This document shows, one piece after another, positions 1-64,000 of a stretch of DNA of 64,000 nucleotides; position 1 is the stretch's first letter, and each line of letters starts with the position of its first letter. The notes beneath the pieces were generated by a model. That model did no database searches. It had not been told where the DNA came from and saw only the letters and a program-made list of their open reading frames with translations. The position numbers and the translations under genes were made by a program. The DNA is from Cafeteria roenbergensis (Eukaryota > Sar > Bigyra > Bicosoecida > Cafeteriaceae). The stretch lies in NCBI GenBank assembly GCA_008330645.1, contig VLTN01000012.1, forward strand, positions 310,001 through 374,000, written 5' to 3'.

Positions 1-458
1 ACGTCCAGCGTGTCGGATACGGCGACTGGCAGGCCGGCGAGCGCGCCCGCCGTGTCGGGCTTGGGGTCGGCGTCCGCGGCGTCGGCTTCGGCCTTGCGCT
101 TGGCGGCAGCCTCAGCCGCAGCGGCCGCAACGGCCTTGCGGGCCTTGCGCCTGGCCGCCGCTTCGGGGTCGTCCTCGTCGTCGGCCTCCTCGCCCGCCTC
201 GCCGTTGTCTCCGGCCGCAGGCTTGGCCTCCCTCGCCGCGAGCTGCTCCTCCAGCGTCGGCTCGGGCGCCGCCAGCCCAGCACGCGCGCGCGCGCCCTCG
301 GGCGTGAACGACTGAGCCATCGCGAAGCCGAAGCGCGAGTCGTCGAAGCGCTGAAGCAGCGCCTCCACAAGCTTGGCGCGGCTCAGCCCCTCTGAGCGCA
401 TCGCGTCCACTGCGTCGGCGGCCCCAAGGTCCAGCGCGCTCGCTGCGGGCGCTGCCAT
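1..458 (-). CDS. N-terminal part of an unrecognised protein (runs off the window start)
   Basis: The reading frame opens with ATG at 458 and is still open at base 1 (152 codons seen). The first ~50 residues look like a small helical segment (around LVEALLQRFDDSRFGFAMAQ). They are followed by an acidic stretch (GEEADDEDD) and a Lys/Arg/Ala-rich helix (ARRKARKAVAAAAEAAAKRKAE) of the kind seen in nucleolar or RNA-associated proteins. I do not recognise the family. The frame is supported by its charged, helix-like composition; the opposite-strand frame over 10-315 is a Ser/Ala-rich shadow of it. It is head-to-head with ERD2 across 309 bp. Confidence 0.6.
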   Translation of the reverse strand, partial: MAAPAASALDLGAADAVDAMRSEGLSRAKLVEALLQRFDDSRFGFAMAQSFTPEGARARAGLAAPEPTLEEQLAAREAKPAAGDNGEAGEEADDEDDPEAAARRKARKAVAAAAAEAAAKRKAEADAADADPKPDTAGALAGLPVAVSDTLD

Positions 459-767
459 ATCAGTCGGCTGAGTAGTCGCAGATCCGCTCGGCCAGCGCTC
501 TCGCAAGAAGCAGTGTCTGGTCTGCGCTGGCAAGGAACACCCCGGGCTCCAAGTGAGGTCCGGCGCGCAGGTCTGCGGGGGCCTCGGAGGCCGGCCGCCT
601 GTGCGCCCCGGGGGCGCGCCAGCAACGGACTCGCCGCGCCGCGACATTTTGCCGGCAGAGCCGGCCTTCCCGGCAGGCTGGACACGCCGCGGGTGCGTGG
701 CGGCACAGTCTGCGCGCCCACCGCGGCACCGCCTGGCCGGGGAGTGCCTCGCCGTGAGCCAGCAAGC
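459..767. promoter_or_regulatory. Shared promoter region, unknown gene / ERD2
   Basis: This 309 bp lies between divergent start codons and holds no gene. GGCAGAGC is at 654-661, inside a larger palindrome-like GCCGGCAGAGCCGGC. It lies 107 bp upstream of the ERD2 ATG. No TATA box is evident. Confidence 0.5.
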
Positions 768-1722
768 ATGATGAACATCTTCCGCTTTGTGGGCGACATG
801 TCGCACCTGGCCAGCTTCTTCCTGCTGCTCGCAAAGCTCATCTACACCAAGTCCTCCACTGGTGAGCCCTTCCCCTGCGCGCTCGACCTGGCCCCAGCCC
901 TCGCGGGCGCGCCCGGACACGCGAGCACCCGCCGCCTCTTGCAAAGGGGCATGCGATTGCCAGACCCCTTTGGCCACGCGAGCGGAGCTGGCGATGAATG
1001 CGGCTGCGAGCGTGCTGGCTTCGCGCCTGCGCGAGATGCGACGGCCTGGGCCGCGCCCTAGCCCGCCCTTACTCCCCGTCCCCGCAGGAGTCAGCCTGAA
1101 GACGCAAGCCCTCTACCTGACCGTGTTCGTCTGTCGGTACTTGGACCTGCTCGTGGCGTTCGTGAGCTGGTACAACGAGTTGATGAAGATTTTCTTCATC
1201 GCAGCGTCGGCGTACATTGTGTACGTGGTCGCGACCAGCACGCGGAACAGCAACGCTAGCGACACGTATAGGGTCGAGTTCCTGGTGATCCCGGCCCTCG
1301 TGCTCGCGTGCTTCGTGAACGAGACGCACTGGAGCAAGGGCGGTTGGTCGCTCAACGTGATGGAGATTCTTTGGGCGTTCAGCATCTACCTCGAGGCCGT
1401 AGCGGTACTCCCGCAGCTGAAGATGCTGCACCAGCTGGAGGACACGACCAACATCACAATGCATTACATGGCGTCCCTGGGCATCTACCGCGCGTTTTAC
1501 CTCCTCAACTGGGTGTACCGTCTCTACTACGAGGGCTATTGGCACCCAATCGCCGTCGTGGCAGGCATCGTGCAGACGCTTCTCTACGCTGACTTCTTCA
1601 TCCTCTACTACCAGTCCGTTCTCCTCCGCTTGCCATCCGTCACCGGCAAGGGCGGCGCTGGCGGCCGCTTCTCGTGGACTTCAACTCTCAACAAGATGAT
1701 GCTGGGCTCCCGCTCATCCTGA
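768..1722 (+). CDS. ERD2: ER lumen protein-retaining (KDEL) receptor
   Basis: Seven-helix Golgi/ER receptor that binds the C-terminal KDEL-like signal of escaped ER residents and returns them to the ER in COPI vesicles. There are two exons: 768-861 and 1088-1722, with a 226 bp intron (GTGAGC...CGCAG) splitting a Gly codon; the product is 242 aa. The N-terminus MMNIFRFVGDMSHLASFFLL, the block RYLDLLVAFVSWYNELMK, the block RVEFLVIPALVLACFVN, the ILWAFSIYLEAVAVLPQL segment and the IVQTLLYADFFILYY helix all follow the family closely. The C-terminal tail is about 30 residues longer than usual, Gly/Ser-rich, and lacks an obvious KKXX signal. A second ATG follows the first at once; either could be used. 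Confidence 0.95.
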
Positions 1723-2075
1723 TCGTGACCAGAGGGCGCCCGAGCTTGTGCGCAGAGGGCGCGTTTGTCTGGAAGGCCCGCGGAGCCGTGAGCGCATGGA
1801 GCGGCCCCTGAGGGGGGGACGGCGGAGGGGTGGGGGGGGGGGGGCGCGCTTTGCCGCGTGCGGGCGGGCCTGTCTGCTACCTGTCGCTGCAGCGTTGGGC
1901 CTTGCTTGGGGCGTTTGCTCGTTGCAGCACATCGAGCTTGAGGTGGATCGGGGGGCGATGTGTGCGCGTGTGGGCGGATCATGGCGCTCGATGCAGCTGG
2001 GTGCTTGGCCGGGCGCAGCACAGCGTGGGAGCACACTCGCTCGGCAAAGGCCGCACGATTTCACCACCATTCACC
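1723..2075. other. Gene-free 3'-3' spacer
   Basis: This lies between the convergent stops of ERD2 and the leucine-rich repeat gene. It contains a run of 13 G at 1832-1844. I see no RNA gene or clear terminator. Confidence 0.4.
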
Positions 2076-2396
2076 TTACCAGAGTACTTCAAGAGCGTCC
2101 AAGTCGTCAAGGATTTGCCCAGGGCCCCATGCGAAGTCTGTGATCGCAGAGACGACTTCCCCAGGCAGGCGAGCCGCGCTCGCAAGGAAAGAGCGAACCA
2201 CGAGGGAGCGCCGGCGTGCCCGAAGCGTGCGGTCGCGGCTGACCGACTCCGCCAACCGGGCCATGGAAAGCTTGCAGCAAGTCGGCGCGGCAGCCTTGAG
2301 AGGGTCGACACACACGCCCACGAGCCTGCGCCGAGTTGCTGGGCGAAACGCGCCGCGCCGCGTCAGAACTCGACGGCCCAACGCAGCCTCGGACGG

Positions 2397-2435
<39 letters not shown>

Positions 2436-3770
2436 AGCGGTGGCGGGGGTAGGTGCTGCCGCAACGGGTTCGGCGCGAGGGACGGAGCGCCCTTGCCTGC
2501 TGGTCCAGGACTGGCCACAAAGCCAGGGGAGCAAGCAGCTTCCGTGGCTTCTGGATGCTACGATGAGAGCTTCCCATGCTTCTGGCTGATCAGGCGACGG
2601 GAGAGCCTCCCGGCACGTACCCCCAGTGGAAATGCGAGCGCCGCCAGACGTGGCTCGGGTCAGCCCGCCAGAGGACCACACGTCGATGTCCCCCGCCACG
2701 TTCAGGTGATTCAGTCTCGGAGCGCGGAGAGCAGCAACGGCGAGGGCTGCCGCCCCGCGGACGCCAAAGAGGCAGCCAAACAAGTCGAGGTCTCGCAAGG
2801 TGCCATGTGGGCCGGCGTTGACCACAACGATGGCTCGCAGGGCGGCCACGCTGGCATCCGTCAGCGGGTTGCGAGCCAGAACAAGGCGCTCGAGCGTGGC
2901 GAGGCGACAGCGGACAGCCGCTGCGATGGCAACAATCCCGTCGCCGGTTATCTGGCACCTGCTGCATTCCAAGCACTGCAGCTCGGGGCAGAGACGAATC
3001 ACGCTCCCCAGCTGGCGCTGCGCCTCGGTGCCAGAGAGGTCGTTCTCGCCGATGCGAAGCTCGTGGATCGTCGAGAGGCTGCCGCCAAAGTCCACGATGC
3101 TCTTGGCCATGCTGGCTAGCGATGCGGCATTTACACCGGTGTCGCGGATGAAGAGCTTGCGCAAACAGGCATCTGTCATCCTTGAACCGAGCGCACCGCA
3201 GGCGCTTGCGCACGCCAACGCTCCCCGGTTGCGGTCGAGCTGAAGCACCTTGAGGCAGGGCATGCGTGCCTGCAAGACCACGCCGACCTCGTCAGGGCCA
3301 AGCCCGCAAGCAGGCAATGCCAGGGAGTGCAGGTTCTGAGCTCTGGTTGCGATAACTGCAGCGGTCTCAGCCCCAAGCCTGCACATGTGAACCCGCAGCT
3401 CGATCGGGTTCAGCGTGGGAAGAGAGGCCCGCAGGAACAGCGCCAGATGACTTGCATCCAGCCGTGCCCCGACTGATAGCATGCCCACCGTGATGCTCGA
3501 CACCCCCTGGTTTCGCGCAAGTGTCGCGCCGGCCTGCGCCAGCAGCTCGTGGTCAATCGCAGAGCCGAGCAAGCTCAGCTTCTGCAGCATCGGGCTCCCC
3601 AGAGCTGACAGTGTCGCTCTGAGGGCGCTACCGCGGAGGGGGCGGCAAGCCGCGGACACGCGCAATTCCGCAACGAGGGCGGTTTCAGTTGGTGCAGGCT
3701 CCCCGGCGCCAGCTGTGGAGGGCCTCGAAGAGACGAGCAAGCGCCCTCCTTCCGCCATGGTGACAGACAT
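2076..3770 (-). CDS. Leucine-rich repeat (RNI-like) protein
   Basis: A single-exon frame of 564 aa from ATG 3770; a second in-frame ATG lies at 3758. Residues ~60-330 carry degenerate leucine-rich repeats of the ribonuclease-inhibitor type (LHSLALPACGLGPDEV, LQCLECSRCQITGDGI, LERLVLARNPLTDASV, LRDLDLFGCLFGVRGA), a protein-interaction solenoid. A run of about 13 Ala encoded by a GCT/AGC triplet repeat follows. The last ~50 residues include LPGEVVSAITDFAWGPG, which resembles the short F-box or SOCS-like tails of protist repeat proteins (inference). The frame stays open upstream to 4379, but that part overlaps the neighbouring + gene and has no LRR character, so the start at 3770 is preferred. 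Confidence 0.75.
2398..2433. repeat. (GCT)12 triplet repeat in coding sequence
   Basis: Twelve perfect GCT units lie inside the leucine-rich repeat gene and encode part of its Ala run. Perfect triplet runs are prone to length change. Confidence 0.9.
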
Positions 3771-3992
3771 TGGAGAGCGGCCGCGCGGGGATGCGGAGGT
3801 TGCAGTGCCGCTGGGCTGCGAGCGCCGAGGCTGCACGAGTGTTGCGGAGAGGCGCGGCCGCTCGAGCGGGCTCTGCCGGCCGGGCCGTGCGAAGGCGCCG
3901 AGCGCGAGCTCCCGCGGGGCCGAGCGCGAGGTGCTTGCTGCACCTCTGCTGCCCCGTCCCGCCCGCCGCCGCCCCTCGACCACCGGAACACC
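3771..3992. promoter_or_regulatory. Shared promoter region, LRR gene / mitochondrial-type protein
   Basis: 222 bp between divergent start codons. GGCAGAGC is on the minus strand at 3870-3877, 100 bp from one ATG and 116 bp from the other. Confidence 0.5.
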
Positions 3993-4577
3993 ATGAGGGC
4001 TTGCGCCATCGGAGGCCGCCTCGCTGTCGCAGCGCGCCGCGTCGCGGCTTCGACGCCAGTCACTTGCGTCGCCCGCCGCGCCCTGGTCCTCCCCAGCGGC
4101 TTCACGGTCCCAGATGACGACGCCGGGCTTGAGAAGGACAAGTACCCGGAGATGCTGGAGGCCGCCAAGGACTCGCCGCTCAGCGAGTTTGTGGCGAACG
4201 AGAGCTGGCGCAGGACGCCCCGTTTCTACACGCGCCTGGCGCACGCTTTCCACTCCGAGGGAATTGTGCTGTGGCACCGCCTGGAGATGCTCGAGTCGGC
4301 CACCGAGCTTGCCACCGCGACGGTCGCGTTCGGGGCCAAGCGTTTGGACAACGAGCTGCTGGGCTCGTACCTCGCGCACCGCCTCAGCAGCAAGGTGGAC
4401 TCTCTCTCCGCCACGGAGTTGGCCACCGCGTCGGTCGCGCTTGTGCGTGTTGGCGCACCTGCCGCCTCGCCCGTGTGGGCCGCGATGGGCAAGCGTGCGA
4501 AGGCAGTGGACGCTGATCTGACCGAGCCGCAGCGCCGCAGGATCTCATCGGTGCTTTCGTGGGCCAACGTTGAGTGA
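3993..4577 (+). CDS. Small mitochondrial-type protein with FASTK/OPR-like repeats
   Basis: A 194-aa single-exon frame. The first ~35 residues are Arg/Ala-rich without acidic residues (MRACAIGGRLAVAARRVAAS), a typical mitochondrial presequence. The rest contains two related helical units, SATELATATVAFGAKRL and SATELATASVALVRVG. These resemble the degenerate helical repeats of mitochondrial FAST-kinase-like, RAP and octotricopeptide RNA-binding proteins (family resemblance, not proven). No RAP domain is present. If the resemblance is real, a role in organellar RNA metabolism is likely. A cytosolic alternative cannot be excluded. Confidence 0.65.
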   Translation: MRACAIGGRLAVAARRVAASTPVTCVARRALVLPSGFTVPDDDAGLEKDKYPEMLEAAKDSPLSEFVANESWRRTPRFYTRLAHAFHSEGIVLWHRLEMLESATELATATVAFGAKRLDNELLGSYLAHRLSSKVDSLSATELATASVALVRVGAPAASPVWAAMGKRAKAVDADLTEPQRRRISSVLSWANVE

Positions 4578-4880
4578 AGCCTCTCTCGCCGTGGGGCGAG
4601 TGGGCGGGCCAGCATTTGGTTGAAAACTGCTGTTCTGCGCGACCGCCTCGTCCAGGCCACACACACCACGCAACCCAGCCCAGCGCTCCTATTGCTTCGG
4701 AGCGTTCCCGAGCGGAGCGCGGCTGTGCAGCGCCACGCGTCGGCTTGTGTCGCAAGAAGCATGCAACCACGACGAGCCGATGCTGGACCTTCAGAGAGGG
4801 GGACAGACACAGTGTGGGGGCGAGGCGAGGGGCGCGCAAGCGGGGCCCTGCAGCCACGCCACGCTTGCCCCGCCTGCGCC
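4578..4880. other. Gene-free 3'-3' spacer
   Basis: 303 bp between convergent genes. Frames here are GC-driven shadows; I see nothing functional in it. Confidence 0.4.
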
Positions 4881-7668
4881 TCACCGGGAGCGGCCCGCGC
4901 CCGCACCGGCCCCGCTGCTGGCCGCACCATGGTCGCTTGAGCCCCAGCTCGCCTCAAACGCCTTCTTGACATCGGCAGGCGTGGTCCCCGTCCACAGAAG
5001 CCATCCGCCAACGACAAGAGCGCCCACCCCGAGCGTAACGCCGACGGCGAACGTAGAGCTCAGTCCCGATCCCTGCTGCTGCGGGGGCTCCACCTTTGCC
5101 ACCAAGGCGGTGACCTCGTCCGCCTCCCTGGCTGTAGCGACAGCAGCTGCGGACTGCGTCTCCTTGCTCGGAGTGTGCTCCGGATCCACCTCGTCGACGT
5201 CGGCGCACGGGTCTGCCGGAGGGGCACGGGGAGACTCCACAAAATCGGAAGGGTCAGCCGTTGCGTTGGACGCCTCCATACTGCGGCGCGCCCGGGAGGG
5301 CGGTCCAGCCGGCTCAGCTGGGTCTGAAGTCTCAGCTGAAGCGCACTCTGCCCTTGCCGCAGCTTGGGCCTCCGCAGCGGCCTTGGCCTCCGCCGCAGCT
5401 TGGGCCTCCGCAGCGGCCTTGGCCTCCGCCGCAGCTTGGGCCTCCGCAGCGGCCTTGGCCTCCGCCGCAGCTTGGGCCTCCGCAGCGGCCTTGGCCTCCG
5501 CCGCAGCTTGGGCCTCCGCAGCGGCCTTGGCCTCCGCCGCAGCTTGGGCCTCCGCAGCGGCCTTGGCCTCCGCCGCAGCTTGGGCCTCCGCAGCAGCCTT
5601 GGCCTCTGCCGCAGCTTGGGCCTCCGCAGCGGCCTTGGCCTCAGCAGCCACAGTCGGAGGCGATGGCGCCGCCCGTGCAGGGGGCTCTGCTTGCAAAGCT
5701 GCTGCGTGCGACTGCGCAGTAGTTGTCTCTTCTTTGGCGGCAACGTCCTGACCTTGATCCGTCACGACGGCCCGCAAAAGGCACATGCCCGTAATGCCCG
5801 CCGCAATTCGGCCCACCTCCGTGGACAGCTCCGCGCAGAAAGCAGGAAGGTCTCCGGCAGGGTCGCCCTCAGTCTGTGTGGCCTTGATCTGGGCGTGAAG
5901 GCTTCGGCTGCTGGCCCTGAGGGATGCCAGGGTGTCCTCCGACGCCGCCTCGCTGTCGTCCCCAACCACCACGAAACCCGCGCGCTCCAGCTCCTGGCGG
6001 ACGGCCGCGAGAGAGCGGAGGTGGAGACCGCGAGCCGCCAGCGCCTCCACGGTGCTCATGTTGACATCTGCGGTTGGCCCCAAGATGCGGTCCACCACCA
6101 CGAGCGTTGCGCCCGGGGCCAGGCAGGCGGCTGCCTGGGTGAGTATGGGCAGCGCGTCAGCCACTTGCGAGAGCAGGCAGCGCGCCACGGCGCCGTCAAA
6201 GCTCTCCGTCGGAGCCGCTGCCGCGTCACACACCCGGAACTCGACCGCAGGGTTGTCGCAGATCGAGCGAGCGGCGGCGATGGCATCCCTGGAGGAGTCA
6301 ATGGCCACCACGGTTGCCCCAGTTGCCTCAGCGAGCTCGGTGGACGGGACGCCGGCACCGCAGCCGAGGTCGAGGAGGCGGCCGCCAGAGACGTTGCCGA
6401 GAGCCGCAGCGCACCGGCTCGACAGCGCCGCGCCCCCGGGGCTCATGCGACCAGCACCGAACGCGCGTTGGAGGTCGGCAACGGCCGCAGCCGAGTAGGG
6501 AGGGGCCAGCCGCAGAGCAACGCCTGGCGGAGCGGCGGCGGGGGCGGCCGGCGAATCCGACGCAGCTGCGCCACGGTCGAAGGACGGAGCGTGGCGGCGT
6601 GGGCCAGGAACTGCCACCTGGCTGACGGTGTCATCGCCCGGAGACGCAGTGCCCTCGAACGTGATGCTGCCCGCCGACACGCACGAGGCGGAGCCAGCAA
6701 CCTCCTCGGTGGCCATCCGCGCCGCCAAGGGGGCTCGGGCCTCGACGAGGCCGTCAGCGCCCTCGGCGCCAGGCTGCCCTTCGAGCGCCCCGAGGTCCTG
6801 CATCGGGCGCGGCGATGCCGCGGGCGACATCTGGAGGGGCTTGGAGCCAGTTGAAGAAGCCGGAGAAGCCATCATGGCAGCCAAGTCGTCCGCTTCCGCC
6901 GCGCCAGAGCGCGCGCCCGCAGCAGCAGCAGCCGCGGCGCTGGGAGAGTGAGATGCCGCAGTGGGGGAAGGGCTCGCCATGCCGTCCGCTGCACCAGACG
7001 CTTGCGACTTGAACAGGGCGGCAAGGGCAGACGGGTGCTTGGCGTTTTCGGCCTTGCCCAATTTCACAGCCTCCAAAAACTCGGGCACGAGCGGAATGGC
7101 CTTGATCCGCATGGCGAGGTGCACTTCCTCGTGCCTCCCGGCCGAGTAGTCGTGGACCTTGGCCACCCAGGCGTTGCCAGCGCCGCGCGACGAATCGGCT
7201 TGCGCGCACGCCACCTGCGGTTCGCGAAGCCACAGTCGTGCGACGCAGCCTGCGCGTCAGATCCGGCCACCCGCACGACACCAGCCGCCGCCGAGGTTCT
7301 CGCCCGGCAGCGCAGCACAGGCCGGGGGTTGGCGGGAGGTTCGAGGGGCGGCAAGGCGAAACGGAACTTGCGGGACCGCAGGCGCAAGGGGCCGGGCGCA
7401 ACCTGTCGGACGTGCTCACCATCGACATGGACGGGAGCAAGGCGAAATTTGCGACGGGCCTTCGGGACTTGCGATCCAGCGCGAAGATGCGGACCAGCCT
7501 GCTCTCTGCGTTCTGCAGCACCTGGAGCTTGCCCGTGCCCCGCTTGTGCCAGAAGGCTTCGCCGGAGTCGCCGTACCGCATGTCGTAAACCGAGGCGCGC
7601 GTGGCAAACAGCTGCGCCTCCGTGGGCATCACAGCCAGGGGCAAGGCGGCCCCGTCAACCTCGTCCAT
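4881..7668 (-). CDS. RanBP1-type domain fused to a SAM methyltransferase, with a 12-residue repeat and a membrane anchor
   Basis: Two exons, 7420-7668 and 4881-7214, with a 205 bp intron (GTGAGC...CGCAG, phase 0); 860 aa. Residues ~20-125 form a Ran-binding domain: FATRASVYDMRYGDSGEAFW, the KRGTGKLQVLQNAE block, then across the intron NAWVAKVHDYSAG and AIPLVPEFLEAV. They follow RanBP1 in order. After an Ala/Ser/Pro linker, residues ~350-500 carry a class I methyltransferase: RLLDLGCGAGVPSTELAEAT, then VVAID and a VVVDRIL strand. About eight copies of AEAKAAAEAQAA follow, and residues ~800-825 form one transmembrane helix (TFAVGVTLGVGALVVGGWLL). The ATG at 7668 is the first plausible start; no in-frame stop separates the domains. 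Two separate genes with a missed boundary remain possible. Confidence 0.75.
5359..5646. repeat. Tandem repeat, 36-bp unit, about 8 copies
   Basis: The unit begins GCAGCTTGGGCCTCCGCAGC on the plus strand. Copies are almost identical, differing by a few silent third-base changes in the last two. On the minus strand each encodes AEAKAAAEAQAA, predicted to be a continuous charged helix. Low divergence suggests recent expansion or homogenisation. Confidence 0.95.
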
Positions 7669-7935
7669 GGGCGGCCCAGGAGGGCGCGCAGCTGAGGTGC
7701 GGGCGGGGAGCGCGAGTGGCTCCGGCTTGCCGTCGCGAGGCAGTCGCACCCCGATTGCCAGGTGATGACTTGGGCAGGTAGTTGGCGCCCCAACCCTGGC
7801 TGCGACTGCGCCCGACTGGCAGAGCGAGCGTTGCCGATTCCGTCGTCGTCCTCGTGCGAGGACGCGGCTCACCGACTCCACGAGGCCAGCGAGCCCTTCG
7901 CCCCGCGCAACCGCTTCGAACCCGCGCACGTGGCG
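7669..7935. promoter_or_regulatory. Shared promoter region, RanBD-methyltransferase / EIF1AD
   Basis: 267 bp between divergent starts. GGCAGAGC is at 7818-7825, 111 bp before the EIF1AD ATG. Confidence 0.5.
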
Positions 7936-8858
7936 ATGAGCGGTGTCAAGCGCCGCACGGCCTACCGCAAGGCGGTCACCGACGCAGTCAGCGACACTTT
8001 CCCGGAGCTCGGGCCCACGGAGTGCGTGGTCCGCGTTGTCCGCTCGCAGGGCTCCAACCTCTTCGAGGTGAGCAGTGCCAGTATGCCGAACAACTGCTAC
8101 CTGCGGAGCGTGGCGGGGCGGTCGGGCTGCGTCTCGTGGCGCTCCCAGCAGACTGTTGGTTCATCGCCCCCGCGCTTTCTTCCGTTCCGCCACGCAGGTG
8201 GAGACGGCAGACGGAGCCACTGGCATGTGCATTCTTCCCACCAAGTATCGCAAGCTGATTTGGGTGAAGAGGGGCGACTTCCTCATCGCACACAAGGCAG
8301 GGGATGACGTGGAAACAGCAACGGGGGCGCGAGGAACTGTGAACTTCCGGGTCGAGCACGTCCTGGGCGAACCCCAGGTCGGCTTTCTGCAGCTCAAGGG
8401 CCTGTGGTGAGTGTGCGCCGAGACGGCATCGCGTGGTGTGGCATAGTGTGCCGGCTCTTGGTGGCAACGCTGCGTTGCCGCTCGTGTTGCGTCGGTGTCG
8501 CAGGCCTGAGGCGTTCGGCGAGGTCAAGGTCAGCAAGCGGGCAATGGACGAGGCGGACCGCGAGATCAGGTCAAGCGAGCACGCGGCGGCGGCGGCCGCG
8601 GCTGCGGCGGCCACAACAGGAGGCGCGGGTGACGAAGCCGCCGCTGCCGGCGGCCCTCCAGCCGCGGCCGCAGCTGCAGCGAGCGCAGCCGAGCGCTCTG
8701 CAGTCGCACCCGGGAAAGACAACCTGCTGAGCAGCGATGACTACGACTCCATGTTGAGGATGAAACCCGGAGGCAACAGGCGGGGAGCTCGCCGGGCAGA
8801 CGCCGAGGAGAGCAGCGACGAGGAGGAGGACGAGGAGAGCAGCGACGAGGAGGAGTGA
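7936..8858 (+). CDS. EIF1AD: eIF1A-domain-containing protein (EIF1AD)
   Basis: Three exons (7936-8067, 8198-8406, 8504-8858) with 130 and 97 bp introns; 231 aa. The S1/OB-fold eIF1A-like domain covers residues ~20-125: VVRVVRSQGSNLFEVETADG, ILPTKYRKLIWVKRGDFLIA, and GLWPEAFGEV with the Trp codon split by intron 2. The GxNLxEV and KYRKxIWxKRGDFL motifs match EIF1AD rather than eIF1A itself. EIF1AD proteins are nuclear and linked to late 40S maturation and stress in animals (family knowledge). The C-terminal ~100 residues are Ala-rich and end in an acidic SSDEEEDEESSDEEE tail, longer than in the ~165-aa animal protein. Confidence 0.92.
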
Positions 8859-8905
8859 GTGCCCCCCCGCCCCCTCCCAAGAAGGCGAACTGGGGCTGGC
8901 GTGGT

Positions 8906-11900
8906 TCAGAGCTTCCCGAGGAGGGAGCGCACTGCCTCGGCTGCAGACCCGGCAGCTCGAGGCATCGCGACAAACTCGAGAGCAGCGGCCGCGGACCGGC
9001 TGCGCTTCTGCCTGGCCGCCGCCCAAGAGCTGGTCAGGGTCTCGGCCTCGTCAACGCGCAGCTTCGCGTTGGCCTCCAGCCGCGCGGCAGCCTCGCGCAG
9101 CACGTGTGCGCGCTGCCGGAGTGCTGCGGCTGCCTTGCGCCTGGCCTGAGCCTCGCGGCCGTCGCCCAACCGGCTTGCTGCGGCTTTGAGCGTCTCTAGC
9201 GAGCTCCGGGCAATCTTGAGCTCATCCGCACACGTTGCCAACAGCCTGGCTTCCCGTGCGTCCTCAGTCGCGGTCACGCGGCTGCCAATGTCTCTCGCTA
9301 CCTTGGCTGTTGCGACGGCCCAGCGCCGCATTGCGTCTTCGTGGATGCTGGTCAGGCGAGTGGAGACCTTCTTGAGCTCTTCCAGACGTGGTCTGATATC
9401 CGCCGCCAAGGCAGCCTGGGTTCGCTGGAAGCTTGGCCTTCCTAACGATCTGCCAGGCGCGCGCAGCCGGGGAGTGACGCTGGCATCCATGCCTGCAGCG
9501 CTGGCGAAGCGGCGTGATGGGCCGTGGCTGCTGCTGTCGCTGCGAGTCGCCAGCATGCGAGGGGCCGGACTGGCGCTGCGCCCGCTCGAGCGACTCGGGC
9601 ACAGGCTGCTGTGCTCGCTCGCCGCTTCGTCCGCTGGGGGGCACGTGCCTGCGCCGGGCTGCAGTCCAGCAGCAGGCTTGCCCGTTGTCGCAGGCGTGCC
9701 CTGTTTGCGTGTCAGCGACTCTGGGCTTGAATCTGCGCTCGGCGTCGCGGTCGACGGGCCGGCTTCCGTTGCACTCGAGGCATTCAGCGCTGCCATGCGT
9801 GCCGCTGCCACAAGTGCTGCTCCGCGCCGGGGGCGCATGGCCGGCACTGCTGCTCCAACTGCTGCCGCTTTGGCCGCTTCTGGCTTGCTGACGGAGCCGA
9901 ATTGGCTGGAGGGCCCCGAGGGTGGGATTTGCTCGTCGCTTGCTGGCCGAAGCCCGTGATGGCCAGCGGCATCCACGTCCTTTGTCCTGGTGAGAGGCGC
10001 GCCGGTTGGCGAATCGGGGGAAGCAGCACCTTGCTCTGGAACAGGGGGCCTCAGGGTGCCCGGCGACGCCGTCTTGGCCTCGGTGCGACCTTGGGTGGCT
10101 AGTCGCCGGACACGCTTCGCCCGCGGCTGGGTCCTTGAGAGGCGTGGGCTGACGCGGCAGCGCTTGCGTGCCTCAGTGGCCGCCTGGGGAGCGGGCAGCT
10201 TCCCTGAAGCGGAAGACGCGGCCTGGAACGCACCGGATTCATCGTCCTTGCTCGTCGATGTCGGACTGTTTGTTGTCAGGCCTCCCGTCGCGAGGCCCAT
10301 GCCACCTTGACCCGCTGGTGGAGCGGCTGGTGCGAGTGGAGATGGGGGGCTGGCGACGGGGTTGGGCGCAGAAGCGGAAGCGAGAGGGCTTGGCCTTGGC
10401 TGCTGCGGATGCCGATCGGAGCCAGGCCCAGTCGGCGTGCAGGCGCTGCCTTCCTTTGCCTCGCGGTGAGACACCACCGTTCCCACGGCTTGTGATGGCG
10501 GCGAAGGAGGTGGCAGTCTCTTCGTCGGGGTCGTGGCGGCCTCCAGCGTGGCCGTGGCAGCCTCCGGGGCGACGTCGACGTCCGGGCATGCGTCCGTCTC
10601 GGTCGGGACGGTTTGCCGATGAGTCTCGTCTTCCGCTTGGGACTTTTGCTGAGCCGGGCCTCTCTCACGCGCGTCAATTGCGGGCCGACGACGAAGGGCA
10701 AGCCTTGCGATCGACGAGCGCCGCAAAGCGGGAGCCTGAGCCGTCCACCGCTCGCTGGCCCCTGGGGGAGGGGACATTGCAAGTTGCAAGGACTCGTCAA
10801 TCACCGGCTGCGGAGCTGGCTCGCGCTGGGGCGGGGTGACAGCAGGCTTGGCGGGCAGCGAAGGGGTCGGAGCGGGGTCGTCGGCAGGCCCCGTGACGCG
10901 ACGAGCAGGGTCGTCGCAAGCGGGAGCCACCTTCAGTGCAGGGTGGAGGTGAAGCCGCTTGAGACGTCGCGGAGGCTCGACTGGCGGTTTGCGGCGGATT
11001 CGCAAAAAAGCCGCCGAGCTCCTTGGGAGGAGGGCAGCCCCCGCCGCGCGCTGGGCGGGAGCGATCCCGGCCGGTGCATTGTCATCAGGCAGAAGGGCTG
11101 CGAATCCGTCGCTTGAAGTCGTCGCGTTAAATGCGTCGGCTGGCTGGCCCAAACCCGAGGGCGCGGCTCTGGGAGCTTTAGCGGCGGCAGCCGTAGCGGC
11201 AGCTGCGGTGTGGCGAAGCCGACTCGCCAGCGGAATGACGAGCGCCGCGGCGTGAGATTTCGACCTTGATGACCCCGTTGCAGCTGATGGCGCTCGGGCG
11301 CTGCTGCTCGTGGCCGCGGGGGGAGGATGCATTCCTGGAACCACTGTCGAGGGGCGCTCAGGGCTGTCGGCTTGCGAGAATGCGGCAGGCTGCCCGGCAG
11401 CTCGCTCGGGATCGCCGGGCGCCGTCTCCACCGGTGCGTCCCTTGCGCCGCTGAACGTGTCGCCGCTGGGTCCAGAGCCGCGATGGCTCCACGCCTCACG
11501 CATGAATGCCCTTGCTGCGTCGGCTTCTTGCTGCGAGACGATGGCGCGGACCTCGAAGGTTGCTTGGAGTTGGCCGCCCGCAGCTACGGGACCAGCCGAT
11601 GCCGCCTGGTAGGGGACCGCACGCACTCGGATGAGTAGCTCTGCGTCGCGGGCTGTTGCTGAGCTGCGAGGCACGTGGGCTGTGCAATCGGTTGCCCAGA
11701 ACGACGACAGGACGACAGCCGGCGAGGAACGCAGGTGGACGCTCACCCCGCCTGGAGATATTGACCATACCGCCCCTGCCGGAGCCTCCAGCGTGTCGCC
11801 GCCCGACACTGTAACGGATGCCTTCGTCGCGGGCACGACCAAGACTGGCCTGACCAGTGCGGCAAGCGCGCCCCCTGGGATCATTGCAGCGTTGGCCTCG

Positions 11901-13016
11901 GCGCGAAACCTCGCCGCGTTGAGCGTGGCAAGGTGGGCCACGACGTCGGCAACCGGGCTGTCCCGGGGCGCGCGGCCAGCCGGAGACGACTCGGGTTGTC
12001 GCTGGAGCGCGTCGCGCAGGCCCTGTCCCGAGGACGAGCTAATCGCGCGGTACACGCCCTCCAGCAGCTCCATCCGCACGTCCGGGTGATCAACGGCGCA
12101 AGCGGCTTCGATGAGGGAGCGAAGCACCCGCGCGCCGCCCTCACCAGACAGCTGGGAGCGTACGGAGCAAACCCGGACTCGCATCAGGCCGCTGGCAATG
12201 CAAGCGAATGCGCAGGCACCGAGGGGACCAAGCCTGCCGCCGTCCTTCAGCAGCGCGAACTCCAGCAGCAGCGCCGCGATGCGAGGGAGGGAGCTCAGCG
12301 CAGCGTCTCTCGCGGCTGCCTGGGCGGCAGCGTCGCTTCCATCGTCGACGCGCTGCAGCTCAGCGATGTGGCGCCGTGCGTCTGCTGGGCTCAGGGACGC
12401 AAGCCTTGCGCAAGCGCCCGGCCCGAGCCTGCCAACGACGCCGCGCTTCGACACCTGCGGTTGCCGACACAAACAGCACGCTCACAGCGCACACCCAAAC
12501 CAGCACAGATGGATAGCGCGAGCAATGCACCGGTGCAAGGGCACTGCGCGGCGCCACGCGTCTCCTCACGATTGCTGCCACACAGCCAGCGAGCCGCTGG
12601 CATCGCTCGAGCTCGTCGTGGTCGCCCGCCCCCGGGCCGTTGGACACGGCGAGCAGGCTCGAGTCCAGGGCCCGGACGAGTCGCCCTGCCAGTCCTGCTT
12701 GGGTTGCGAGGTCGGGCCGAACCAGAGCGAGCAGGACGCCAAGCTCGGCGGCCTCCGCGGCGGTCGTCGCATCCTTGGAGTCGAGGAGGGCCAGGGCGCT
12801 CAGGACGACCTTGCTCGAGAGGCCGGCTCGGATTGTCTCCACTGCCGGCGCAGCGCGAGCCACTCGTGGCTCGCCGTCGAGGCACCCGGCCCAGTAGTCA
12901 GCGATCTGCGTGCGACCCACTGCCGCGACGATTGCGTGCTGCGTGTCGCTGCGCGCTGCGGCCACGCTGTCGGCAGTCACCTCGCCGGCGAGCCACGTCG
13001 CGGCTGCGACTGCCAT
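8906..13016 (-). CDS. Large ARM-like / beta-domain / coiled-coil protein, possible meiotic axis core protein
   Basis: Two exons, 12570-13016 and 8906-12454, with a 115 bp intron (GTGAGG...CGCAG, phase 0); 1331 aa. Residues 1-~330 are helical with ARM/HEAT character (VLSALALLDSKDATTAAEAA, LLLEFALLKDGGRLGPLGA, VRMELLEGVYRAISSS). Residues ~350-470 are beta-rich and end in a helix (VVPATKASVTVSGGDTLEAP ... FEVRAIVSQQEADAARAFMR), as expected for a PH-like fold. About 700 disordered residues follow, with basic patches (RLSRTQPRAKRVRRL), then a coiled coil at ~1175-1310 (LAADIRPRLEELKKVSTRLT onward). That order (ARM-like, PH-like, disorder, coiled coil) is the architecture of SYCP2/Red1/ASY3 axis proteins; sequence identity is not visible by eye, so this is inference. 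The frame continues upstream of 13016 without another convincing start before the neighbouring gene. Confidence 0.7.
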
Positions 13017-13208
13017 GCGCAAGGCCAGCCCGCTCCGTCGCGGCCAGGCCTCCGAGTGCGCTGCCGCGCCGGCGCAGTCAGCGGGCAGTTGCTCGTCGGA
13101 CAACTGCCCGCCGCGAGCAGAGCCGGCCGCGTCCCGGCGGCAGAGCTGCCCGGCGCGGGAGCGCCGGAAGCAGCCCGGGCGGCTGCGAGCCGCCCACAGC
13201 CTACATGC
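13017..13208. promoter_or_regulatory. Shared promoter region, axis-like gene / TRAIP-like gene
   Basis: 192 bp between divergent starts. GGCAGAGC is at 13139-13146, with a near-copy AGCAGAGC about 20 bp upstream of it. Confidence 0.5.
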
Positions 13209-15700
13209 ATGGCCGACCAGCATGCGGCTGACGGAGTATGCATGATCTGCATCTCGTCGATGCGCCTGGGCAGCGGCCTCGCGGTATCCACGGCCTGCGG
13301 GACCGTGTTTCACAAGGAGTGGTGAGGCTGGGCTCGGGCGGTCGCCGTTGAGGGCGCTGCGCGACCGCAAGGGTGCCAGCATAGCGAGGGCGCTCGCGCA
13401 TCGAGCAGCAACGATGCCCGCCCTTCCCTGGCTTCGCAGTCTGGCCGCCTGGGAGTCCGCATCCAAGCGGCAGCGGAGAGAACTGGCCTGCCCACACTGC
13501 AAGTCTCCCACCCAGTGTCTGGGTCTCCGCGTGAGCACGGACTCGGGCAAGCCGCACACCAACCAGGCAGGACTCCCGCTGTTTGTTAGGGAGATGATAG
13601 AGCGCCTGGATGGGGCGCTGGCCACGGCTGCCGCTGCCGAGGCCGACGCGAAGGCGGTTGCCGAGGAGTCGCGCGAGTCGCTTGTGCAGCAAGCGGCCGA
13701 GCTGGACGCGCGGGTGCGGGTGCGGGAGGAGGAGGCCATTCGTGCCAAGCTCGAGGCCGAAGAGGCGCTGATGCGCGCCCGGCAGGCGGAAGGCCGCGCA
13801 AGTTCCGAGCGCTCGGCTGCCCTCAAAGAGCGAGAGACCCACGAACGAGCGACGAGGGAGATCGCCCTTCGACTGCAGCGGGCAAACGCAATGGTCCGTG
13901 CTGGGAAAGCGTGAGTGACTGGCTGCCAATTGGGCTCAAGAGGTTGCGGCTGCGCAACCGAGCGTCGAGCTGCACCGTGTCTGTGTTGCGACGGGTAGAG
14001 CGTCGCGCGCGACCGCGTCGGATTGCACGCCCACTGGCCGCAGAATCGAGACGGAGAACGCGCGCCACTTCACGAGCGGAAGGGACCCGGCGGACCTGTC
14101 GAGGCAGGAGCTCGAGGCCGCGTTGTGGAGCGCGACCGGCGCCTTCGAGCGCGCGTCGGCCAAGGCAAAGCGAGCAGAGTCACAGCTGCGAATCAAGGCA
14201 AGAGCAGAGGAGAGGGCGTCCGCGGCAGAGGCGAAGCGTCGGGAGCTCGAGTCCCAGCTCGCAGACTCCAGGCTCGCCGAGAAGGGGCTTCGCCGTGTGG
14301 CAGCCGACTTGAGGAGGCGAAGCGAGGCGCTCGCGGCGCAGGCCCTGGCCACAGGCCTCTCAGTCCCCGAGGTGGCGGCACACGCAGCATCCCGTCATGC
14401 GGGGAAGCGCCCCCGCAGCGCAGTGCCCCGCAGCGCCCTTGAGGCGGAGAGGAGCCAGAACGGTGGCGCGAGGCAGCGGCCGCACCTTGCGGAGCGGGAG
14501 CCAGGTTCGCAGGCACAGAATTCGGCCGCCAGTCCGCGTCTGTCCCCGAGTCCTGCTGCGGGCGAGGCCGTGCCTGCATCGCTGAAGGAGCGCCTCGAGA
14601 CGGCCACGCAGCCTCCGCCGCCGTTGACGCAGGTGGAGGCCGGAGCCGGCCAAGAGGCGTCGCAGTCGGTGCTCGCGGACCTGATGCAGTCCCAGCCCGA
14701 CCCCACGCAGTGCAGGGACGCTTTCCGCGGCGCAGCCTCGAGGCCGGGCCAGCCGCGCACAACAGACCAAGCGACCGTGGACCTGGTCTCCCAGAGCGAC
14801 GACGCTGGCCCGCAGTTTGCGTACACGCTAGCCCCAGCGCCGGGCCGGCACCGGGCCGACGGGCCTGGCAACGAAGGGAGCGCGCCTGGCCGTGCTGTAG
14901 CTGGGCGAAAGCGCCCCCGCGACTGCGAGAGCGACGGCCCGGCCGCGGCGGCGGCCGAGAAGGCCCGTGCGCCACGGCCTGCCCCCAGCGCAGCCGCGCA
15001 AGGGCCAATGGCGCACGACGAGCTGGAGGAGGCCGCGAACCTGCTGTGGGACGAGAGCGAGGGCCAGGGCGGCCGGGTCAGCGGAAACTCGGCGAAGCCG
15101 GCCGCGCGGCGCGAAACCGCTGCACTGGTCGCGGCAGTTGCGGCGCAGGCTGCCGCCGCCAGGGGCAGGTCGTCGAAGCAGACCGATCCCCCGCGAGCGG
15201 CATCGCAGACGCAGTACCTGCACCTGGCATCGGCTCTCACGGACGCTCGCGGCGACTTCCCGGAACGGGGTGGGGATCGTGCGAGGGAGCAGTGGGCGCG
15301 CGTTGCCCCGCGCCCTGGGCTGGGCCGCTCCAAGCGCCGCGCCTTCGGCATCGGCGCTTCTGGAGCTGGGCTTGGGCCAGGCGCCGCGCCGCGCCCGCCG
15401 GGCCTCTCGCACACCAGCTCTGCCAGCTCCCAGCCGCCCTCGTCAATTCGAAGCAGCGCGCACGGGGCGGGCGACGACACGACCACCCTTTTGTCTGCGC
15501 TGGCATCGGCCCGGGCTGGCGCGTCCACGCACGTGCGGGCGAGGGACGCCACCGGCGCCCCCCTGTACCTGCGGAGGGGTCAGCATGTCAGCACCAAGGT
15601 TGCCAAAGCTGGCGGCGCGCGCAAGACTGCCCTTGCGTCGGCTTCCCGCCGCCCTCTTGCGCAAATGCGACTGAGTGATGCGGCTTGGGGGAAAGCCTAG
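13209..15700 (+). CDS. TRAIP-like RING finger / coiled-coil protein (putative E3 ubiquitin ligase)
   Basis: Three exons: 13209-13321, 13440-13910 and 14044-15700, with introns of 118 and 133 bp (GTGAGG/GTGAGT...CGCAG); 746 aa. The N-terminal RING reads CMIC, then TACGTVFHKEC, CLAAW and CPHC, with intron 1 splitting the sixth-ligand Cys codon. Spacing and the Cys-x3-Trp after the intron match TRAIP, an E3 that acts on stalled replisomes and crosslinks. The usual fourth ligand (His of CGH) is Thr here. A coiled coil spans residues ~90-290 (MIERLDGALATAAAAEADAK through RELESQLADSRLAEKGLRRV), again as in TRAIP. The long C-terminus is disordered with basic patches; I see no clear PIP box. Ligase function is inferred. 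Confidence 0.8.
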
Positions 15701-15831
15701 CTGTGTTCAACGCGTGTGTCACACCCTCAAGGGCGGATTGCATCGCACCAATACAACGAGGGGAAGGACAGATTGAACTCTCGCACAGGGCTGCCCCGCG
15801 ACCACAACCACGCTAGGGCGCAAGCGACGGC

Positions 15832-16653
15832 TCAGTGGGTCGACCGGGTGAAGATCTGCTGACGGCGGTGGTACAGCACGCGGCGGATGAGGCCGTCGGA
15901 CTCCATCTCCTTCATGGCCACGCGAGCGAGGCTGCCGGAGATCTTCATGCGCTCGGACACGGTGGCCACGGTGATGATCTTCATCTTGGGCACATCAGTC
16001 TTGAGCTTGTCGTACGTCTTGGCGTCGAAGAGCACGGCGTTCTGCAGCTTGGACGCGGACTTGCCCTTGGACCACTTCTTCTTCTTGCCCTTGCCACCCG
16101 CCATGGCGGCGCGGGCCTTAGCCTCCTTTGACTTGGCCTGGACGACGGCTGCGGGGGAAGCGGGGTCGGGGCGACGAGCGAGCGGGCATTGAAAAGCACG
16201 AATGGCGCGAATGATTAGCTGCGCGCATGGGGCGCCGAGGCCACCGAGCGGCAGGCCGCGTCCGGCTGGCACCCGTCGCGTCGCGGGTCAAGTGCGAGGC
16301 GGAACCCGGGCGTTGAGGTCTCGGCCCGGCGGCCAGTGCGCCTGAAGGCGCAGTCGCCCCAAGCGCAAGCAGGCGCGAGTCCGCGGACCGCGTCCACAAC
16401 GCCCTGCCCGGCGCGGTCAGGGCCAGCCCGCGCGCCCGTGCTCCCCCGGAGAGGCCTCCAGCGACAGCCAGCGAGGGCCAGGTCCAGTGGGCGCGCCGCT
16501 GGCGGGCTGCCGGCGGCCAAGGCCGCCGCGAGAGCGCGGGCAAGCAGCACGCGCTCCGTCCCAGCCGGCGCGCTGCCCTCCCGCCGCAGCGCGCATGGAC
16601 TCGCGTGCGGCGGGCGGGCGGCATTGGCGACGCATGTGCGAAGGCTCACCCAT
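15832..16653 (-). CDS. RPS25: Small ribosomal subunit protein eS25
   Basis: Component of the 40S head near the E site. Two exons: exon 1 is only four bases (ATGG, 16650-16653), then a 501 bp intron (GTGAGC...CCCGCAG, 16149-16649), then 15832-16148; 106 aa. The joined start reads [20 protein letters not shown], followed by [20 protein letters not shown], the block LITVATVS-like [20 protein letters not shown] and a QQIFTRSTH end. Lys-rich tail, length and motifs match eS25 (105-125 aa). Without the four-base exon, translation would have to begin at the internal Met 17, which removes the usual KEAK segment. Confidence 0.93.
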
Positions 16654-16823
16654 GGCCTAAAACTTCCCCTCGAGTGGCTGGGGCGCGGGCGCGCTCGGCA
16701 CGGCTCCGACTGTCACGGACCGCTGGCCGACGTCGACACAGAGCCGGCCGGCAAGCCCCCGGGCAGAGCCGCCAAGTGTGGGTCACTCGCGACTTGCCTC
16801 GCTCCGGATCGCGCCGGCGGCGT
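16654..16823. promoter_or_regulatory. Shared promoter region, RPS25 / mitochondrial-type membrane protein
   Basis: 170 bp, the shortest divergent spacer here. GGCAGAGC is at 16762-16769, 109 bp from the RPS25 ATG and 55 bp from the other. Confidence 0.5.
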
Positions 16824-18716
16824 ATGCTCGCGCGAGGCGGACCATGTCTGCGGGCGGCCGCGCTGCTCGGCCGCCGCGGGCTCGCGGCCGCGGCCCACCC
16901 TTCCCGCCCGCAGGTGCGCGACCCGGGCCCGCCGAGAACTGTTCCGCGCACGACCGGCCGGCGCCGACCTCGCCCCGCTGCGGAGCACCCCCGAGCTGTC
17001 GAGGCGCGCAAGCAAGCTGAAATGAAGTCGGCGCTGGCCCACGGCGCCGCCAGTCTGAGGGAGGCGACCGAGGCGATGCGGCTGGCGTTGCGGGCGTCCG
17101 CGCCCGCACAGCTCGAGCTGGGGACGCGCGCCCGGCAGATCGCCTCGTCAGTTGGAGAGGGAGCGGGCCTCGTGGCGGTGGGTATCGCGGCCAGTGAGCG
17201 CGCCTTCTCGCGGCGCACGGGGATGTCGGAGTGGGTGCTGCGCGTCATCGTGGCCGCGATTGTAATGGGCGTCGGCTCCCTGGCAGTGACGTTTGCCGAC
17301 ACAATCAAGGCCTTCATGGGCGCGCAGGCGTCCAAAGCTGTGGCTGGCGTGCTCCGCGACGAGGACATTCGCAACAGCGCTTCGCTCACCGTCTCGGAGC
17401 TGGCAGAGCGGCTGTTGGCGGACGACGAGCTTCGCACCGCATCGGCGGCGTTCCTGCAAGGGCTCATGGCCGCCCCTGAAACGCGTGCTGCCTTGCTGGA
17501 CCTGCTGGTGTGGGCGCTGCAGGAGGAGAGCACTCGTCAGCAGCTGGTCGCGCTGCTGTCCCACGAGGCGACGTTGCGTGCCACGCGGGACCTGCTCATC
17601 TGGGCATTTTCAGACCCGGCCACCCGCCGCCAGATGGAACAGCTCGCGTCCTGGCTGCTGGCCGACGAGAGCTTCCAGCTTGTCGGCGTTCGTGCGCTGC
17701 TGGGAGTGCTCAACTCGACGCTCGACGACAAGCCGCTTCGCGACCACGCGGCGGAGGCCCTCTCAAGCGTGGTGGCGGACACAAGCCTGCAGCAGCGAAC
17801 CGGGGAGGCCCTTTGGAACGCAGTGGCCTGGTCCGTGACGCCCTCAATCTTGCGGTCACCCGATGGCAAGCCAGAGGCGGCGGTGCCGGACGCAGCTGCC
17901 CTGGCGCCCGCACCCCCCGCCGACGCGGCCCAGACTGTGGACGGCGCGCAAGCAGGGTCCGTGGGCGATGGTGACTCTGCGGCTGCGGCCGCGGCCGCAG
18001 CTGGGGCCACCCATCGGCAGGAGGCGGGCGAGCCCTCTCCGAGCGCTGCCCCCAGCAGCGCCCCCGCGGCCCAAAGCGCCCCGACAGGCGCCCTCCTCCC
18101 CGGGAAGCAGCAGGCTGACGGCCCTCCCCGCCCGGCCGTGTCCACCGCCAACGGCCCGGTCGGCAGGCGTCCCGAACCGATCGAGCTTGCGCCGGCCGGC
18201 GAGGGGCCTGACACGGCTCCCCGCGGAAGGTTCGGCGTGCGCCTGCACCGCGATGCCAACGAGGCACCCCCGGAAGTGCCCGTTCCCTCTGCACGCGTCG
18301 CATCGGCGAACGGAGCGACCAAGAGGCGCCAGGGCGACCCGACCAAGCTGGGACGAGCTGCAGACGGGGCCGCCCCTCAGGCCGCTCACCACGAGCCCGC
18401 GGGGACTGCTCCCCAAACAGCGGTGCCAGCGGGTGCACGCCGCGCTGTGCCGGAAAGCGGGGCCATTCCGTCGCCACCGAGGGCGCGTCTCGCGACAGGC
18501 GTGAGCCAGTCCCGCTCGCCGGGCAGCTCACAGGCTGCCGGCGGGGAGCCCAGCGGCCAGAGCCGCAGCGACCCGCACCCCCCTGCGCGTGCCGCTGCCT
18601 CCGGCTCACAGAATGCGACGAGAGCGGGCGCCGAGGACGCCCAGTTCGTTGCCGAGTGGAAGCAACCTCTGCACTTGTTGGAGTCGGGCGCGCAGACGCA
18701 CGACCAGCGCGCCTGA
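16824..18716 (+). CDS. Mitochondrial-type single-pass protein with helical repeats
   Basis: A single exon of 630 aa; the ATG at 16824 is chosen because it starts a presequence-like segment (MLARGGPCLRAAALLGRRGL) and lies just downstream of the promoter octamer. A transmembrane helix is at ~residues 135-155 (VLRVIVAAIVMGVGSLAVTF). Residues ~180-345 contain repeated helical units of ~40 residues built around LLADDELR / LLVWALQEESTRQQL / LLIWAFSDPATRRQMEQL / LLADESFQL, resembling ARM-like solenoids. The C-terminal ~280 residues are Pro/Ala-rich and disordered. I do not recognise the family; an inner-membrane scaffold is a guess from the layout. Confidence 0.7.
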   Translation: MLARGGPCLRAAALLGRRGLAAAAHPSRPQVRDPGPPRTVPRTTGRRRPRPAAEHPRAVEARKQAEMKSALAHGAASLREATEAMRLALRASAPAQLELGTRARQIASSVGEGAGLVAVGIAASERAFSRRTGMSEWVLRVIVAAIVMGVGSLAVTFADTIKAFMGAQASKAVAGVLRDEDIRNSASLTVSELAERLLADDELRTASAAFLQGLMAAPETRAALLDLLVWALQEESTRQQLVALLSHEATLRATRDLLIWAFSDPATRRQMEQLASWLLADESFQLVGVRALLGVLNSTLDDKPLRDHAAEALSSVVADTSLQQRTGEALWNAVAWSVTPSILRSPDGKPEAAVPDAAALAPAPPADAAQTVDGAQAGSVGDGDSAAAAAAAAGATHRQEAGEPSPSAAPSSAPAAQSAPTGALLPGKQQADGPPRPAVSTANGPVGRRPEPIELAPAGEGPDTAPRGRFGVRLHRDANEAPPEVPVPSARVASANGATKRRQGDPTKLGRAADGAAPQAAHHEPAGTAPQTAVPAGARRAVPESGAIPSPPRARLATGVSQSRSPGSSQAAGGEPSGQSRSDPHPPARAAASGSQNATRAGAEDAQFVAEWKQPLHLLESGAQTHDQRA

Positions 18717-20081
18717 GAGGCTGAGAGAGGGCGAGAGATTCGTGCGTGCTGGTGCTGGCGCCGCTTTGCGAGAAATCGAGAGGCAGCTGGGCGCCTCAAG
18801 CGCGGCCCCACGAGCGGCCTGCTGCGCGACCGCGGCAGAGACGTCGAGCCTCTGTCTCACACTGCATTGTTCAGTGGTCACCTCCAGTTTTGCGACGCCT
18901 GGGCTTCGCATCACTCCCCCGGCGACCAGCACTCGAGCTTCCGCCGCAGGCCGCAGTCCAAGCAGGTGCTTCGCGCTTGCTCCAGATCACGGTGAGACGG
19001 CCGCCCGGCCCCGGTCCGCGCGTGGAGGGGAGGCTGCGACCGTCGTCCGCGAGCTTTGAGGGACGTCGCGTGAAGACCACGACCAACGACGCGCCGTGCC
19101 GCCGGTTCCCGGGGCCGGACGGGAGCCCCCCTCCGGCCTTCGTGTGGAACAACAAATGGCGCAACCCGAGGCGGCGAGGGGGGGCGTGGACACGTCGCCC
19201 GGGGCGCGCAAATTGGCGGGGACGTTCCGCGCTCGCACTGCGACCTCACTCTCGGGCTTCCACGAGCCCCCCGCCAGGTCGCCGCGCGGGGCCGGCCACG
19301 CTTCCGGCGCCCCTCCAGCCCCGGCCGACGCGCCCGCCGATCCACCCTGGTGGGAGGGGCGCCTGCAGCGCGCCCTCAGCGGGGAGCGGAGGGCGCGCGA
19401 CCGCCGGAGCGACGAAAAAGCTCGCCTTGCCGACGAGCGATCGCAAGCCTCTGTTGGGAGCGTGGGTCCCTCTCGCGCGATTCGCGCGCGGCCCCGGCCC
19501 CGACGGCCCGCCCCCCGTCAGACCCCAAAAGCCTGACACCCCGAGCCAAGGGGCTGCTGTGCGGGTGGGCCGGCCTGCTCGGCGCTGAGCCGGCATGTGG
19601 CAACGCCCGGACGCAAAGAGCGCTGGCACCGCCGCCTGCGTCAAGCGCTGGCCTTGGCCGTGCACGACCGGCGCACGCGGCCGCAAGCCGCGGCGGCGCC
19701 CCTCTTTGCCCGCGTGGGGCTCGCTCCGCACTCGGCAAGGCAGGCAGGCGCGTCCACAGCCAGCGCAACCCTGCCCGAGGACGGCCCAGGCTAGCGCGTG
19801 CCGGGTTGCTCGGCCGCCTGCCGGCGCTGCGCGCGACGCGGGCTTGCCGGACCTGGGGCCGCGACAAGCCGCGCCAGCGCGCCCCCGCCCCCGCCTCCCC
19901 GCTCCACACCACCCCTTGCCCCCTCCCCGCCTCAGCAAGCTGTCCCCAGCCCCCCCTGACTCCGACTCTCGCTGCCCTTGTCGCGCGCTCCTCCCTGCGC
20001 CGCCGCAGATTGGCGCAAAACTGCTGCCAATTCACGCAGCACTCGCAGCTACGTTCCCAGCTCGTCGCCCCGTCCGCCGGA
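18717..20081. other. Long gene-free stretch upstream of the AP2 gene
   Basis: 1365 bp, the longest gene-free stretch in the window. Open frames cover it on both strands but look like GC-driven artefacts (Arg/Pro/Ala strings without domain character). A GTGAG at 18992 and a CGCAG ending near 20010 could bound a ~1 kb intron in the 5' leader, using the same splice signals as the other genes. Only a near-copy of the promoter octamer (GGCAGAGA, about 18833) is present. Confidence 0.35.
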
Positions 20082-21962
20082 ATGGCAGCAGCCACGGCCC
20101 GCCTTGCCCCGTCGGTCGAGTCGTGCGGCACAGCGGATGATGCGATGAGCACAGCCAAGGTGACACCGCGGCCATCCGCCGACATGCGGGAAGGCGGCAA
20201 CACGTCCACCACAAGCACGGAGCCGGTGGGTCGCGGCACCGCGAGCACGCCCGACGGCAGCAGCTCGACTACGGACGGCAGCCCCGCACTCCCGACGGCA
20301 GGCGCCGTGCGGATGCCTTGGCAGCCACAGTCGTCCTCGCAGTCATCGCCCGCCGCTCCTGCGGCCCCGCGCGCGGCGGCGTTCCACCCGCTGACGGGCC
20401 CCGCCAAGCCAGACACGATGCCACCTCCACAGCAACCCGTCGTCACGGCCAAGCCGCCGCTGCGGCAGCAGCACCCGCAGCACGCCCCATCCCCGAAGCC
20501 CGAGCAGGTCAGCCCTCGGTCCGCGCCGCGCGCCAGCCCGCAGCCGGTGCCCGGCCGCGCGCCAGCTCAGTCGTCCACCGGTGCCTTCGGGCTCGAGATG
20601 CTCCTGGCCGCAGCAGGAGAGGGCGCCTCCCGGTCCGCCGCAGGCCCGGGGGGGCGCGTGGGCTCCGCAGGAGGCGGCCGGGGAGCAGACTCCTTCGCGA
20701 CGGCCGGCGACGCCCCGCCTCGCGGAGTGAGCTCCACGGCCACCCCCTCCCCGATGACGGCACCCGGCAGCGCCGCGGGGATGGCCAGCCGCTTTGACCC
20801 GCGCCGTCCCGGCATCGTTGGAACTGCTGGCCTGCTCGGCGTGCGGCAGCCGGGCTGGTCAGTCCCTCGCGGCGTTCCTGGCGCACAGACCACCGACGAC
20901 CGCGGCACGCCGCAGCCGGCCATTCGTGGCGTCAGCTCTGGCAGCGCGCCGATGCACCGAAGCGGCTCCATTGTTCGGCCGACCGTTGCGCCGCCCGCCA
21001 TGGACGCCTTCTCGGGCTGGAGAGGACTGGCTCCCGATGCGCCGCAGCCACTGCCCTGGGCCGACCTGGGCGCCGGTGTGTCTGCGGCCTGCGCTGTGGT
21101 GATTCGCTCCCGCGACGGCGGCCAGCGCATCGTCCCCGAGGCCCAGTTTGTCGAGGCATACGGCGCGGCTGCGCTCTCCAAGCTGCGCTCCGCCGCGCGA
21201 GTGGCTGCCCCCGTGCCCCAAGGGGCGCACTTTGCGCGCGCCGTGGCCGGAGGAGCGCACAGGGACCGCGTTGGGGGTATGTCCGGGTCCTGGGACGGCT
21301 CGGCCGATCGCGGCCGCGGAGGGCTTGGCCCCATGCTTGGAGGGCTTGTTCCCGGCAGCATGGAGCAGGCTGGGGGCATGACCGCAGGCGCAGTGGCGGC
21401 GAGCAGCGCAGCAGCAGCTGCAGCAGCTGGCGCTGGTGCGGGCAGGGGAGGCAGAGCGTGGAGCCGCCGTGGCGGACCGGCTCGCGCCGCAGGGAGGAGC
21501 GGTGGTAGAGCCCTTGCCGGCGCAGGGGACGAGGGGGACTACTCCGACGACAGTCCCGCAGCAACGAGCGGAGCCTCTGCCGAGGGCAGCGGCGGAGCCC
21601 GGGGGCGCGACGCCCCGGCCCGGCGCGGGCGCAGACCCAAGCGTGCCCGCAGCGTGGACGGCGAGGGCGCCGATGATGCCGATCCCCCCGAGGAACCCGA
21701 GGACGCGTCGGGCGGGCGCACCCCCACTGGGTCCCGCGCCAGCTCCCGGGCACGCACCGGTGAGTACATCACGTCTCGGTTTCGCGGCGTGTACGGCCGC
21801 AGCAGTGCCAAGGCCAACGGCGTCCGCTGGGCGGCCCACGCCAGCGACGGGAAGCGCAAGGTCCACCTCGGGTACTTCAACACGGAGGAGGACGCTGCCA
21901 AGGCGTACGATGAGGCCGTGCGCCGCTTCAAGGGGCCGAACGCCATCACCAACTTCGCGTGA
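20082..21962 (+). CDS. AP2/ERF-domain transcription factor
   Basis: 626 aa, one exon. The only folded part is the very C-terminus: SRFRGVYGRSSAKANGVRWA, then HLGYFNTEEDAAKAYDEAVR and a final FKGPNAITNF. This is a complete AP2 DNA-binding domain with the YRG-like and AYD elements. The ~560 residues before it are Ala/Pro/Gly/Ser-rich and disordered, with a basic stretch (ARRGRRPKRARS, a possible nuclear signal) and an acidic stretch ahead of the domain. AP2 domains occur in plants, apicomplexans and several protist groups. The ATG at 20082 is the first Met after a long leader; further upstream in the same frame the translation is not protein-like. Confidence 0.85.
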   Translation: MAAATARLAPSVESCGTADDAMSTAKVTPRPSADMREGGNTSTTSTEPVGRGTASTPDGSSSTTDGSPALPTAGAVRMPWQPQSSSQSSPAAPAAPRAAAFHPLTGPAKPDTMPPPQQPVVTAKPPLRQQHPQHAPSPKPEQVSPRSAPRASPQPVPGRAPAQSSTGAFGLEMLLAAAGEGASRSAAGPGGRVGSAGGGRGADSFATAGDAPPRGVSSTATPSPMTAPGSAAGMASRFDPRRPGIVGTAGLLGVRQPGWSVPRGVPGAQTTDDRGTPQPAIRGVSSGSAPMHRSGSIVRPTVAPPAMDAFSGWRGLAPDAPQPLPWADLGAGVSAACAVVIRSRDGGQRIVPEAQFVEAYGAAALSKLRSAARVAAPVPQGAHFARAVAGGAHRDRVGGMSGSWDGSADRGRGGLGPMLGGLVPGSMEQAGGMTAGAVAASSAAAAAAAGAGAGRGGRAWSRRGGPARAAGRSGGRALAGAGDEGDYSDDSPAATSGASAEGSGGARGRDAPARRGRRPKRARSVDGEGADDADPPEEPEDASGGRTPTGSRASSRARTGEYITSRFRGVYGRSSAKANGVRWAAHASDGKRKVHLGYFNTEEDAAKAYDEAVRRFKGPNAITNFA

Positions 21963-22376
21963 TGGGGCCGGCGCGCCAGTCTATAGCGTTCAGCGCGCGG
22001 CCGGCCCGAGCGACCGCTGCTTCTGGGTCGATTCTTCGTGAGAGGGCCATCGATGTGCCACCTCGTTGCTTCCAGGTGGAAAATAACGCCAGGGACTGCT
22101 GAGAGCGCGTGAAGGCTCTCAAGCCACATGCGCCAATATGAGACAAAGCCAGCAGCGCAGCTTTGCATTGCGGGCCGCGCATTCGCAGTCAGCCCGGCTC
22201 AATCGCTTCGGTTTGCTGCAGCTGGGCCTGTCACGAACGCGCCTTTGCTTGCCGGCGCACACTGCCCACTCTCGCTCTCGCGACACCAGCCTGACATTGG
22301 GCGACGCGAAGCGCGAGCCCTGGCTCACACGAGCACCAGGCAGGCGCGCTGCCCGGAACAGGCGCCGCCAGGCCCC
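21963..22376. other. Gene-free 3'-3' spacer
   Basis: 414 bp between convergent genes, locally less GC-rich than the surroundings. I see no RNA gene or repeat. Confidence 0.4.
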
Positions 22377-24563
22377 TCACCCGTCAAGCACAGGGCGCAG
22401 CAGCGCAGCCTCCTTTGCCGCAGCGATCCGCAGGCTGGCCAGCAGCGCGATGTCTGCCGCGATGGCCCCGCAAAGGCCCTTGCCGATGACATGCAGAGCC
22501 GCAATGACGCGCCGGCGGCGGCCCGCGGACTCCATCAGCCGCGCGGCTCGGAGGCACCAGTCTCTGAGCGCGGGCTCCGCGGCCCATTCCGCGGTGGATC
22601 GCGCGAGCTCCCAGCCGGTGCCGTCCCCTGCTTCCTCCGGCGCTGCAGCGGCCGCTCTGGCAGGACTGCCTGGTGTGGGGGAAGCGCCTTCCCCAGCGGC
22701 GGCAGAGGCGGCTGCCTGAATGGCGGCCTCGTCGCGCAGGCAGAGGCGTGGACCCTGCCGCTCGCAGCCCGCAGTCGCCCCAGCGACTGCCGCCTCGAGC
22801 CACATGCCCAGCCCCTCCGTCGCCGCCGCAGCAGCGCGCACTGCCCTGGCGTACGCGACGACCTGTCCGGACGGCGCGCTCGCTTGCCACGCTGCGGCCA
22901 CCGCCGACGCTGCCACCGCAGCTGTCGCCCGGACCACATCGCTCAAGCCGCGAAACGCCATGCCCGCGACGGACGCGTCGCTCTGTTGCTTGGCGGTGCC
23001 AGACGCCGCCGTGGCTCCACCGGCGGAGCCACGGCGGCTCCCGCTCGCTGCGCGGCCCGCTGCGCCGCCTCCCTCCGCACGGACAGCCGGTGACCCGCTG
23101 CGCGGTGCCGCCTCGGGAGCGGTGCCCCCCGCCGGCCGTGACTCCGCCTTGGCGTTTTCTGGGTCCCATGCGGCGGTCTCTAGGGCGGAGGCGGTCCCTG
23201 CGGCCAAGCCCGCCGCCAGCATGGCAGCCGCCCCTGCCGCCTCCGCAGCGCCACCCCCACTCACACCCAAGGCCGGTGCTGGGCGGAACGCCCTCGCCGT
23301 CGCCTCTGCGCCAAGCACCAGCGACGCCGCCCTCATTCGCTTCAGCCACCGGCGGTGCCTAACTGCCTCGCGGCCCTCGGACCGTGCGCTGCCTCCTGCC
23401 CTCCCCCCGCTGCTCCCCTCCCCCGGTCCCTGTCCTTCCCACGCCTCACCACCCCCCGCCGTGCCGGCCTCCTCCCGCTCCCCCTCCTCCGCCTCCTCCT
23501 CAGAGTCCTGCTCGGCGTCCGACACTTCCCCGTCGCTCTCGCTGTCCGAGAAGCCGGCGCCAGATTCGCCCGTCGCTGTTGACCCTCTGCTTCGGCCTCG
23601 CTCCCGCCGGGCTGGCGCCTTGGGCAGGCGCCGCGGCCTGCTCGTCGGAACGGCACCCCAGCGTGTATCGGCCGCTGCGTCAGCGTCCGCGCAGCTGGCG
23701 ACAAGCGGGCGCACAACGGACTTGTCCGCCTTGCACAGGGCGGCATGCGATGCAAGCGCGGCGTCTGCGAAGGCCGTCAGCGCCGCGTCGAGCTGCTCCG
23801 TCGTGGCGCTCGAGAGCGGACACAGCGCCGGCGCCAGGCGCCGGGCTGCCCGTGCGATGCGCCGCAGCGCAACCGTTTTGGCAGGGACGTTGAGAAGCGG
23901 GGCACCGCCAGCGGGCGCCCAAGCGTCCGGGGTCACCAGCAGCGAGCCGCCACCAAGCAGGCAGCCCGGGGCAACCGTGGTTCGCGCTGCGCACTGCAGC
24001 CTGTGCACCGGCCCCAGCACAGGGGCAAGCGGAGCAGGAGGGGCGGCCAGCGCCCGAAAGGCCGCCGCCCGCGCGCCGTGCTCGCTGCCCGCAAGCGCAA
24101 GGGCCATAGGTGCTCGTCGGAGCGGAGACACGTGCGCGGAAACGTCGACAAGCCGCCGAGTAGACGTCCACACGCACTGTGCAGCGCCGCCAGTCCCGAG
24201 CACGTCGACCGCGGGAGCATGCCGGCCGGGCTCTGAAGCGTGGGGGCTCCAGTCTCCGCCGTGAAGCGCCAGGTTGACCTGCGCGTAGCGGCGGCCGTAG
24301 CAATCCACGAGGCGCTCCAGAAGCTCCTGGGCTCCCTCCTGCTCCGCCACGAGGGCAGACCCGGAAGCGCCCTGCAGCAGCGACGCGACGTTGCGGTACA
24401 AGTTCGCCGCGGCGTCGGCCATGGCCGTGTCTGACGCGCCGAGCGCTCCAACGCCGGCCTCCAGCAGCTTGTCCGTGGCCGCCTCCTCATCGGCACGCAC
24501 TGCACGGCGCGCCAGCACCAGCGCCTCGCGAATCAGCTCCAGCGACGTGGCGCGGTCGCCCAT
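22377..24563 (-). CDS. Unrecognised protein, possibly spartin/senescence-domain-like
   Basis: 728 aa, single exon from ATG 24563. N-terminal ~90 residues are a helical bundle (SLELIREALVLARRAVRADE ... LVDCYGRRYAQVNLAL). The middle has a beta-like part (PGCLLGGGSLLVTPDAWAPA) and an acidic Ser-rich linker (FSDSESDGEVSDAEQDSEEE). The last ~320 residues are Ala/Gly-rich helices (LVLGAEATARAF, MAFRGLSDVVRATAAVAASA). The order small helical bundle, beta segment, Ala/Gly-rich helical domain recalls spartin/ERD7 proteins (MIT plus senescence domain), which bind lipids. The match is weak and could be compositional. The frame upstream to 24803 lacks protein character. Confidence 0.6.
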   Translation of the reverse strand: MGDRATSLELIREALVLARRAVRADEEAATDKLLEAGVGALGASDTAMADAAANLYRNVASLLQGASGSALVAEQEGAQELLERLVDCYGRRYAQVNLALHGGDWSPHASEPGRHAPAVDVLGTGGAAQCVWTSTRRLVDVSAHVSPLRRAPMALALAGSEHGARAAAFRALAAPPAPLAPVLGPVHRLQCAARTTVAPGCLLGGGSLLVTPDAWAPAGGAPLLNVPAKTVALRRIARAARRLAPALCPLSSATTEQLDAALTAFADAALASHAALCKADKSVVRPLVASCADADAAADTRWGAVPTSRPRRLPKAPARRERGRSRGSTATGESGAGFSDSESDGEVSDAEQDSEEEAEEGEREEAGTAGGGEAWEGQGPGEGSSGGRAGGSARSEGREAVRHRRWLKRMRAASLVLGAEATARAFRPAPALGVSGGGAAEAAGAAAMLAAGLAAGTASALETAAWDPENAKAESRPAGGTAPEAAPRSGSPAVRAEGGGAAGRAASGSRRGSAGGATAASGTAKQQSDASVAGMAFRGLSDVVRATAAVAASAVAAAWQASAPSGQVVAYARAVRAAAAATEGLGMWLEAAVAGATAGCERQGPRLCLRDEAAIQAAASAAAGEGASPTPGSPARAAAAAPEEAGDGTGWELARSTAEWAAEPALRDWCLRAARLMESAGRRRRVIAALHVIGKGLCGAIAADIALLASLRIAAAKEAALLRPVLDG

Positions 24564-24630
24564 CGCCGCCCCGCGGCAGCCAAGCGGCAACCAGGTGGCC
24601 GCCCCGGCCGCGGTGAAAGGCTCGGTAGCA

Positions 24631-24638
24631 GGCAGAGC
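24631..24638 (+). promoter_or_regulatory. GGCAGAGC octamer upstream of the spartin-like gene
   Basis: An exact copy lies 68 bp upstream of the ATG at 24563, in a same-strand intergenic region of 261 bp. A near-copy TGCAGAGC is at 24739-24746. Confidence 0.45.
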
Positions 24639-24824
24639 GAGCCCGTCACTCCTTGCCGCCCCTCCCGCGCCCTCGGTGGGCCCCTGAGCGCGACCTCTCG
24701 TGCAGCCTCCGCGAAACGTGCCAGCGTGTGCCCGGCTTGCAGAGCGGACGAGCGGGGCTGGTGCAGCGCGAGACGAACACATTGCAAGTGGCGAGCAGGT
24801 CACTCAAACGACGGGCACGCTGTC

Positions 24825-27800
24825 TCAGGCCGCAGCCTCCAGGCCGGCCGTGACGTGCGTCCCGTCATACGCAGAAGCCTTATACGGCAGCTGGAGGCTA
24901 ACGCCGTCGCAGACCTGGCGGGTGCGCAGGTAGCGGCGGATCTGCCGGAACTCAAGCTTGGACACGTGCGCGGCGGCCTGGATGCGCAGGCAATGGTACA
25001 TCGCGAACAGCCCGGCGCCGCCCACGATGAGGAGCACGGAGAGCGCCAGGCTGGGGGCATAATCGAGCGCGGTGAGGACGCCCACGATTGCGCAGGACAC
25101 CACGAGCAACACGGTCCAAAACGCGGCGTGGGTCAGCTCGCGGCACCACAGCGTGGCCCTGCAGGCGCAGAAGCGCGAGCACAGGCTCACGCGGGGCGAC
25201 AGACTGGCAACGCTGTGCCCTGCCGGCAAGCCGCCCCCGCCGCCCCGCCGCAGCGCCCCGTCGCCCCCCTCGCCGTCGGAGTCGCCGTCGCTGTCGGCCA
25301 GCGCCCCGCTCCCAGCCCGCCGCGCGTCGGGCCCGCAGTCGATGGCCGACGTGTCGGGGCCCAGGGTCGCGCGCTGCCGAAGCAGGCCCGCCGCCTCCGC
25401 CTCTGCTGCTTCCGAATCGTCCGGCGCGCAGCAAGCGGCGCGATCGCCCTCCTCGTCCTCGTCGCCAGCCGTGGCCCCCTCGCGAGGCTTCTCGGTTGCA
25501 GCTCCGGCCGCCCCGCCAGCAGCAGCATTGCCGCCGCCGGCACCCCCGTCCCTGGACGCAGACTCCGTGACGGCACCGTCAGCGGCACCGTCAGCGCCGC
25601 CGCCCGGGCCGCCTCTGGCCCCGATGCCGTCTCGGACGCGAATGCCCTCCCCGACCTCCTCCAGGAGGCCCAGCCCGAACTCGTCCAGCAGCCACCCCAT
25701 GGACACCGCGTAGCGAACCTCGGGCGGAAGGATCAGCCGGTTCGACACCTGGTCCCGCTCCAGGAACAGCACGCCCACGCGCGCAAGTGCCAGCTGCGCT
25801 CTGGCGCTGAGCAGGTGGTCGGCCGGCGGCACCGCTGCCTCCGCGGCCGAAGGCAGGGGAGCGGCCGAGCCCGCTGGGGTCCCGCCGCCCGTGCGGTGGT
25901 TGCCGTGCATCGCCCTGCGCTGCAGCACCGAGTGCGCAGTCTGGTCCATGAGCGAGTCGTGCTCGCCAGTGCGCTCGCTCTCGGCCGGAGCGGCGCCGGC
26001 GTCCTCGCGGTGGCGGTCCGGGTTGTAGCACCAGCCGTCGTCGACGGACTCCTCGCCGTCGTCGTCGTGGGGCGGCGCGCCCGTGGAGGCCGGGCCCCCG
26101 GCACCCGACGGGGCGGCCGTGTGCGGCGGGGCGTCGCCGTGCTCCGACCCGGCCCGGACGGCGTCCACAACCTCGCCGCTGCTTGCGAGCCCGAAGAGGC
26201 GGTGGTGCTGCCTGCGGCCCACCGGGAAGGCGGCCGCAAATGCGAGCGAAATGGCCATGAAGAGGGCCGGAACGAAGAGCGTGAAGATCTTGAGGAGGAA
26301 GACGACAGTGGGCGGCTGCTCCGCCGCGTTGGCGGCGTAGCCTGCCGAGGAGAGGAAGGAGAGGACGAGGGAGGAGGCCGGGATGTCGATCCAGTGGGTG
26401 ACGACGGAGATGTACGTGAGGTGCTGGGCCTCGCGGCGGAGGCCCGTGAAGCGCGTGTCGTAGTCGATGGCCGTCTTGACGAGGGCGGCGATGAGGAACT
26501 CGCAACCTCCCTCCGTGAGGCCGGTGAAGAGCATGACAAAGGCGAAGCCAAGGACGTCGCCCTTGTCGAGGGTGAAGGTCGCGATCACGACAACGGGGAT
26601 GGACAGCGCAGTGCCGATCACGAAGACGAGGCGCTGGTCCATGTCCTCGATGGTCTGGCCGCACACCAGGCAGAGGTTGCGGTGCACGGACCGGAACCAG
26701 CTGTCCTTGGAGCCCGACGAGTCGGAGCCGCTGCTGCCCTGGTCGGAGGACCCCTGCGCCGACAGCCACAGCCAGTAGGGCGTGGAGACGGCGGCCGCGA
26801 AGAGTTCCAGGGCCAGAACGAGGCCCAGCCACCACTCGTAGTGGTCGGTCCGGAGGACGTACTCGCAATAAAAGGCGAAGAGCGACGCGGAGACGATGCG
26901 CGAGAGCGACAGCGCCATGAGCGACACGAGAAGGACGATGAGGAGGGTGTTGCGCATGGCCCAGTTCACGCCGGGCACGATGGGCAGGGCTGGGGGAGGA
27001 GCGGCTCCGACGGGGCCGCCCGGTCGCAGCGGCAGCAGGTGCGGCTGCAGCGAGAGGTCCACGGGCTTGCGCTCGCCGGCCTCCACGGTGTAGATGAAGA
27101 CACACTGCGAGCGCCACTCGGGCGCCAGGGCGTCCGGCACGTCCACGGGGGGCCCGCCTGGGCGAGGGATCTCCACCACGATGCGGTTCATGGCAGCCAC
27201 GGCCTCGGGCACCTCAAGCGCGGCCTCCAGCTCCCAGTCTCGGTTCCCGGCCGCCAGGAAGGCGTGGTCCACCTGCGGGGCGCCCGAGCTCGGATCGCCC
27301 GCGCCGTTGTCGGCGGCGCCCTCGTCGGCGGGCGGACCCAGCGCGTGCCCGGGGGGCGCGGCTGCTTCCTCGGCGCCCAGGGCGGCGGACGCGGCCGAAG
27401 TTGCGGCGTCAGGCACGCCCTGGGGAGCCGGGACAGCGGTTGGCCCGGCGCCGGGAGTGGCGCCTGCACCGCTGGAAGTGGAGGCAGGGTGGCGCTGGCC
27501 AGCCGAGGAGAGCGACGACCTACCGTCGTCGTCAAGCCGGTCAACAAAGTCCTCGTCCTCGTCCTCATCCCCGTCCTCCGCTCCCTCCCTTCCTCCGTGA
27601 GCCACGCTCTCCCGGACCACCTGGGCAGGCAAAGCCTCGCTCGCGGGGCCAGCCCCTGGACGCGAGGCGGCACCTCCCGCCCCGGCTCCGGCCACGCCCC
27701 CCGCCCCCGCCCCCGCCCTCAGCCCATCGGTGTCCGCGCTGCTGCCGTGCCCCGCGGCCGTGTGCGCGAGCGGGAGCGCCGGTGCCCCCCCTACCACGCC

Positions 27801-28760
27801 CGCGACGGTGCCTCCGTTTGCTCTGGCGGACATCGCGGCCGAGGGCGCCGCCACCCCGCTGGTGATGGCGAGCTTGGCTGCCTGCTGCATGTGCTCGTCC
27901 GTCTCCGCCTCCTCCGACGCCTCGCCGGCAGAGCCCAGAAGGATGCAGTCGCACCACGAGGACGCCGGGCTGTGGCGGGGCAGGCGCACGGGCTTCTCGC
28001 GCAGCGCGCCGAGCGAGCCGAACCACCAGGCCCGGTTGTGCCGCTCCGCCCTCGCCTCCTTGAGCGACAGGGCCTTGCCCGTGATCTCCTCCTCGGTCAC
28101 GCTCGACGACGTGAAGATTGCCAGCGTGATGAAGAGGACGACGATGAGCACCCCGGTGAAGAGCGCGAAGGCCGGGAAGGAGAGCATGTGGTCCTCGGCC
28201 TCGAAGATGGACATGATGCCGGGCGTCAGCACGCCGGCCATCATGCCGAAGCACGCAGCGGCGTGCTTCCAGCCGAACACCTCCCCGGGCTCGTCGTACG
28301 AGTCCGACAGTTCGGCGCCCAGGGCGTTGTACGACAGGGAGAGGGGCATCATGTTGTAGATCATCGAGATGCCGCCATAGTACACCGCGGCGCCCGCCGG
28401 CGTCAGCTTGGGCGGCGAGTACAGGAAGAAGAACAGCATCGCGACGAGGGGCGACAGGAGGATGAAAAAGGGCCGCCGACGACCACGCAGGCAGCGGGGA
28501 AAGAGCACAAACGAGTTGTCCACGATCCAGCCGGTCACGGGATACGCGAACAGGTCCATCGAGCGCACCACGGCGTTCACCAGAGCAAAAAGCTGGGGCG
28601 ACATGCCCACGTCGTCCACGTAAAACTTGGTCTGGTACGTGTGGTGGAACAGCATCGCCGCCGCCAGCGCAAACGCTGGCAAGGCGAACACGATTTTCCC
28701 CACCAGGCTGATGCCCTTTGCCTTGTGCTTGCGCACCTTGCGGCCGGGTGCCTCGCCCAT
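24825..28760 (-). CDS. Very large GPH-type (MFS_2) sugar:cation symporter-like membrane protein
   Basis: 1311 aa, one exon from ATG 28760. The N-terminal lobe has the GPH/MelB signatures: FYVDDVGMSPQLFALVNAVV, RSMDLFAYPVTGWIVDNS (the RxxDxxxxPxxGxxxD pattern) and GRRRPFFILLSPLV, followed by helices to ~residue 250. A ~300-residue disordered, acidic loop follows instead of the usual short central loop. The C-terminal lobe (WAMRNTLLIVLLVSLMALSL, AFVMLFTGLTEGGCEFLIAA, KIFTLFVPALFMAISLAFAA) follows, then a second ~350-residue low-complexity insert. Two more helices end the protein (FWTVLLVVSCAIVGVLTALD, LALSVLLIVGGAGLFAMY). Family members carry sugars or other small solutes with H+ or Na+. Substrate cannot be told from sequence; the inserts make it more than twice the usual ~450-500 aa. 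Confidence 0.85.
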   Translation of the reverse strand: MGEAPGRKVRKHKAKGISLVGKIVFALPAFALAAAMLFHHTYQTKFYVDDVGMSPQLFALVNAVVRSMDLFAYPVTGWIVDNSFVLFPRCLRGRRRPFFILLSPLVAMLFFFLYSPPKLTPAGAAVYYGGISMIYNMMPLSLSYNALGAELSDSYDEPGEVFGWKHAAACFGMMAGVLTPGIMSIFEAEDHMLSFPAFALFTGVLIVVLFITLAIFTSSSVTEEEITGKALSLKEARAERHNRAWWFGSLGALREKPVRLPRHSPASSWCDCILLGSAGEASEEAETDEHMQQAAKLAITSGVAAPSAAMSARANGGTVAGVVGGAPALPLAHTAAGHGSSADTDGLRAGAGAGGVAGAGAGGAASRPGAGPASEALPAQVVRESVAHGGREGAEDGDEDEDEDFVDRLDDDGRSSLSSAGQRHPASTSSGAGATPGAGPTAVPAPQGVPDAATSAASAALGAEEAAAPPGHALGPPADEGAADNGAGDPSSGAPQVDHAFLAAGNRDWELEAALEVPEAVAAMNRIVVEIPRPGGPPVDVPDALAPEWRSQCVFIYTVEAGERKPVDLSLQPHLLPLRPGGPVGAAPPPALPIVPGVNWAMRNTLLIVLLVSLMALSLSRIVSASLFAFYCEYVLRTDHYEWWLGLVLALELFAAAVSTPYWLWLSAQGSSDQGSSGSDSSGSKDSWFRSVHRNLCLVCGQTIEDMDQRLVFVIGTALSIPVVVIATFTLDKGDVLGFAFVMLFTGLTEGGCEFLIAALVKTAIDYDTRFTGLRREAQHLTYISVVTHWIDIPASSLVLSFLSSAGYAANAAEQPPTVVFLLKIFTLFVPALFMAISLAFAAAFPVGRRQHHRLFGLASSGEVVDAVRAGSEHGDAPPHTAAPSGAGGPASTGAPPHDDDGEESVDDGWCYNPDRHREDAGAAPAESERTGEHDSLMDQTAHSVLQRRAMHGNHRTGGGTPAGSAAPLPSAAEAAVPPADHLLSARAQLALARVGVLFLERDQVSNRLILPPEVRYAVSMGWLLDEFGLGLLEEVGEGIRVRDGIGARGGPGGGADGAADGAVTESASRDGGAGGGNAAAGGAAGAATEKPREGATAGDEDEEGDRAACCAPDDSEAAEAEAAGLLRQRATLGPDTSAIDCGPDARRAGSGALADSDGDSDGEGGDGALRRGGGGGLPAGHSVASLSPRVSLCSRFCACRATLWCRELTHAAFWTVLLVVSCAIVGVLTALDYAPSLALSVLLIVGGAGLFAMYHCLRIQAAAHVSKLEFRQIRRYLRTRQVCDGVSLQLPYKASAYDGTHVTAGLEAAA

Positions 28761-29058
28761 CCTTCCGCTCGCTGGGGCGGGGAGCGGCGCTGGGGCGGGC
28801 GCCCTCGGCAGCGTGCTCGCCGGCGTTGCGGCTCCGCTCGCTGGGCGGGAGCTGGGGGCTCTGCTCGGGGCAGCGGGCAGAGCCGCCCCGCGGGCAGAGC
28901 CGTGGCTGCGATGATGTCCCCGGTCCCGGCTGCGACAGCGGCTGACCCGTGGCCCGCGCTGCCCAGCGCCACACTCGCGCGAGGCAAGGCGCTCGCCGTG
29001 CCCCGCCGGCGCCTGACCGGACCCGCGTCTCCCTCCGCCGAGCCAAGGCTCGCCTGCA
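28761..29058. promoter_or_regulatory. Shared promoter region, GPH symporter / chorismate synthase
   Basis: 298 bp between divergent starts. It has two exact GGCAGAGC copies, 28876-28883 and 28893-28900, in the same orientation 17 bp apart. Confidence 0.55.
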
Positions 29059-30699
29059 ATGTCCACCTTCGGCCGCGTGTTCCGGGTCACCACCTTTGGC
29101 GAGTCCCACTGCGAGGGCGTGGGCGCCATTGTTGATGGCTGCCCGCCCATGATGACCCTGACGGAGGCAGACATCCAGCCCCAGCTGACGCGCAGGCGGC
29201 CCGGACAGTCCCGCCTCACCACGCCTCGCTCCGAAAAGGACAAGGTGACAATCTTGAGCGGCACGGAGCGCGGAATGACCCTGGGCACGCCCATCGGTCT
29301 GTTTGTGCGCAACGAGAACGTTCGCCCGGGCGACTACAAGGAGATGTCCGTCATCCCGCGCCCCGGTCACGCCGACTACACGTACCAGGTCAAGTACGGG
29401 ATCCGCGCTGCCAGCGGCGGCGGGCGCTCCTCGGCCCGCGAGACCATCGGGCGCGTTGCCGCCGGCGCCATTGCCGAGAAGTGGCTGGCCGAGACTTGGG
29501 GCACGCGCATCGTTACCTTCGTGTCCTCGGTGGGCGTCATCGACCTGGCGCCGGAGCTGCTGTGCCACCCCAGCGGCCGGGCCTGGACCCGCGAGGAGGT
29601 CGACTCCCGCGGGCGGCTGCGCGTGTTGCGCTCGGCCGCGCACTGGAAGCAGATCGACGCCCCCGCTGCAGACGGCGTGGAGCCCGACGCGGGAACCAAG
29701 GTCAGCCCCGAGCAGGCAGCCGCCGACGCCGCCGACGAGGCAGCCTTCGTGGCCGGCTCGTACGGAAGCGGGGTGGCCTGCTACAGGGCTGATGACGGCA
29801 CGCTCTTCGACCGGGACGGCAAGACCGTGGCCTCGGCCGAGGGCGCGCTGGTGACCGACGAGGTCATCACCCTCCGCTGCCCGGATCCCGCCACCGCCAG
29901 CCGCATGGCCACGCTCATTCGGGACGTCAAGTCCTGCCAGGACAGCACGGGCGGCGTCCTCACCACCGTGGTGGACGGCATGCCGGTCGGCCTCGGCGAG
30001 CCCTGCTTCGACAAGCTTGAGGCCGTCCTCGCTCACGCGATGCTCTCCCTCCCCGCCACCAAGGGCTTCGAGATCGGCAGCGGCTTCGCCGGCACGCGCC
30101 TCCGCGGGTCGGCGCACAACGACGCCTTCGACCTGGCTGGAGGTGCGCCCGACGCTTGGGCGACTGCTGCCACCGCCGCGAGTGGAGCCGCCGCTGCCGC
30201 TGCCGCTGCCGCTGCAGCTGCCGCTTCCGCTTCCGCTGCCGCTGCCGCTGCCTCCTCGGCCGCCGCCGGCGCGCTGCCCCCGCAGTCGCACCCAACCCTC
30301 GAGCAGGGCCGCGTGCTCCTCCGGCCCCGCACCAACAACGCCGGCGGCACGCTGGGCGGCATCAGCACCGGCGCGCAGCTCCTCTTCCGCGTGGCTATCA
30401 AGCCTGTGTCGACCATCGGCCGTCCGCAAGACACCGCCGGGTTCGACGGCGCCAAGGGCAACCTCGCGGCCCGAGGGCGTCACGACCCGTGCGTGCTCCC
30501 GCGGGCATCCCCCCTCGTCGAGGGCATGACGTCCCTCGTGCTCGCTGACCTCGCCCTGCAGCAGCGCACTCGCCGAGAGCCGGTGGCCCTGCCGCCTGCC
30601 GCGCCCGCAGATGCGCCCGCCCGCGCCGAGAAGCGCGCTGCCGAGAGCCAGGAGGGGGAGTCCACCGCCAAGCGCGCGCGAGATGACACGTCTGCGTGA
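29059..30699 (+). CDS. aroC: Chorismate synthase
   Basis: Last step of the shikimate pathway: 5-enolpyruvylshikimate-3-phosphate to chorismate, needing reduced FMN. 546 aa, no intron. Family blocks are intact and in order: [20 protein letters not shown] at residues ~11-30, [82 protein letters not shown] and [21 protein letters not shown] ~45-residue Ala/Ser-rich insertion lies at ~365-410, between the [11 protein letters not shown] and NNAGGTLGG blocks, and the C-terminal tail is longer and charged; most homologues have 350-400 aa. It is free-standing, not part of an AROM fusion. No transit peptide is seen, so cytosolic action is likely. Confidence 0.95.
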
Positions 30700-30963
30700 T
30701 GCTCGCGTTGCTGGCTCGAGCCGAGCCCAGGCCCTCGCGATTGCTTGCGAATCCGCAAATATCCCTTGTCCACCATCGCCCCTCGTGACCACGCCTCGCA
30801 CCACGAAAGCAGGCGCGTGCGCCGCCACAAGATCTTTCGCTGTGCGCGCCGCTGGCAGCTGCAAGGCCCCAGACCGGGGAGCGGGAGCGTGCTCGCTCGG
30901 GCCCGCGCGCCGACTCGCATGCCAGCGCGGCCTGCCCGGCCGGGCAGTCCGCTGAGCCCAGGC

Positions 30964-32640
30964 ATGCTTGCCCGGCTTCGGGCGTGGGCATGCGTGCTTG
31001 TCCTGGTGGGGTCGGTGATCACGTTGGCGGCGCTGACGTTGTGGGGACCGGACGCTGCCAAGCGTGCCAGTTTGAGCGCTGAGGTCCGGTTCCCCCAATG
31101 GGCTCGCTGGGACCCGAGCACGGCAGCGAGGGACCGGGAGGCTGACACAGGCGGTGCAGGGCACATGGTGGACGGGCGAACCGTGCCGCTGTCCTCCGTT
31201 CGCTGCCTCGGCCGAGGCGCTGATGGCGCGGCGAACGCCGGCGCGCCGGGCAGGGCTTGCGAGCTGCTGGACGTGTGCATGGACGCCGAGGACGGGCCTG
31301 TGCTGTACTTCGTACACCCCGACGAGCGCGAGGCGGAACTCCACACCCTTGCTGAGCGGGGCGGGCCGGCGCTTGGCCCGCCAGCCGTGCTCAGCCTCGC
31401 GTCGGCGTCAGAGACGTTTGAGCGCAGCGAAGTGCGCATCCAGGCAGTCAGTCAGGGGCTGGTGCACGGGGCCCCTCCGGGTGCGCCCTCCTCTTCGCAC
31501 GGCGCCGCCCAGATCCCAGGCGAGCGGGCTACGGACGCAGTGTGGGTCGGCGACACTGTTGCGCTGATCAGCCCTGTGGCGCGCGACGCGAACGTGGGCC
31601 ACTTGCTGCTCGAGGACGGCTTCGCCGCGTATGCGCTGCACTCGGTGTTTCACCGCCGCGGTGCGCGGGGCAGGCCCTGGAACGCCACGCGCCTTGCCCT
31701 GAGGCGCGGGTGCGGAGCCTTCCACGCGGGAGACGAGGCCGCGGCACGGCGCTGCATGGTCTTCTTCGACGCCGTCAGCAAGGCCCTGCCGCCTGGACTG
31801 CCCCCCACCTCCCTGGCCGCGCTCGCTGGCGGCGCCAGAGACCTTGACGGGCGGCTGGAGCGGCGGCTGTGCTTCAAGCGGCTTGTGGTCGGAACGGCGC
31901 CGTTTGGGCTCGTGCACCGGCCTGCGGATGCGTCCCAGGCAGCTTTGCTGAGTGGCTATCGATGCGCCGTGCTGAGGGGCCACGGCCTGCCCTGCGATGC
32001 TGTGGCGCCCGGCTCGCGGGCCAGGCGAGGGGATGGCCCCGACACCAACGACCCCGCGGTGCGCATCGTGGTGACCCGAAAACAGGGGGGCGTGCATGGG
32101 CCCAAGAGAGGCCTCTGCAACACCGACGAGGCTGCCGAGTGGATTCAGCAGGCGTTGGGAGGCGGCGCGGCGGGGCCTGAGGCGCTGGCTCTGGGCGCGG
32201 GCAGCCGGGCGCCGCGGGTGGAGGTGCGGGTGGTTGACTGGGCCGAGACGGGGACGTTTGCGGAGCAGCTGGCGCTGCTCTCGTCCACCAGTGTCGTGGT
32301 GTCGCCGTGCGGGGGAGTGAGCATTCCGCTGGTGTTTCTGCCAGAAGGCGCGCAGCTGATTGTGACGGACTTTTGGCAGCCTGACGATGAGGCCCGCGCG
32401 CTCGATGCCTTGACAGGCAGCAGCCAACACATGGAGGGGCACGTCTGGGCGCTGCTCTCCCACATGACCGTGCGCTACTACCAGATCACGGACCCGATGG
32501 CGGACGTTGAGCTGGCTGCCGGCACGCGGCCCACCAAGGAGGCCCTCAGGAACGCGGCGTGTGTCCGCCTCGAGCGAGGCCGGTTGCTGCGGCTGGTGCG
32601 GGACGCCGTCCGGGCTGTGGTTCGCGTTGGCGCACCGTAG
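30964..32640 (+). CDS. GT61-like (DUF563) type II membrane glycosyltransferase
   Basis: 558 aa. Starting at ATG 30964 gives MLARLRAWACVLVLVGSVITLAALTLW, an N-terminal signal anchor for the Golgi lumen. The C-terminal half has the GT61 features: a CFKRLVVGTAPFG segment, a VDWAETGTFAEQLALLSS region, and SPCGGVSIPLVFLPEGAQLI followed by VTDFW, which corresponds to the family's HGAGLxNxxFxPxG motif. The family includes plant xylosyl/arabinosyl transferases and animal EOGT. The usual His of that motif is replaced (SPCGG instead of THGAG), so activity or donor may differ. The frame upstream to 30745 is Arg/His-rich and unlikely to be translated. Confidence 0.75.
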   Translation: MLARLRAWACVLVLVGSVITLAALTLWGPDAAKRASLSAEVRFPQWARWDPSTAARDREADTGGAGHMVDGRTVPLSSVRCLGRGADGAANAGAPGRACELLDVCMDAEDGPVLYFVHPDEREAELHTLAERGGPALGPPAVLSLASASETFERSEVRIQAVSQGLVHGAPPGAPSSSHGAAQIPGERATDAVWVGDTVALISPVARDANVGHLLLEDGFAAYALHSVFHRRGARGRPWNATRLALRRGCGAFHAGDEAAARRCMVFFDAVSKALPPGLPPTSLAALAGGARDLDGRLERRLCFKRLVVGTAPFGLVHRPADASQAALLSGYRCAVLRGHGLPCDAVAPGSRARRGDGPDTNDPAVRIVVTRKQGGVHGPKRGLCNTDEAAEWIQQALGGGAAGPEALALGAGSRAPRVEVRVVDWAETGTFAEQLALLSSTSVVVSPCGGVSIPLVFLPEGAQLIVTDFWQPDDEARALDALTGSSQHMEGHVWALLSHMTVRYYQITDPMADVELAAGTRPTKEALRNAACVRLERGRLLRLVRDAVRAVVRVGAP

Positions 32641-32729
32641 CCTTGCTCAGCCTCTGCCGGACCTCCGCCGGCCGTGGCAGGCTTGGCCGCGCTTTGGCGC
32701 GCTTCAGCTGTCTCCCATGTTGCCAAGCG

Positions 32730-35687
32730 TTACCCATGAGCGGTGAGACATGTGCCTTGCCACCCCGGGCGCGTTATTTGGGACACGACGGCGCCAGTCG
32801 AGCTGTTAAAGGTCCACTCCTGGTTGAGATACTGCCCGACGTGGTTGTCGCAGGAGTAGAGATCCACGGCCGGCCCTATGGCGCCAGGAACGTCCAAGCA
32901 CATGTCCTGTCCCTGTTGCCGGCTGGCATATGGGAGGCGGAGCCGGTTGGCGAAGGGTGACGGCGACCACGCCCACGCTGTGTTTGCGGCGGCACAAGGG
33001 GAGCCCTTGCAGCCTGGTGCAGCCCTGGCCGCGGCCGCCGCGGCGCAGCTGACCAGCACGGCGCCTGTGCCGTCCGTCGTCCCGCAGGCCAGGGTGCCGA
33101 GGCAGAGCGGCTCCTGGGCTGGCGACCCGCCAAGAAACCGAAGCTCGAATGTGCCGTCTGCAGACGAGTCACCATCCGGGGCCGGCAGCGGCACCATCCG
33201 GAACTGTTGGTCCGGCCCCGGCTGGGACCCGTTGCCGCACGCGGCGAGGGTGACCGGGACGTCTCCGCCTGGCTTCATCCCCCAGAAGTTGAAATCGGCG
33301 GGACATCCCGGAGCGGGGCCGATGGCGACATCCCCCGCCGACACGGGGTCGTCCGACGGGAAGAGGACCACCGAGGACCAGGCGGGCAGCCCGTGGACGC
33401 GGTAGCGGGGCAGCATCGCTGGGCCCACCGGGTGCAGCCGCTCCAACGTGACTGGCGTCGTCGCGTTGGACTGGGCTGCCCACGGCTCAGGCATGTCCGC
33501 CTCCACGACGAGGCCAGACCCAGCCTCGGACAGCACTGCTACAAAGCGGGTCTTGTTGCTGACCCGCCGCGCGCTGACCAGGAATGCCCCCTCCCCGCGC
33601 AGGCCGTAAAAGGCTGCGCCTGGCAGAAGCCCGTCGTCCACCCCCGCGAAGACGCGCTGCGTGCCATTCCACGAGGAGAGCATGGCCGCCTGCAGCGCGT
33701 ACGCCGCCGCGTAGGGCGTCTCGGTGCAGGGGCCGTTGGCGCCCTCACTGTAGAACGTGTTGGGCTTGATCCAGTCGCTGAGCAAGAAGGTGATGTTGGT
33801 GATGGCCGCTGCCCTGCGCCCGAATTGCGCTGACATTTGCGACATTGCTGGGCGGCAGAAGCCGGTGAGCGCGCCCTTCATTCCCGCCCAGTGGTCCACA
33901 GACCGTGTGGCCAGCGCAAAGTCCCCGTCGGCGTCGGAGAAGTTCATGGTGCGCAGCGGCCACACGGCCATTAGGTGCGAGAAGTGGCGGTGCGACACGT
34001 TGAGAGGGACGCCCTCGGCGATCACCAGACCATCGGGGCCCACAGGGTATGGCGCGAGATCAGCCAGCCGGGCCTCCCACTGGCTCCGCTCCTCCGGCGA
34101 GGGGCGGCCCACCCCCGCGTCTGCCAGCTGCAGGATCCGGAGCAGGCCCCACCGGTAGAGCTGCAGGTCGTAGTTGGTGTCGGGGCCACGGTACGGGAAC
34201 TCCGGGCTGAAGGTGGTGGGAAGGTGGGTGCGCCCGTCAGGCTGCGTGGGCCCTGGCAGCTGGAAGAACCTGTAGAAGTTGAGCGCCGCGCTCAGCAGCG
34301 GAAACAGCACGCTCTCAGCTGACGTGCGGTTGAGCGAGACGGCAAAGTGGCGCTCTGCCAGGTGGGCGACCCACAGGAGGTTGCCCGTGATTGAAGGGGG
34401 CGAGGTCGTGCAGTTGGGCCCGTGGTCCCAGTAGCAGGTCTCGATGAGCTGGAGGCCGGACGCGCCCGTTGGCGCGGCTGCAACTGCAAAGGCGGACGAG
34501 TGCCACGCCGCCGGCGCGTTGAGCGAGAGGCGGCCAGCGCGCTGCGCGGCCGCAAACGTGTCGAGAAAGGGCTGGAAGAGGTCCAGCCGGTTCGCGGACA
34601 GCGGCGCGTAGTGCTGCATTTGCACGTTCATGTCAAGGTGCACGTCCGGCCAGGGGGTGCCAGGGACGAACCAGGGCCCCTGCAGGTCCATCATCACGCC
34701 CCGCCCTTGCCGACTGGCGGAGGCAAACTTGTACCACTGCGCTGCCCAGAAGGAGGACACCCATGTCGCGTCCGTCGTCACGAAGGCTCCTCGTGGCCAG
34801 AACGCCGCCCACCACGCTGCATTCGCTGCGCGAATAGCCGCCATTCCGGCGCCTGAGGCACGGGCGGCGGCTGTGGACGCCTGGAACTGCGCCTCGCGGG
34901 GGGAGGACACCACGGGCGAAATGGCAACGAACGCGTCCTCCCTGCCCGCCGAGGGCACCGTCAGCAGAGCGGTGCAGTGCGCCGTGCCGCGCAGGTGCGG
35001 CTGCACGGACACGACCAGGGCGGCCTGCTCCGGAGCAGGCGACGGCGGAGCCACCCGAGACACCTGGGCGGGCGGGTTCGGGACGTAGTCGGGGTTCCTC
35101 GGCGCCCAGGTGGACTCGGCCACCTCCGCCACAAGCTGGACGGCGAGGGGGTTGGCGGGGCCGCAGGCTGCCGTGTCCCAAACTGTGGACATCGCCATGA
35201 CGTCGTGCTGGTCAAACGCAGCGTTGGCCAGCAGGGTGAGCGACGCCGAGCACCCCGAGCGCAGCGAGACGTTGGCCGTCAGCTCGCCCCGGAACAGGGA
35301 AATGCGCATCGACGCCGAGGCCATTCCGCTCCCCAGGCCGACGCGGAGGTAGCCGATTGGCAGCCGGGGGGTGTCGTACACGAAGTTGCCGGTGTGGTTC
35401 TTCCCCGAGTAGCGGTCGTCGTACACGTCCATCCTCGACAGCTCGATGCGCCAGTGGTCGTGGGGATCGGGCTCAAACAGGTAGGCACCCAGCAGCCCGT
35501 TGCCCACGAACCCAGAGTCCCACCACAGGCTTGGCCTCTGCGAGCTTGTGTTCGTCCACTCCCACGTCAGATCTTGCGTGGCCAAGTGAGACTCAAAATC
35601 AACTGCAAGGCTCGCGGACGACGGCACGGCACCCCGGGCCAGGGCGAGCCCCGACAGGACGGCAAGCACCGAACAGCGGGCGGGCAT
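32730..35687 (-). CDS. Secreted GH95-family glycoside hydrolase with a C-terminal lectin-like domain
   Basis: 985 aa, one exon; ATG 35687 starts a signal peptide (MPARCSVLAVLSGLALARGA). GH95 alpha-L-fucosidase/galactosidase blocks are in order: WWDSGFVGNGLLGAYLFEP near the N-terminus, LPIGYLRVGL, PDVHLDMNVQMQHYAPLSAN (the HLNxNxQM-type motif), THLPTTFSPEF with the presumed acid Glu near residue 494, SHRHFSHLMAVWPL, and WAGMKGALTGFCR. Many N-glycosylation sequons fit secretion. The last ~170 residues contain PLCLGTLACG, QDMCLDVPGA, VDLYSCDNHVGQYLNQEWTF, typical of a ricin-type beta-trefoil (QxW) carbohydrate-binding domain. It probably degrades fucosylated or galactosylated polysaccharide of prey or habitat; the substrate is inferred. 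Confidence 0.85.
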   Translation of the reverse strand: MPARCSVLAVLSGLALARGAVPSSASLAVDFESHLATQDLTWEWTNTSSQRPSLWWDSGFVGNGLLGAYLFEPDPHDHWRIELSRMDVYDDRYSGKNHTGNFVYDTPRLPIGYLRVGLGSGMASASMRISLFRGELTANVSLRSGCSASLTLLANAAFDQHDVMAMSTVWDTAACGPANPLAVQLVAEVAESTWAPRNPDYVPNPPAQVSRVAPPSPAPEQAALVVSVQPHLRGTAHCTALLTVPSAGREDAFVAISPVVSSPREAQFQASTAAARASGAGMAAIRAANAAWWAAFWPRGAFVTTDATWVSSFWAAQWYKFASASRQGRGVMMDLQGPWFVPGTPWPDVHLDMNVQMQHYAPLSANRLDLFQPFLDTFAAAQRAGRLSLNAPAAWHSSAFAVAAAPTGASGLQLIETCYWDHGPNCTTSPPSITGNLLWVAHLAERHFAVSLNRTSAESVLFPLLSAALNFYRFFQLPGPTQPDGRTHLPTTFSPEFPYRGPDTNYDLQLYRWGLLRILQLADAGVGRPSPEERSQWEARLADLAPYPVGPDGLVIAEGVPLNVSHRHFSHLMAVWPLRTMNFSDADGDFALATRSVDHWAGMKGALTGFCRPAMSQMSAQFGRRAAAITNITFLLSDWIKPNTFYSEGANGPCTETPYAAAYALQAAMLSSWNGTQRVFAGVDDGLLPGAAFYGLRGEGAFLVSARRVSNKTRFVAVLSEAGSGLVVEADMPEPWAAQSNATTPVTLERLHPVGPAMLPRYRVHGLPAWSSVVLFPSDDPVSAGDVAIGPAPGCPADFNFWGMKPGGDVPVTLAACGNGSQPGPDQQFRMVPLPAPDGDSSADGTFELRFLGGSPAQEPLCLGTLACGTTDGTGAVLVSCAAAAAARAAPGCKGSPCAAANTAWAWSPSPFANRLRLPYASRQQGQDMCLDVPGAIGPAVDLYSCDNHVGQYLNQEWTFNSSTGAVVSQITRPGWQGTCLTAHG

Positions 35688-36027
35688 TGCTCGCGGACGC
35701 ACTGCGGCAAGCTGCGGTCTTCGCACGCTTCGGCCGTCCGGCGGCGCCTTCGAGTGCAGCCGCGGGGGCAACCACATTGTTTGTTGGCTGCCGAGGGCAG
35801 AGCCGCCCGCCGCGGACCCAAACCGCCCGGCGGCGCCTGCGCCCGCCGCGGCCCGAGCGCGGCTGGCCACCTCCGCAGCGCGTTGGCCGTACCTGCGCTC
35901 CCCTTCCTGGTCCTGCCGCTCGTGCAGACCCCCCGCAGCCCGACAAGAACCTTGAGCAGCCGCGCTTCAGCGAAGGCAGCTTCTGTGTTTTTGCTTCTTG
36001 CCCTCTCTCCTTTTCTCGCTCGTCACC
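35688..36027. promoter_or_regulatory. Shared promoter region, GH95 / SmG
   Basis: 340 bp between divergent starts. GGCAGAGC is at 35796-35803, 109 bp from the GH95 ATG. A T/C-rich tract (about 35985-36020) sits just before the SmG start codon and may mark its transcription start. Confidence 0.5.
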
Positions 36028-36399
36028 ATGCCCAAGCCAGCCGTGCCCCAGCTGAAGCAGTACATGGGGAAGCGCGTGAGCGCGAAGCTCAACGCCGGCC
36101 GCGAGGTTACTGGCACGCTCATGGGCTACGACCAGTTCATGAACCTGGTGCTCGAAGCGGCAAGCGAGGGCGTGTCCGCGAGCGAGCGCCGGCCCATCGG
36201 AAGCGTGGTGAGTCTGAAGCGCAACCCTCCCCCCCGTCTGAGCGCCGCGCGGCGTGGCGTCGCGTGCGGGCCCTGTGAGGCGGGGCGGTTCCGTGACAGC
36301 CTGGTCAGCCAATATCCGCTCTCCCCGTTCCGCTGTCGCCCCTCGCAGATCATTCGCGGCTCCAGCGTCATCCAGCTTCAGTGCCTCGACCGAGTTTGA
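36028..36399 (+). CDS. SNRPG: Small nuclear ribonucleoprotein G (SmG)
   Basis: One of seven Sm proteins forming the ring on U1, U2, U4 and U5 snRNA. Two exons, 36028-36207 and 36349-36399, with a 141 bp phase 0 intron (GTGAGT...CGCAG); 76 aa, the usual length. Sm1 motif: KRVSAKLNAGREVTGTLMGY followed by DQFMNLVL; Sm2 motif: across the intron IGSVIIRGSSVIQLQCLDRV. The start context TCACCATG is good. Confidence 0.96.
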   Translation: MPKPAVPQLKQYMGKRVSAKLNAGREVTGTLMGYDQFMNLVLEAASEGVSASERRPIGSVVSLKRNPPPRLSAARRGVACGPCEAGRFRDSLVSQYPLSPFRCRPSQIIRGSSVIQLQCLDRV

Positions 36400-36768
36400 T
36401 CGCGACATGCGTCCGGTGCGCTCTGGGCGGGCTGGCGGCGCGGGCGACTCCCTCCCCCGCTCGTGGGCCTGCGCTCGCTCCCGCTTGACGCAGCGAGAGG
36501 GCCAACGAGGCGCGGACCGGTGGGGCAGTGGGGGCGGCTCCATCTTGGTCCCTCAACGCCCGAACGCACGCCTGCCTGCGTCTGCGTGTTTCGCGTGGCA
36601 GCGCTCGCTGGGTCCTCTCAAACCACGAGTGTGCTTCGCAGTCGCGTGCCCGGCTCATGCTGTGGCGCGCGTGTGACGCGCAGGGCCCGAGAGCCGAGCG
36701 GAGCACAACCCACTCTTTGCCAGCCAGCTCCCCGCGCTGCACCGCACTCAACTAGCGCAGCCGCGCAC
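36400..36768. other. Gene-free 3'-3' spacer
   Basis: 369 bp between the SmG and TVP23 stops. Nothing recognisable was seen. Confidence 0.4.
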
Positions 36769-38240
36769 TCAAACAGCCACGTCGTCGTCGAAGGGGTTCC
36801 GCGACGGGACGCCGTCGCCCCCCTCGGAGCTGTGCACAAAGCCCCCGGCGTCGTCGTCGCCCAGCCCCGTGGCGTCTCCCTCGAAGGCCTTGCCCGGCTT
36901 GGACGTGACAGCCTGTCCCGGGGCGGGGGAGCCCCTGGCTGCTGTCGCCGCGGGAGCAGCAGCAGCAGCCGCACCGCCGCTGGCCGGCTGCGCCCCGCTG
37001 CTTCCGAACATGCTGGAGATGAGGGCGGTCCCGAAGGCAGAGCCCCCGCCCCCGCCGACGGCGGCCTTGATGGCAGAGTCCGCCAGCGCCTGCTGCAAGC
37101 GCTGCCTGGCCGCAGCAGAGCACTTGTAGTATCCGTAGGTGTTGGTGCCGGTCAGGGCCAGGGCGAAGGAGCAAAGGACGAGCCAGTCGAGGCTGAAACT
37201 GAGGAGGGCGGCCACGCCCAGCAGCAGCCACAGCAGCGGGGCCAGGAAGAGCGAGAGCCAGAAGATGCGGCTGTCGGCGGGCTTGGCGTTCCCGGCGCGC
37301 TCCTGCGGTGCGGCGAGGCGGGAACGGACGGCTCGTGACTCGTGGCACGGCGGCCGGGCGGGCCGTGGCGAAACCTCGAGAAAGGGCGCGGCGGCCGGGG
37401 CAGCAGGGCAGTCGGCAACGGCGCGGCAGCAAGCCCTGCTCGGCTCCGGAGCTTGCCTTACCAGCCGGGGGCGCTGGCACACTCACGGGGTGGGTCAGGA
37501 AGTACCACTCGGTCTGGCCGGTCTCCGTCACGCGGGTTCCCCACCGCAGGCCCACGAGCAGCCTGCCGCTGACGTTCTTGATAGTCCAAAAGTCGCAGGC
37601 CAGCAGCAGCACCGTCACCACAAACAGCGTCACGTAGTCCATGCCAACAAACCCGTTCAGCAGGTACAGGATCAGCGCGGCGAACTGCACAGCGACGGGG
37701 CTCGGAAGGGGGGTCGGAGGGGGCTCCGGCACGGCAAGCGAGGGCGAGGTGGACTTGACAATGCGCTTGCTGGAAGCTGCGGCAAGAAGCAGCCGCATTG
37801 CCCGCCCCAGAGCGCCAGCGAGGCTCACCCGAAAGGCCACGGTGAAGAACGCAACGGAGGGTCGCGACGACTTGCAGATGATGTTGTTCCAGGATGTCTG
37901 CTCGTCCCTGCGGTCGCAGGGGCAAGGCTCGAAGAAGCCGAACTCGGGCGTGTTGCTTCGCCGAGCAAGTGGCAGCGGCAGCGGGCCCCATGCACGCAAA
38001 GCAGGCCAGCTCAGACACCGCCTCCGCGCTCACCCTATCTCGCCCGACACCTGCACGTCATCCTCGAACGGGGAGGCCTGCGACAAGTCAAGAGAGCGCG
38101 AAGCAAAACGACTGCAATCGCTCCGGGCCACGCAGAAGCCCAGGCCGCGCCCAGAGAACCCTCCTTCCTCCCCCAAACGGGCCCGAGGCAGCCCTGTTCG
38201 TCAGCGTCGGCACCGCGGTCCTCACCCCAGCTTGCGCCAT
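36769..38240 (-). CDS. TVP23: TVP23 Golgi membrane protein
   Basis: Small Golgi/TGN membrane protein (animal TVP23A-C/FAM18) that supports vesicle traffic. Five exons: 38226-38240, 38034-38077, 37829-37907, 37487-37684 and 36769-37302; introns 148, 126, 144 and 184 bp, all GTGAG...GCAG; 289 aa. The joined protein starts MAQAGASPFEDDVQVSGEIG; the core reads SSRPSVAFFTVAFRFAALIL, then LLLACDFWTIKNVSGRLLVG and FWLSLFLAPLLWLLLGVAAL. The motif DFWTxKNVxGRLLVGLRW is the family hallmark. The tail is Gly/Ala-rich and ends NPFDDDVAV; an NPF could bind EH-domain proteins. Exons 3-5 are firm; the 15-nt first exon rests on frame, splice signals and the promoter octamer 46 bp upstream. Confidence 0.9.
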
Positions 38241-38285
38241 GGGGCCGCTTGCGGCCTGCAAGTGCTGCTGCCGGTTCTGCCAGGC

Positions 38286-38293
38286 GCTCTGCC
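38286..38293 (-). promoter_or_regulatory. GGCAGAGC octamer upstream of TVP23
   Basis: An exact copy on the minus strand, 46 bp upstream of the proposed TVP23 start. It supports the 15-nt first exon at 38226-38240. Confidence 0.45.
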
Positions 38294-38489
38294 CAGGCTC
38301 AGTCCCAAAGTTGTGCCGACGAGGCGCACGGCGCCGATCGCGTCGGACAGTCTGCATCGGGCACTCTCCGGGTGGGTTCGTGGACTTTGCTCGGCTTGGA
38401 AGCGTGCGCGCGCTCCGCGCCCCGGTGAACACATGTCTTGGACAGGTCAGCGCGCGACGCGCTGATCACCGCGACTCCGCTCACACGCA

Positions 38490-39680
38490 TCACTTGCGCG
38501 TTCGCCTCTTGCCCTTGCCCTTGGTGGTGCTCGTGCGCCGCGTGCCGAAAAACTCGTGCTTCCGCCCCTTGCGCCGCTTGGCCGCCGTCTTGGCCCCGCT
38601 CGCCTGAGCGGCAGAGTCGGCGACGACATCGCCGTCCGCGCCCGCGGCGCTCGGCGGCGGCGCTTGTTCTACGTCCTCAAAGGCGAGGAGTCGCTCAACC
38701 TCGTGCCCGCTCACAAGTGCGCCGCCCATGCTGTCGAAGGCCGAGTCGACGTGCTGGAGCAGCACCGCGTCGCTCGCCATTGCCTCCACGCGCGCTTCGG
38801 TGGCGCCCAGAGCCAGCACCAGGTGGGTGCAGCATGGGACGATGGCACCAGCAAACCGCTGCCCTTGCAGGTCCAGCAGCACGCCGTCGCTCGCCGTAGT
38901 GAGCCGCCCGATGGCGCCGACGTCGCCCTCCAGGTCCACCTCTCCCCCAGTCATGTGCACCAGCGCGGTGGAGTGCCGCTCCGGCGCCCGCGAAAGCAGC
39001 GACGAAGGGAGCACCACGGGGAGGCGGTCGGGGAGCAGCGCCCTGCCGCCCCTCGACCGCGGCTTCGCGGCGGAGGCCTTGGACCGGGCGGACGAGGCAG
39101 CCGCCCCAGCCGCTTTGCCCGAGGGCGTCGTAGACGCCGCCTCCCCCGCGGGAGCAGGCTCGCGCTTCTTCGCGTCTCGCCGCCCTGCGCTGCCAGAAGG
39201 CGCCTGGCCTCCTGTGGACGGCCTCTTGGGCGGAGCCCGCGCCGCCGGCTTGGGCGTAGGAGTCGCCCGGCCCCCACGGCCGCGACCGGCAGGCAGTGGC
39301 TTGGACGCCTCGGCCTCGTCCGCCGAGAACTCGCTGTCGTCGCCAGCTGCCAGGGAAGAGGCTTCGGACTCGCTGCTGGACTCGGGCGAGTCGGGGCGCG
39401 GGCGCTTGGGCTCTGATCCACGATCAGCCCTGCCAGCAGCGCCCGCCGACGGCGTCTCCGGCGCGTCACCCGCTGCCGCAGGACGGGGCCGCTTTCCGCC
39501 GCGGGCCCGCGCCCCTGGCGGAGGCGACGCAGGCCCGGACAAGGACGAGACAAGTTCAAATGCGGGAGCGGCTGCAGGCTTTGGGCGCCGCCGGGGTGCC
39601 GGCTTCCTTGCAGATGTCGGCGGCTTGCGCCGGTGGGGCGAGCCGCCGCTGTCATCGCTCGAGAATTCAAACACGTCCAT
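38490..39680 (-). CDS. BIN4: BIN4/MID-like DNA-binding protein (topoisomerase VI-associated)
   Basis: 396 aa, one exon from ATG 39680. The conserved part (residues ~225-320) reads LPVVLPSSLLSRAPERHSTA, then VDLEGDVGAIGRLTTASDGV, LLDLQGQRFAGAIVPCCTHL, VLALGATEARVEAMASDAVL. It aligns block by block with Arabidopsis BIN4 (DLSGDMGAVGRV, LDLKG, IIPSRTF, GQTEAKIEAIMND). BIN4 is a subunit of the plant topoisomerase VI complex needed for endoreduplication. The N-terminus has acidic Ser/Asp/Glu patches and SPxR-type basic DNA-contact stretches. The C-terminus is Lys/Arg-rich (AKRRKGRK, KGKGKRRTRK), also as in BIN4. Function as a decatenation cofactor is inferred from the family. Confidence 0.75.
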   Translation of the reverse strand: MDVFEFSSDDSGGSPHRRKPPTSARKPAPRRRPKPAAAPAFELVSSLSGPASPPPGARARGGKRPRPAAAGDAPETPSAGAAGRADRGSEPKRPRPDSPESSSESEASSLAAGDDSEFSADEAEASKPLPAGRGRGGRATPTPKPAARAPPKRPSTGGQAPSGSAGRRDAKKREPAPAGEAASTTPSGKAAGAAASSARSKASAAKPRSRGGRALLPDRLPVVLPSSLLSRAPERHSTALVHMTGGEVDLEGDVGAIGRLTTASDGVLLDLQGQRFAGAIVPCCTHLVLALGATEARVEAMASDAVLLQHVDSAFDSMGGALVSGHEVERLLAFEDVEQAPPPSAAGADGDVVADSAAQASGAKTAAKRRKGRKHEFFGTRRTSTTKGKGKRRTRK

Positions 39681-40013
39681 CCCCCGGGCGCCGTCCGGTG
39701 CGCTTGCGGGGGGGGGGGGTGCGAGCCGGGGTGTTGCACGCAGCCGGCGCAGGGCTCTGCCCGCGACGGCAACCAAGCGCGAAAACAAAGCAAAAGCAAG
39801 CGAAATTGCGCGCCGGTCGGCTCCTCGTACCAGCACCGGGGCACTCCGCGCGACCCGTCCGCTCGGGCCGCAAGAAAGAGCTCGTACCGCCTGCCCTGCG
39901 CAGAGCGACCGCAGCTGCTCGCGCCACCGGCCCCGGCGGAGCCGACGAGTGGTTCGCTTGCTGACTTCGAGCGGCCGGCCAGCCGTCCTTCGTCAGCGCC
40001 AGCGCCCGTAGCG
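39681..40013. promoter_or_regulatory. Shared promoter region, BIN4-like / zinc-finger SDR
   Basis: 333 bp. GGCAGAGC is on the minus strand at 39754-39761, 74 bp from the BIN4 ATG; a one-mismatch copy CGCAGAGC at 39899-39906 lies 108 bp from the SDR ATG. There is a G run at about 39709-39719. Confidence 0.5.
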
Positions 40014-42641
40014 ATGGACTCGTCCGACGACGAGGGACCGTCAATGTTCTCGGTGTCGGTGCCGGACCCGGCCGAGGACGAGGAGATGGTCGCTGCCCAG
40101 GCGGCCTGCATTCTGTCTGCAGACGACGTGGCCACGGCAACGCGCGTGCTGCGCACACTGGCCGACACGAGCGCGATGAGCGAGGACGATGCTGGCTCGG
40201 TGGCGCTGCGGGACCTTCGGCAGGCGCTCGTGTCGGCCCACACGCGCCTGAAGAAGCGCTTCTTCGGCGGAACCAGCGTCGGCGTCCACGCCACTCGCAC
40301 CATGCTCAAGCGGCGCATGCGCGCGGAGGAGCAGCGGCAGAAGATGCTGGACCGCCGCTTCGTGGACAACACGGGCCTGCGCCGCTCCCGCATCCAGAAG
40401 ATGGCCGAGCTCGAGGGAGAGCACGGCGGGGCCGTGCCGATGCTGCTCGACGGCGTTACCGACCGCGCTGGCGATGACGACGAGGTGGCGGCGTCGAGCC
40501 TGAGCATGGCCCTGGAGGACGCGGCGCCGGCGGCAGAGGGGGTCCTCACCACTGCAGCCGCGGCGTCGGCGACGGCCGAAACCGGCGCTGGCGCTGGCGC
40601 TGTGGCCGGGGGCGCGGAAGGCGCCGCCTTCGTGACCGCCGCCGAGGCCGACCTCGAGGACCTCGCGGCGCGGCGCGCCCTGGTGGGCCAGGAGAGCGGT
40701 GCGGTTCACGCGCTCAAGGCGATGGATGCCGTGGCCGAGGCCGCCGCGCGCGCTGCCGAGCAGGCGCTGCCGGAGACCGCGACGGAGGAGGAGCGCGAGG
40801 CCGCTCGCATCCAGGCAGTGCTCGCCGCCGCGTCGACGGCGGGCGCAGGGGAGAGCGAGCGCGTGCTCCACTCGCCGCGGGCCTGCTACCGTTGCCGCGC
40901 ACGCTTCGTCCGCCTTCACCACTTCTACGCATCAATGTGCCCCGCCTGCGCCGACATCTGCTGGGCGAAGCGGCGCCAGACCACCGACCTCACCGGCCGC
41001 ATCGGTATCGTCACCGGCGCGCGCGTCAAGATCGGGTACCACGCGGCCATGCGCCTCCTCCGCTGCGGCGCCGACGTCATCGTCGTCACCCGCTTCCCCA
41101 CTGACTGCGCCCGCCGCTACGCCAACGAGAAGACGGCCTCTGCCTTCGCCGGCCGCCTCCACGTGTACGGCATCGACATGCGGTCCACGCCCCTGCTGGA
41201 GCTGTGGTGCGCGTGGCTCTACCGGCGCTACTCCCACCTGGACATGATTGTGAACAACGCCTGCCAGACCATCCGCCGCCCCCCTGCCTACTACGCCCAC
41301 CTGCTGGACGCTGAGCTCATCGCGCACAAGGCAGCGGGCGCCTCCCTCCCGGCCTCGCAGCGCCGCATGCTCCGCCCCTACTTCGACTTCCTGCACTGGG
41401 CGCAGATCGCCGCAGCGGGGGACCTGGGGGCTGCCGACGCCGCCTGGGAGCGCGTCACGGAGCGCCGCCGCCGCCGCCGCGAGGCCGCTGCCGAGAGCCC
41501 CTCCGCCTTCCTCGCGGGCGCGGCCGTCGCCCCCGGCCTCATCGGGTTCGCGGAGGCCGACGAGGGCCTGCCTGCCGGGGACGAGTGGAGCGACGGGGAC
41601 GGCTGGGGCGCTTTCAGCGCGGGTGCCACGGGGTCCAAGGCCAAGGCTGCAATCGAAGGCGGAGCCGCAGCCGCCGCTTCTCCCGCCGCCGCCGCCGCTC
41701 CTCCCGCCGCCGCCGCCGCCGCCCCCTCCGCGGCCGGCGATGCGGCGGCCGAAGGATCGGCGAGCACCGGCCACCCGTCGGCGCCCATGGAGGGCATTGT
41801 GTCCGCCGCCCCCTCGTCCGGCGTGCCCATCGTGCCGGCGCCGATGCTCAGTCAGATGTCAGCCGCCCCGGAGGACGCCATCACGGACATGCGCCTGTTC
41901 CCTCGCGGGGCGACGGACACGAACGAGCAGCAGGTCGACCTGCGCCGCACCAACTCGTGGATGCTGCGCATGCACGAGGTGTCGTCCACCGAGGCGGCCG
42001 AGGCGTTCACCATCAACGCGCTCGCCCCCTTCGTGATGACCGGAAAGCTGCGCGGGCTCATGATGCGCCCGCCCCCGGAGGGAAACCCGACGTACGGCCA
42101 GGGCTGCTCGCCGGTCCTGGACGCGCTCGGCCGGCGCTCTGCTGCGTGGAAGCGCGACGTGTCGGGCGACGACTCGTCGGCTCTCGCAGCTGCCCGCGCA
42201 GCGCTTGACTCGGGCAAGGCTGGAGGCGAGATGGACTACTCGACCTGGGAGGTCAGGCCGGACCGCTTCGTGGTGCAGGTGTCTGCGATGGAGGGCAAGT
42301 TCAACAGGCGCAAGCAGCCGACCCACCCTCACACGAACGCTGCCAAGGCGGCCCTCAACATGATGGTGAAGACCTCCGCCAAGGACTACGCCAAGGACCG
42401 CATCTTCATGAACGCTGTGGACACCGGTTGGATCAACCCGGAGCAGCCCGTGGAGCTGGCCAAGGAGATCGCTGCAGCGAACCACTTCCAGACTCCGATC
42501 GACGAGATTGACGCGGCGGCGCGCATTCTCGACCCCATCCTCGCGCCCGTCGAGACCCGCCGTCTCGGCCGCGCGCTGGGGCCGGACAACATGCCGCCGT
42601 GGGGCGTTTTCCTCAAGGAGTTTGCCGAAACCGAATGGTGA
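40014..42641 (+). CDS. Zinc-finger protein with a C-terminal short-chain dehydrogenase (SDR) domain
   Basis: 875 aa, one exon from ATG 40014. The first ~270 residues are helical and acidic without a known domain. A Cys4 zinc-binding element follows (ACYRCRARF ... CPACADICW, residues ~287-312). Next is a Rossmann SDR fold: IGIVTGARVKIGYHAAMRLL (TGxxxxxG nucleotide loop), LHVYGIDMRS, MIVNNACQTI (NNAG-like). A ~250-residue low-complexity insert is followed by VVQVSAMEGKF, then HPHTNAAKAALNMM, where the catalytic YxxxK would be expected. The Tyr position is Thr, so classical SDR catalysis is doubtful. Other protists carry zinc-finger SDR proteins of this kind as far as I recall. Role unknown. Confidence 0.8.
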   Translation: MDSSDDEGPSMFSVSVPDPAEDEEMVAAQAACILSADDVATATRVLRTLADTSAMSEDDAGSVALRDLRQALVSAHTRLKKRFFGGTSVGVHATRTMLKRRMRAEEQRQKMLDRRFVDNTGLRRSRIQKMAELEGEHGGAVPMLLDGVTDRAGDDDEVAASSLSMALEDAAPAAEGVLTTAAAASATAETGAGAGAVAGGAEGAAFVTAAEADLEDLAARRALVGQESGAVHALKAMDAVAEAAARAAEQALPETATEEEREAARIQAVLAAASTAGAGESERVLHSPRACYRCRARFVRLHHFYASMCPACADICWAKRRQTTDLTGRIGIVTGARVKIGYHAAMRLLRCGADVIVVTRFPTDCARRYANEKTASAFAGRLHVYGIDMRSTPLLELWCAWLYRRYSHLDMIVNNACQTIRRPPAYYAHLLDAELIAHKAAGASLPASQRRMLRPYFDFLHWAQIAAAGDLGAADAAWERVTERRRRRREAAAESPSAFLAGAAVAPGLIGFAEADEGLPAGDEWSDGDGWGAFSAGATGSKAKAAIEGGAAAAASPAAAAAPPAAAAAAPSAAGDAAAEGSASTGHPSAPMEGIVSAAPSSGVPIVPAPMLSQMSAAPEDAITDMRLFPRGATDTNEQQVDLRRTNSWMLRMHEVSSTEAAEAFTINALAPFVMTGKLRGLMMRPPPEGNPTYGQGCSPVLDALGRRSAAWKRDVSGDDSSALAAARAALDSGKAGGEMDYSTWEVRPDRFVVQVSAMEGKFNRRKQPTHPHTNAAKAALNMMVKTSAKDYAKDRIFMNAVDTGWINPEQPVELAKEIAAANHFQTPIDEIDAAARILDPILAPVETRRLGRALGPDNMPPWGVFLKEFAETEW

Positions 42642-43134
42642 ATGAGCTGGGCGGCGTTGCGTGCACCGCCCGAGCATGTCGCGTGCCTCGAGCGTGTCGC
42701 CGAAAAAAGCGCGTGCCAGCACGCCCACTCGTTGGGCGCCGCAAACAGCGCCCAGCCCCCACGGCAGTAGCCCAGGCACAGGCAAGACGCAGAGATACAT
42801 CACACACGAAGGCGGGGTCAAGCCTGGGCAAACAAAAACGGCACTGGCGACGCGCCGCGACGAAGAGCCAAGCGACCGAAAACGCACTTGTCACCTTGCA
42901 GGGGTGACGTCCATGCACGACTTCGAAGAAAAGCGCTCCCCGGCCAGGATAACGATAGGGGGTACGCAAGAGGCCGGGGGGAAGGGGGGGTTAAGGGTTG
43001 GGGGGGTCCAGGGTGGAGGCAGCTGCGGGCTCCCGGCGCTGCAAGCGACCAGGCAGCGAGCGACTGCCGAACATTGCTCGAAGCTTCGAGGGCGGCCAGC
43101 GGACGCTCCGCGCTCCCGCCCAGGGCCGGCAGGC
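42642..43134. other. Gene-free 3'-3' spacer with a G-rich patch
   Basis: 493 bp between convergent genes. About 42955-43020 is strongly G-rich on the plus strand, with several runs of 5-8 G close together, able in principle to form a G-quadruplex. I see no gene. Confidence 0.4.
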
Positions 43135-43932
43135 CTACTCAAGGGCAGGGTTGGCGCACAAGCTGGTCCTGGGCGCGCTGGAGTGGGAAATGGCCATGCC
43201 GCTGATTCCGCGGGAGCGGGACGAGGACGGGGTCAGGCTGGAAGACTGCAGCACGAGCATGGTCGTCGGCTCGGGAGCTGCGCACGGGTGGGGAGATCCT
43301 GGGCGCCTTCCGTCGACGCCCTGGTGGCTCTGGGGCGTGTTCATGGCCACCGAGATGGGGTGCATGCCTGACATGCCGCTGATGCCGAGCTGGCGAAGCG
43401 TCGCGCTCGGCGTCCCGCTCGACTGCACGCGGAACATGGACTGCTGCGAGACGGTCTCGGAGCCGAGCCCGGTCCCTGAGCCCCTCAGCCGGAACGAGGG
43501 CGATGTCGACTCGTGCTCCCAAATCCCGAGGGAGGTGGACAGCTGCAGCGGGACCGCAGTTCGCACCCGCGGCTCCTCGGCCGAGGCGGTGACGTCCACG
43601 TCTTCCCCGCCCTCTCTCGCTCCCTCGCTGTCGCGGTGGCTGTTGATCTGGGTCACGTCCTCCTCGGCGCCCTCGCTCGGGTCCGCGGCATGGGGCGAGG
43701 CACGGCTGACGTCCTCCTCTTCGCTGGCGGAGCGCGGCTCGATGGAGGCAACCGGAGAAAGCCGACGGCCGCGGCTCTTGGGATCCGGCGTCCGCGCCAC
43801 GCTCACCATAATGGTGCTCCCGCCAATCTCCGAGCGGGTAGGGGCCTCGCTGGCGTCTCCGGCCTTGCGGTCGGGCTGCGCCGCGCCCGCCGGAGACACA
43901 GGCAGTCTAGTCTTGGAGCCGCAGGCTCCCAT
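43135..43932 (-). CDS. Small, probably N-acylated disordered protein
   Basis: 265 aa. It starts MGACGSKTR: Gly2 with Ser6 and Lys7 is a standard N-myristoylation signal and Cys4 a likely palmitoylation site, so attachment to the plasma or flagellar membrane is expected. The rest is Ser/Glu/Pro-rich and appears disordered, with acidic patches and two related short motifs (LGISGMSGMHPIS and RGISGMAISHS) in the C-terminal half. I recognise no family. The coding call rests on the acylation signal and on its place in a head-to-head pair. Confidence 0.6.
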   Translation of the reverse strand: MGACGSKTRLPVSPAGAAQPDRKAGDASEAPTRSEIGGSTIMVSVARTPDPKSRGRRLSPVASIEPRSASEEEDVSRASPHAADPSEGAEEDVTQINSHRDSEGAREGGEDVDVTASAEEPRVRTAVPLQLSTSLGIWEHESTSPSFRLRGSGTGLGSETVSQQSMFRVQSSGTPSATLRQLGISGMSGMHPISVAMNTPQSHQGVDGRRPGSPHPCAAPEPTTMLVLQSSSLTPSSSRSRGISGMAISHSSAPRTSLCANPALE

Positions 43933-44263
43933 CTCGAGTCGGCAGCGCCGGGGGAAAAGCGTGCAGCCCGCCGGGCAGCGCGCCGGGGCGGTGGGGCCGA
44001 GGCGGGGGCAGAATGCGCTCCCACGAACGCGTTGGTGCAGCTACCGGAGCCTTGCGGGGCTCGCAGTTGCACAGGCGCGCAGAGTGCGGTCAGGGGAGAG
44101 CGGGAAAAGCCCGGCGGGATGCGGCATCGCTCCCCAACCGCCAGGCCAGCGATCGGCCAGGCAGAGCGTGTCGCGACACGGCGCGAACCGGCTCACGCAG
44201 CGCGAGCCGGCTCACGCTGCGACAGGCGCCGGCGCAGCGTGACCCGAGCAGCGCACCCAGCCG
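43933..44263. promoter_or_regulatory. Shared promoter region with octamer and 14-bp palindrome
   Basis: 331 bp. GGCAGAGC at 44160-44167 overlaps the perfect palindrome CGTGTCGCGACACG (44167-44180). Downstream, GCCGGCTCACGC-like units repeat near 44188-44218. It lies ~85-100 bp before the CAMKMT ATG. Confidence 0.5.
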
Positions 44264-46229
44264 ATGGAGACGCCAGGCCCGGCGGCGCAGGCCCTTCGGC
44301 GGGAGTTTCCTCGGGAGTGGGCGGTTGTCTCGTGCGCGCGCGGGGTGCAGGTCCTGCCTCGTGCGTTGCGCTCCAGGCTCCACGCCCGCGCACGGGGGCT
44401 GGCCGAAGCAATCGCTCCGGACGCCGGGGCGGAGGAGCTCGCGGCAGCGCTGCTGGAAGCGTGTCGAGCTGCGCCAGTGGCGCAGCCAGCGCGCCGGGGG
44501 CGGTGGGCAAAGCTGCGGGACGCAGTGACGCGGCGGGGCAACCCCTCAGCGCGCGCTCCGGTGGCACCGCCCGTCAGCCTCGGCTCGGTAGTGCGTGCAA
44601 GCGTCCCTAGCCGGTGCAGTGAAGACGCAGCCCCTCGCCTAGAGGCGGCAGCGCGAGCTGTGGCGCCCGAGTTGCCGCCCCAGCCGCGGGAAGAGGCCGC
44701 TCCCTCGTTCTGCTCGCTCGAGGTGGCCTCAGACTCCGCGGCCGGCAGCTTTCGTGTGCGCACGGCGTGCCTCGCCGAGGCGCCGAGAGCGGTGTCTCTG
44801 GAGGACCTCATGTCGGGGCGAGGCGGCGCTGCCAAAGTCGACAACACAGGCAATGTCCGCGTCTGGCCAGCGGAAGAGGCCCTTGCGGTGCTACTTGCCC
44901 GCTGGCGCGGTCTCAACTTGCTGGGCGCGTGGGGTGGCGCGTCATTGCTCGAGTTCGGGGCGGGAAGGAGCGGTGAGCCCTCGCCATGCCGCTGACGGCC
45001 GAGCGGAGCAGTCGCTCGCTCCCGCCGTCAGGCCAGCGGCGAGCGTCGGCCCCTTGCGGCCTTGGTTCTGCGTGTCTGTTCCGTAGAGTGCGTGACGTGC
45101 TCGCTGCTGCCCCGTGGTCGTTGCTTGCGCGTGGCCTCGTCGGCCCCCCGACAGCTATATTTTGCCAGTTTGGGCGCGACCGACCATTCCCCCACCCCCC
45201 CCCCCCGCAGGTCTGGCGGGACTCGCGCTGGCATCCAGCGCTGCAAGCCGGGAGGAGCCTGCCGGGAGCAACGCGCCGCCCAGAAGCGTTGTCGTCACCG
45301 ACGGCCACCCCCGGGCGGCAGCCGACCTCGCGCGCCAGTGCGCGCTGACGCAGATGCGCTGCGGCCTGCGCTGCCCCCTCAAGGCTGCGACGCTGGTGTG
45401 GACGACAGACCCCCGGCGCTCGCTCGGGAGGCCCAAGGCGGCTCACTTCCCGGCAGGCGCTCCTTCGCCGACGCCTCGGGACGCCGCCGCAGTTGCTGCT
45501 GCGGGGCCCACCGCAGATGCGGCGGCTGAGGCTGCGGCTGGCTCAGGTGCCGCCGCTGCCGCCGCCAAACCCACTGCCACCGCAGTTGCCGCGCCCGAGT
45601 CGGCATCGGCCGCGCTGCCGCCCGCGCCACTGGCGTGTACTGAGGGGCCGCTTTACCTGGGCCCGGCGTCGGTAGACTGCATCCTGGCTGCAGACGTGGC
45701 CTTCTTCGAGAGGTTTCACGATGCCCTCCTTGAGACGGCGGCGCATCTGCTGAAACCGGCGCAGAGCGAGGGCCTGCCTCCCAGAGGCCGCTCCGGTGCT
45801 CAGGCGCCTGACGCGGTCGAAGCCCTCAGCGACGCAAGCCTCGCCGCCGCGGTCACGGCGCCCGGCTCGCTCGTCGTCCTGGCCCCTAGCCGCGGGGGCT
45901 CGCTGGAGCGGCTCGAGCTCGCGGCGCGAGCCTTTCCGGCTCCCGGGAGGGCGGGCGGCGACGGAAGGGTCGGCCCGGGCGGAGAAGCTGGGTCCGGTGC
46001 AGCTGGTGGGGATGTCCACGCCGCCGCCGCCGCCGCCGCCACAGCTGATGTTCCCCCCGCGTTCAGTGTCCGCCGCATCGACGGGGTAGGGCCATGGCTC
46101 AGCGCAGCCGCGCTAGGGGGCGCCCCGATCGAGGGGCATGATGACGCGGCAGCGGGCCCCTTGCAACTGCTCATCATCCAGCGGCTCGCTGACCCTCCGG
46201 TGCCGGGACAGCTTTTGACCGAGAGCTGA
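44264..46229 (+). CDS. CAMKMT: Calmodulin-lysine N-methyltransferase-like protein
   Basis: Class I (METTL21/FAM86-type) methyltransferase; the animal enzyme trimethylates Lys115 of calmodulin. Exons 44264-44972 and 45211-46229, with a 238 bp intron whose 3' end is a long C tract followed by CGCAG; 575 aa. Diagnostic DNTGNVRVWPAEEALAVLLA at residues ~197-216, motif I LLEFGAGRSGLAGLALASSA split by the intron, post-I VVVTDGHPRAAADLARQ, VDCILAADVAFFERFHDALL (motif IV region) and SLVVLAPSRGGSLERLELAA. The order matches human CAMKMT (323 aa). Extra length comes from an Ala/Pro-rich N-terminus and an Ala-rich insert at ~310-360. Confidence 0.87.
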
Positions 46230-46339
46230 CACCCGCTCTCCTCCAGCGACAGGCGCGGGGCAGGGCTGCCAGCGTGCGCACGACCAGCTCGTCCGGCGTG
46301 CCCAGAATATGCGCCCACTGCCCGCGGCTGTGCCCCGAC

Positions 46340-46410
46340 CTGCCCCCTCGACACATCCACGCACCAACACACACAAACGCACGCACACAGACACACACGG
46401 CCGCTCGCGC
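46340..46410. repeat. CA-rich imperfect microsatellite
   Basis: Interrupted CA/CACG dinucleotide tract in the spacer between the CAMKMT and Mrr-like genes. Confidence 0.7.
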
Positions 46411-46456
46411 GTCTCTCCCTCGCGGCCCGTTCCCCCTCCCACCCCCCGCGAGCGGG

Positions 46457-46999
46457 TCACGCTCGCCAGCAGTGGAGGGACACGAGCCCCGACGCAGCAG
46501 CGGTTGCCCCCACGGCCTCGCTCGCATCAGGAAACACCGCGCGCCGGGCAGTGCACTGTTCCTCGTGCGTTGCCCTCGCCACGGTCAGCTGTTGCGGCAG
46601 CCTCATGTGCGCGGGGGCGTTCAGCACGAGGCTTGACGGAAGCGCGTCGCCCTCCCGAAGCACAACCAGCCCCAGCGGCTGGGCTGCAGCCATAGCCCGC
46701 AAGTGCGCCTGCTTGGTGAACCCCTCAGGGCTGGCCAGCAGGCCGAGTGTTTGCCACGACGCAGCGCTCGATTGCGCGTCGGCTACCGAGGCCTCCAGCT
46801 CCCGGACGAACTGCGGCCCGAGACGTTTGCCAAAGTTTTTGCACTGCACCACAATGGACATGTCCCCGAGGTCAGCGAGCACGTCCACACCCCTGTCGTT
46901 GGCCCCGCCGCATCGCACGACGAGCGCGGCCGCTCCTAGCATGCTCTCGAGCACCCTTGCGACGTGCACCTCGTAGCGCATTCCCTTGGCAACGGCCAT
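46457..46999 (-). CDS. Mrr-like (PD-(D/E)XK) nuclease-domain protein, RRG7-like
   Basis: 180 aa from ATG 46999. The domain reads KGMRYEVHVARVLESMLGAA, CGGANDRGVDVLADLGD and SIVVQCKNFGKRLGPQFVRE: a GxD followed ~12-15 residues later by QxK, the catalytic pattern of the Mrr/restriction-endonuclease-like fold. Stand-alone short proteins of this type in fungi (Rrg7) are mitochondrial and needed for respiration. The frame stays open to an ATG at 47167; the added 56 residues are Arg/Ser/Ala-rich and could be a presequence, so that start is a real alternative. It lies downstream of, and on the same strand as, the mitochondrial RNA polymerase. Confidence 0.7.
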   Translation of the reverse strand: MAVAKGMRYEVHVARVLESMLGAAALVVRCGGANDRGVDVLADLGDMSIVVQCKNFGKRLGPQFVRELEASVADAQSSAASWQTLGLLASPEGFTKQAHLRAMAAAQPLGLVVLREGDALPSSLVLNAPAHMRLPQQLTVARATHEEQCTARRAVFPDASEAVGATAAASGLVSLHCWRA

Positions 47000-47124
47000 G
47001 GCTGCCGCGCGCGAGCGGGCGTTCGGACGCCGCGCAGCGACAGGTGCCAGGCTGCGATGAGCGCTTGGGCCTCGAAGCAGAGCAAGTGTTTTTGTTTGGC
47101 AATCGCACACTGCGCTCGCCCACA

Positions 47125-47180
47125 CAGGGAGACACACACTCACACACAGACGCATGCTTGCACTCACACATACAGCGCCG
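47125..47180. repeat. CA-rich imperfect microsatellite
   Basis: A second CA/CACT-rich tract, between the RNA polymerase 3' end and the Mrr-like gene, so that gene is flanked by CA tracts on both sides. Confidence 0.7.
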
Positions 47181-47222
47181 TTTGGCGGGGAAAGCGGGGG
47201 CTTGGCCTCTGGCGCCTGTTGC

Positions 47223-50200
47223 TCAGTTGAAGAAGTAGGGCGAGTCGCGGACCACGGAAAGGTCCAAGGTGCCGCGCGCGGGCAGCTCCGGGAAGCGCAG
47301 GCCGGGGAAGCGCAGCACGAGCGACTCTCTGAGGTCCTCCAGAAGCGGCATCTCGTAGAGGCGCACGAACGCGTCGCGAAGGGCGATGTTCATCGCGTCG
47401 ATGTCGCTCGCGTGAGTCCAGTACGAGTCGTGGACGGCGGTGAACACCATGCCGCGGCGCGCGCACTCGAGGCCCGTGAGCATCATGTGGGTAGAGTCGA
47501 GGGAGTGGACGTAGTTTGGGGGGAACGCCGAGCCCTGCTTCTGGGAGGAGACGGGGAGGGCATCGTTCTCCGATGCCAGCACCACCTGCTGCATCACCGT
47601 GGAGACCACCTGGCTGGAGTTGCGGCGGTAGGGCTGCACGACGGGGAGTCCCAGCGGCGTGATCCACGCCATGGGCTGGTTGGAGGAGGAGACGAGGCGC
47701 GCGGCCTGCGTCAGCCAGGTTTTGATGGCGTCGGCCGCCTCGAACATCTGGCCCAGGGAGTCCAGCGTGGTGCGGGCCAGGTAGGCGGCGCTCTTGTACA
47801 CGATGTCGTCGAGCTCGTCGGGGGAGAGGCCGAGCTCCTCGCGGCGGGGCTCGAACGTCTCCCGGAGGCGGTTCCGGATCTGGTCACGCGCGCCGATGAA
47901 GGTCACTCCGTACACTGACGTCATCACCGTCTGCTTGATGGTCTTTCGCACCACGTGCCCGCGCACAAAGGCGGCGCACCTGCGCCGAGAGTCGTAGTCC
48001 TCGAGCTCGTCGTCGGGGGTGCCAGGCTCCGGCACCTCGGGCAGCGTCGCGTCCAGCTCGATGCGCTGCACCACCAGGTCCAGCACGGCGCTGTACACGT
48101 CCTGGGGCTTGTCCGCCTTGACCAGGTTCACGGCCTTGGCCCCTCCCAAGTCGCGGCCGAGCGCGGCGTAGTGCTGCAGGCCGTTGCACGTGCCGTCCTG
48201 GTGGACGGGCACGCTGGACAAAAAGTCCTCGGGGCTGGGGCTGCGCAGCGCCTCGGCGAGCTCGATGCACGTGGCCAGCGCCTGCCAGGGCGAGTCGGCA
48301 GAGAGCCACCAGCCGTTGCCGGTCAGCGGGTTGTCGGCGGAGTCGAAGACCTCTGCGAGGTTGTCCTCCACGTACTGCTCGCGCTCCACGAAGGAGACCT
48401 TGTCCCGGCCCATCTTGTTCGCGAGGTGGATCTTGAGCCAGCGCAGGCCGTCGGCGCCGAGGCGCTTGCGCTCCGCGAAGACGAGGAGGCCGCGGCAGAT
48501 GTCGGCGCCCATGTGGTTCAGGTGGGGGGGCACGGGGTAGACGCGGCCGCGGAAGTCGAGGTTGTGGGGGAAGTAGACGACGTCGTCCACGAAGCGGTCG
48601 ACGACCTCCATCTTGAGCTTGTGGTCGCAGCGCAGGGAGTGGAGGTTGCGGTTCCACTGCTGCACGCGGTTGGCGAGGCGGCGCCAGGCGCGAAGCTTGT
48701 TGCGGGCGGTCTCCTCGTCGTCCTCGGGGTCGATGCGGGGCGGCGGGGGCTCGGCGTGGTCCGACAGGGAGGGGATGTCGGCGATCCCGCCGCCCGATTC
48801 CCAGACGCCGCGCACCACGTCGCGGACCTTGGTGTTCATGCGCCAGGCCACGCCGCCCAGGATGTCCAGCGACTTGAACACGGAGGGCATGGACGCCTCG
48901 CGCAGCACGCGGGACTGGGCCCGGGAGCCCTTGGTGCGCATGAGGCGCGCGCGCTGGAGCACGTAGCCGCCGGAGTCCGGCGACTGCCAGCGGCGGGGTG
49001 GCACCAGCATGGGGTAGAAGAGCTGGCGGTTGGGGGAGGGGCCCGCCTCGGCCAGAAGCGCGAGCACCCTGGGGTGGAGCCGGATCACGCCCACGGCGGC
49101 CTGCCTGCCGCCCTCGGAGCCCGCGTTGCTCCGACCCCGCTTGGGCGCCCACGCGTACGAGTGCACCAAGGCCGGCATCTCAACGTGGGACCCCGGGGGC
49201 GCGTGCGCCAGGTCCTCGTCCGCCGCCTCGGCAGAGGCCGCGGCGGACTCCGCCGCCACCTCGGCAGACGCGGCGGACTCGGGGTCCAGCGTGGCCATGG
49301 CATCGTCCGCCGCGGCGAAGCGCTGGCCGGCGTCGGCGAGGTGCTTCCCGGGGTACCGGAGCGCGTCGAGAGACCGCAGCTCCGTCGCGGAGGGCAGCGG
49401 GAAGAGCGACTGGATCCAGGACCCGTCGTACCCGGCCTCGGGGCCCAGAGCGGGCTTGGCGCAGGCGCGGTTGCCCTGCAGGCCGAATCGCAGGTAGCGG
49501 ACGGCGTGATGCAGCGAGGACAGCGCCACGCCGCGCACGCGCGCGGGGGCGCTCCCCGGGGCGTCCCGCTCAGCCGCCGCCTCCACTGCTGCCGAGGCGC
49601 TGCTCGCGCAGGCGCCGCTGGGAAGGTCCGCCGCGTCCAGGCCGTCGCTTTCCCCGCCCGCCTCGGCCCCGCCGTGGGCAGCCAGGCGCCCCGACACAGC
49701 CGCCCTGTCGTGGCCGCTGTCGGCGAGCAGGGCGCGCTCCCGCACCGACTGCTGCTGCTGCTCCTCTGCCCCCGCCGCTGACGTCGCTCCGGCCTCGTCC
49801 CACGCCAGGGCGTCGCGCTCAAGCTCCATGTCGCTCTCCGAGGTGGAAGCCAAGTCGGCTGACGCCTCCTCGGCTGCAGCCTCGTCGCCAGCCGCCGCAG
49901 GGACCGGCACGGCCTCCGGCGCCACCAGCCCCGGGAAGGAGATGCTGTCGTCGCGCGATCCGAGCTCTGCCAGCCGGGCTCTGCGCGCCGCGTCGGCCTC
50001 CAGCATGCGCTTGCGGGCCGCGACCTTGGGGTCCGCCTCCGCAAGGGTCGCGCCGCTGCCGCTGCCGCTGCCGTCGGCGTCGGCGTCGGCGGAGGGGTCG
50101 GGCGGCGCCTCAGCCCCGTCCATTCCCACGCGGATCCGCTCTTCGGGAGACATCCTTGCCGCCACCCGCTCCATGGCCTCGTCCAGACGCAGATGGCCGG

Positions 50201-52085
50201 CCAGGCCCTCGTAGGTGACGAACGGCCGGGCGCCCGACGCCGTGTTGGCGGCGAACCACTCGATGCGGGCGGCGTCGATCTGCCCCGCCGGGACGCGCAC
50301 CGCCACGGTGTCCACAAGGCACTTGAGCAGCGCTGCGCCGAGTTTGGCCTTGACGGGGGCGGGCCAGTCGGCGTCCTCCAGAGCGTCGCGGCAGCGGCGG
50401 CGCAGGGTCACGAGCTTCTTGGCGTCCATCGCGCCCTGCATCCGCTCCCAGGCGCGCCGGTCGCGGCCCTGCAGCCTCGACACGTTCACTTCCGACTCCA
50501 CCATGGCGCCCACGCGGGTCATGAGGCCGGTGGCTGGGGCCGTTCCGCCGCGAGCCAGCAGGAGGTTGAGGACTGTGTGCATGGTGATGACGGCCAGCTT
50601 GTCAGGGGGCAGCAGCAGCATGTACGGCGCCACTGACTGGCTCACGGCCGAGCCAACCGAGCTGTCTGCGCCCGGCACAGCGCCGGCGGCTGCACCGGCG
50701 CTCACCCTGCTGCCTCCCTCCGCCGCCCGCCCGAGCAGGGCCGCCTGCTCCTTGTCGATGGCCGTTACAAGCGCCGTGAGCCACTCCTGCTCCAGCCGGC
50801 GCATGGGGGCAAGCTCCATGCCTCGCTCCAGCGTCACCACGCTGTCCTGCACGGCCCTGGCGTCGTCCGTGGACGCCCTCACGGCCTCCTCCTCCAGCTC
50901 CACCTCCCGCTGGATGAGCGCTGCTGACGGGGCGCTGAGGCTGGCGTCCACCACAGGCACGCGCATGGCTGCTGCGCTCAGCGAGGCGTCGTCGCGGGCC
51001 CCTGCAGCGCCCCGGAGGCCGGCGCCGGCTGCGTCCGCGGCGACGCCGAGTTCATCGCCCCAGCCCGCGTCGGCCCCGCCGGCGCCCCCATGAAGTAGGG
51101 AGTCGCCCCACCCCGCTAGCTCCGCACCCTCCGCGCCGTCAGCCGCGCCCAGGGCCCCGTCGCCCCACCCGGGCGGCAGCGAGTCAAGCTCGTCGCCCCA
51201 AATGCCCTCCGCCTCCTCCAGGCCTGCGGGCTGCCCGCCGCTGCCCAGCGCCCCGCCCCCGCCCCCGCTGGCACCGCTGCCTTCGGCCGCAGCGAGCAGG
51301 TCGCCATCTGCGGAGTTGCCCGCCAGCACGGGGTCGTCCCAAGGGAAGATGGCCTCGCCGCCCGAGGCCGGCCCCGCTCCCCACCCGGACTGAGAGTCCG
51401 ACAGCGGCCCCGCGCCGGAGCCCGAGCTGCCGGCCGCGGATCCCATGCGCGGGGGCCTCCAAACGTCGTCCTCGGCGGTGCCGTGGTGGTCCGCCTCCGA
51501 GTCCGACCCGGGCTCAGGCGGCCAAGCCGGCAAGGCAGAGGCGGGCCTGGGCGCCGCTGCTGCCGCCGCTGCTGCTGTCGCTGCTGCTGCCTTCTCCCCT
51601 GCCCCTGCTACCGCCCCTGACAGGCCAGGCGCCGAGTGGGGCGCTGTTGCCGCGGCCAGGCCACCTGCGCCCGCTGCCGGCTCAGCGGGGCCGTCGCCAG
51701 TCCAGTCCCACATGGAAGGGCCCTCCCAGCTGGGCGCCTGAGCATGGGCCCCGCCGTCAGGAGCGGACGGGTTTGCTGTCGCGCCCACGGCGCTTGGCCA
51801 GCCAGCGCCGCCGCCAGCCGCCTGGGAGGCCAGGCCGCGTCGCGCGTCGCTTGCGCGAACACAGAGCTTGCCCGGAGGCCAAGCCGAGGACGGCTGCGGT
51901 CCCTGCCTCGTCGCGGCGCCCTTGGCGCCAGGACCTGCGCCCGCAGATGTGCTGGCTCGCCGGCCGGGCAGCGAGGCGCGGCCGGCAGAAGCGGCGGCGG
52001 GCGAAGGACCGCTTGCACCTGCTGGGGAAGAGATGCCCTGCGCACCGCGGCACGAGGCCGACGATCGGCAAAGCAGCCGCCGCAT
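47223..52085 (-). CDS. POLRMT: Mitochondrial (T7-like) DNA-directed RNA polymerase
   Basis: Single-subunit polymerase that transcribes mitochondrial DNA. 1620 aa in one exon; ATG 52085 gives a presequence (MRRLLCRSSASCRGAQGISS). The ~460 codons open upstream are the antisense of the APE2 gene and are rejected. Residues ~60-700 are low-complexity and helical. The catalytic part is intact: PHNLDFRGRVYPVPPHLNHM, then LLVFAERKRLGADGL, motif A PVHQDGTCNGLQHYAALG near residue 1295, motif B RKTIKQTVMTSVYGVTF near 1380, LGLPVVQPYR, FPPNYVHSLDSTHMML and motif C FTAVHDSYWTHASD near 1552, ending SPYFFN. No plastid gene is in the window, so a mitochondrial role is favoured over a plastid RpoT. Confidence 0.95.
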   Translation of the reverse strand: MRRLLCRSSASCRGAQGISSPAGASGPSPAAASAGRASLPGRRASTSAGAGPGAKGAATRQGPQPSSAWPPGKLCVRASDARRGLASQAAGGGAGWPSAVGATANPSAPDGGAHAQAPSWEGPSMWDWTGDGPAEPAAGAGGLAAATAPHSAPGLSGAVAGAGEKAAAATAAAAAAAAPRPASALPAWPPEPGSDSEADHHGTAEDDVWRPPRMGSAAGSSGSGAGPLSDSQSGWGAGPASGGEAIFPWDDPVLAGNSADGDLLAAAEGSGASGGGGGALGSGGQPAGLEEAEGIWGDELDSLPPGWGDGALGAADGAEGAELAGWGDSLLHGGAGGADAGWGDELGVAADAAGAGLRGAAGARDDASLSAAAMRVPVVDASLSAPSAALIQREVELEEEAVRASTDDARAVQDSVVTLERGMELAPMRRLEQEWLTALVTAIDKEQAALLGRAAEGGSRVSAGAAAGAVPGADSSVGSAVSQSVAPYMLLLPPDKLAVITMHTVLNLLLARGGTAPATGLMTRVGAMVESEVNVSRLQGRDRRAWERMQGAMDAKKLVTLRRRCRDALEDADWPAPVKAKLGAALLKCLVDTVAVRVPAGQIDAARIEWFAANTASGARPFVTYEGLAGHLRLDEAMERVAARMSPEERIRVGMDGAEAPPDPSADADADGSGSGSGATLAEADPKVAARKRMLEADAARRARLAELGSRDDSISFPGLVAPEAVPVPAAAGDEAAAEEASADLASTSESDMELERDALAWDEAGATSAAGAEEQQQQSVRERALLADSGHDRAAVSGRLAAHGGAEAGGESDGLDAADLPSGACASSASAAVEAAAERDAPGSAPARVRGVALSSLHHAVRYLRFGLQGNRACAKPALGPEAGYDGSWIQSLFPLPSATELRSLDALRYPGKHLADAGQRFAAADDAMATLDPESAASAEVAAESAAASAEAADEDLAHAPPGSHVEMPALVHSYAWAPKRGRSNAGSEGGRQAAVGVIRLHPRVLALLAEAGPSPNRQLFYPMLVPPRRWQSPDSGGYVLQRARLMRTKGSRAQSRVLREASMPSVFKSLDILGGVAWRMNTKVRDVVRGVWESGGGIADIPSLSDHAEPPPPRIDPEDDEETARNKLRAWRRLANRVQQWNRNLHSLRCDHKLKMEVVDRFVDDVVYFPHNLDFRGRVYPVPPHLNHMGADICRGLLVFAERKRLGADGLRWLKIHLANKMGRDKVSFVEREQYVEDNLAEVFDSADNPLTGNGWWLSADSPWQALATCIELAEALRSPSPEDFLSSVPVHQDGTCNGLQHYAALGRDLGGAKAVNLVKADKPQDVYSAVLDLVVQRIELDATLPEVPEPGTPDDELEDYDSRRRCAAFVRGHVVRKTIKQTVMTSVYGVTFIGARDQIRNRLRETFEPRREELGLSPDELDDIVYKSAAYLARTTLDSLGQMFEAADAIKTWLTQAARLVSSSNQPMAWITPLGLPVVQPYRRNSSQVVSTVMQQVVLASENDALPVSSQKQGSAFPPNYVHSLDSTHMMLTGLECARRGMVFTAVHDSYWTHASDIDAMNIALRDAFVRLYEMPLLEDLRESLVLRFPGLRFPELPARGTLDLSVVRDSPYFFN

Positions 52086-52379
52086 GGTGGGCGCACGCAC
52101 TCGCTGCAAAGGTCGGGCCGAGCAGACCGCTGGTTGCGGACTGTCGTTCGCAGCGAGTGGCGGGGAGGAAGCGCAACGAGAGGGCGTGCAGAGCCGCAGC
52201 AGCAGCGCGCGGCGGCGTCGGCGGCGAGCCCGGGCGCACCGCTGCGAGGAGACACGCCCGCTGCGCCCCCGCGCACTGGGCTCTGGAAGCTGCAGGGGAG
52301 TGTGCTCTTGCCCGCGCCGGCGGAGTCTGCTTCGCTTGCCCATTGCAGCCTGGCCGGGAGCGGGAGAGGAGGGGCGAGA
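52086..52379. promoter_or_regulatory. Shared promoter region, mitochondrial RNA polymerase / APE2
   Basis: 294 bp. This is the only head-to-head promoter without an exact octamer; TGCAGAGC at 52187-52194 has one mismatch. Confidence 0.4.
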
Positions 52380-53663
52380 ATGGCAGCCGCGCCGGCGGCG
52401 TCGGCCCATGCCACCAGAGTGCCGGCCAAGGCAGCATCCCACCGCATCCTGACGTGGAACTGTGCGGGGTGGGCCGCTGTGGAGCCGCAGGCCCGGCGGC
52501 AGCACGGATCCTTGGCAGCCTTCCTGGACCACACGCTCGCCGACGTTGTGCTGGTGCAGGAGCACAAGCTGACCAGGGACAAGGTGAAGCGGGAGCTTGC
52601 GATGCTGAACGCGCGCGGCGAGGCGGCGTCTGGCTGGGAGACGTACTGGGCGTTCAGCACGACCAAAACGGGGTACTCGGGCACGCTGACCGCGGTCCGC
52701 AAGGGCAGCGGCCTGGAGCCGGTCGAGGCAGCCTCGGACGCGCTGGGCAGGGAGTTCGACGATGAGGGCCGGTGCGTGCTCACCCGCCACGGCGTGTCGC
52801 CGGGCGGGATGACGCTCGTGAATGTGTACACCCCGAACGGCGGCGACCGCCCTGCGCGAGCCCGACTGGCGTTCAAGCTGCACTTCCTCGCTCGGCTTCG
52901 CGCCCTCATCGACAGTGAGCGGGCGGCGGGGCGCAGGGTCGTGCTCGCGGGGGACTTGAACATTCCGCGCTCCGCCAGGGACGCCTTCTGGTCGGCTGAC
53001 GGAAGCAGCGAGCTCGGCTACAGCGACGAGGAGACGGGTTGGCTGGCAGCCATTTGCGGAGCGGACGACCCCAGTGAGGGTGGCGTGCCGCCGGCAGCCT
53101 GGCAGGGCGAAGTGCGCTCGGCAGGTGCGGCGCGCGCAGGGGCGCGCAGCGACCGCGCCAGCGAGCAAGCCGGCCATGTCAGCGACGAATCGGAGACAGC
53201 AGCGTGCAGTGATGCGGGCGGTGTGGCGGCCTGTGCTGGGAGCCGCGGCGCCCAAGCAGCCTGTGCGCCCCTGGTGGACACCTTCCGCGCCTGCCACCCT
53301 GCGGCGGACGGCGCCTTCACCGTGTGGGACCAACGCAAGGCGGCGCGGACGCGCAACCAGGGCGTTCGAATCGACTTTGTGATGCTCGACAGGGAGCTGC
53401 AGCACACGCTTCGTGGGGCCGCCATCGTCTACACCCCCCCTGCGTGGAGTGACCACGTTGCGGTATGCGCCGACGTGGACTTGCCACCGCCGGTGCTGAA
53501 CGGGCGACCCGAGTCCGCGAAGCCCCCCCCGTTGGCTGCGGAGCGTTGGCCTGAGCTCCGGTCGGCGGGAAAGTCCCTCGCGTCCTTCTTCGGCAGGGCT
53601 CCAAAGCGCCCGGCTGGATCTCCGGACCCCCCCAAGACGGCAGGCGCCAAGCGGCCCCGCTAG
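52380..53663 (+). CDS. APEX2: AP endonuclease 2 (ExoIII family) with PIP box
   Basis: Base-excision and checkpoint nuclease that cuts abasic sites and resects 3' ends. 427 aa, one exon. ExoIII/EEP motifs are intact: ILTWNCAGW (residues ~22-30), DVVLVQEHKL (Glu ~58), LVNVYTPNGG, VVLAGDLNIPRSARD (~188), RIDFVMLD (~329) and SDHVAV (~356). A ~70-residue variable insert at ~230-300 fits APE2, not APE1. The C-terminus has KSLASFFGR (~397), a PCNA-interacting (PIP-like) motif as in APE2; the zf-GRF finger of animal and fungal APE2 is absent. The stop codon shares CTAG with the convergent neighbour. Confidence 0.88.
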   Translation: MAAAPAASAHATRVPAKAASHRILTWNCAGWAAVEPQARRQHGSLAAFLDHTLADVVLVQEHKLTRDKVKRELAMLNARGEAASGWETYWAFSTTKTGYSGTLTAVRKGSGLEPVEAASDALGREFDDEGRCVLTRHGVSPGGMTLVNVYTPNGGDRPARARLAFKLHFLARLRALIDSERAAGRRVVLAGDLNIPRSARDAFWSADGSSELGYSDEETGWLAAICGADDPSEGGVPPAAWQGEVRSAGAARAGARSDRASEQAGHVSDESETAACSDAGGVAACAGSRGAQAACAPLVDTFRACHPAADGAFTVWDQRKAARTRNQGVRIDFVMLDRELQHTLRGAAIVYTPPAWSDHVAVCADVDLPPPVLNGRPESAKPPPLAAERWPELRSAGKSLASFFGRAPKRPAGSPDPPKTAGAKRPR

Positions 53664-55819
53664 CTGGATTGTGGATCAGTGATGCGCCCGTCGCCGCTGG
53701 CTGCGCGGCCAGCGGAGTCGCGCCGCTCGCCGTCCAGCAGCGCGACGAGGCCCTCGCAGTCGGCTGCGGCTCGCTCCGCCGCGCGTCTCGCGTCCGCCGC
53801 GGCCGCCTCGTGCGTCGCGCGGATGGCACCGGTCGCCTCCGGAATTGCCAGCACGGAGTCGATGGCCGCGCAGAGCTCGGAGCTCGCCTGGCCGACGTCT
53901 GCTGGCACCGCGTCTCCTCTCGCGAGCGACTCGAGCAGGTGTAGCAGCATATCGGCCACGTTGGAAGGCTGGGGAGCGCCGGGCTCCCCCGAGGTGAGAG
54001 CCGACACGCTGGCGCTGAGGGCTCTGGCAGTCTCCGCCAGGTCGGCCGCCTGCTCTGGGGAGCGCGCGAGCAGGACGAGGCTGCCGTCCGCCGCGCCGCG
54101 CTCTGCGGCGGTGCTCTCCGCCTCGCCGCCGGGCGGGCCGGCTCCGCGGCCGTCGTCGAGCTCCTTGGCTGCCGAGGCAACCGCAAACCCGGCCACGGCA
54201 TTGACTGCCCCGGGAGATGGGGTGCGCGTGGCGACCGCGGCCGCTCCGGAGGCGTGAGACCTCGCCCTCGCTGCCGCTGCCCACGTGCGACGCAGCATCT
54301 CTGAGGCCGCACGGACCAGACTCTGGTGCTGCGAGGCCTTCTTCTCGCGCGCTGTGGCGTGTGCGGTCTCTGCAGCCAGCTGCGCCGCTCGAAGGCGGCT
54401 CTGGGAATCAGTGAGGCGGGCCTCGGCGTCGGCAATCTCGGCGCGCAGGCCAGCGGAAGCGCTGCCAATCCTGTCAGCCTCGCTGGCCAGCCGACGCGTC
54501 TCCTCGTCAATCGCGTTGGAGGCGGCAACGGCTGCCTCGCCAATGGCACTGGCGGCATCCCGGAGAGCCCCGGCGTCGGCTTGGAGCGAAGGAATGGTGG
54601 CGGCTGCCCGCTCAACGAGGGCCTGGATTTCAGGGACGGCCTTGCACTGGGAGGCCAAGTCGTCCAGCCGGTGCCTGGCCGCCTCGGCCTTGCTTGCCAG
54701 CTCTTGTTCGGCCGACGCCGCCGCTTCTCGCACTCGGACCAGCCTCGTTGCCGCGTCGTTTACCTCGCGGACGGACTGCGGCAGGGCGCGCTCGCACACC
54801 CACCGGGCCTTGTCCTCGAGGCAACGGCACGTCGCATCCCATGCGCCGGAGATGCAAGCGGCGAGCTCCAGCGGATCGGCGACGGTGCCCCCGTCTCCTT
54901 CGGCAGGGGCGTCGCTGGCTGCGCCGTCTGCAGCCGCAAGGATGCGTTCAGCATCTTGGAACTTGGCAACGGGTTCTTTCGCACCGATGAGGGTTGCGAC
55001 GGCTGCTCCAGCAGGCGCGAGTGCTCGCGCTCCCTTGACCAGCCGGCGCTCGAACGGGCTGCCATCGGCTCTCGCTCGGCCAAGCGCAGCCAGGGCCCCG
55101 TCCCGACGCTTGCGGGCAGCGTCGAGCGTGGCCAGCGCGGGCCCGAGCTCCGTTTGCGACTGCATCGCCTCTCGCCGGGCAGAGCGGGCGCCGCTGACGG
55201 CGCTTCGCAGCTCCCCCTGCGCAGCGACCACCTGGGCCAGCGATTTGGCCAGCACGGCAGTCGCCTCGTCTGCATCCTTCCGGGTAGCTTCGGCGTGCTC
55301 GGCCACCGCGACGGTGCGCCTTGTCAGGCACTGGAGCACGCAGGCGGTCGCCGCCTCATGAGCCATGGGCTCCCCGGCGGCAGCGACGGCCGCGCCGGTT
55401 TCCGCGTCTGGGGGAGGCCATGTCGTGCACAGGTCGCCGTCTGACGAGGAAGGCTCGAATAGCGAGTACACCGAAGCTGCGCCGGGATCGCTGGCTCCGC
55501 ACTTGGTCGGGTCCAGCAGCTTTGCGACGCCGCCGACGCCTGATTCGAACACCCCCACCACGGCGGCCTGGGCACGCGCCACAAGCTCGGGCGCCGCCGT
55601 GTGTGCTGCCACGCTCCTGGCCAGCCGGGAACGGGCGTCCGCCACTGCGGCCTCCATCCGCTTCAGCCGCGACTGGATTTCCTCCTTGCCAACTGCTGCG
55701 GCCTCGATGCTCGACCTGGCCGACTCGAGAGCAGACTTGGCGTCTCGCACATAGGCCTCAACTTGTCGAGACCGTTGCACTGTCTGGAAGCCGAGGCTTC
55801 GGGCCTCCAGCGCGGCCAT
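53660..55819 (-). CDS. Long Ala-rich coiled-coil protein
   Basis: 719 aa from ATG 55819 (MAALEARSLGFQTVQRSRQV). Nearly the whole protein is heptad-like Ala/Glu/Arg helix (AYVRDAKSALESARSSIEAA, EELASKAEAARHRLDDLASQ-type segments, LRAEIADAEARLTDSQSRLR). It is interrupted near residues 95-160 and 280-330 by short non-helical parts with Cys and Trp. No family can be named; cytoskeletal, basal-body or chromosome-associated roles are all possible. The frame is open further upstream to 55960, but this Met begins the coiled coil and sits 83 bp from the promoter octamer. Its stop lies within the APE2 stop. Confidence 0.7.
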   Translation of the reverse strand: MAALEARSLGFQTVQRSRQVEAYVRDAKSALESARSSIEAAAVGKEEIQSRLKRMEAAVADARSRLARSVAAHTAAPELVARAQAAVVGVFESGVGGVAKLLDPTKCGASDPGAASVYSLFEPSSSDGDLCTTWPPPDAETGAAVAAAGEPMAHEAATACVLQCLTRRTVAVAEHAEATRKDADEATAVLAKSLAQVVAAQGELRSAVSGARSARREAMQSQTELGPALATLDAARKRRDGALAALGRARADGSPFERRLVKGARALAPAGAAVATLIGAKEPVAKFQDAERILAAADGAASDAPAEGDGGTVADPLELAACISGAWDATCRCLEDKARWVCERALPQSVREVNDAATRLVRVREAAASAEQELASKAEAARHRLDDLASQCKAVPEIQALVERAAATIPSLQADAGALRDAASAIGEAAVAASNAIDEETRRLASEADRIGSASAGLRAEIADAEARLTDSQSRLRAAQLAAETAHATAREKKASQHQSLVRAASEMLRRTWAAAARARSHASGAAAVATRTPSPGAVNAVAGFAVASAAKELDDGRGAGPPGGEAESTAAERGAADGSLVLLARSPEQAADLAETARALSASVSALTSGEPGAPQPSNVADMLLHLLESLARGDAVPADVGQASSELCAAIDSVLAIPEATGAIRATHEAAAADARRAAERAAADCEGLVALLDGERRDSAGRAASGDGRITDPQSS

Positions 55820-56051
55820 GCGCCGCTGGCACGCAACCTCGACTGCAAGCGGACAAGTGCCTCGCTGCCGCAAAACCTCACGCAAGCACACAGAACGCAC
55901 AGCTCTGCCAGCAATCGCCGGACCGCGCGCCCAAGCGCCCCGCGCCTGCACAGGCGGCATGCGGGCGTTTGTCGCTGCGGGAAGCGTGCTTGGGCGCGCG
56001 CGGGCTACGAGGCCAGATAGGGGCGCCGAACGGGCCGTTCATGCGGTCGCA
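55820..56051. promoter_or_regulatory. Shared promoter region, coiled-coil gene / SAM methyltransferase
   Basis: 232 bp. GGCAGAGC is on the minus strand at 55902-55909. Confidence 0.5.
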
Positions 56052-57019
56052 ATGAAGGCCTACACGGACAGCGAAGACGCAGCGCGAGCGTGTGAGACTT
56101 CCCGAGGCGCGCCACGCGCCATGCAAGTCCAACAAAGTTTCGGGCAGGCACCTGCACACACACTCAAGTGCCGGTGGGGGGCGGGCCAAACGCCCGCCTC
56201 GCTTCTCTTGCACCAACGCTGCCAGCACACGCAGACGACACCGGGCGCGGCAAGTACTCCCGCAAGGCCGTTGCTGCGTTGGTCCAGGGATGCGGCATGG
56301 TGGAGACGCCCCCCAATGCCATAGTTGAGCTCGGCGCTGGGCACGGGCGCTTCACCCGACTGTTGGCGGATGGAGTCGCACACCTGCCCGGCGACCGGCG
56401 CTCGCGCCAGCTCTTTGCAGTCGAGCCCGCTGGGGTAGTTGCGCGGCTGGCCTCGGAAGCGGCCGCCGCGCCCATGGCCGTGACGGCGGTGCGGGCGGCA
56501 GCGGAGCAGCTGCCGTTCCGCACTGGGAGCATCGACGCCGTGGTTGCAGCGCAGTCGTTTCACTGGTTCGCGGACGCGGCCGTGGACGAAATTCACAGAG
56601 TACTCGCCCCTGGCGCACCGCTGGCGCTCTACTGGAACATTCGTCAGGCGATGACGGCGCGCGGCCAGTTCGTGCAGGCCCTCGCGCAGCTGGAGGACCT
56701 CATCACCGACGCCTACCCGCACAGCACGCCGCGGCAGCAGTCAGGCGAGTGGCGAGTGCCCCTCGATGCGTCGCGGCTGTTTGCGCCGCTGCGGAAAACG
56801 GTCATTCCCTCGGTGTGGGGCGGCTCTCTGGACACTTGCACGGACGGCGTGATGAGCGTGTCAGGCATCGCGTCTCGTAGCGAGGCTGACCAGGCGGAAA
56901 TTCGGCGGGAGGTGAGGAGACTGCTGCGGCTCGCGGCCGCGGAACTGGGGCAGGACTCCAGCGCGACCCTGCGGCTTCCGTGTGAAGAGCAGGTGTGGCT
57001 GACTGCGGCGCTGCGTTGA
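56052..57019 (+). CDS. Class I SAM-dependent methyltransferase (Methyltransf_11 type)
   Basis: Exons 56052-56091 and 56235-57019, with a 143 bp intron (GTGAGA...CGCAG); 274 aa. The first exon encodes MKAYTDSEDAARA and the junction makes AYDTGRGKYSRKAVAALV, matching the YDxxRPxYPxxAV start of this family; without it the frame has no usable ATG. Motif I IVELGAGHGRFTRLLAD, acidic post-I FAVEPAG, motif III/IV IDAVVAAQSFHWF and VLAPGAPLALYWN follow. These small-molecule methyltransferases include fungal Tmt1/Crg1-type enzymes acting on carboxylic acids or terpenoids; substrate unknown here. Confidence 0.87.
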
Positions 57020-57092
57020 AGGACAGAGTGGCAGCTTTGCTTGCCCCGGTGCCGCCGAGCAGGATATGCGGGAGCGACGCGAAACTCGGCAC

Positions 57093-59991
57093 TCACGCGC
57101 GGGCCGCCTCTTCGGGCTTGCCCTCGCCGCGGATGGCTGCAATGGTGGCCTGGACGTCGACGAGGGTCGAGTCAAGGCCGGCGATGAACTCCTTGTTGCC
57201 CTGGCCGAAGGACGCCACGTGGAACTGGGCGCCACGCGGCTCGATGCCGTAGCCCACGCCGTACGAGGTGCGAGACACGGGCCCAAACCCGCCGCCGTCG
57301 AGAGCGGGGCTCTGCAACGTGGAAGTGGAGAGCCGGATGTCCGTAAAGGTGCCGTAGGCGCCGTCATCGAAGATGGCCTGCGGGCCAGTGCCGATGCGCT
57401 CGCACCACTTGCGGAGCGCGAACAGGTGGCGGTCCACGCCCTTGCCCATCATGCACTGCGTCGTGATCTTCGAGTGCAGCGCCGTCGATGCCCTGCGGTC
57501 GACCAGGCGGGGCGGGCAAGGGCAAGGGCAAGGGCGAGCTTGGAAGGCGGGGGAGGGGATGGGGGGGCTGGGGGAGCAACGATGCTCGGAGCAGCGGACG
57601 GGCTGCGTTGGCAATGGCGTCGAGGCTTGAGGGGGGCGACTTGCGATCGCTCTGCACAGGCGTGCCGCCTGCGGCTCACTGCATGGCGCGGTACTTCTCC
57701 TCGTGGGTGGCGGTGGGGTTGTTGAACGCCTTGCACACCGCCACAGTCTCGTTGGTGGCCGGGCGGATGACCTCCGTGCGGCCGTGCTTGAACGCTGCAG
57801 TGGTTGCCGACTCGTAGGTGGACGGGGTGTAGCCGTGGGCGCGGACGTGCGCAAGCTGCATGATGAGCTGCATCAGCCCGTCGGGGCCCAGCTTGGAGCG
57901 CTTCACGTCCTCCTTGTTCATCGTTTCGCTCCGGAACACCTGCGAACGCGCCAGCCAACAAGCGCCAGGGAAGCCGCACGAGGTCGATGCGCCGCGCTCA
58001 CACTCGATCGGCGGCGGCGCCGCCCGCCAGCAGCCGCCCGTGACCCCAAGTCACACACGGCCGCCCCGCCGCGCAGCCCCGTCGTTTACGTGGCAGCGCC
58101 GCTCACGTCGAGGTCCATCTCCTTGATCGTGCGCTCGGTGTGCTCCACGGCGCTGGCGACCGTCGCCGCGGTCTTGTCATCGAAGTGGAAGCCCAGGCGC
58201 TCGGGCGCGGGCATGGAGGCAGCGGAGGCGTGCTCGCGCGCAGGCATGTCCGTGATGGCCGTGTACACCTCGTTGAAGAAGTTAAGCACGGCCACGCCGT
58301 CTCCCCAAGCGTGCTCCCAGGAGATGCCCGCACGGCCTGCGATGCAACCAGGGGAGGGGGGCGGCGGGGCGGCGGGGGCACGAGTTGGTCGCGGCGCAAG
58401 AGCACGCAAGCGCCGACGGGGGCAGCGGCAGAGGGCAGGCGGACTCGCCGGCGGACACCCCGCGCCGTGCCCCAAACCAACTGCCGGCGCGGCGACGGGA
58501 GCGTCCGGCGGGCGGGCGGGCGCGGCGACGGGAGCGTCCGGCGGGCGGGCCGGCGCGCTGCCGGCGCAGGCGGCTCACCGTTCTTGCACACGGCGATGTT
58601 GAAGCACTTGTCGAACCAGCGGTCACGCTCCCCACCGTGCAGCATCGCGCGCGAGAGCTCCTCGTGGGTCTCGGGGGTGCTGTCGTCCAGGGAGATGACG
58701 AACAAGGCGCGGTCGACGTCGGCAAGCGAGGCCCGGTTCATGGGGCTGGTCTCCATGTGCTCGCGCGCGTCCGCCCACTCGTCGCGGTTCATCTCGGTGA
58801 GCGCCGCCACGCGGGGGAGGCCGCTGGGCTTGGCTGCGAGCACGGCGCGGATCTGCGCCTCGATCTGCGAGGGGGAGAACACCTTGAGGTGCTGGCCGTC
58901 GACGTCGCCGTCCGCGCCCTCGAACAGCCGCACCTTGAACAGGTCGGAGCCTCGGATGGCGATGGCGAAGTTGCAGTGCTCCGCGGACCTGAGCTCGTCC
59001 TTGGAGCGGTGCGGCACGCGCGTGGAGCAGAAGAGGCGCGCGTACTGGGACATGTCGAGGGCGTAGGCGCCCGCCGCGACGGCGGGGTAGTAGCTGAGCG
59101 ACGACGGCAGGAGCTTGACCATCTGCTCGAAGGCGGGGTTCTTCGTGATGTGGGCCTTGGTGTGGAAGGCGTCCGGGAGGAGAACGTTGGACTTGAGGGC
59201 GGCGTAGTAGCGCGCGGCGGCGTGGCAGATGTCCGCGGCCCGCACGGCCTGCTCGTTCTTGGCGGGGTTGTCGTCCATGCGCCACGTCACCTGGGGCGTG
59301 ATGTTGATGGGGAGCGGGCTCCGGTCGCGAAGGTACATGTCGTACCACATCTCGGAGATGTAGGAGGTGTGCGGATGGTGGTCGTCATCGCTGATGAGCG
59401 CGGCCTGCGCGCGGGGACCCGCGTTCGCGCGGAAGTCCTCTACGGCGGTGCGCGTTGCCGTAAGCTGCTCGGCGCTCACAAGCGGCTCCACGAAGCGCAG
59501 GTACCTGCGTCGGGAGCGGACAGGTAGCACTTGCAGCAAACGTGGAATTAGGGCGCCGGCAAGCCGAGCGCACCTGCATGTTGCAAGCACGGACACTCGG
59601 CCCGCAGCTCACTTGTCAAGCGTTTCATTCAGGTCGGGGATGGGCAGGCGCGGGAGCGAGCCCTGGAAGTGCAAGGTGGGGATCCGGCTGTTGTGCAGAT
59701 AAGTCTCGGTGTACGGGAGCTGGTGCGATGCCAATGCTGCGGCCGAGGTCGACACTGCCCGAGAGCCGCGGCGGGTGACCTGCGGCCGAAAGACACACGA
59801 AATTGGGAGGCTTGGCGCGCCATCAAGCGGGCTGCAACGCGGTTTGCCGAATACGGGCAGTCGGCCATTCAGCTCTCCCGCGCGCTGCCGACGCTGCCGC
59901 GAGGCTGCGCCGCCCCGGCCATGCCGCTCGCCGCGCGCACGCTCCCCGGGACGGAAAACGGCCTCACTGCCGAAACAGAAGTCGCGAGCAT
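57093..59991 (-). CDS. CPT2: Carnitine O-palmitoyltransferase 2 (mitochondrial)
   Basis: Converts acylcarnitine back to acyl-CoA on the matrix side for beta-oxidation. Six exons: 59968-59991, 59613-59779, 58579-59504, 58107-58336, 57680-57939, 57093-57492 (introns 188, 108, 242, 167 and 187 bp); 668 aa against 658 in human. The 24-nt first exon plus exon 2 give a presequence, MLATSVSAVTRRGSRAVSTS. Family blocks: HFQGSLPRLPIPDLNETLDK, SEMWYDMYLRDRSPLPIN, SSLSYYPAVAAGAYALDMSQ, RWFDKCFNIAVCKNG, catalytic His in SWEHAWGDGVAVLNFFNEV (~381), TYESATTAAFKHGRTEVIRP, GKGVDRHLFALRKW and STSTLQSPALDGGGFGPVS. All junctions keep frame. Confidence 0.95.
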
Positions 59992-60180
59992 GGCAGCCGA
60001 TTTCGTCGCGTGCAGTCCTTGCTGCAGCCCAAAGCAGATCGGCTCTGCCGATCGACGATCGACCGGAACTGCGCAGCCGCGCCACCCCCATCGCACGGCG
60101 CGTCGGCCTGCTGCGCCCGGGCTTGCGGGGAACTGAGGACTGTGGCTGCCCCGGGCCGCTCGACAGTCGGCGGGCCGCTC
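59992..60180. promoter_or_regulatory. Shared promoter region, CPT2 / secreted His-rich protein
   Basis: 189 bp. GGCAGAGC is on the minus strand at 60042-60049, 51 bp from the CPT2 start, inside a palindromic stretch CGATCGGCTCTGCCGATCG (60037-60055 approximately). Confidence 0.5.
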
Positions 60181-63100
60181 ATGAGGGCTGCTAGCCTGGC
60201 GGTCGCCCTCGCCGCTTGCCTGGCGTGCTCTGCGCGCTCGGACCCTGCTGCGGAGGGGTCCGGCGAGCGCCGCCATCTTGGCGATGCGCCGGCGTGGGCG
60301 GGCGACACCACTGGCCTGAACAATGCCGCCACGCGGCAGCGCATCCATGACGAGTACAAGCGCCACGCCGAGACGGCGTCCAACCTGTGGAATATGCGTG
60401 AGGCGCCCTCGCTGCTCGCTGCACGCGGGGAGGGGGCTGACTGCCCCAGCCGGGGAGGGCAGCGGGCGCGGCTGGTTCTCCTGGGGAGCCCTGGGCCGGC
60501 GCCTTGCGTCGGTTGCGGCCAGGGTGCGCTGCGCCGGCGGCACGGCCAAAAGCCCCGGCGCCCAACCAGCGAGAGCTGCAATTCCCCCCCCCCCCCTCGT
60601 TCCCCGCCACGCAGGTCGCTGGAAGCAAGCGGTCAAGAAGTCGGAAGACCCCGAGCTCTCGGACCACCTCCGCCGATGGTGAGCCGCTGCGCCGGCCGAA
60701 GCGCGCCCGCGTCCCGTCGCTTTTTGCTGCGCCACGCTGCCCCGCTCCCCGCCGGCGCCACCGCCTGCACGACGGGACACGCCCGCCCCTCCCCCGCAGG
60801 ATGTACGCCCACCACGTGCCGGCCAAGTACCTGGATCCCGACGTGCCAACCACGGCGTACGTCCCGTTCACTCCGGGGGTGTACCTGGACCCGATGCCGG
60901 GGGCGGGCATCAACGCCATCGGCGGCGTCGGCGGCGTGCCGCTGTTCAACCAGGAGCAGGCCTTGGCAGACCACCACCGCCTCCTGCACGAGTACAGCAC
61001 GAGCCCGTTCAACTACGTGATGTGGCTCCGCCGCATGCTCGCCGCCAACCCTTCGACCGCCGCTCTGGCGTCGGCAGTGGGCGCTGGCGCTGAGGCGCTG
61101 GACCCGTACCACTTCCAGACGTCGGCATACCTCCCCTCGGGGTGGGGACCGGCAGCGCAGGGCCTGCGGAACAAGGTGGCGCTGGCCACAACCACGGCCG
61201 TCGCCGACGGTCTCCCCACGCCGGCGTCGTACCGCCAGTTCGACATGCAGGCGCCAGCCTACTCCCAGGCGGACCCCTTCTCCGGGCGCATGGCGTCCAT
61301 CCACCCGTGGTCGCCAGCCGCCCCCAGGTCAGACCAGCCCACGCCCCACGTGGACGCGAACGGGGCCACCATCCTCCTGCAGCAGGCGGGAAAGGGAGCT
61401 CGTCGCAACCCTCGCGCGGCTGAGGCGACGGCAGCGGCGGCGGCGGCGCCTTCGTCTCTGGACTCGGCAATGGGGCTGCCGCCATCGCCCGCTCGCAAGG
61501 CGGCCTCGGGCGGCTCTGGCTCGCCTGCCCGCTTCGCAGAGGTGCACTCCCAGTCCAAGGCGTCTGCCGGCCTGGGAGCCGGCCTGGGCGCCGCTGCAGA
61601 GGCCAAGGCCCACGCCCACGCCGGCCACCGCCGTCTCCACTCCACCGCGGCAAGGCGCCTCCTCGCCAAGGCCGGCGCCCAGGACGACACCACCACCACC
61701 ACGAAGGACGGCCCGCCGGCCCCGGTGGTGATCCACCAGTACGGCGTGCCCCCGGGGTCTGGCGTGCCCGCCGGCACGAGCGTGCTGACCACGACTGCGG
61801 GCTTTCCCGGCCACACCCCTACCACGCTCATGCCCTTCCAGACCGGGAACCTTCCCTCCGGCCTGCCCACGCCGCAGGCGGACATGTTCGCGGACCCGAA
61901 GACCAACTTCATGATCCCGCCCTCCAACGGCCCGGGAGACGGCATGACAGCCACGTTTGGGAACTGGAACCCCTCGGGCGTGCATCCGCAGGGCGTGCCC
62001 ATCTACCCGCCCGACGCCAGCTCCCCCTTCGTCCTCGCGGCAACGTCGGGCCTCCACGCCCCCCAGGACGTCGTGGTCGGCGCGCCCCCGCTCAGCATCT
62101 ACCACGGCGACACCGCGTCCGCCATCGCCGCGCATGCCAAGGCCACCGGCGGGAAGCTCGACCCGCCGCCCCCCCAGCTCCTCTCCCCCCAGCTCTACCC
62201 CGCGCGCTCCCCTGACCACACCGGCTCGGACCGCCTCTTCGGCGCGGCGCCTCCCACCTCCTCGGCCCTGCTGCCGCACACCGCTGGCACCTACGGCTCC
62301 CACGCCGACGGCCATGCGCTCTACGGCGTGCCCAGCGACGGCCACTCCTCCTCGCACACGTACGAGAGCCAGGGCGGGATCACCGGCCACTCGTACCACA
62401 ACTCCGCCAGCGGCGGCTACCCCTACAACACCGTCGGCCGTCACGCGTCGTACACCGACCTCGTCACCGCCACCACGGGCAAGCGCCCCACCCCGGCAGA
62501 GGCGTCCAAGTACGCCCCGGAGGAGGACCGCCTCGCCACCTCGTACGGCATGGAGCCGCATCACAGCGGCTACCCCGCGGGCTCGAGCGTGGACCCCCGC
62601 GCCAACGGCGGCGTGGGTCTGGGCGGCGGCCACCCGGCGCGCGTGGACGCTGCGCCCTCGCGCCATGACGAAGCTGACGCCGAGGGGGCCTCAGACGACG
62701 ACGGGTACACCGAAGAGGACTCTTCCTCGGAAGGCAGCCTCTCCGACTCCGCCCACGACGGGTCCCTGGCAGGCGGCACCAGCGGCAGCGGGCAGGACCT
62801 CGGCCAGACCCTGCAGGTCCTCTCCAACGCCGTGGCGGCCCTGGCCCAGTCCCAGTCCAGCATGTGGTCGCACGTGCGCGCGAGCGACATGGAGAGCACT
62901 GTGGCCCGCGCCGCGGCGCAGGGGGTGCAGGCAGGCCTCGCGGGCGGGCGCGGTGGCGGCAGCAGCACCCTTGGCAGCGGGGTGCCGCGCGGGGCAGGGC
63001 ACCTTGGCGACGAGGTGGGTCTGGACTGGGCAGGGCATTCCAAGGGCGAGGACGAGGGCGAGGGCGAGGACGGGGACGATGACGGCGAGGAATACGGCCA

Positions 63101-64000
63101 GGACGAGGAGGGCTTCGGCACGCGGGGGGGCGATGTGGGCAGCACACCGCGGGACGGCGCGCCGCGGACCAGCTGGCGCCTTCGCAGGTCGCAGTCCGAG
63201 GGCGAGCAGGAGGGGGAGCAGCAGGGCGGGCGCTCCCACGGGGGACACGTCACGCGCTACCGCGACACGGCCAGCGTGGACGAGGACGCGCAGCGATTCC
63301 GCTCCAAGGCGGGGTCCGCTTGGAGCTCGCACCCCGCGCACGGCTCCATGTACCGCGCCCACGCTGGTCCCGCCGGGCACTTCGTCGACCACACCCATGC
63401 CCCCTTCGGCCACTCGGGCATGCATCGCCACAGCGGCTACCGCCACCCCGCTGTCGGGCACTTCCATCCGCACGGGCCCCACGGAGGGCCAGGGGCAGCC
63501 TTCGACGGCGCCCATGCCCTGGGCATGCACCACTTCCCGCACGGCTCAGTCCCGGCGCACCAGCGCCACGTGGGCGCCACCGGCCACCACGCGGCCCTGT
63601 CCTGGCTCTCTCCCGCTGCCAGGGAGCACGCAGCCCGGACTGCCTCGGCGGCGGGCCGCTCGGGGGTGCACAACGGGCAGCCCCTCATGCCGCACGCCAC
63701 CAGCGGCATCCCTCGCCTGGGGCCCAACGCTGGCATGCCCGTGAGCTCGGTGCACCACTCGCACGCCCTCCCAGGGCACGGCGTCTCTGCGGGCACGGCA
63801 GGCTTCCACCCAGGCGTGGCGAACACCCTGCCACACTCGGTGGGAGGCGGCGACGCCGAGTCAGCCGCTGCGCTGCATGCGGCCGCGCCTCAGCCATTGT
63901 CGGACCCACAGGACTCGCTGGTGCTGGACGCGCACGTGGACGAGCTCCCGGACGAGACGAAGCGCGCGATGCTCAAGGCCCACAATGACGCCCGCAACGC
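60181..64000 (+). CDS. Secreted His/Gly/Ser-rich extracellular protein (3' end outside the window)
   Basis: Exons 60181-60397, 60615-60678 and 60800 to beyond 64000, with introns of 217 and 121 bp (GTGAGG/GTGAGC...CGCAG; the first contains a long C run); at least 1160 aa. A signal peptide (MRAASLAVALAACLACSARS) is followed by AWAGDTTGLNNAATRQRIHD and, across the introns, RWKQAVKKSEDPELSDHLRR and WMYAHHVPAKYLDPDVPTTA. Next come long Pro/Gly/Tyr/Ser-rich parts, an acidic Glu/Asp/Gly block near 63040-63110, and a strongly His-rich region at 63380-63800 (HRHSGYRHPAVGHFHPHGPH). No known domain was seen. Composition suggests a cell-surface, adhesive or metal/mineral-binding matrix protein (inference). 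The long third exon has no stop in the window. Confidence 0.8.

Follow-up and report, generated by a model that had tools for sequence, protein, structure and literature searches.

In two sampled stretches of this genome, nearly every divergent promoter carries a single copy of one octamer, which appears to be a protein landing site in wide use, putatively that of a general promoter factor; gene switching does not fully account for the spread of the octamer. To our knowledge, general promoter factors are poorly known except in animals, fungi and plants, and such a word would provide a handle on one in a stramenopile. The word is also enriched approximately 5-fold in the coding sequence of one large stretch, largely via silent codons, but not in that of the other two, a pattern unexpected for a transcription factor site. 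Promoter use combined with a force at the DNA level that multiplies the octamer regionally fits these observations best, the second part being unexplained. We examined 314 kb of sequence in total: the window (the whole stretch of DNA presented here, 64 kb), C1:1-200,000 and a stretch of C5. Whole-genome word counts used the reversed word as comparison. Coding sequence and gaps were labelled with a home-made codon HMM whose training data were these 314 kb; same-strand gaps are a mixture of introns and promoters, and the scan of gaps that showed the variant TGCAGAGC covered gaps of at least 100 bp (leaving out 1/10, 1/4 and 2/19 convergent gaps).

The window contains 23 exact copies of the octamer, 15 forward and 8 reverse. 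All the coordinates listed in an earlier note on this DNA were exact on re-reading and its strand marks were correct, the copy that it left unmarked at 49964 being on the minus strand. Divergent spacers hold the copies at 654..661 (+, flanks GCCGGCAGAGCCGGC), 7818..7825 (+), 13139..13146 (+), 16762..16769 (+), 44160..44167 (+), 55902..55909 (-) and 60042..60049 (-, flanks CGATCGGCAGAGCCGATC). The gap between an MFS-transporter gene (-) and a chorismate synthase gene (+) carries 2 copies, at 28876..28883 (+) and, 17 bp beyond it, at 28893..28900 (+). When a chorismate synthase search was made for relatives usable in footprinting, none was obtained in viral contigs, and the genome contigs returned three bacterial loci that were not used. 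Two further copies lie upstream of a GH95-like gene on the minus strand (35796..35803, +) and of a short-chain dehydrogenase gene on the plus strand (39754..39761, -). As claimed, position 52187 reads TGCAGAGC, a one-off variant (52187..52194, +) in the divergent gap between a single-subunit RNA polymerase gene (-) and an endonuclease/exonuclease/phosphatase-family gene (+). The noncoding gap with the copy at 3870..3877 (-) had been counted as divergent but is same-strand by the HMM labels. These labels give 10/11 divergent gaps with the octamer, where 11 of 12 spacers had been reported. For the copies at 24631..24638 (+) and 38286..38293 (-), placed in same-strand upstream regions, the HMM labels also gave same-strand noncoding gaps. 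By these labels 0/10 convergent and 3/13 same-strand gaps of the window have the octamer, and its 43 kb of coding sequence hold 9 copies. Approximately 6 of these had been counted (17402..17409, 21450..21457, 27927..27934, 33101..33108 and 37036..37043, all +, and 49964..49971, -), and those at 15417..15424 (-), 34352..34359 (-) and 55178..55185 (+), all in predicted coding sequence, had been missed. No known RNA or tRNA genes were reported in the window.

Taking the window and the C5 stretch together, the octamer was present in 14/16 divergent, 1/14 convergent and 6/27 same-strand gaps (divergent versus convergent, p = 2.2e-5; versus same-strand, p = 7.6e-5). In 200 dinucleotide-preserving shuffles, the number of occupied divergent gaps averaged 2.02 and never exceeded 6, and the 2 octamer-free divergent gaps both contain TGCAGAGC. 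Occupancy is thus beyond chance, as the earlier note had argued, although its estimate of 0.25 hits expected in twelve spacers was approximately 6-fold too low (the scaled shuffles give approximately 1.5). No other octamer occupied as many of these divergent gaps (the next non-overlapping word was found in 10), and GCAGAGC was the only 7-mer present in 16/16 (next non-overlapping, 14). When words were tested one by one for divergent versus other gaps, with rows shown for words with at least 5 occupied gaps, the octamer ranked second by z in the window and C5, and was outside the top 12 when C1 was included. Within C1:1-200,000, the difference between divergent (10/19) and convergent gaps (6/19, holding 17 octamer copies) was not significant (p = 0.32), nor was that between divergent and same-strand gaps (14/48, p = 0.09). 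Pooling the 3 stretches gave 24/35 divergent, 7/33 convergent and 20/75 same-strand gaps (divergent versus convergent, p = 1.0e-4; versus same-strand, p = 5.2e-5), which supports the enrichment between divergent, unrelated genes. Moreover, the copies are spread as one per gap: 25 copies occupied 24 of the 35 divergent gaps when 16.3 occupied gaps were expected, and none of 20,000 simulations reached 24.

The enrichment also held genome-wide, where the octamer has 20,918 copies and the reversed word 3,302. The 10-mer CGGCAGAGCC has 6,415 copies versus 367 reversed, a 12-mer extension 1,512 versus 50, and a 15-mer extension 111 versus 2. We ranked the words that occur 10 times or more in the 314 kb by comparison with an order-3 Markov model, and found that the top non-simple 7-mer is a piece of the octamer, that the top non-simple 8-mers are GCAGAGCC followed by the octamer itself, and that the top non-simple words at k = 9, 10 and 11 are extensions of it. 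Because the window has a GC content of 71%, the word might be thought to result from GC-rich composition, from codon use or from a mixed assembly, an artefact that we regard as very improbable. The reversed word, the shuffles and the order-3 models all stayed far below the observed counts, and all 5 control octamers in C1 coding sequence (segments of at least 90 bp) were within 1.4-fold of the codon-shuffle expectation, compared with 6-fold for the octamer (93 versus 15.1). These comparisons refute a composition artefact. Codon use, compared by eye, was alike in C1, C5 and the window and thus gave no sign of mixed organisms, so a mixed assembly was also rejected.

In divergent gaps the copies peak at 100-150 bp from the coding edge (8/25), and 15/25 lie 100-300 bp from the nearer edge. 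The peak is not exclusive to divergent gaps, since the 100-150 bp bin also holds 4/18 of the convergent-gap copies (1.5 per kb versus 2.6 in divergent gaps). The octamer shared its strand with the nearer gene in 9/25 divergent-gap copies and lay on the opposite strand in 16/25 (p = 0.23). With this peak and no significant orientation preference, the octamer resembles a promoter-proximal factor site rather than a core element. The earlier proposal of a general core or bidirectional promoter element is partly supported, by the genome-wide and divergent-gap enrichment; its core part is not supported by orientation and distance. The yeast proteins Reb1, Abf1 and Rap1 are general regulatory factors with promoter-proximal, orientation-indifferent sites at unrelated genes, and the octamer is similar to their sites in these 3 respects. 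We propose that GGCAGAGC would be the core of a double-stranded recognition site, with a longer consensus of roughly C-C-GGCAGAGC-C-G/A, for a putative sequence-specific DNA-binding protein. In the 2 stretches where nearly every divergent promoter has one copy, in either orientation and mostly 100-300 bp from the coding edge, a putative general proximal factor of the Reb1/Abf1/Rap1 kind would bind it, opening the promoter that the two genes share. The protein, its binding and its effect on transcription are predictions. Among stramenopiles, passages of a study of Phytophthora infestans promoters mention motifs that are over-represented between 75 and 300 nt upstream of the start site and show no orientation bias, and take them to be probable enhancers or proximal elements (PMC3599244); the octamer fits these in position and in lacking a significant orientation bias. 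The same passages place the oomycete INR, FPR and DPEP elements at the start site or directly downstream of it, in a fixed orientation, INR and FPR being AT-rich (PMC3599244). The octamer is like these in being a putative stramenopile promoter element at unrelated genes, and differs from them in lacking significant orientation bias and probably in position, 15/25 copies lying 100-300 bp from the coding edge. The strings GGCAGAG, GCAGAGC and CAGAGCC do not occur in the accessible main text of that study or of one on P. infestans factor specificities (PMC11267843), and multiplication of motifs in coding sequence was not found in the accessible passages of either. Among the open-access matches listed for the octamer string, and for GGCAGAGCC with 'promoter', there was no paper evidently on such a word.

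Restriction of the octamer to promoters is not supported, because 107 of its 173 copies in the 314 kb are in predicted coding sequence (54 sense, 53 antisense), 93 of them in C1:1-200,000. Protein-preserving codon shuffles predicted 17.1 copies there, a 5.4-fold excess that fell below 3-fold in none of the six frames (this and the amino-acid-context and codon-choice analyses covered coding segments of at least 150 bp). Such an excess would be expected of a genome-wide iterated word like HIP1 or Chi, copies of which are favoured by a repair, recombination or modification system wherever they are tolerated, promoters being tolerant or recombining. However, coding sequence in the window and C5 showed almost no excess (14 versus 8.3; a control word, 11 versus 6.8), the convergent gaps of these stretches are nearly empty, and one copy per divergent gap is not predicted by a blind drive. 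The C1 coding copies arise largely through synonymous choice of rare codons, which also favours iteration: GCT was used in Ala-Leu-Pro in 19/50 cases versus 12% elsewhere, AGA in Gly-Arg-Ala in 15/69 versus 2.4%, and GCA in Ala-Glu in 88/422 versus 10.8%. TCT in Ser-Ala, by contrast, was raised in C1 (114/735 versus 7.0%) and equally in the window and C5 (49/350 versus 5.7%), so this broad context cannot be taken as a mark of the octamer. Amino-acid contexts compatible with the octamer numbered 459 versus 408 expected by local shuffle in the C1 segments with GC2 of at least 0.58, and a protein-level cause was rejected because all six frames are used and these contexts are only 12% above the shuffle. 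Contig 1 is patchy in octamer density over 50-300 kb (variance/mean 3.2 in 50 kb bins; words with at least 12 copies covered), which would suit iteration, but C2 and C3 are only slightly patchy (1.3 and 1.1). Weighing both sides, we consider the iterated word rather unlikely.

Another explanation is a coincidence of a promoter element with large, weakly conserved genes in which the same protein would use numerous internal regulatory sites, acting as intragenic promoters or enhancers. The octamer-rich C1 stretch does contain large low-complexity genes with real domains (HECT, acyltransferase, condensin CAP-H2, RabGAP-TBC and SHQ1), and its coding copies are followed by C in 55/93 cases, like those in divergent gaps. 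This following C was present in 9/15 divergent versus 3/14 coding copies of the window and C5, and in 14/25 divergent copies of all stretches versus the same 3/14 (p = 0.049); judged by it, the coding octamers of the window and C5 behave as if mostly due to chance. Internal sites would be focused, though, and the C1 coding copies with GC2 of at least 0.58 are scattered randomly over segments (dispersion chi-square 44.7, 42 df). Moreover, coding sequence of that same GC2 class is poor in the octamer in the window and C5 (6 in 32.1 kb) compared with C1 (87 in 94.0 kb). We therefore consider the coincidence improbable.

A promoter role alone does not predict the coding multiplication in C1, which leaves two routes: a function of the sites in that stretch as well, or extra copies due to biased repair or conversion. 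We know of no several-fold coding enrichment of Reb1, Abf1 or Rap1 sites through synonymous choice. In the mechanism that we propose, the word is also multiplied in the motif-rich stretch by synonymous choice within weakly constrained coding sequence, through one or other of these two routes. On this combined reading, a general promoter-proximal protein site with a coding excess of either origin, our judgement is evenly balanced.

The octamer is not a palindrome, having GGC-AGA-GCC arms around a non-palindromic centre. Among GGC-N3-GCC words AGA/TCT is the commonest centre although it is AT-rich (97 copies versus a mean of 25), followed by the all-GC GCC/GGC (87 copies). A hairpin or structural element was rejected because the outer bases do not covary: complementary outer pairs numbered 64 versus 60.8 expected at the first position, 65 versus 56.8 at the second and 57 versus 50.8 at the third. 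In the 173 copies no flank conservation was detected beyond approximately three bases on each side. The high copy number and patchiness could also reflect a mobile element or insertion (introner, MITE or target-site remnant) that left the octamer behind as a footprint, and flanking 3-mers (14 versus 5.2) and 4-mers (6 versus 1.4) do repeat, each at one offset among 36. Nevertheless, these offsets differ between lengths, the best-ranked 5-mer offsets have at most 4 copies, and the best 3-mer offset (30 versus 16.8) overlaps the fixed octamer itself. With no consistent duplication and no offset standing out at more than one length, the insertion footprint is disfavoured. The short conserved flanks, the outer bases without covariation and coding copies that come mostly from synonymous choice and not from extra residues also make a mobile element highly unlikely.

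The octamer was also compared with iterated words known from bacteria. Chi of Escherichia coli is a non-palindromic octamer over-represented in coding sequence too, as is the word described here, and is oriented relative to replication. Neighbouring C1 octamers agree in orientation in 76/136 cases, which is hardly a test against Chi. According to passages of PMC4390886, HIP1 (GCGATCGC) is a high-frequency octamer of cyanobacteria whose deviations concentrate at the first and last base, and has been proposed to spread by biased repair or conversion. One-base deviations from our octamer are likewise raised mainly at the first (A 2.0, T 1.8; C, at 0.8, is not) and last base (1.5-1.9), and its genome frequency is also high; however, the internal deviation GGTAGAGC is raised too (16 versus 3.6). 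HIP1 is a bacterial palindrome linked to DNA methyltransferases, whereas the octamer is non-palindromic, patchy and present once per divergent promoter in 2 stretches. The coding enrichment in one stretch makes it testable whether biased repair or conversion can multiply a binding site in the genome of a eukaryote, as proposed for HIP1 in bacteria (PMC4390886). In the boldest reading, which we consider unlikely, this non-palindromic nuclear word would mark nearly all divergent promoters in single copy, and a DNA-level force would in addition rewrite synonymous codons into it over 50-300 kb. The word would then correspond, in a eukaryote, to HIP1 or Chi; a bound protein might, as one example, block meiotic breaks so that gene conversion spreads the sites. 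Regular spacing of the octamer was rejected because its copies in C1 are clustered (coefficient of variation 1.35); the coefficient was 0.63 in the window (23 copies) and 0.73 in C5 (13 copies).

The octamer is the eight-letter word for which the earlier note had listed positions in the window, all of them correct; the window holds 23 copies. The whole assembly (36.3 Mb, 167 contigs) contains 20,918 copies of it and 3,302 of the control word obtained by reading it backwards, and the ratio between the two rises with word length: the 10-mer extension CGGCAGAGCC has 6,415 copies versus 367 reversed (17-fold), the 12-mer CCGGCAGAGCCG 1,512 versus 50 (30-fold), and the 15-mer GCCGGCAGAGCCGCC 111 versus 2. 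All class counts were obtained from one genome and three stretches (314 kb in total), namely the window (C12:310,001-374,000; GC content of 71%), C1:1-200,000 and C5:100,001-150,000 (C1, C5 and C12 being contigs), with coding labels from a self-trained codon HMM. These stretches are not a random draw: the window was given, and the other 2 were chosen without sight of their sequence. Among the best 120 of 8,000 HSP90 matches, named records came mostly from oomycetes, together with the stramenopile Chrysoparadoxa, aside from a handful of plant, fish, and sandfly records in unexpected positions, and on this basis we regard the source as an uncultured stramenopile; metagenome proteins include an HSP90 with 83% identity. 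As a check on the HMM labels, 7 of the 10 window ORFs picked with them matched Pfam families (2 of the 7 below the family cut-off), as did 3 of 6 in an earlier set of window ORFs and 10 of the 12 long C1 pieces tried, out of 20 listed (one of the 10 below the cut-off). Among the non-simple words of the 314 kb, the octamer ranks second at k = 8, after GCAGAGCC, and the top word is a piece of the octamer at k = 7 and an extension of it at k = 9, 10, and 11. Conservation of the flanks of the 173 copies spans only about 3 bases (C at -2 in 53% and at -1 in 56%, C directly after the octamer in 56%, and then G in 47%). Among internal one-base variants, GGTAGAGC stands out at 4.5-fold above expectation (16 versus 3.6; 314 kb).

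We classified the gaps between predicted coding sequences as divergent, convergent, or same-strand. In the window pooled with the C5 stretch, gaps carrying the octamer numbered 14 of 16 in the divergent class, 1 of 14 in the convergent class, and 6 of 27 in the same-strand class (shuffle means of 2.0, 1.4, and 2.3 occupied gaps, respectively), and both octamer-free divergent gaps contained TGCAGAGC. In the C1 stretch, the corresponding figures were 10 of 19, 6 of 19, and 14 of 48 (shuffle means of 2.7, 2.5, and 5.2), and octamer occupancy did not differ significantly between these C1 gap classes. Taking all 35 divergent gaps together, 25 copies occupied 24 gaps; random placement gave 16.3 and none of 20,000 simulations reached 24, and therefore the octamer is spread one per divergent gap. 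These 25 copies lay 100–150 bp from the nearer coding edge in 8 cases and 100–300 bp in 15. Because the 100–150 bp bin is also filled in convergent gaps (4 of 18 copies), this peak alone is weak evidence. The divergent-gap copies showed no significant strand preference (9 shared the strand of the nearer gene and 16 did not; p = 0.23). Considered together, gap occupancy, spread, distance, and strand are the profile of a putative promoter-proximal binding site and not of an initiator-like element. Going beyond the sequence statistics, we infer that a general promoter-proximal DNA-binding protein best accounts for this promoter pattern, a reading to which we give an even chance. Homopolymers of eight G or eight C residues were about tenfold above expectation in the noncoding gaps of the window and C5 stretch (56 versus 5.3); they were rare in coding sequence (3 after scaling).

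Predicted coding sequence contained 107 of the 173 octamer copies. Compared with shuffles that preserve protein and codon use, the window and C5 stretch were near chance (14 octamers versus 8.3 expected; control word, 11 versus 6.8), and the C1 stretch held 93 octamers versus 17.1 expected (control word, 18 versus 13.8), an excess present in all frames with observed/expected values from 3 to 9. This C1 excess is largely silent codon choice. In C1, the rare AGA made up 15 of 69 arginines in Gly-Arg-Ala (2.4% elsewhere; 2 of 33 in the window and C5), GCT 19 of 50 alanines in Ala-Leu-Pro (12% elsewhere; 2 of 26), and GCA 88 of 422 in Ala-Glu (10.8% elsewhere; 36 of 276). TCT in Ser-Ala was equally raised in both regions (114 of 735 in C1, 49 of 350 in the window and C5) and is therefore uninformative on the octamer. 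Amino-acid contexts able to encode the octamer were slightly commoner than in locally shuffled proteins (459 versus 408).

C1 segments with a GC2 of 0.58 or more contained 87 copies versus 13.0 expected (about 6- to 7-fold), scattered at random over the segments (chi-square 44.7, 42 df); those below 0.58 contained few, 6 versus 2.4 expected (about 2.5-fold). Coding sequence of the higher class held 6 copies in 32.1 kb of the window and C5 and 87 in 94.0 kb of C1. Because octamer load differs within the same GC2 class, the C1 difference is regional and not due to constraint alone. At lengths of 6, 7, and 8, the most C1-enriched word with at least 12 copies was each time a piece or a shifted form of the octamer. 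Along C1, the largest contig, 80 forward copies of the 10-mer were among the matches listed, which we took as the complete forward-strand set. Successive 50 kb bins from the start of the contig contained 6, 8, 10, 9, 1, and 8 of these copies, followed by 1, 1, 1, 1, 0, 0, and 1 (variance/mean 3.2), and thus this contig has motif islands and deserts on a scale of 50–300 kb, motif-rich at 0–300 kb and nearly empty at 300–650 kb. For the 12-mer, variance/mean was 3.0 on C1, with little patchiness on C2 (1.3) and C3 (1.1).

Silent recoding in the rich stretch is not a prediction of a promoter factor. One candidate reading combines the two: a bound site whose copies also profit from biased repair or conversion would cover the results. 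The recoding is similar in kind to HIP1, the iterated octamer of cyanobacteria, with deviations from the octamer lying mostly at the end bases (PMC4390886); unlike HIP1, the octamer analyzed here is not a palindrome.

The window also encodes a single-subunit RNA polymerase (47223-51722, minus strand; RPOL_N and RNA_pol domains), presumably of the organelle type, and an ORF whose match to the AP2 DNA-binding domain is weak and falls under the Pfam cut-off (20082-21962, plus strand). Other words were overrepresented in the 314 kb. The 10-mer GATGACGTCA, which we take to be a bZIP/CRE-like word, had 13 copies versus 0.5 expected, and CCGGGAGAGGA and CGGGAGAGGAC, which may represent a second word or a small family of repeats, had 11 and 12 copies versus 0.4–0.5 expected.
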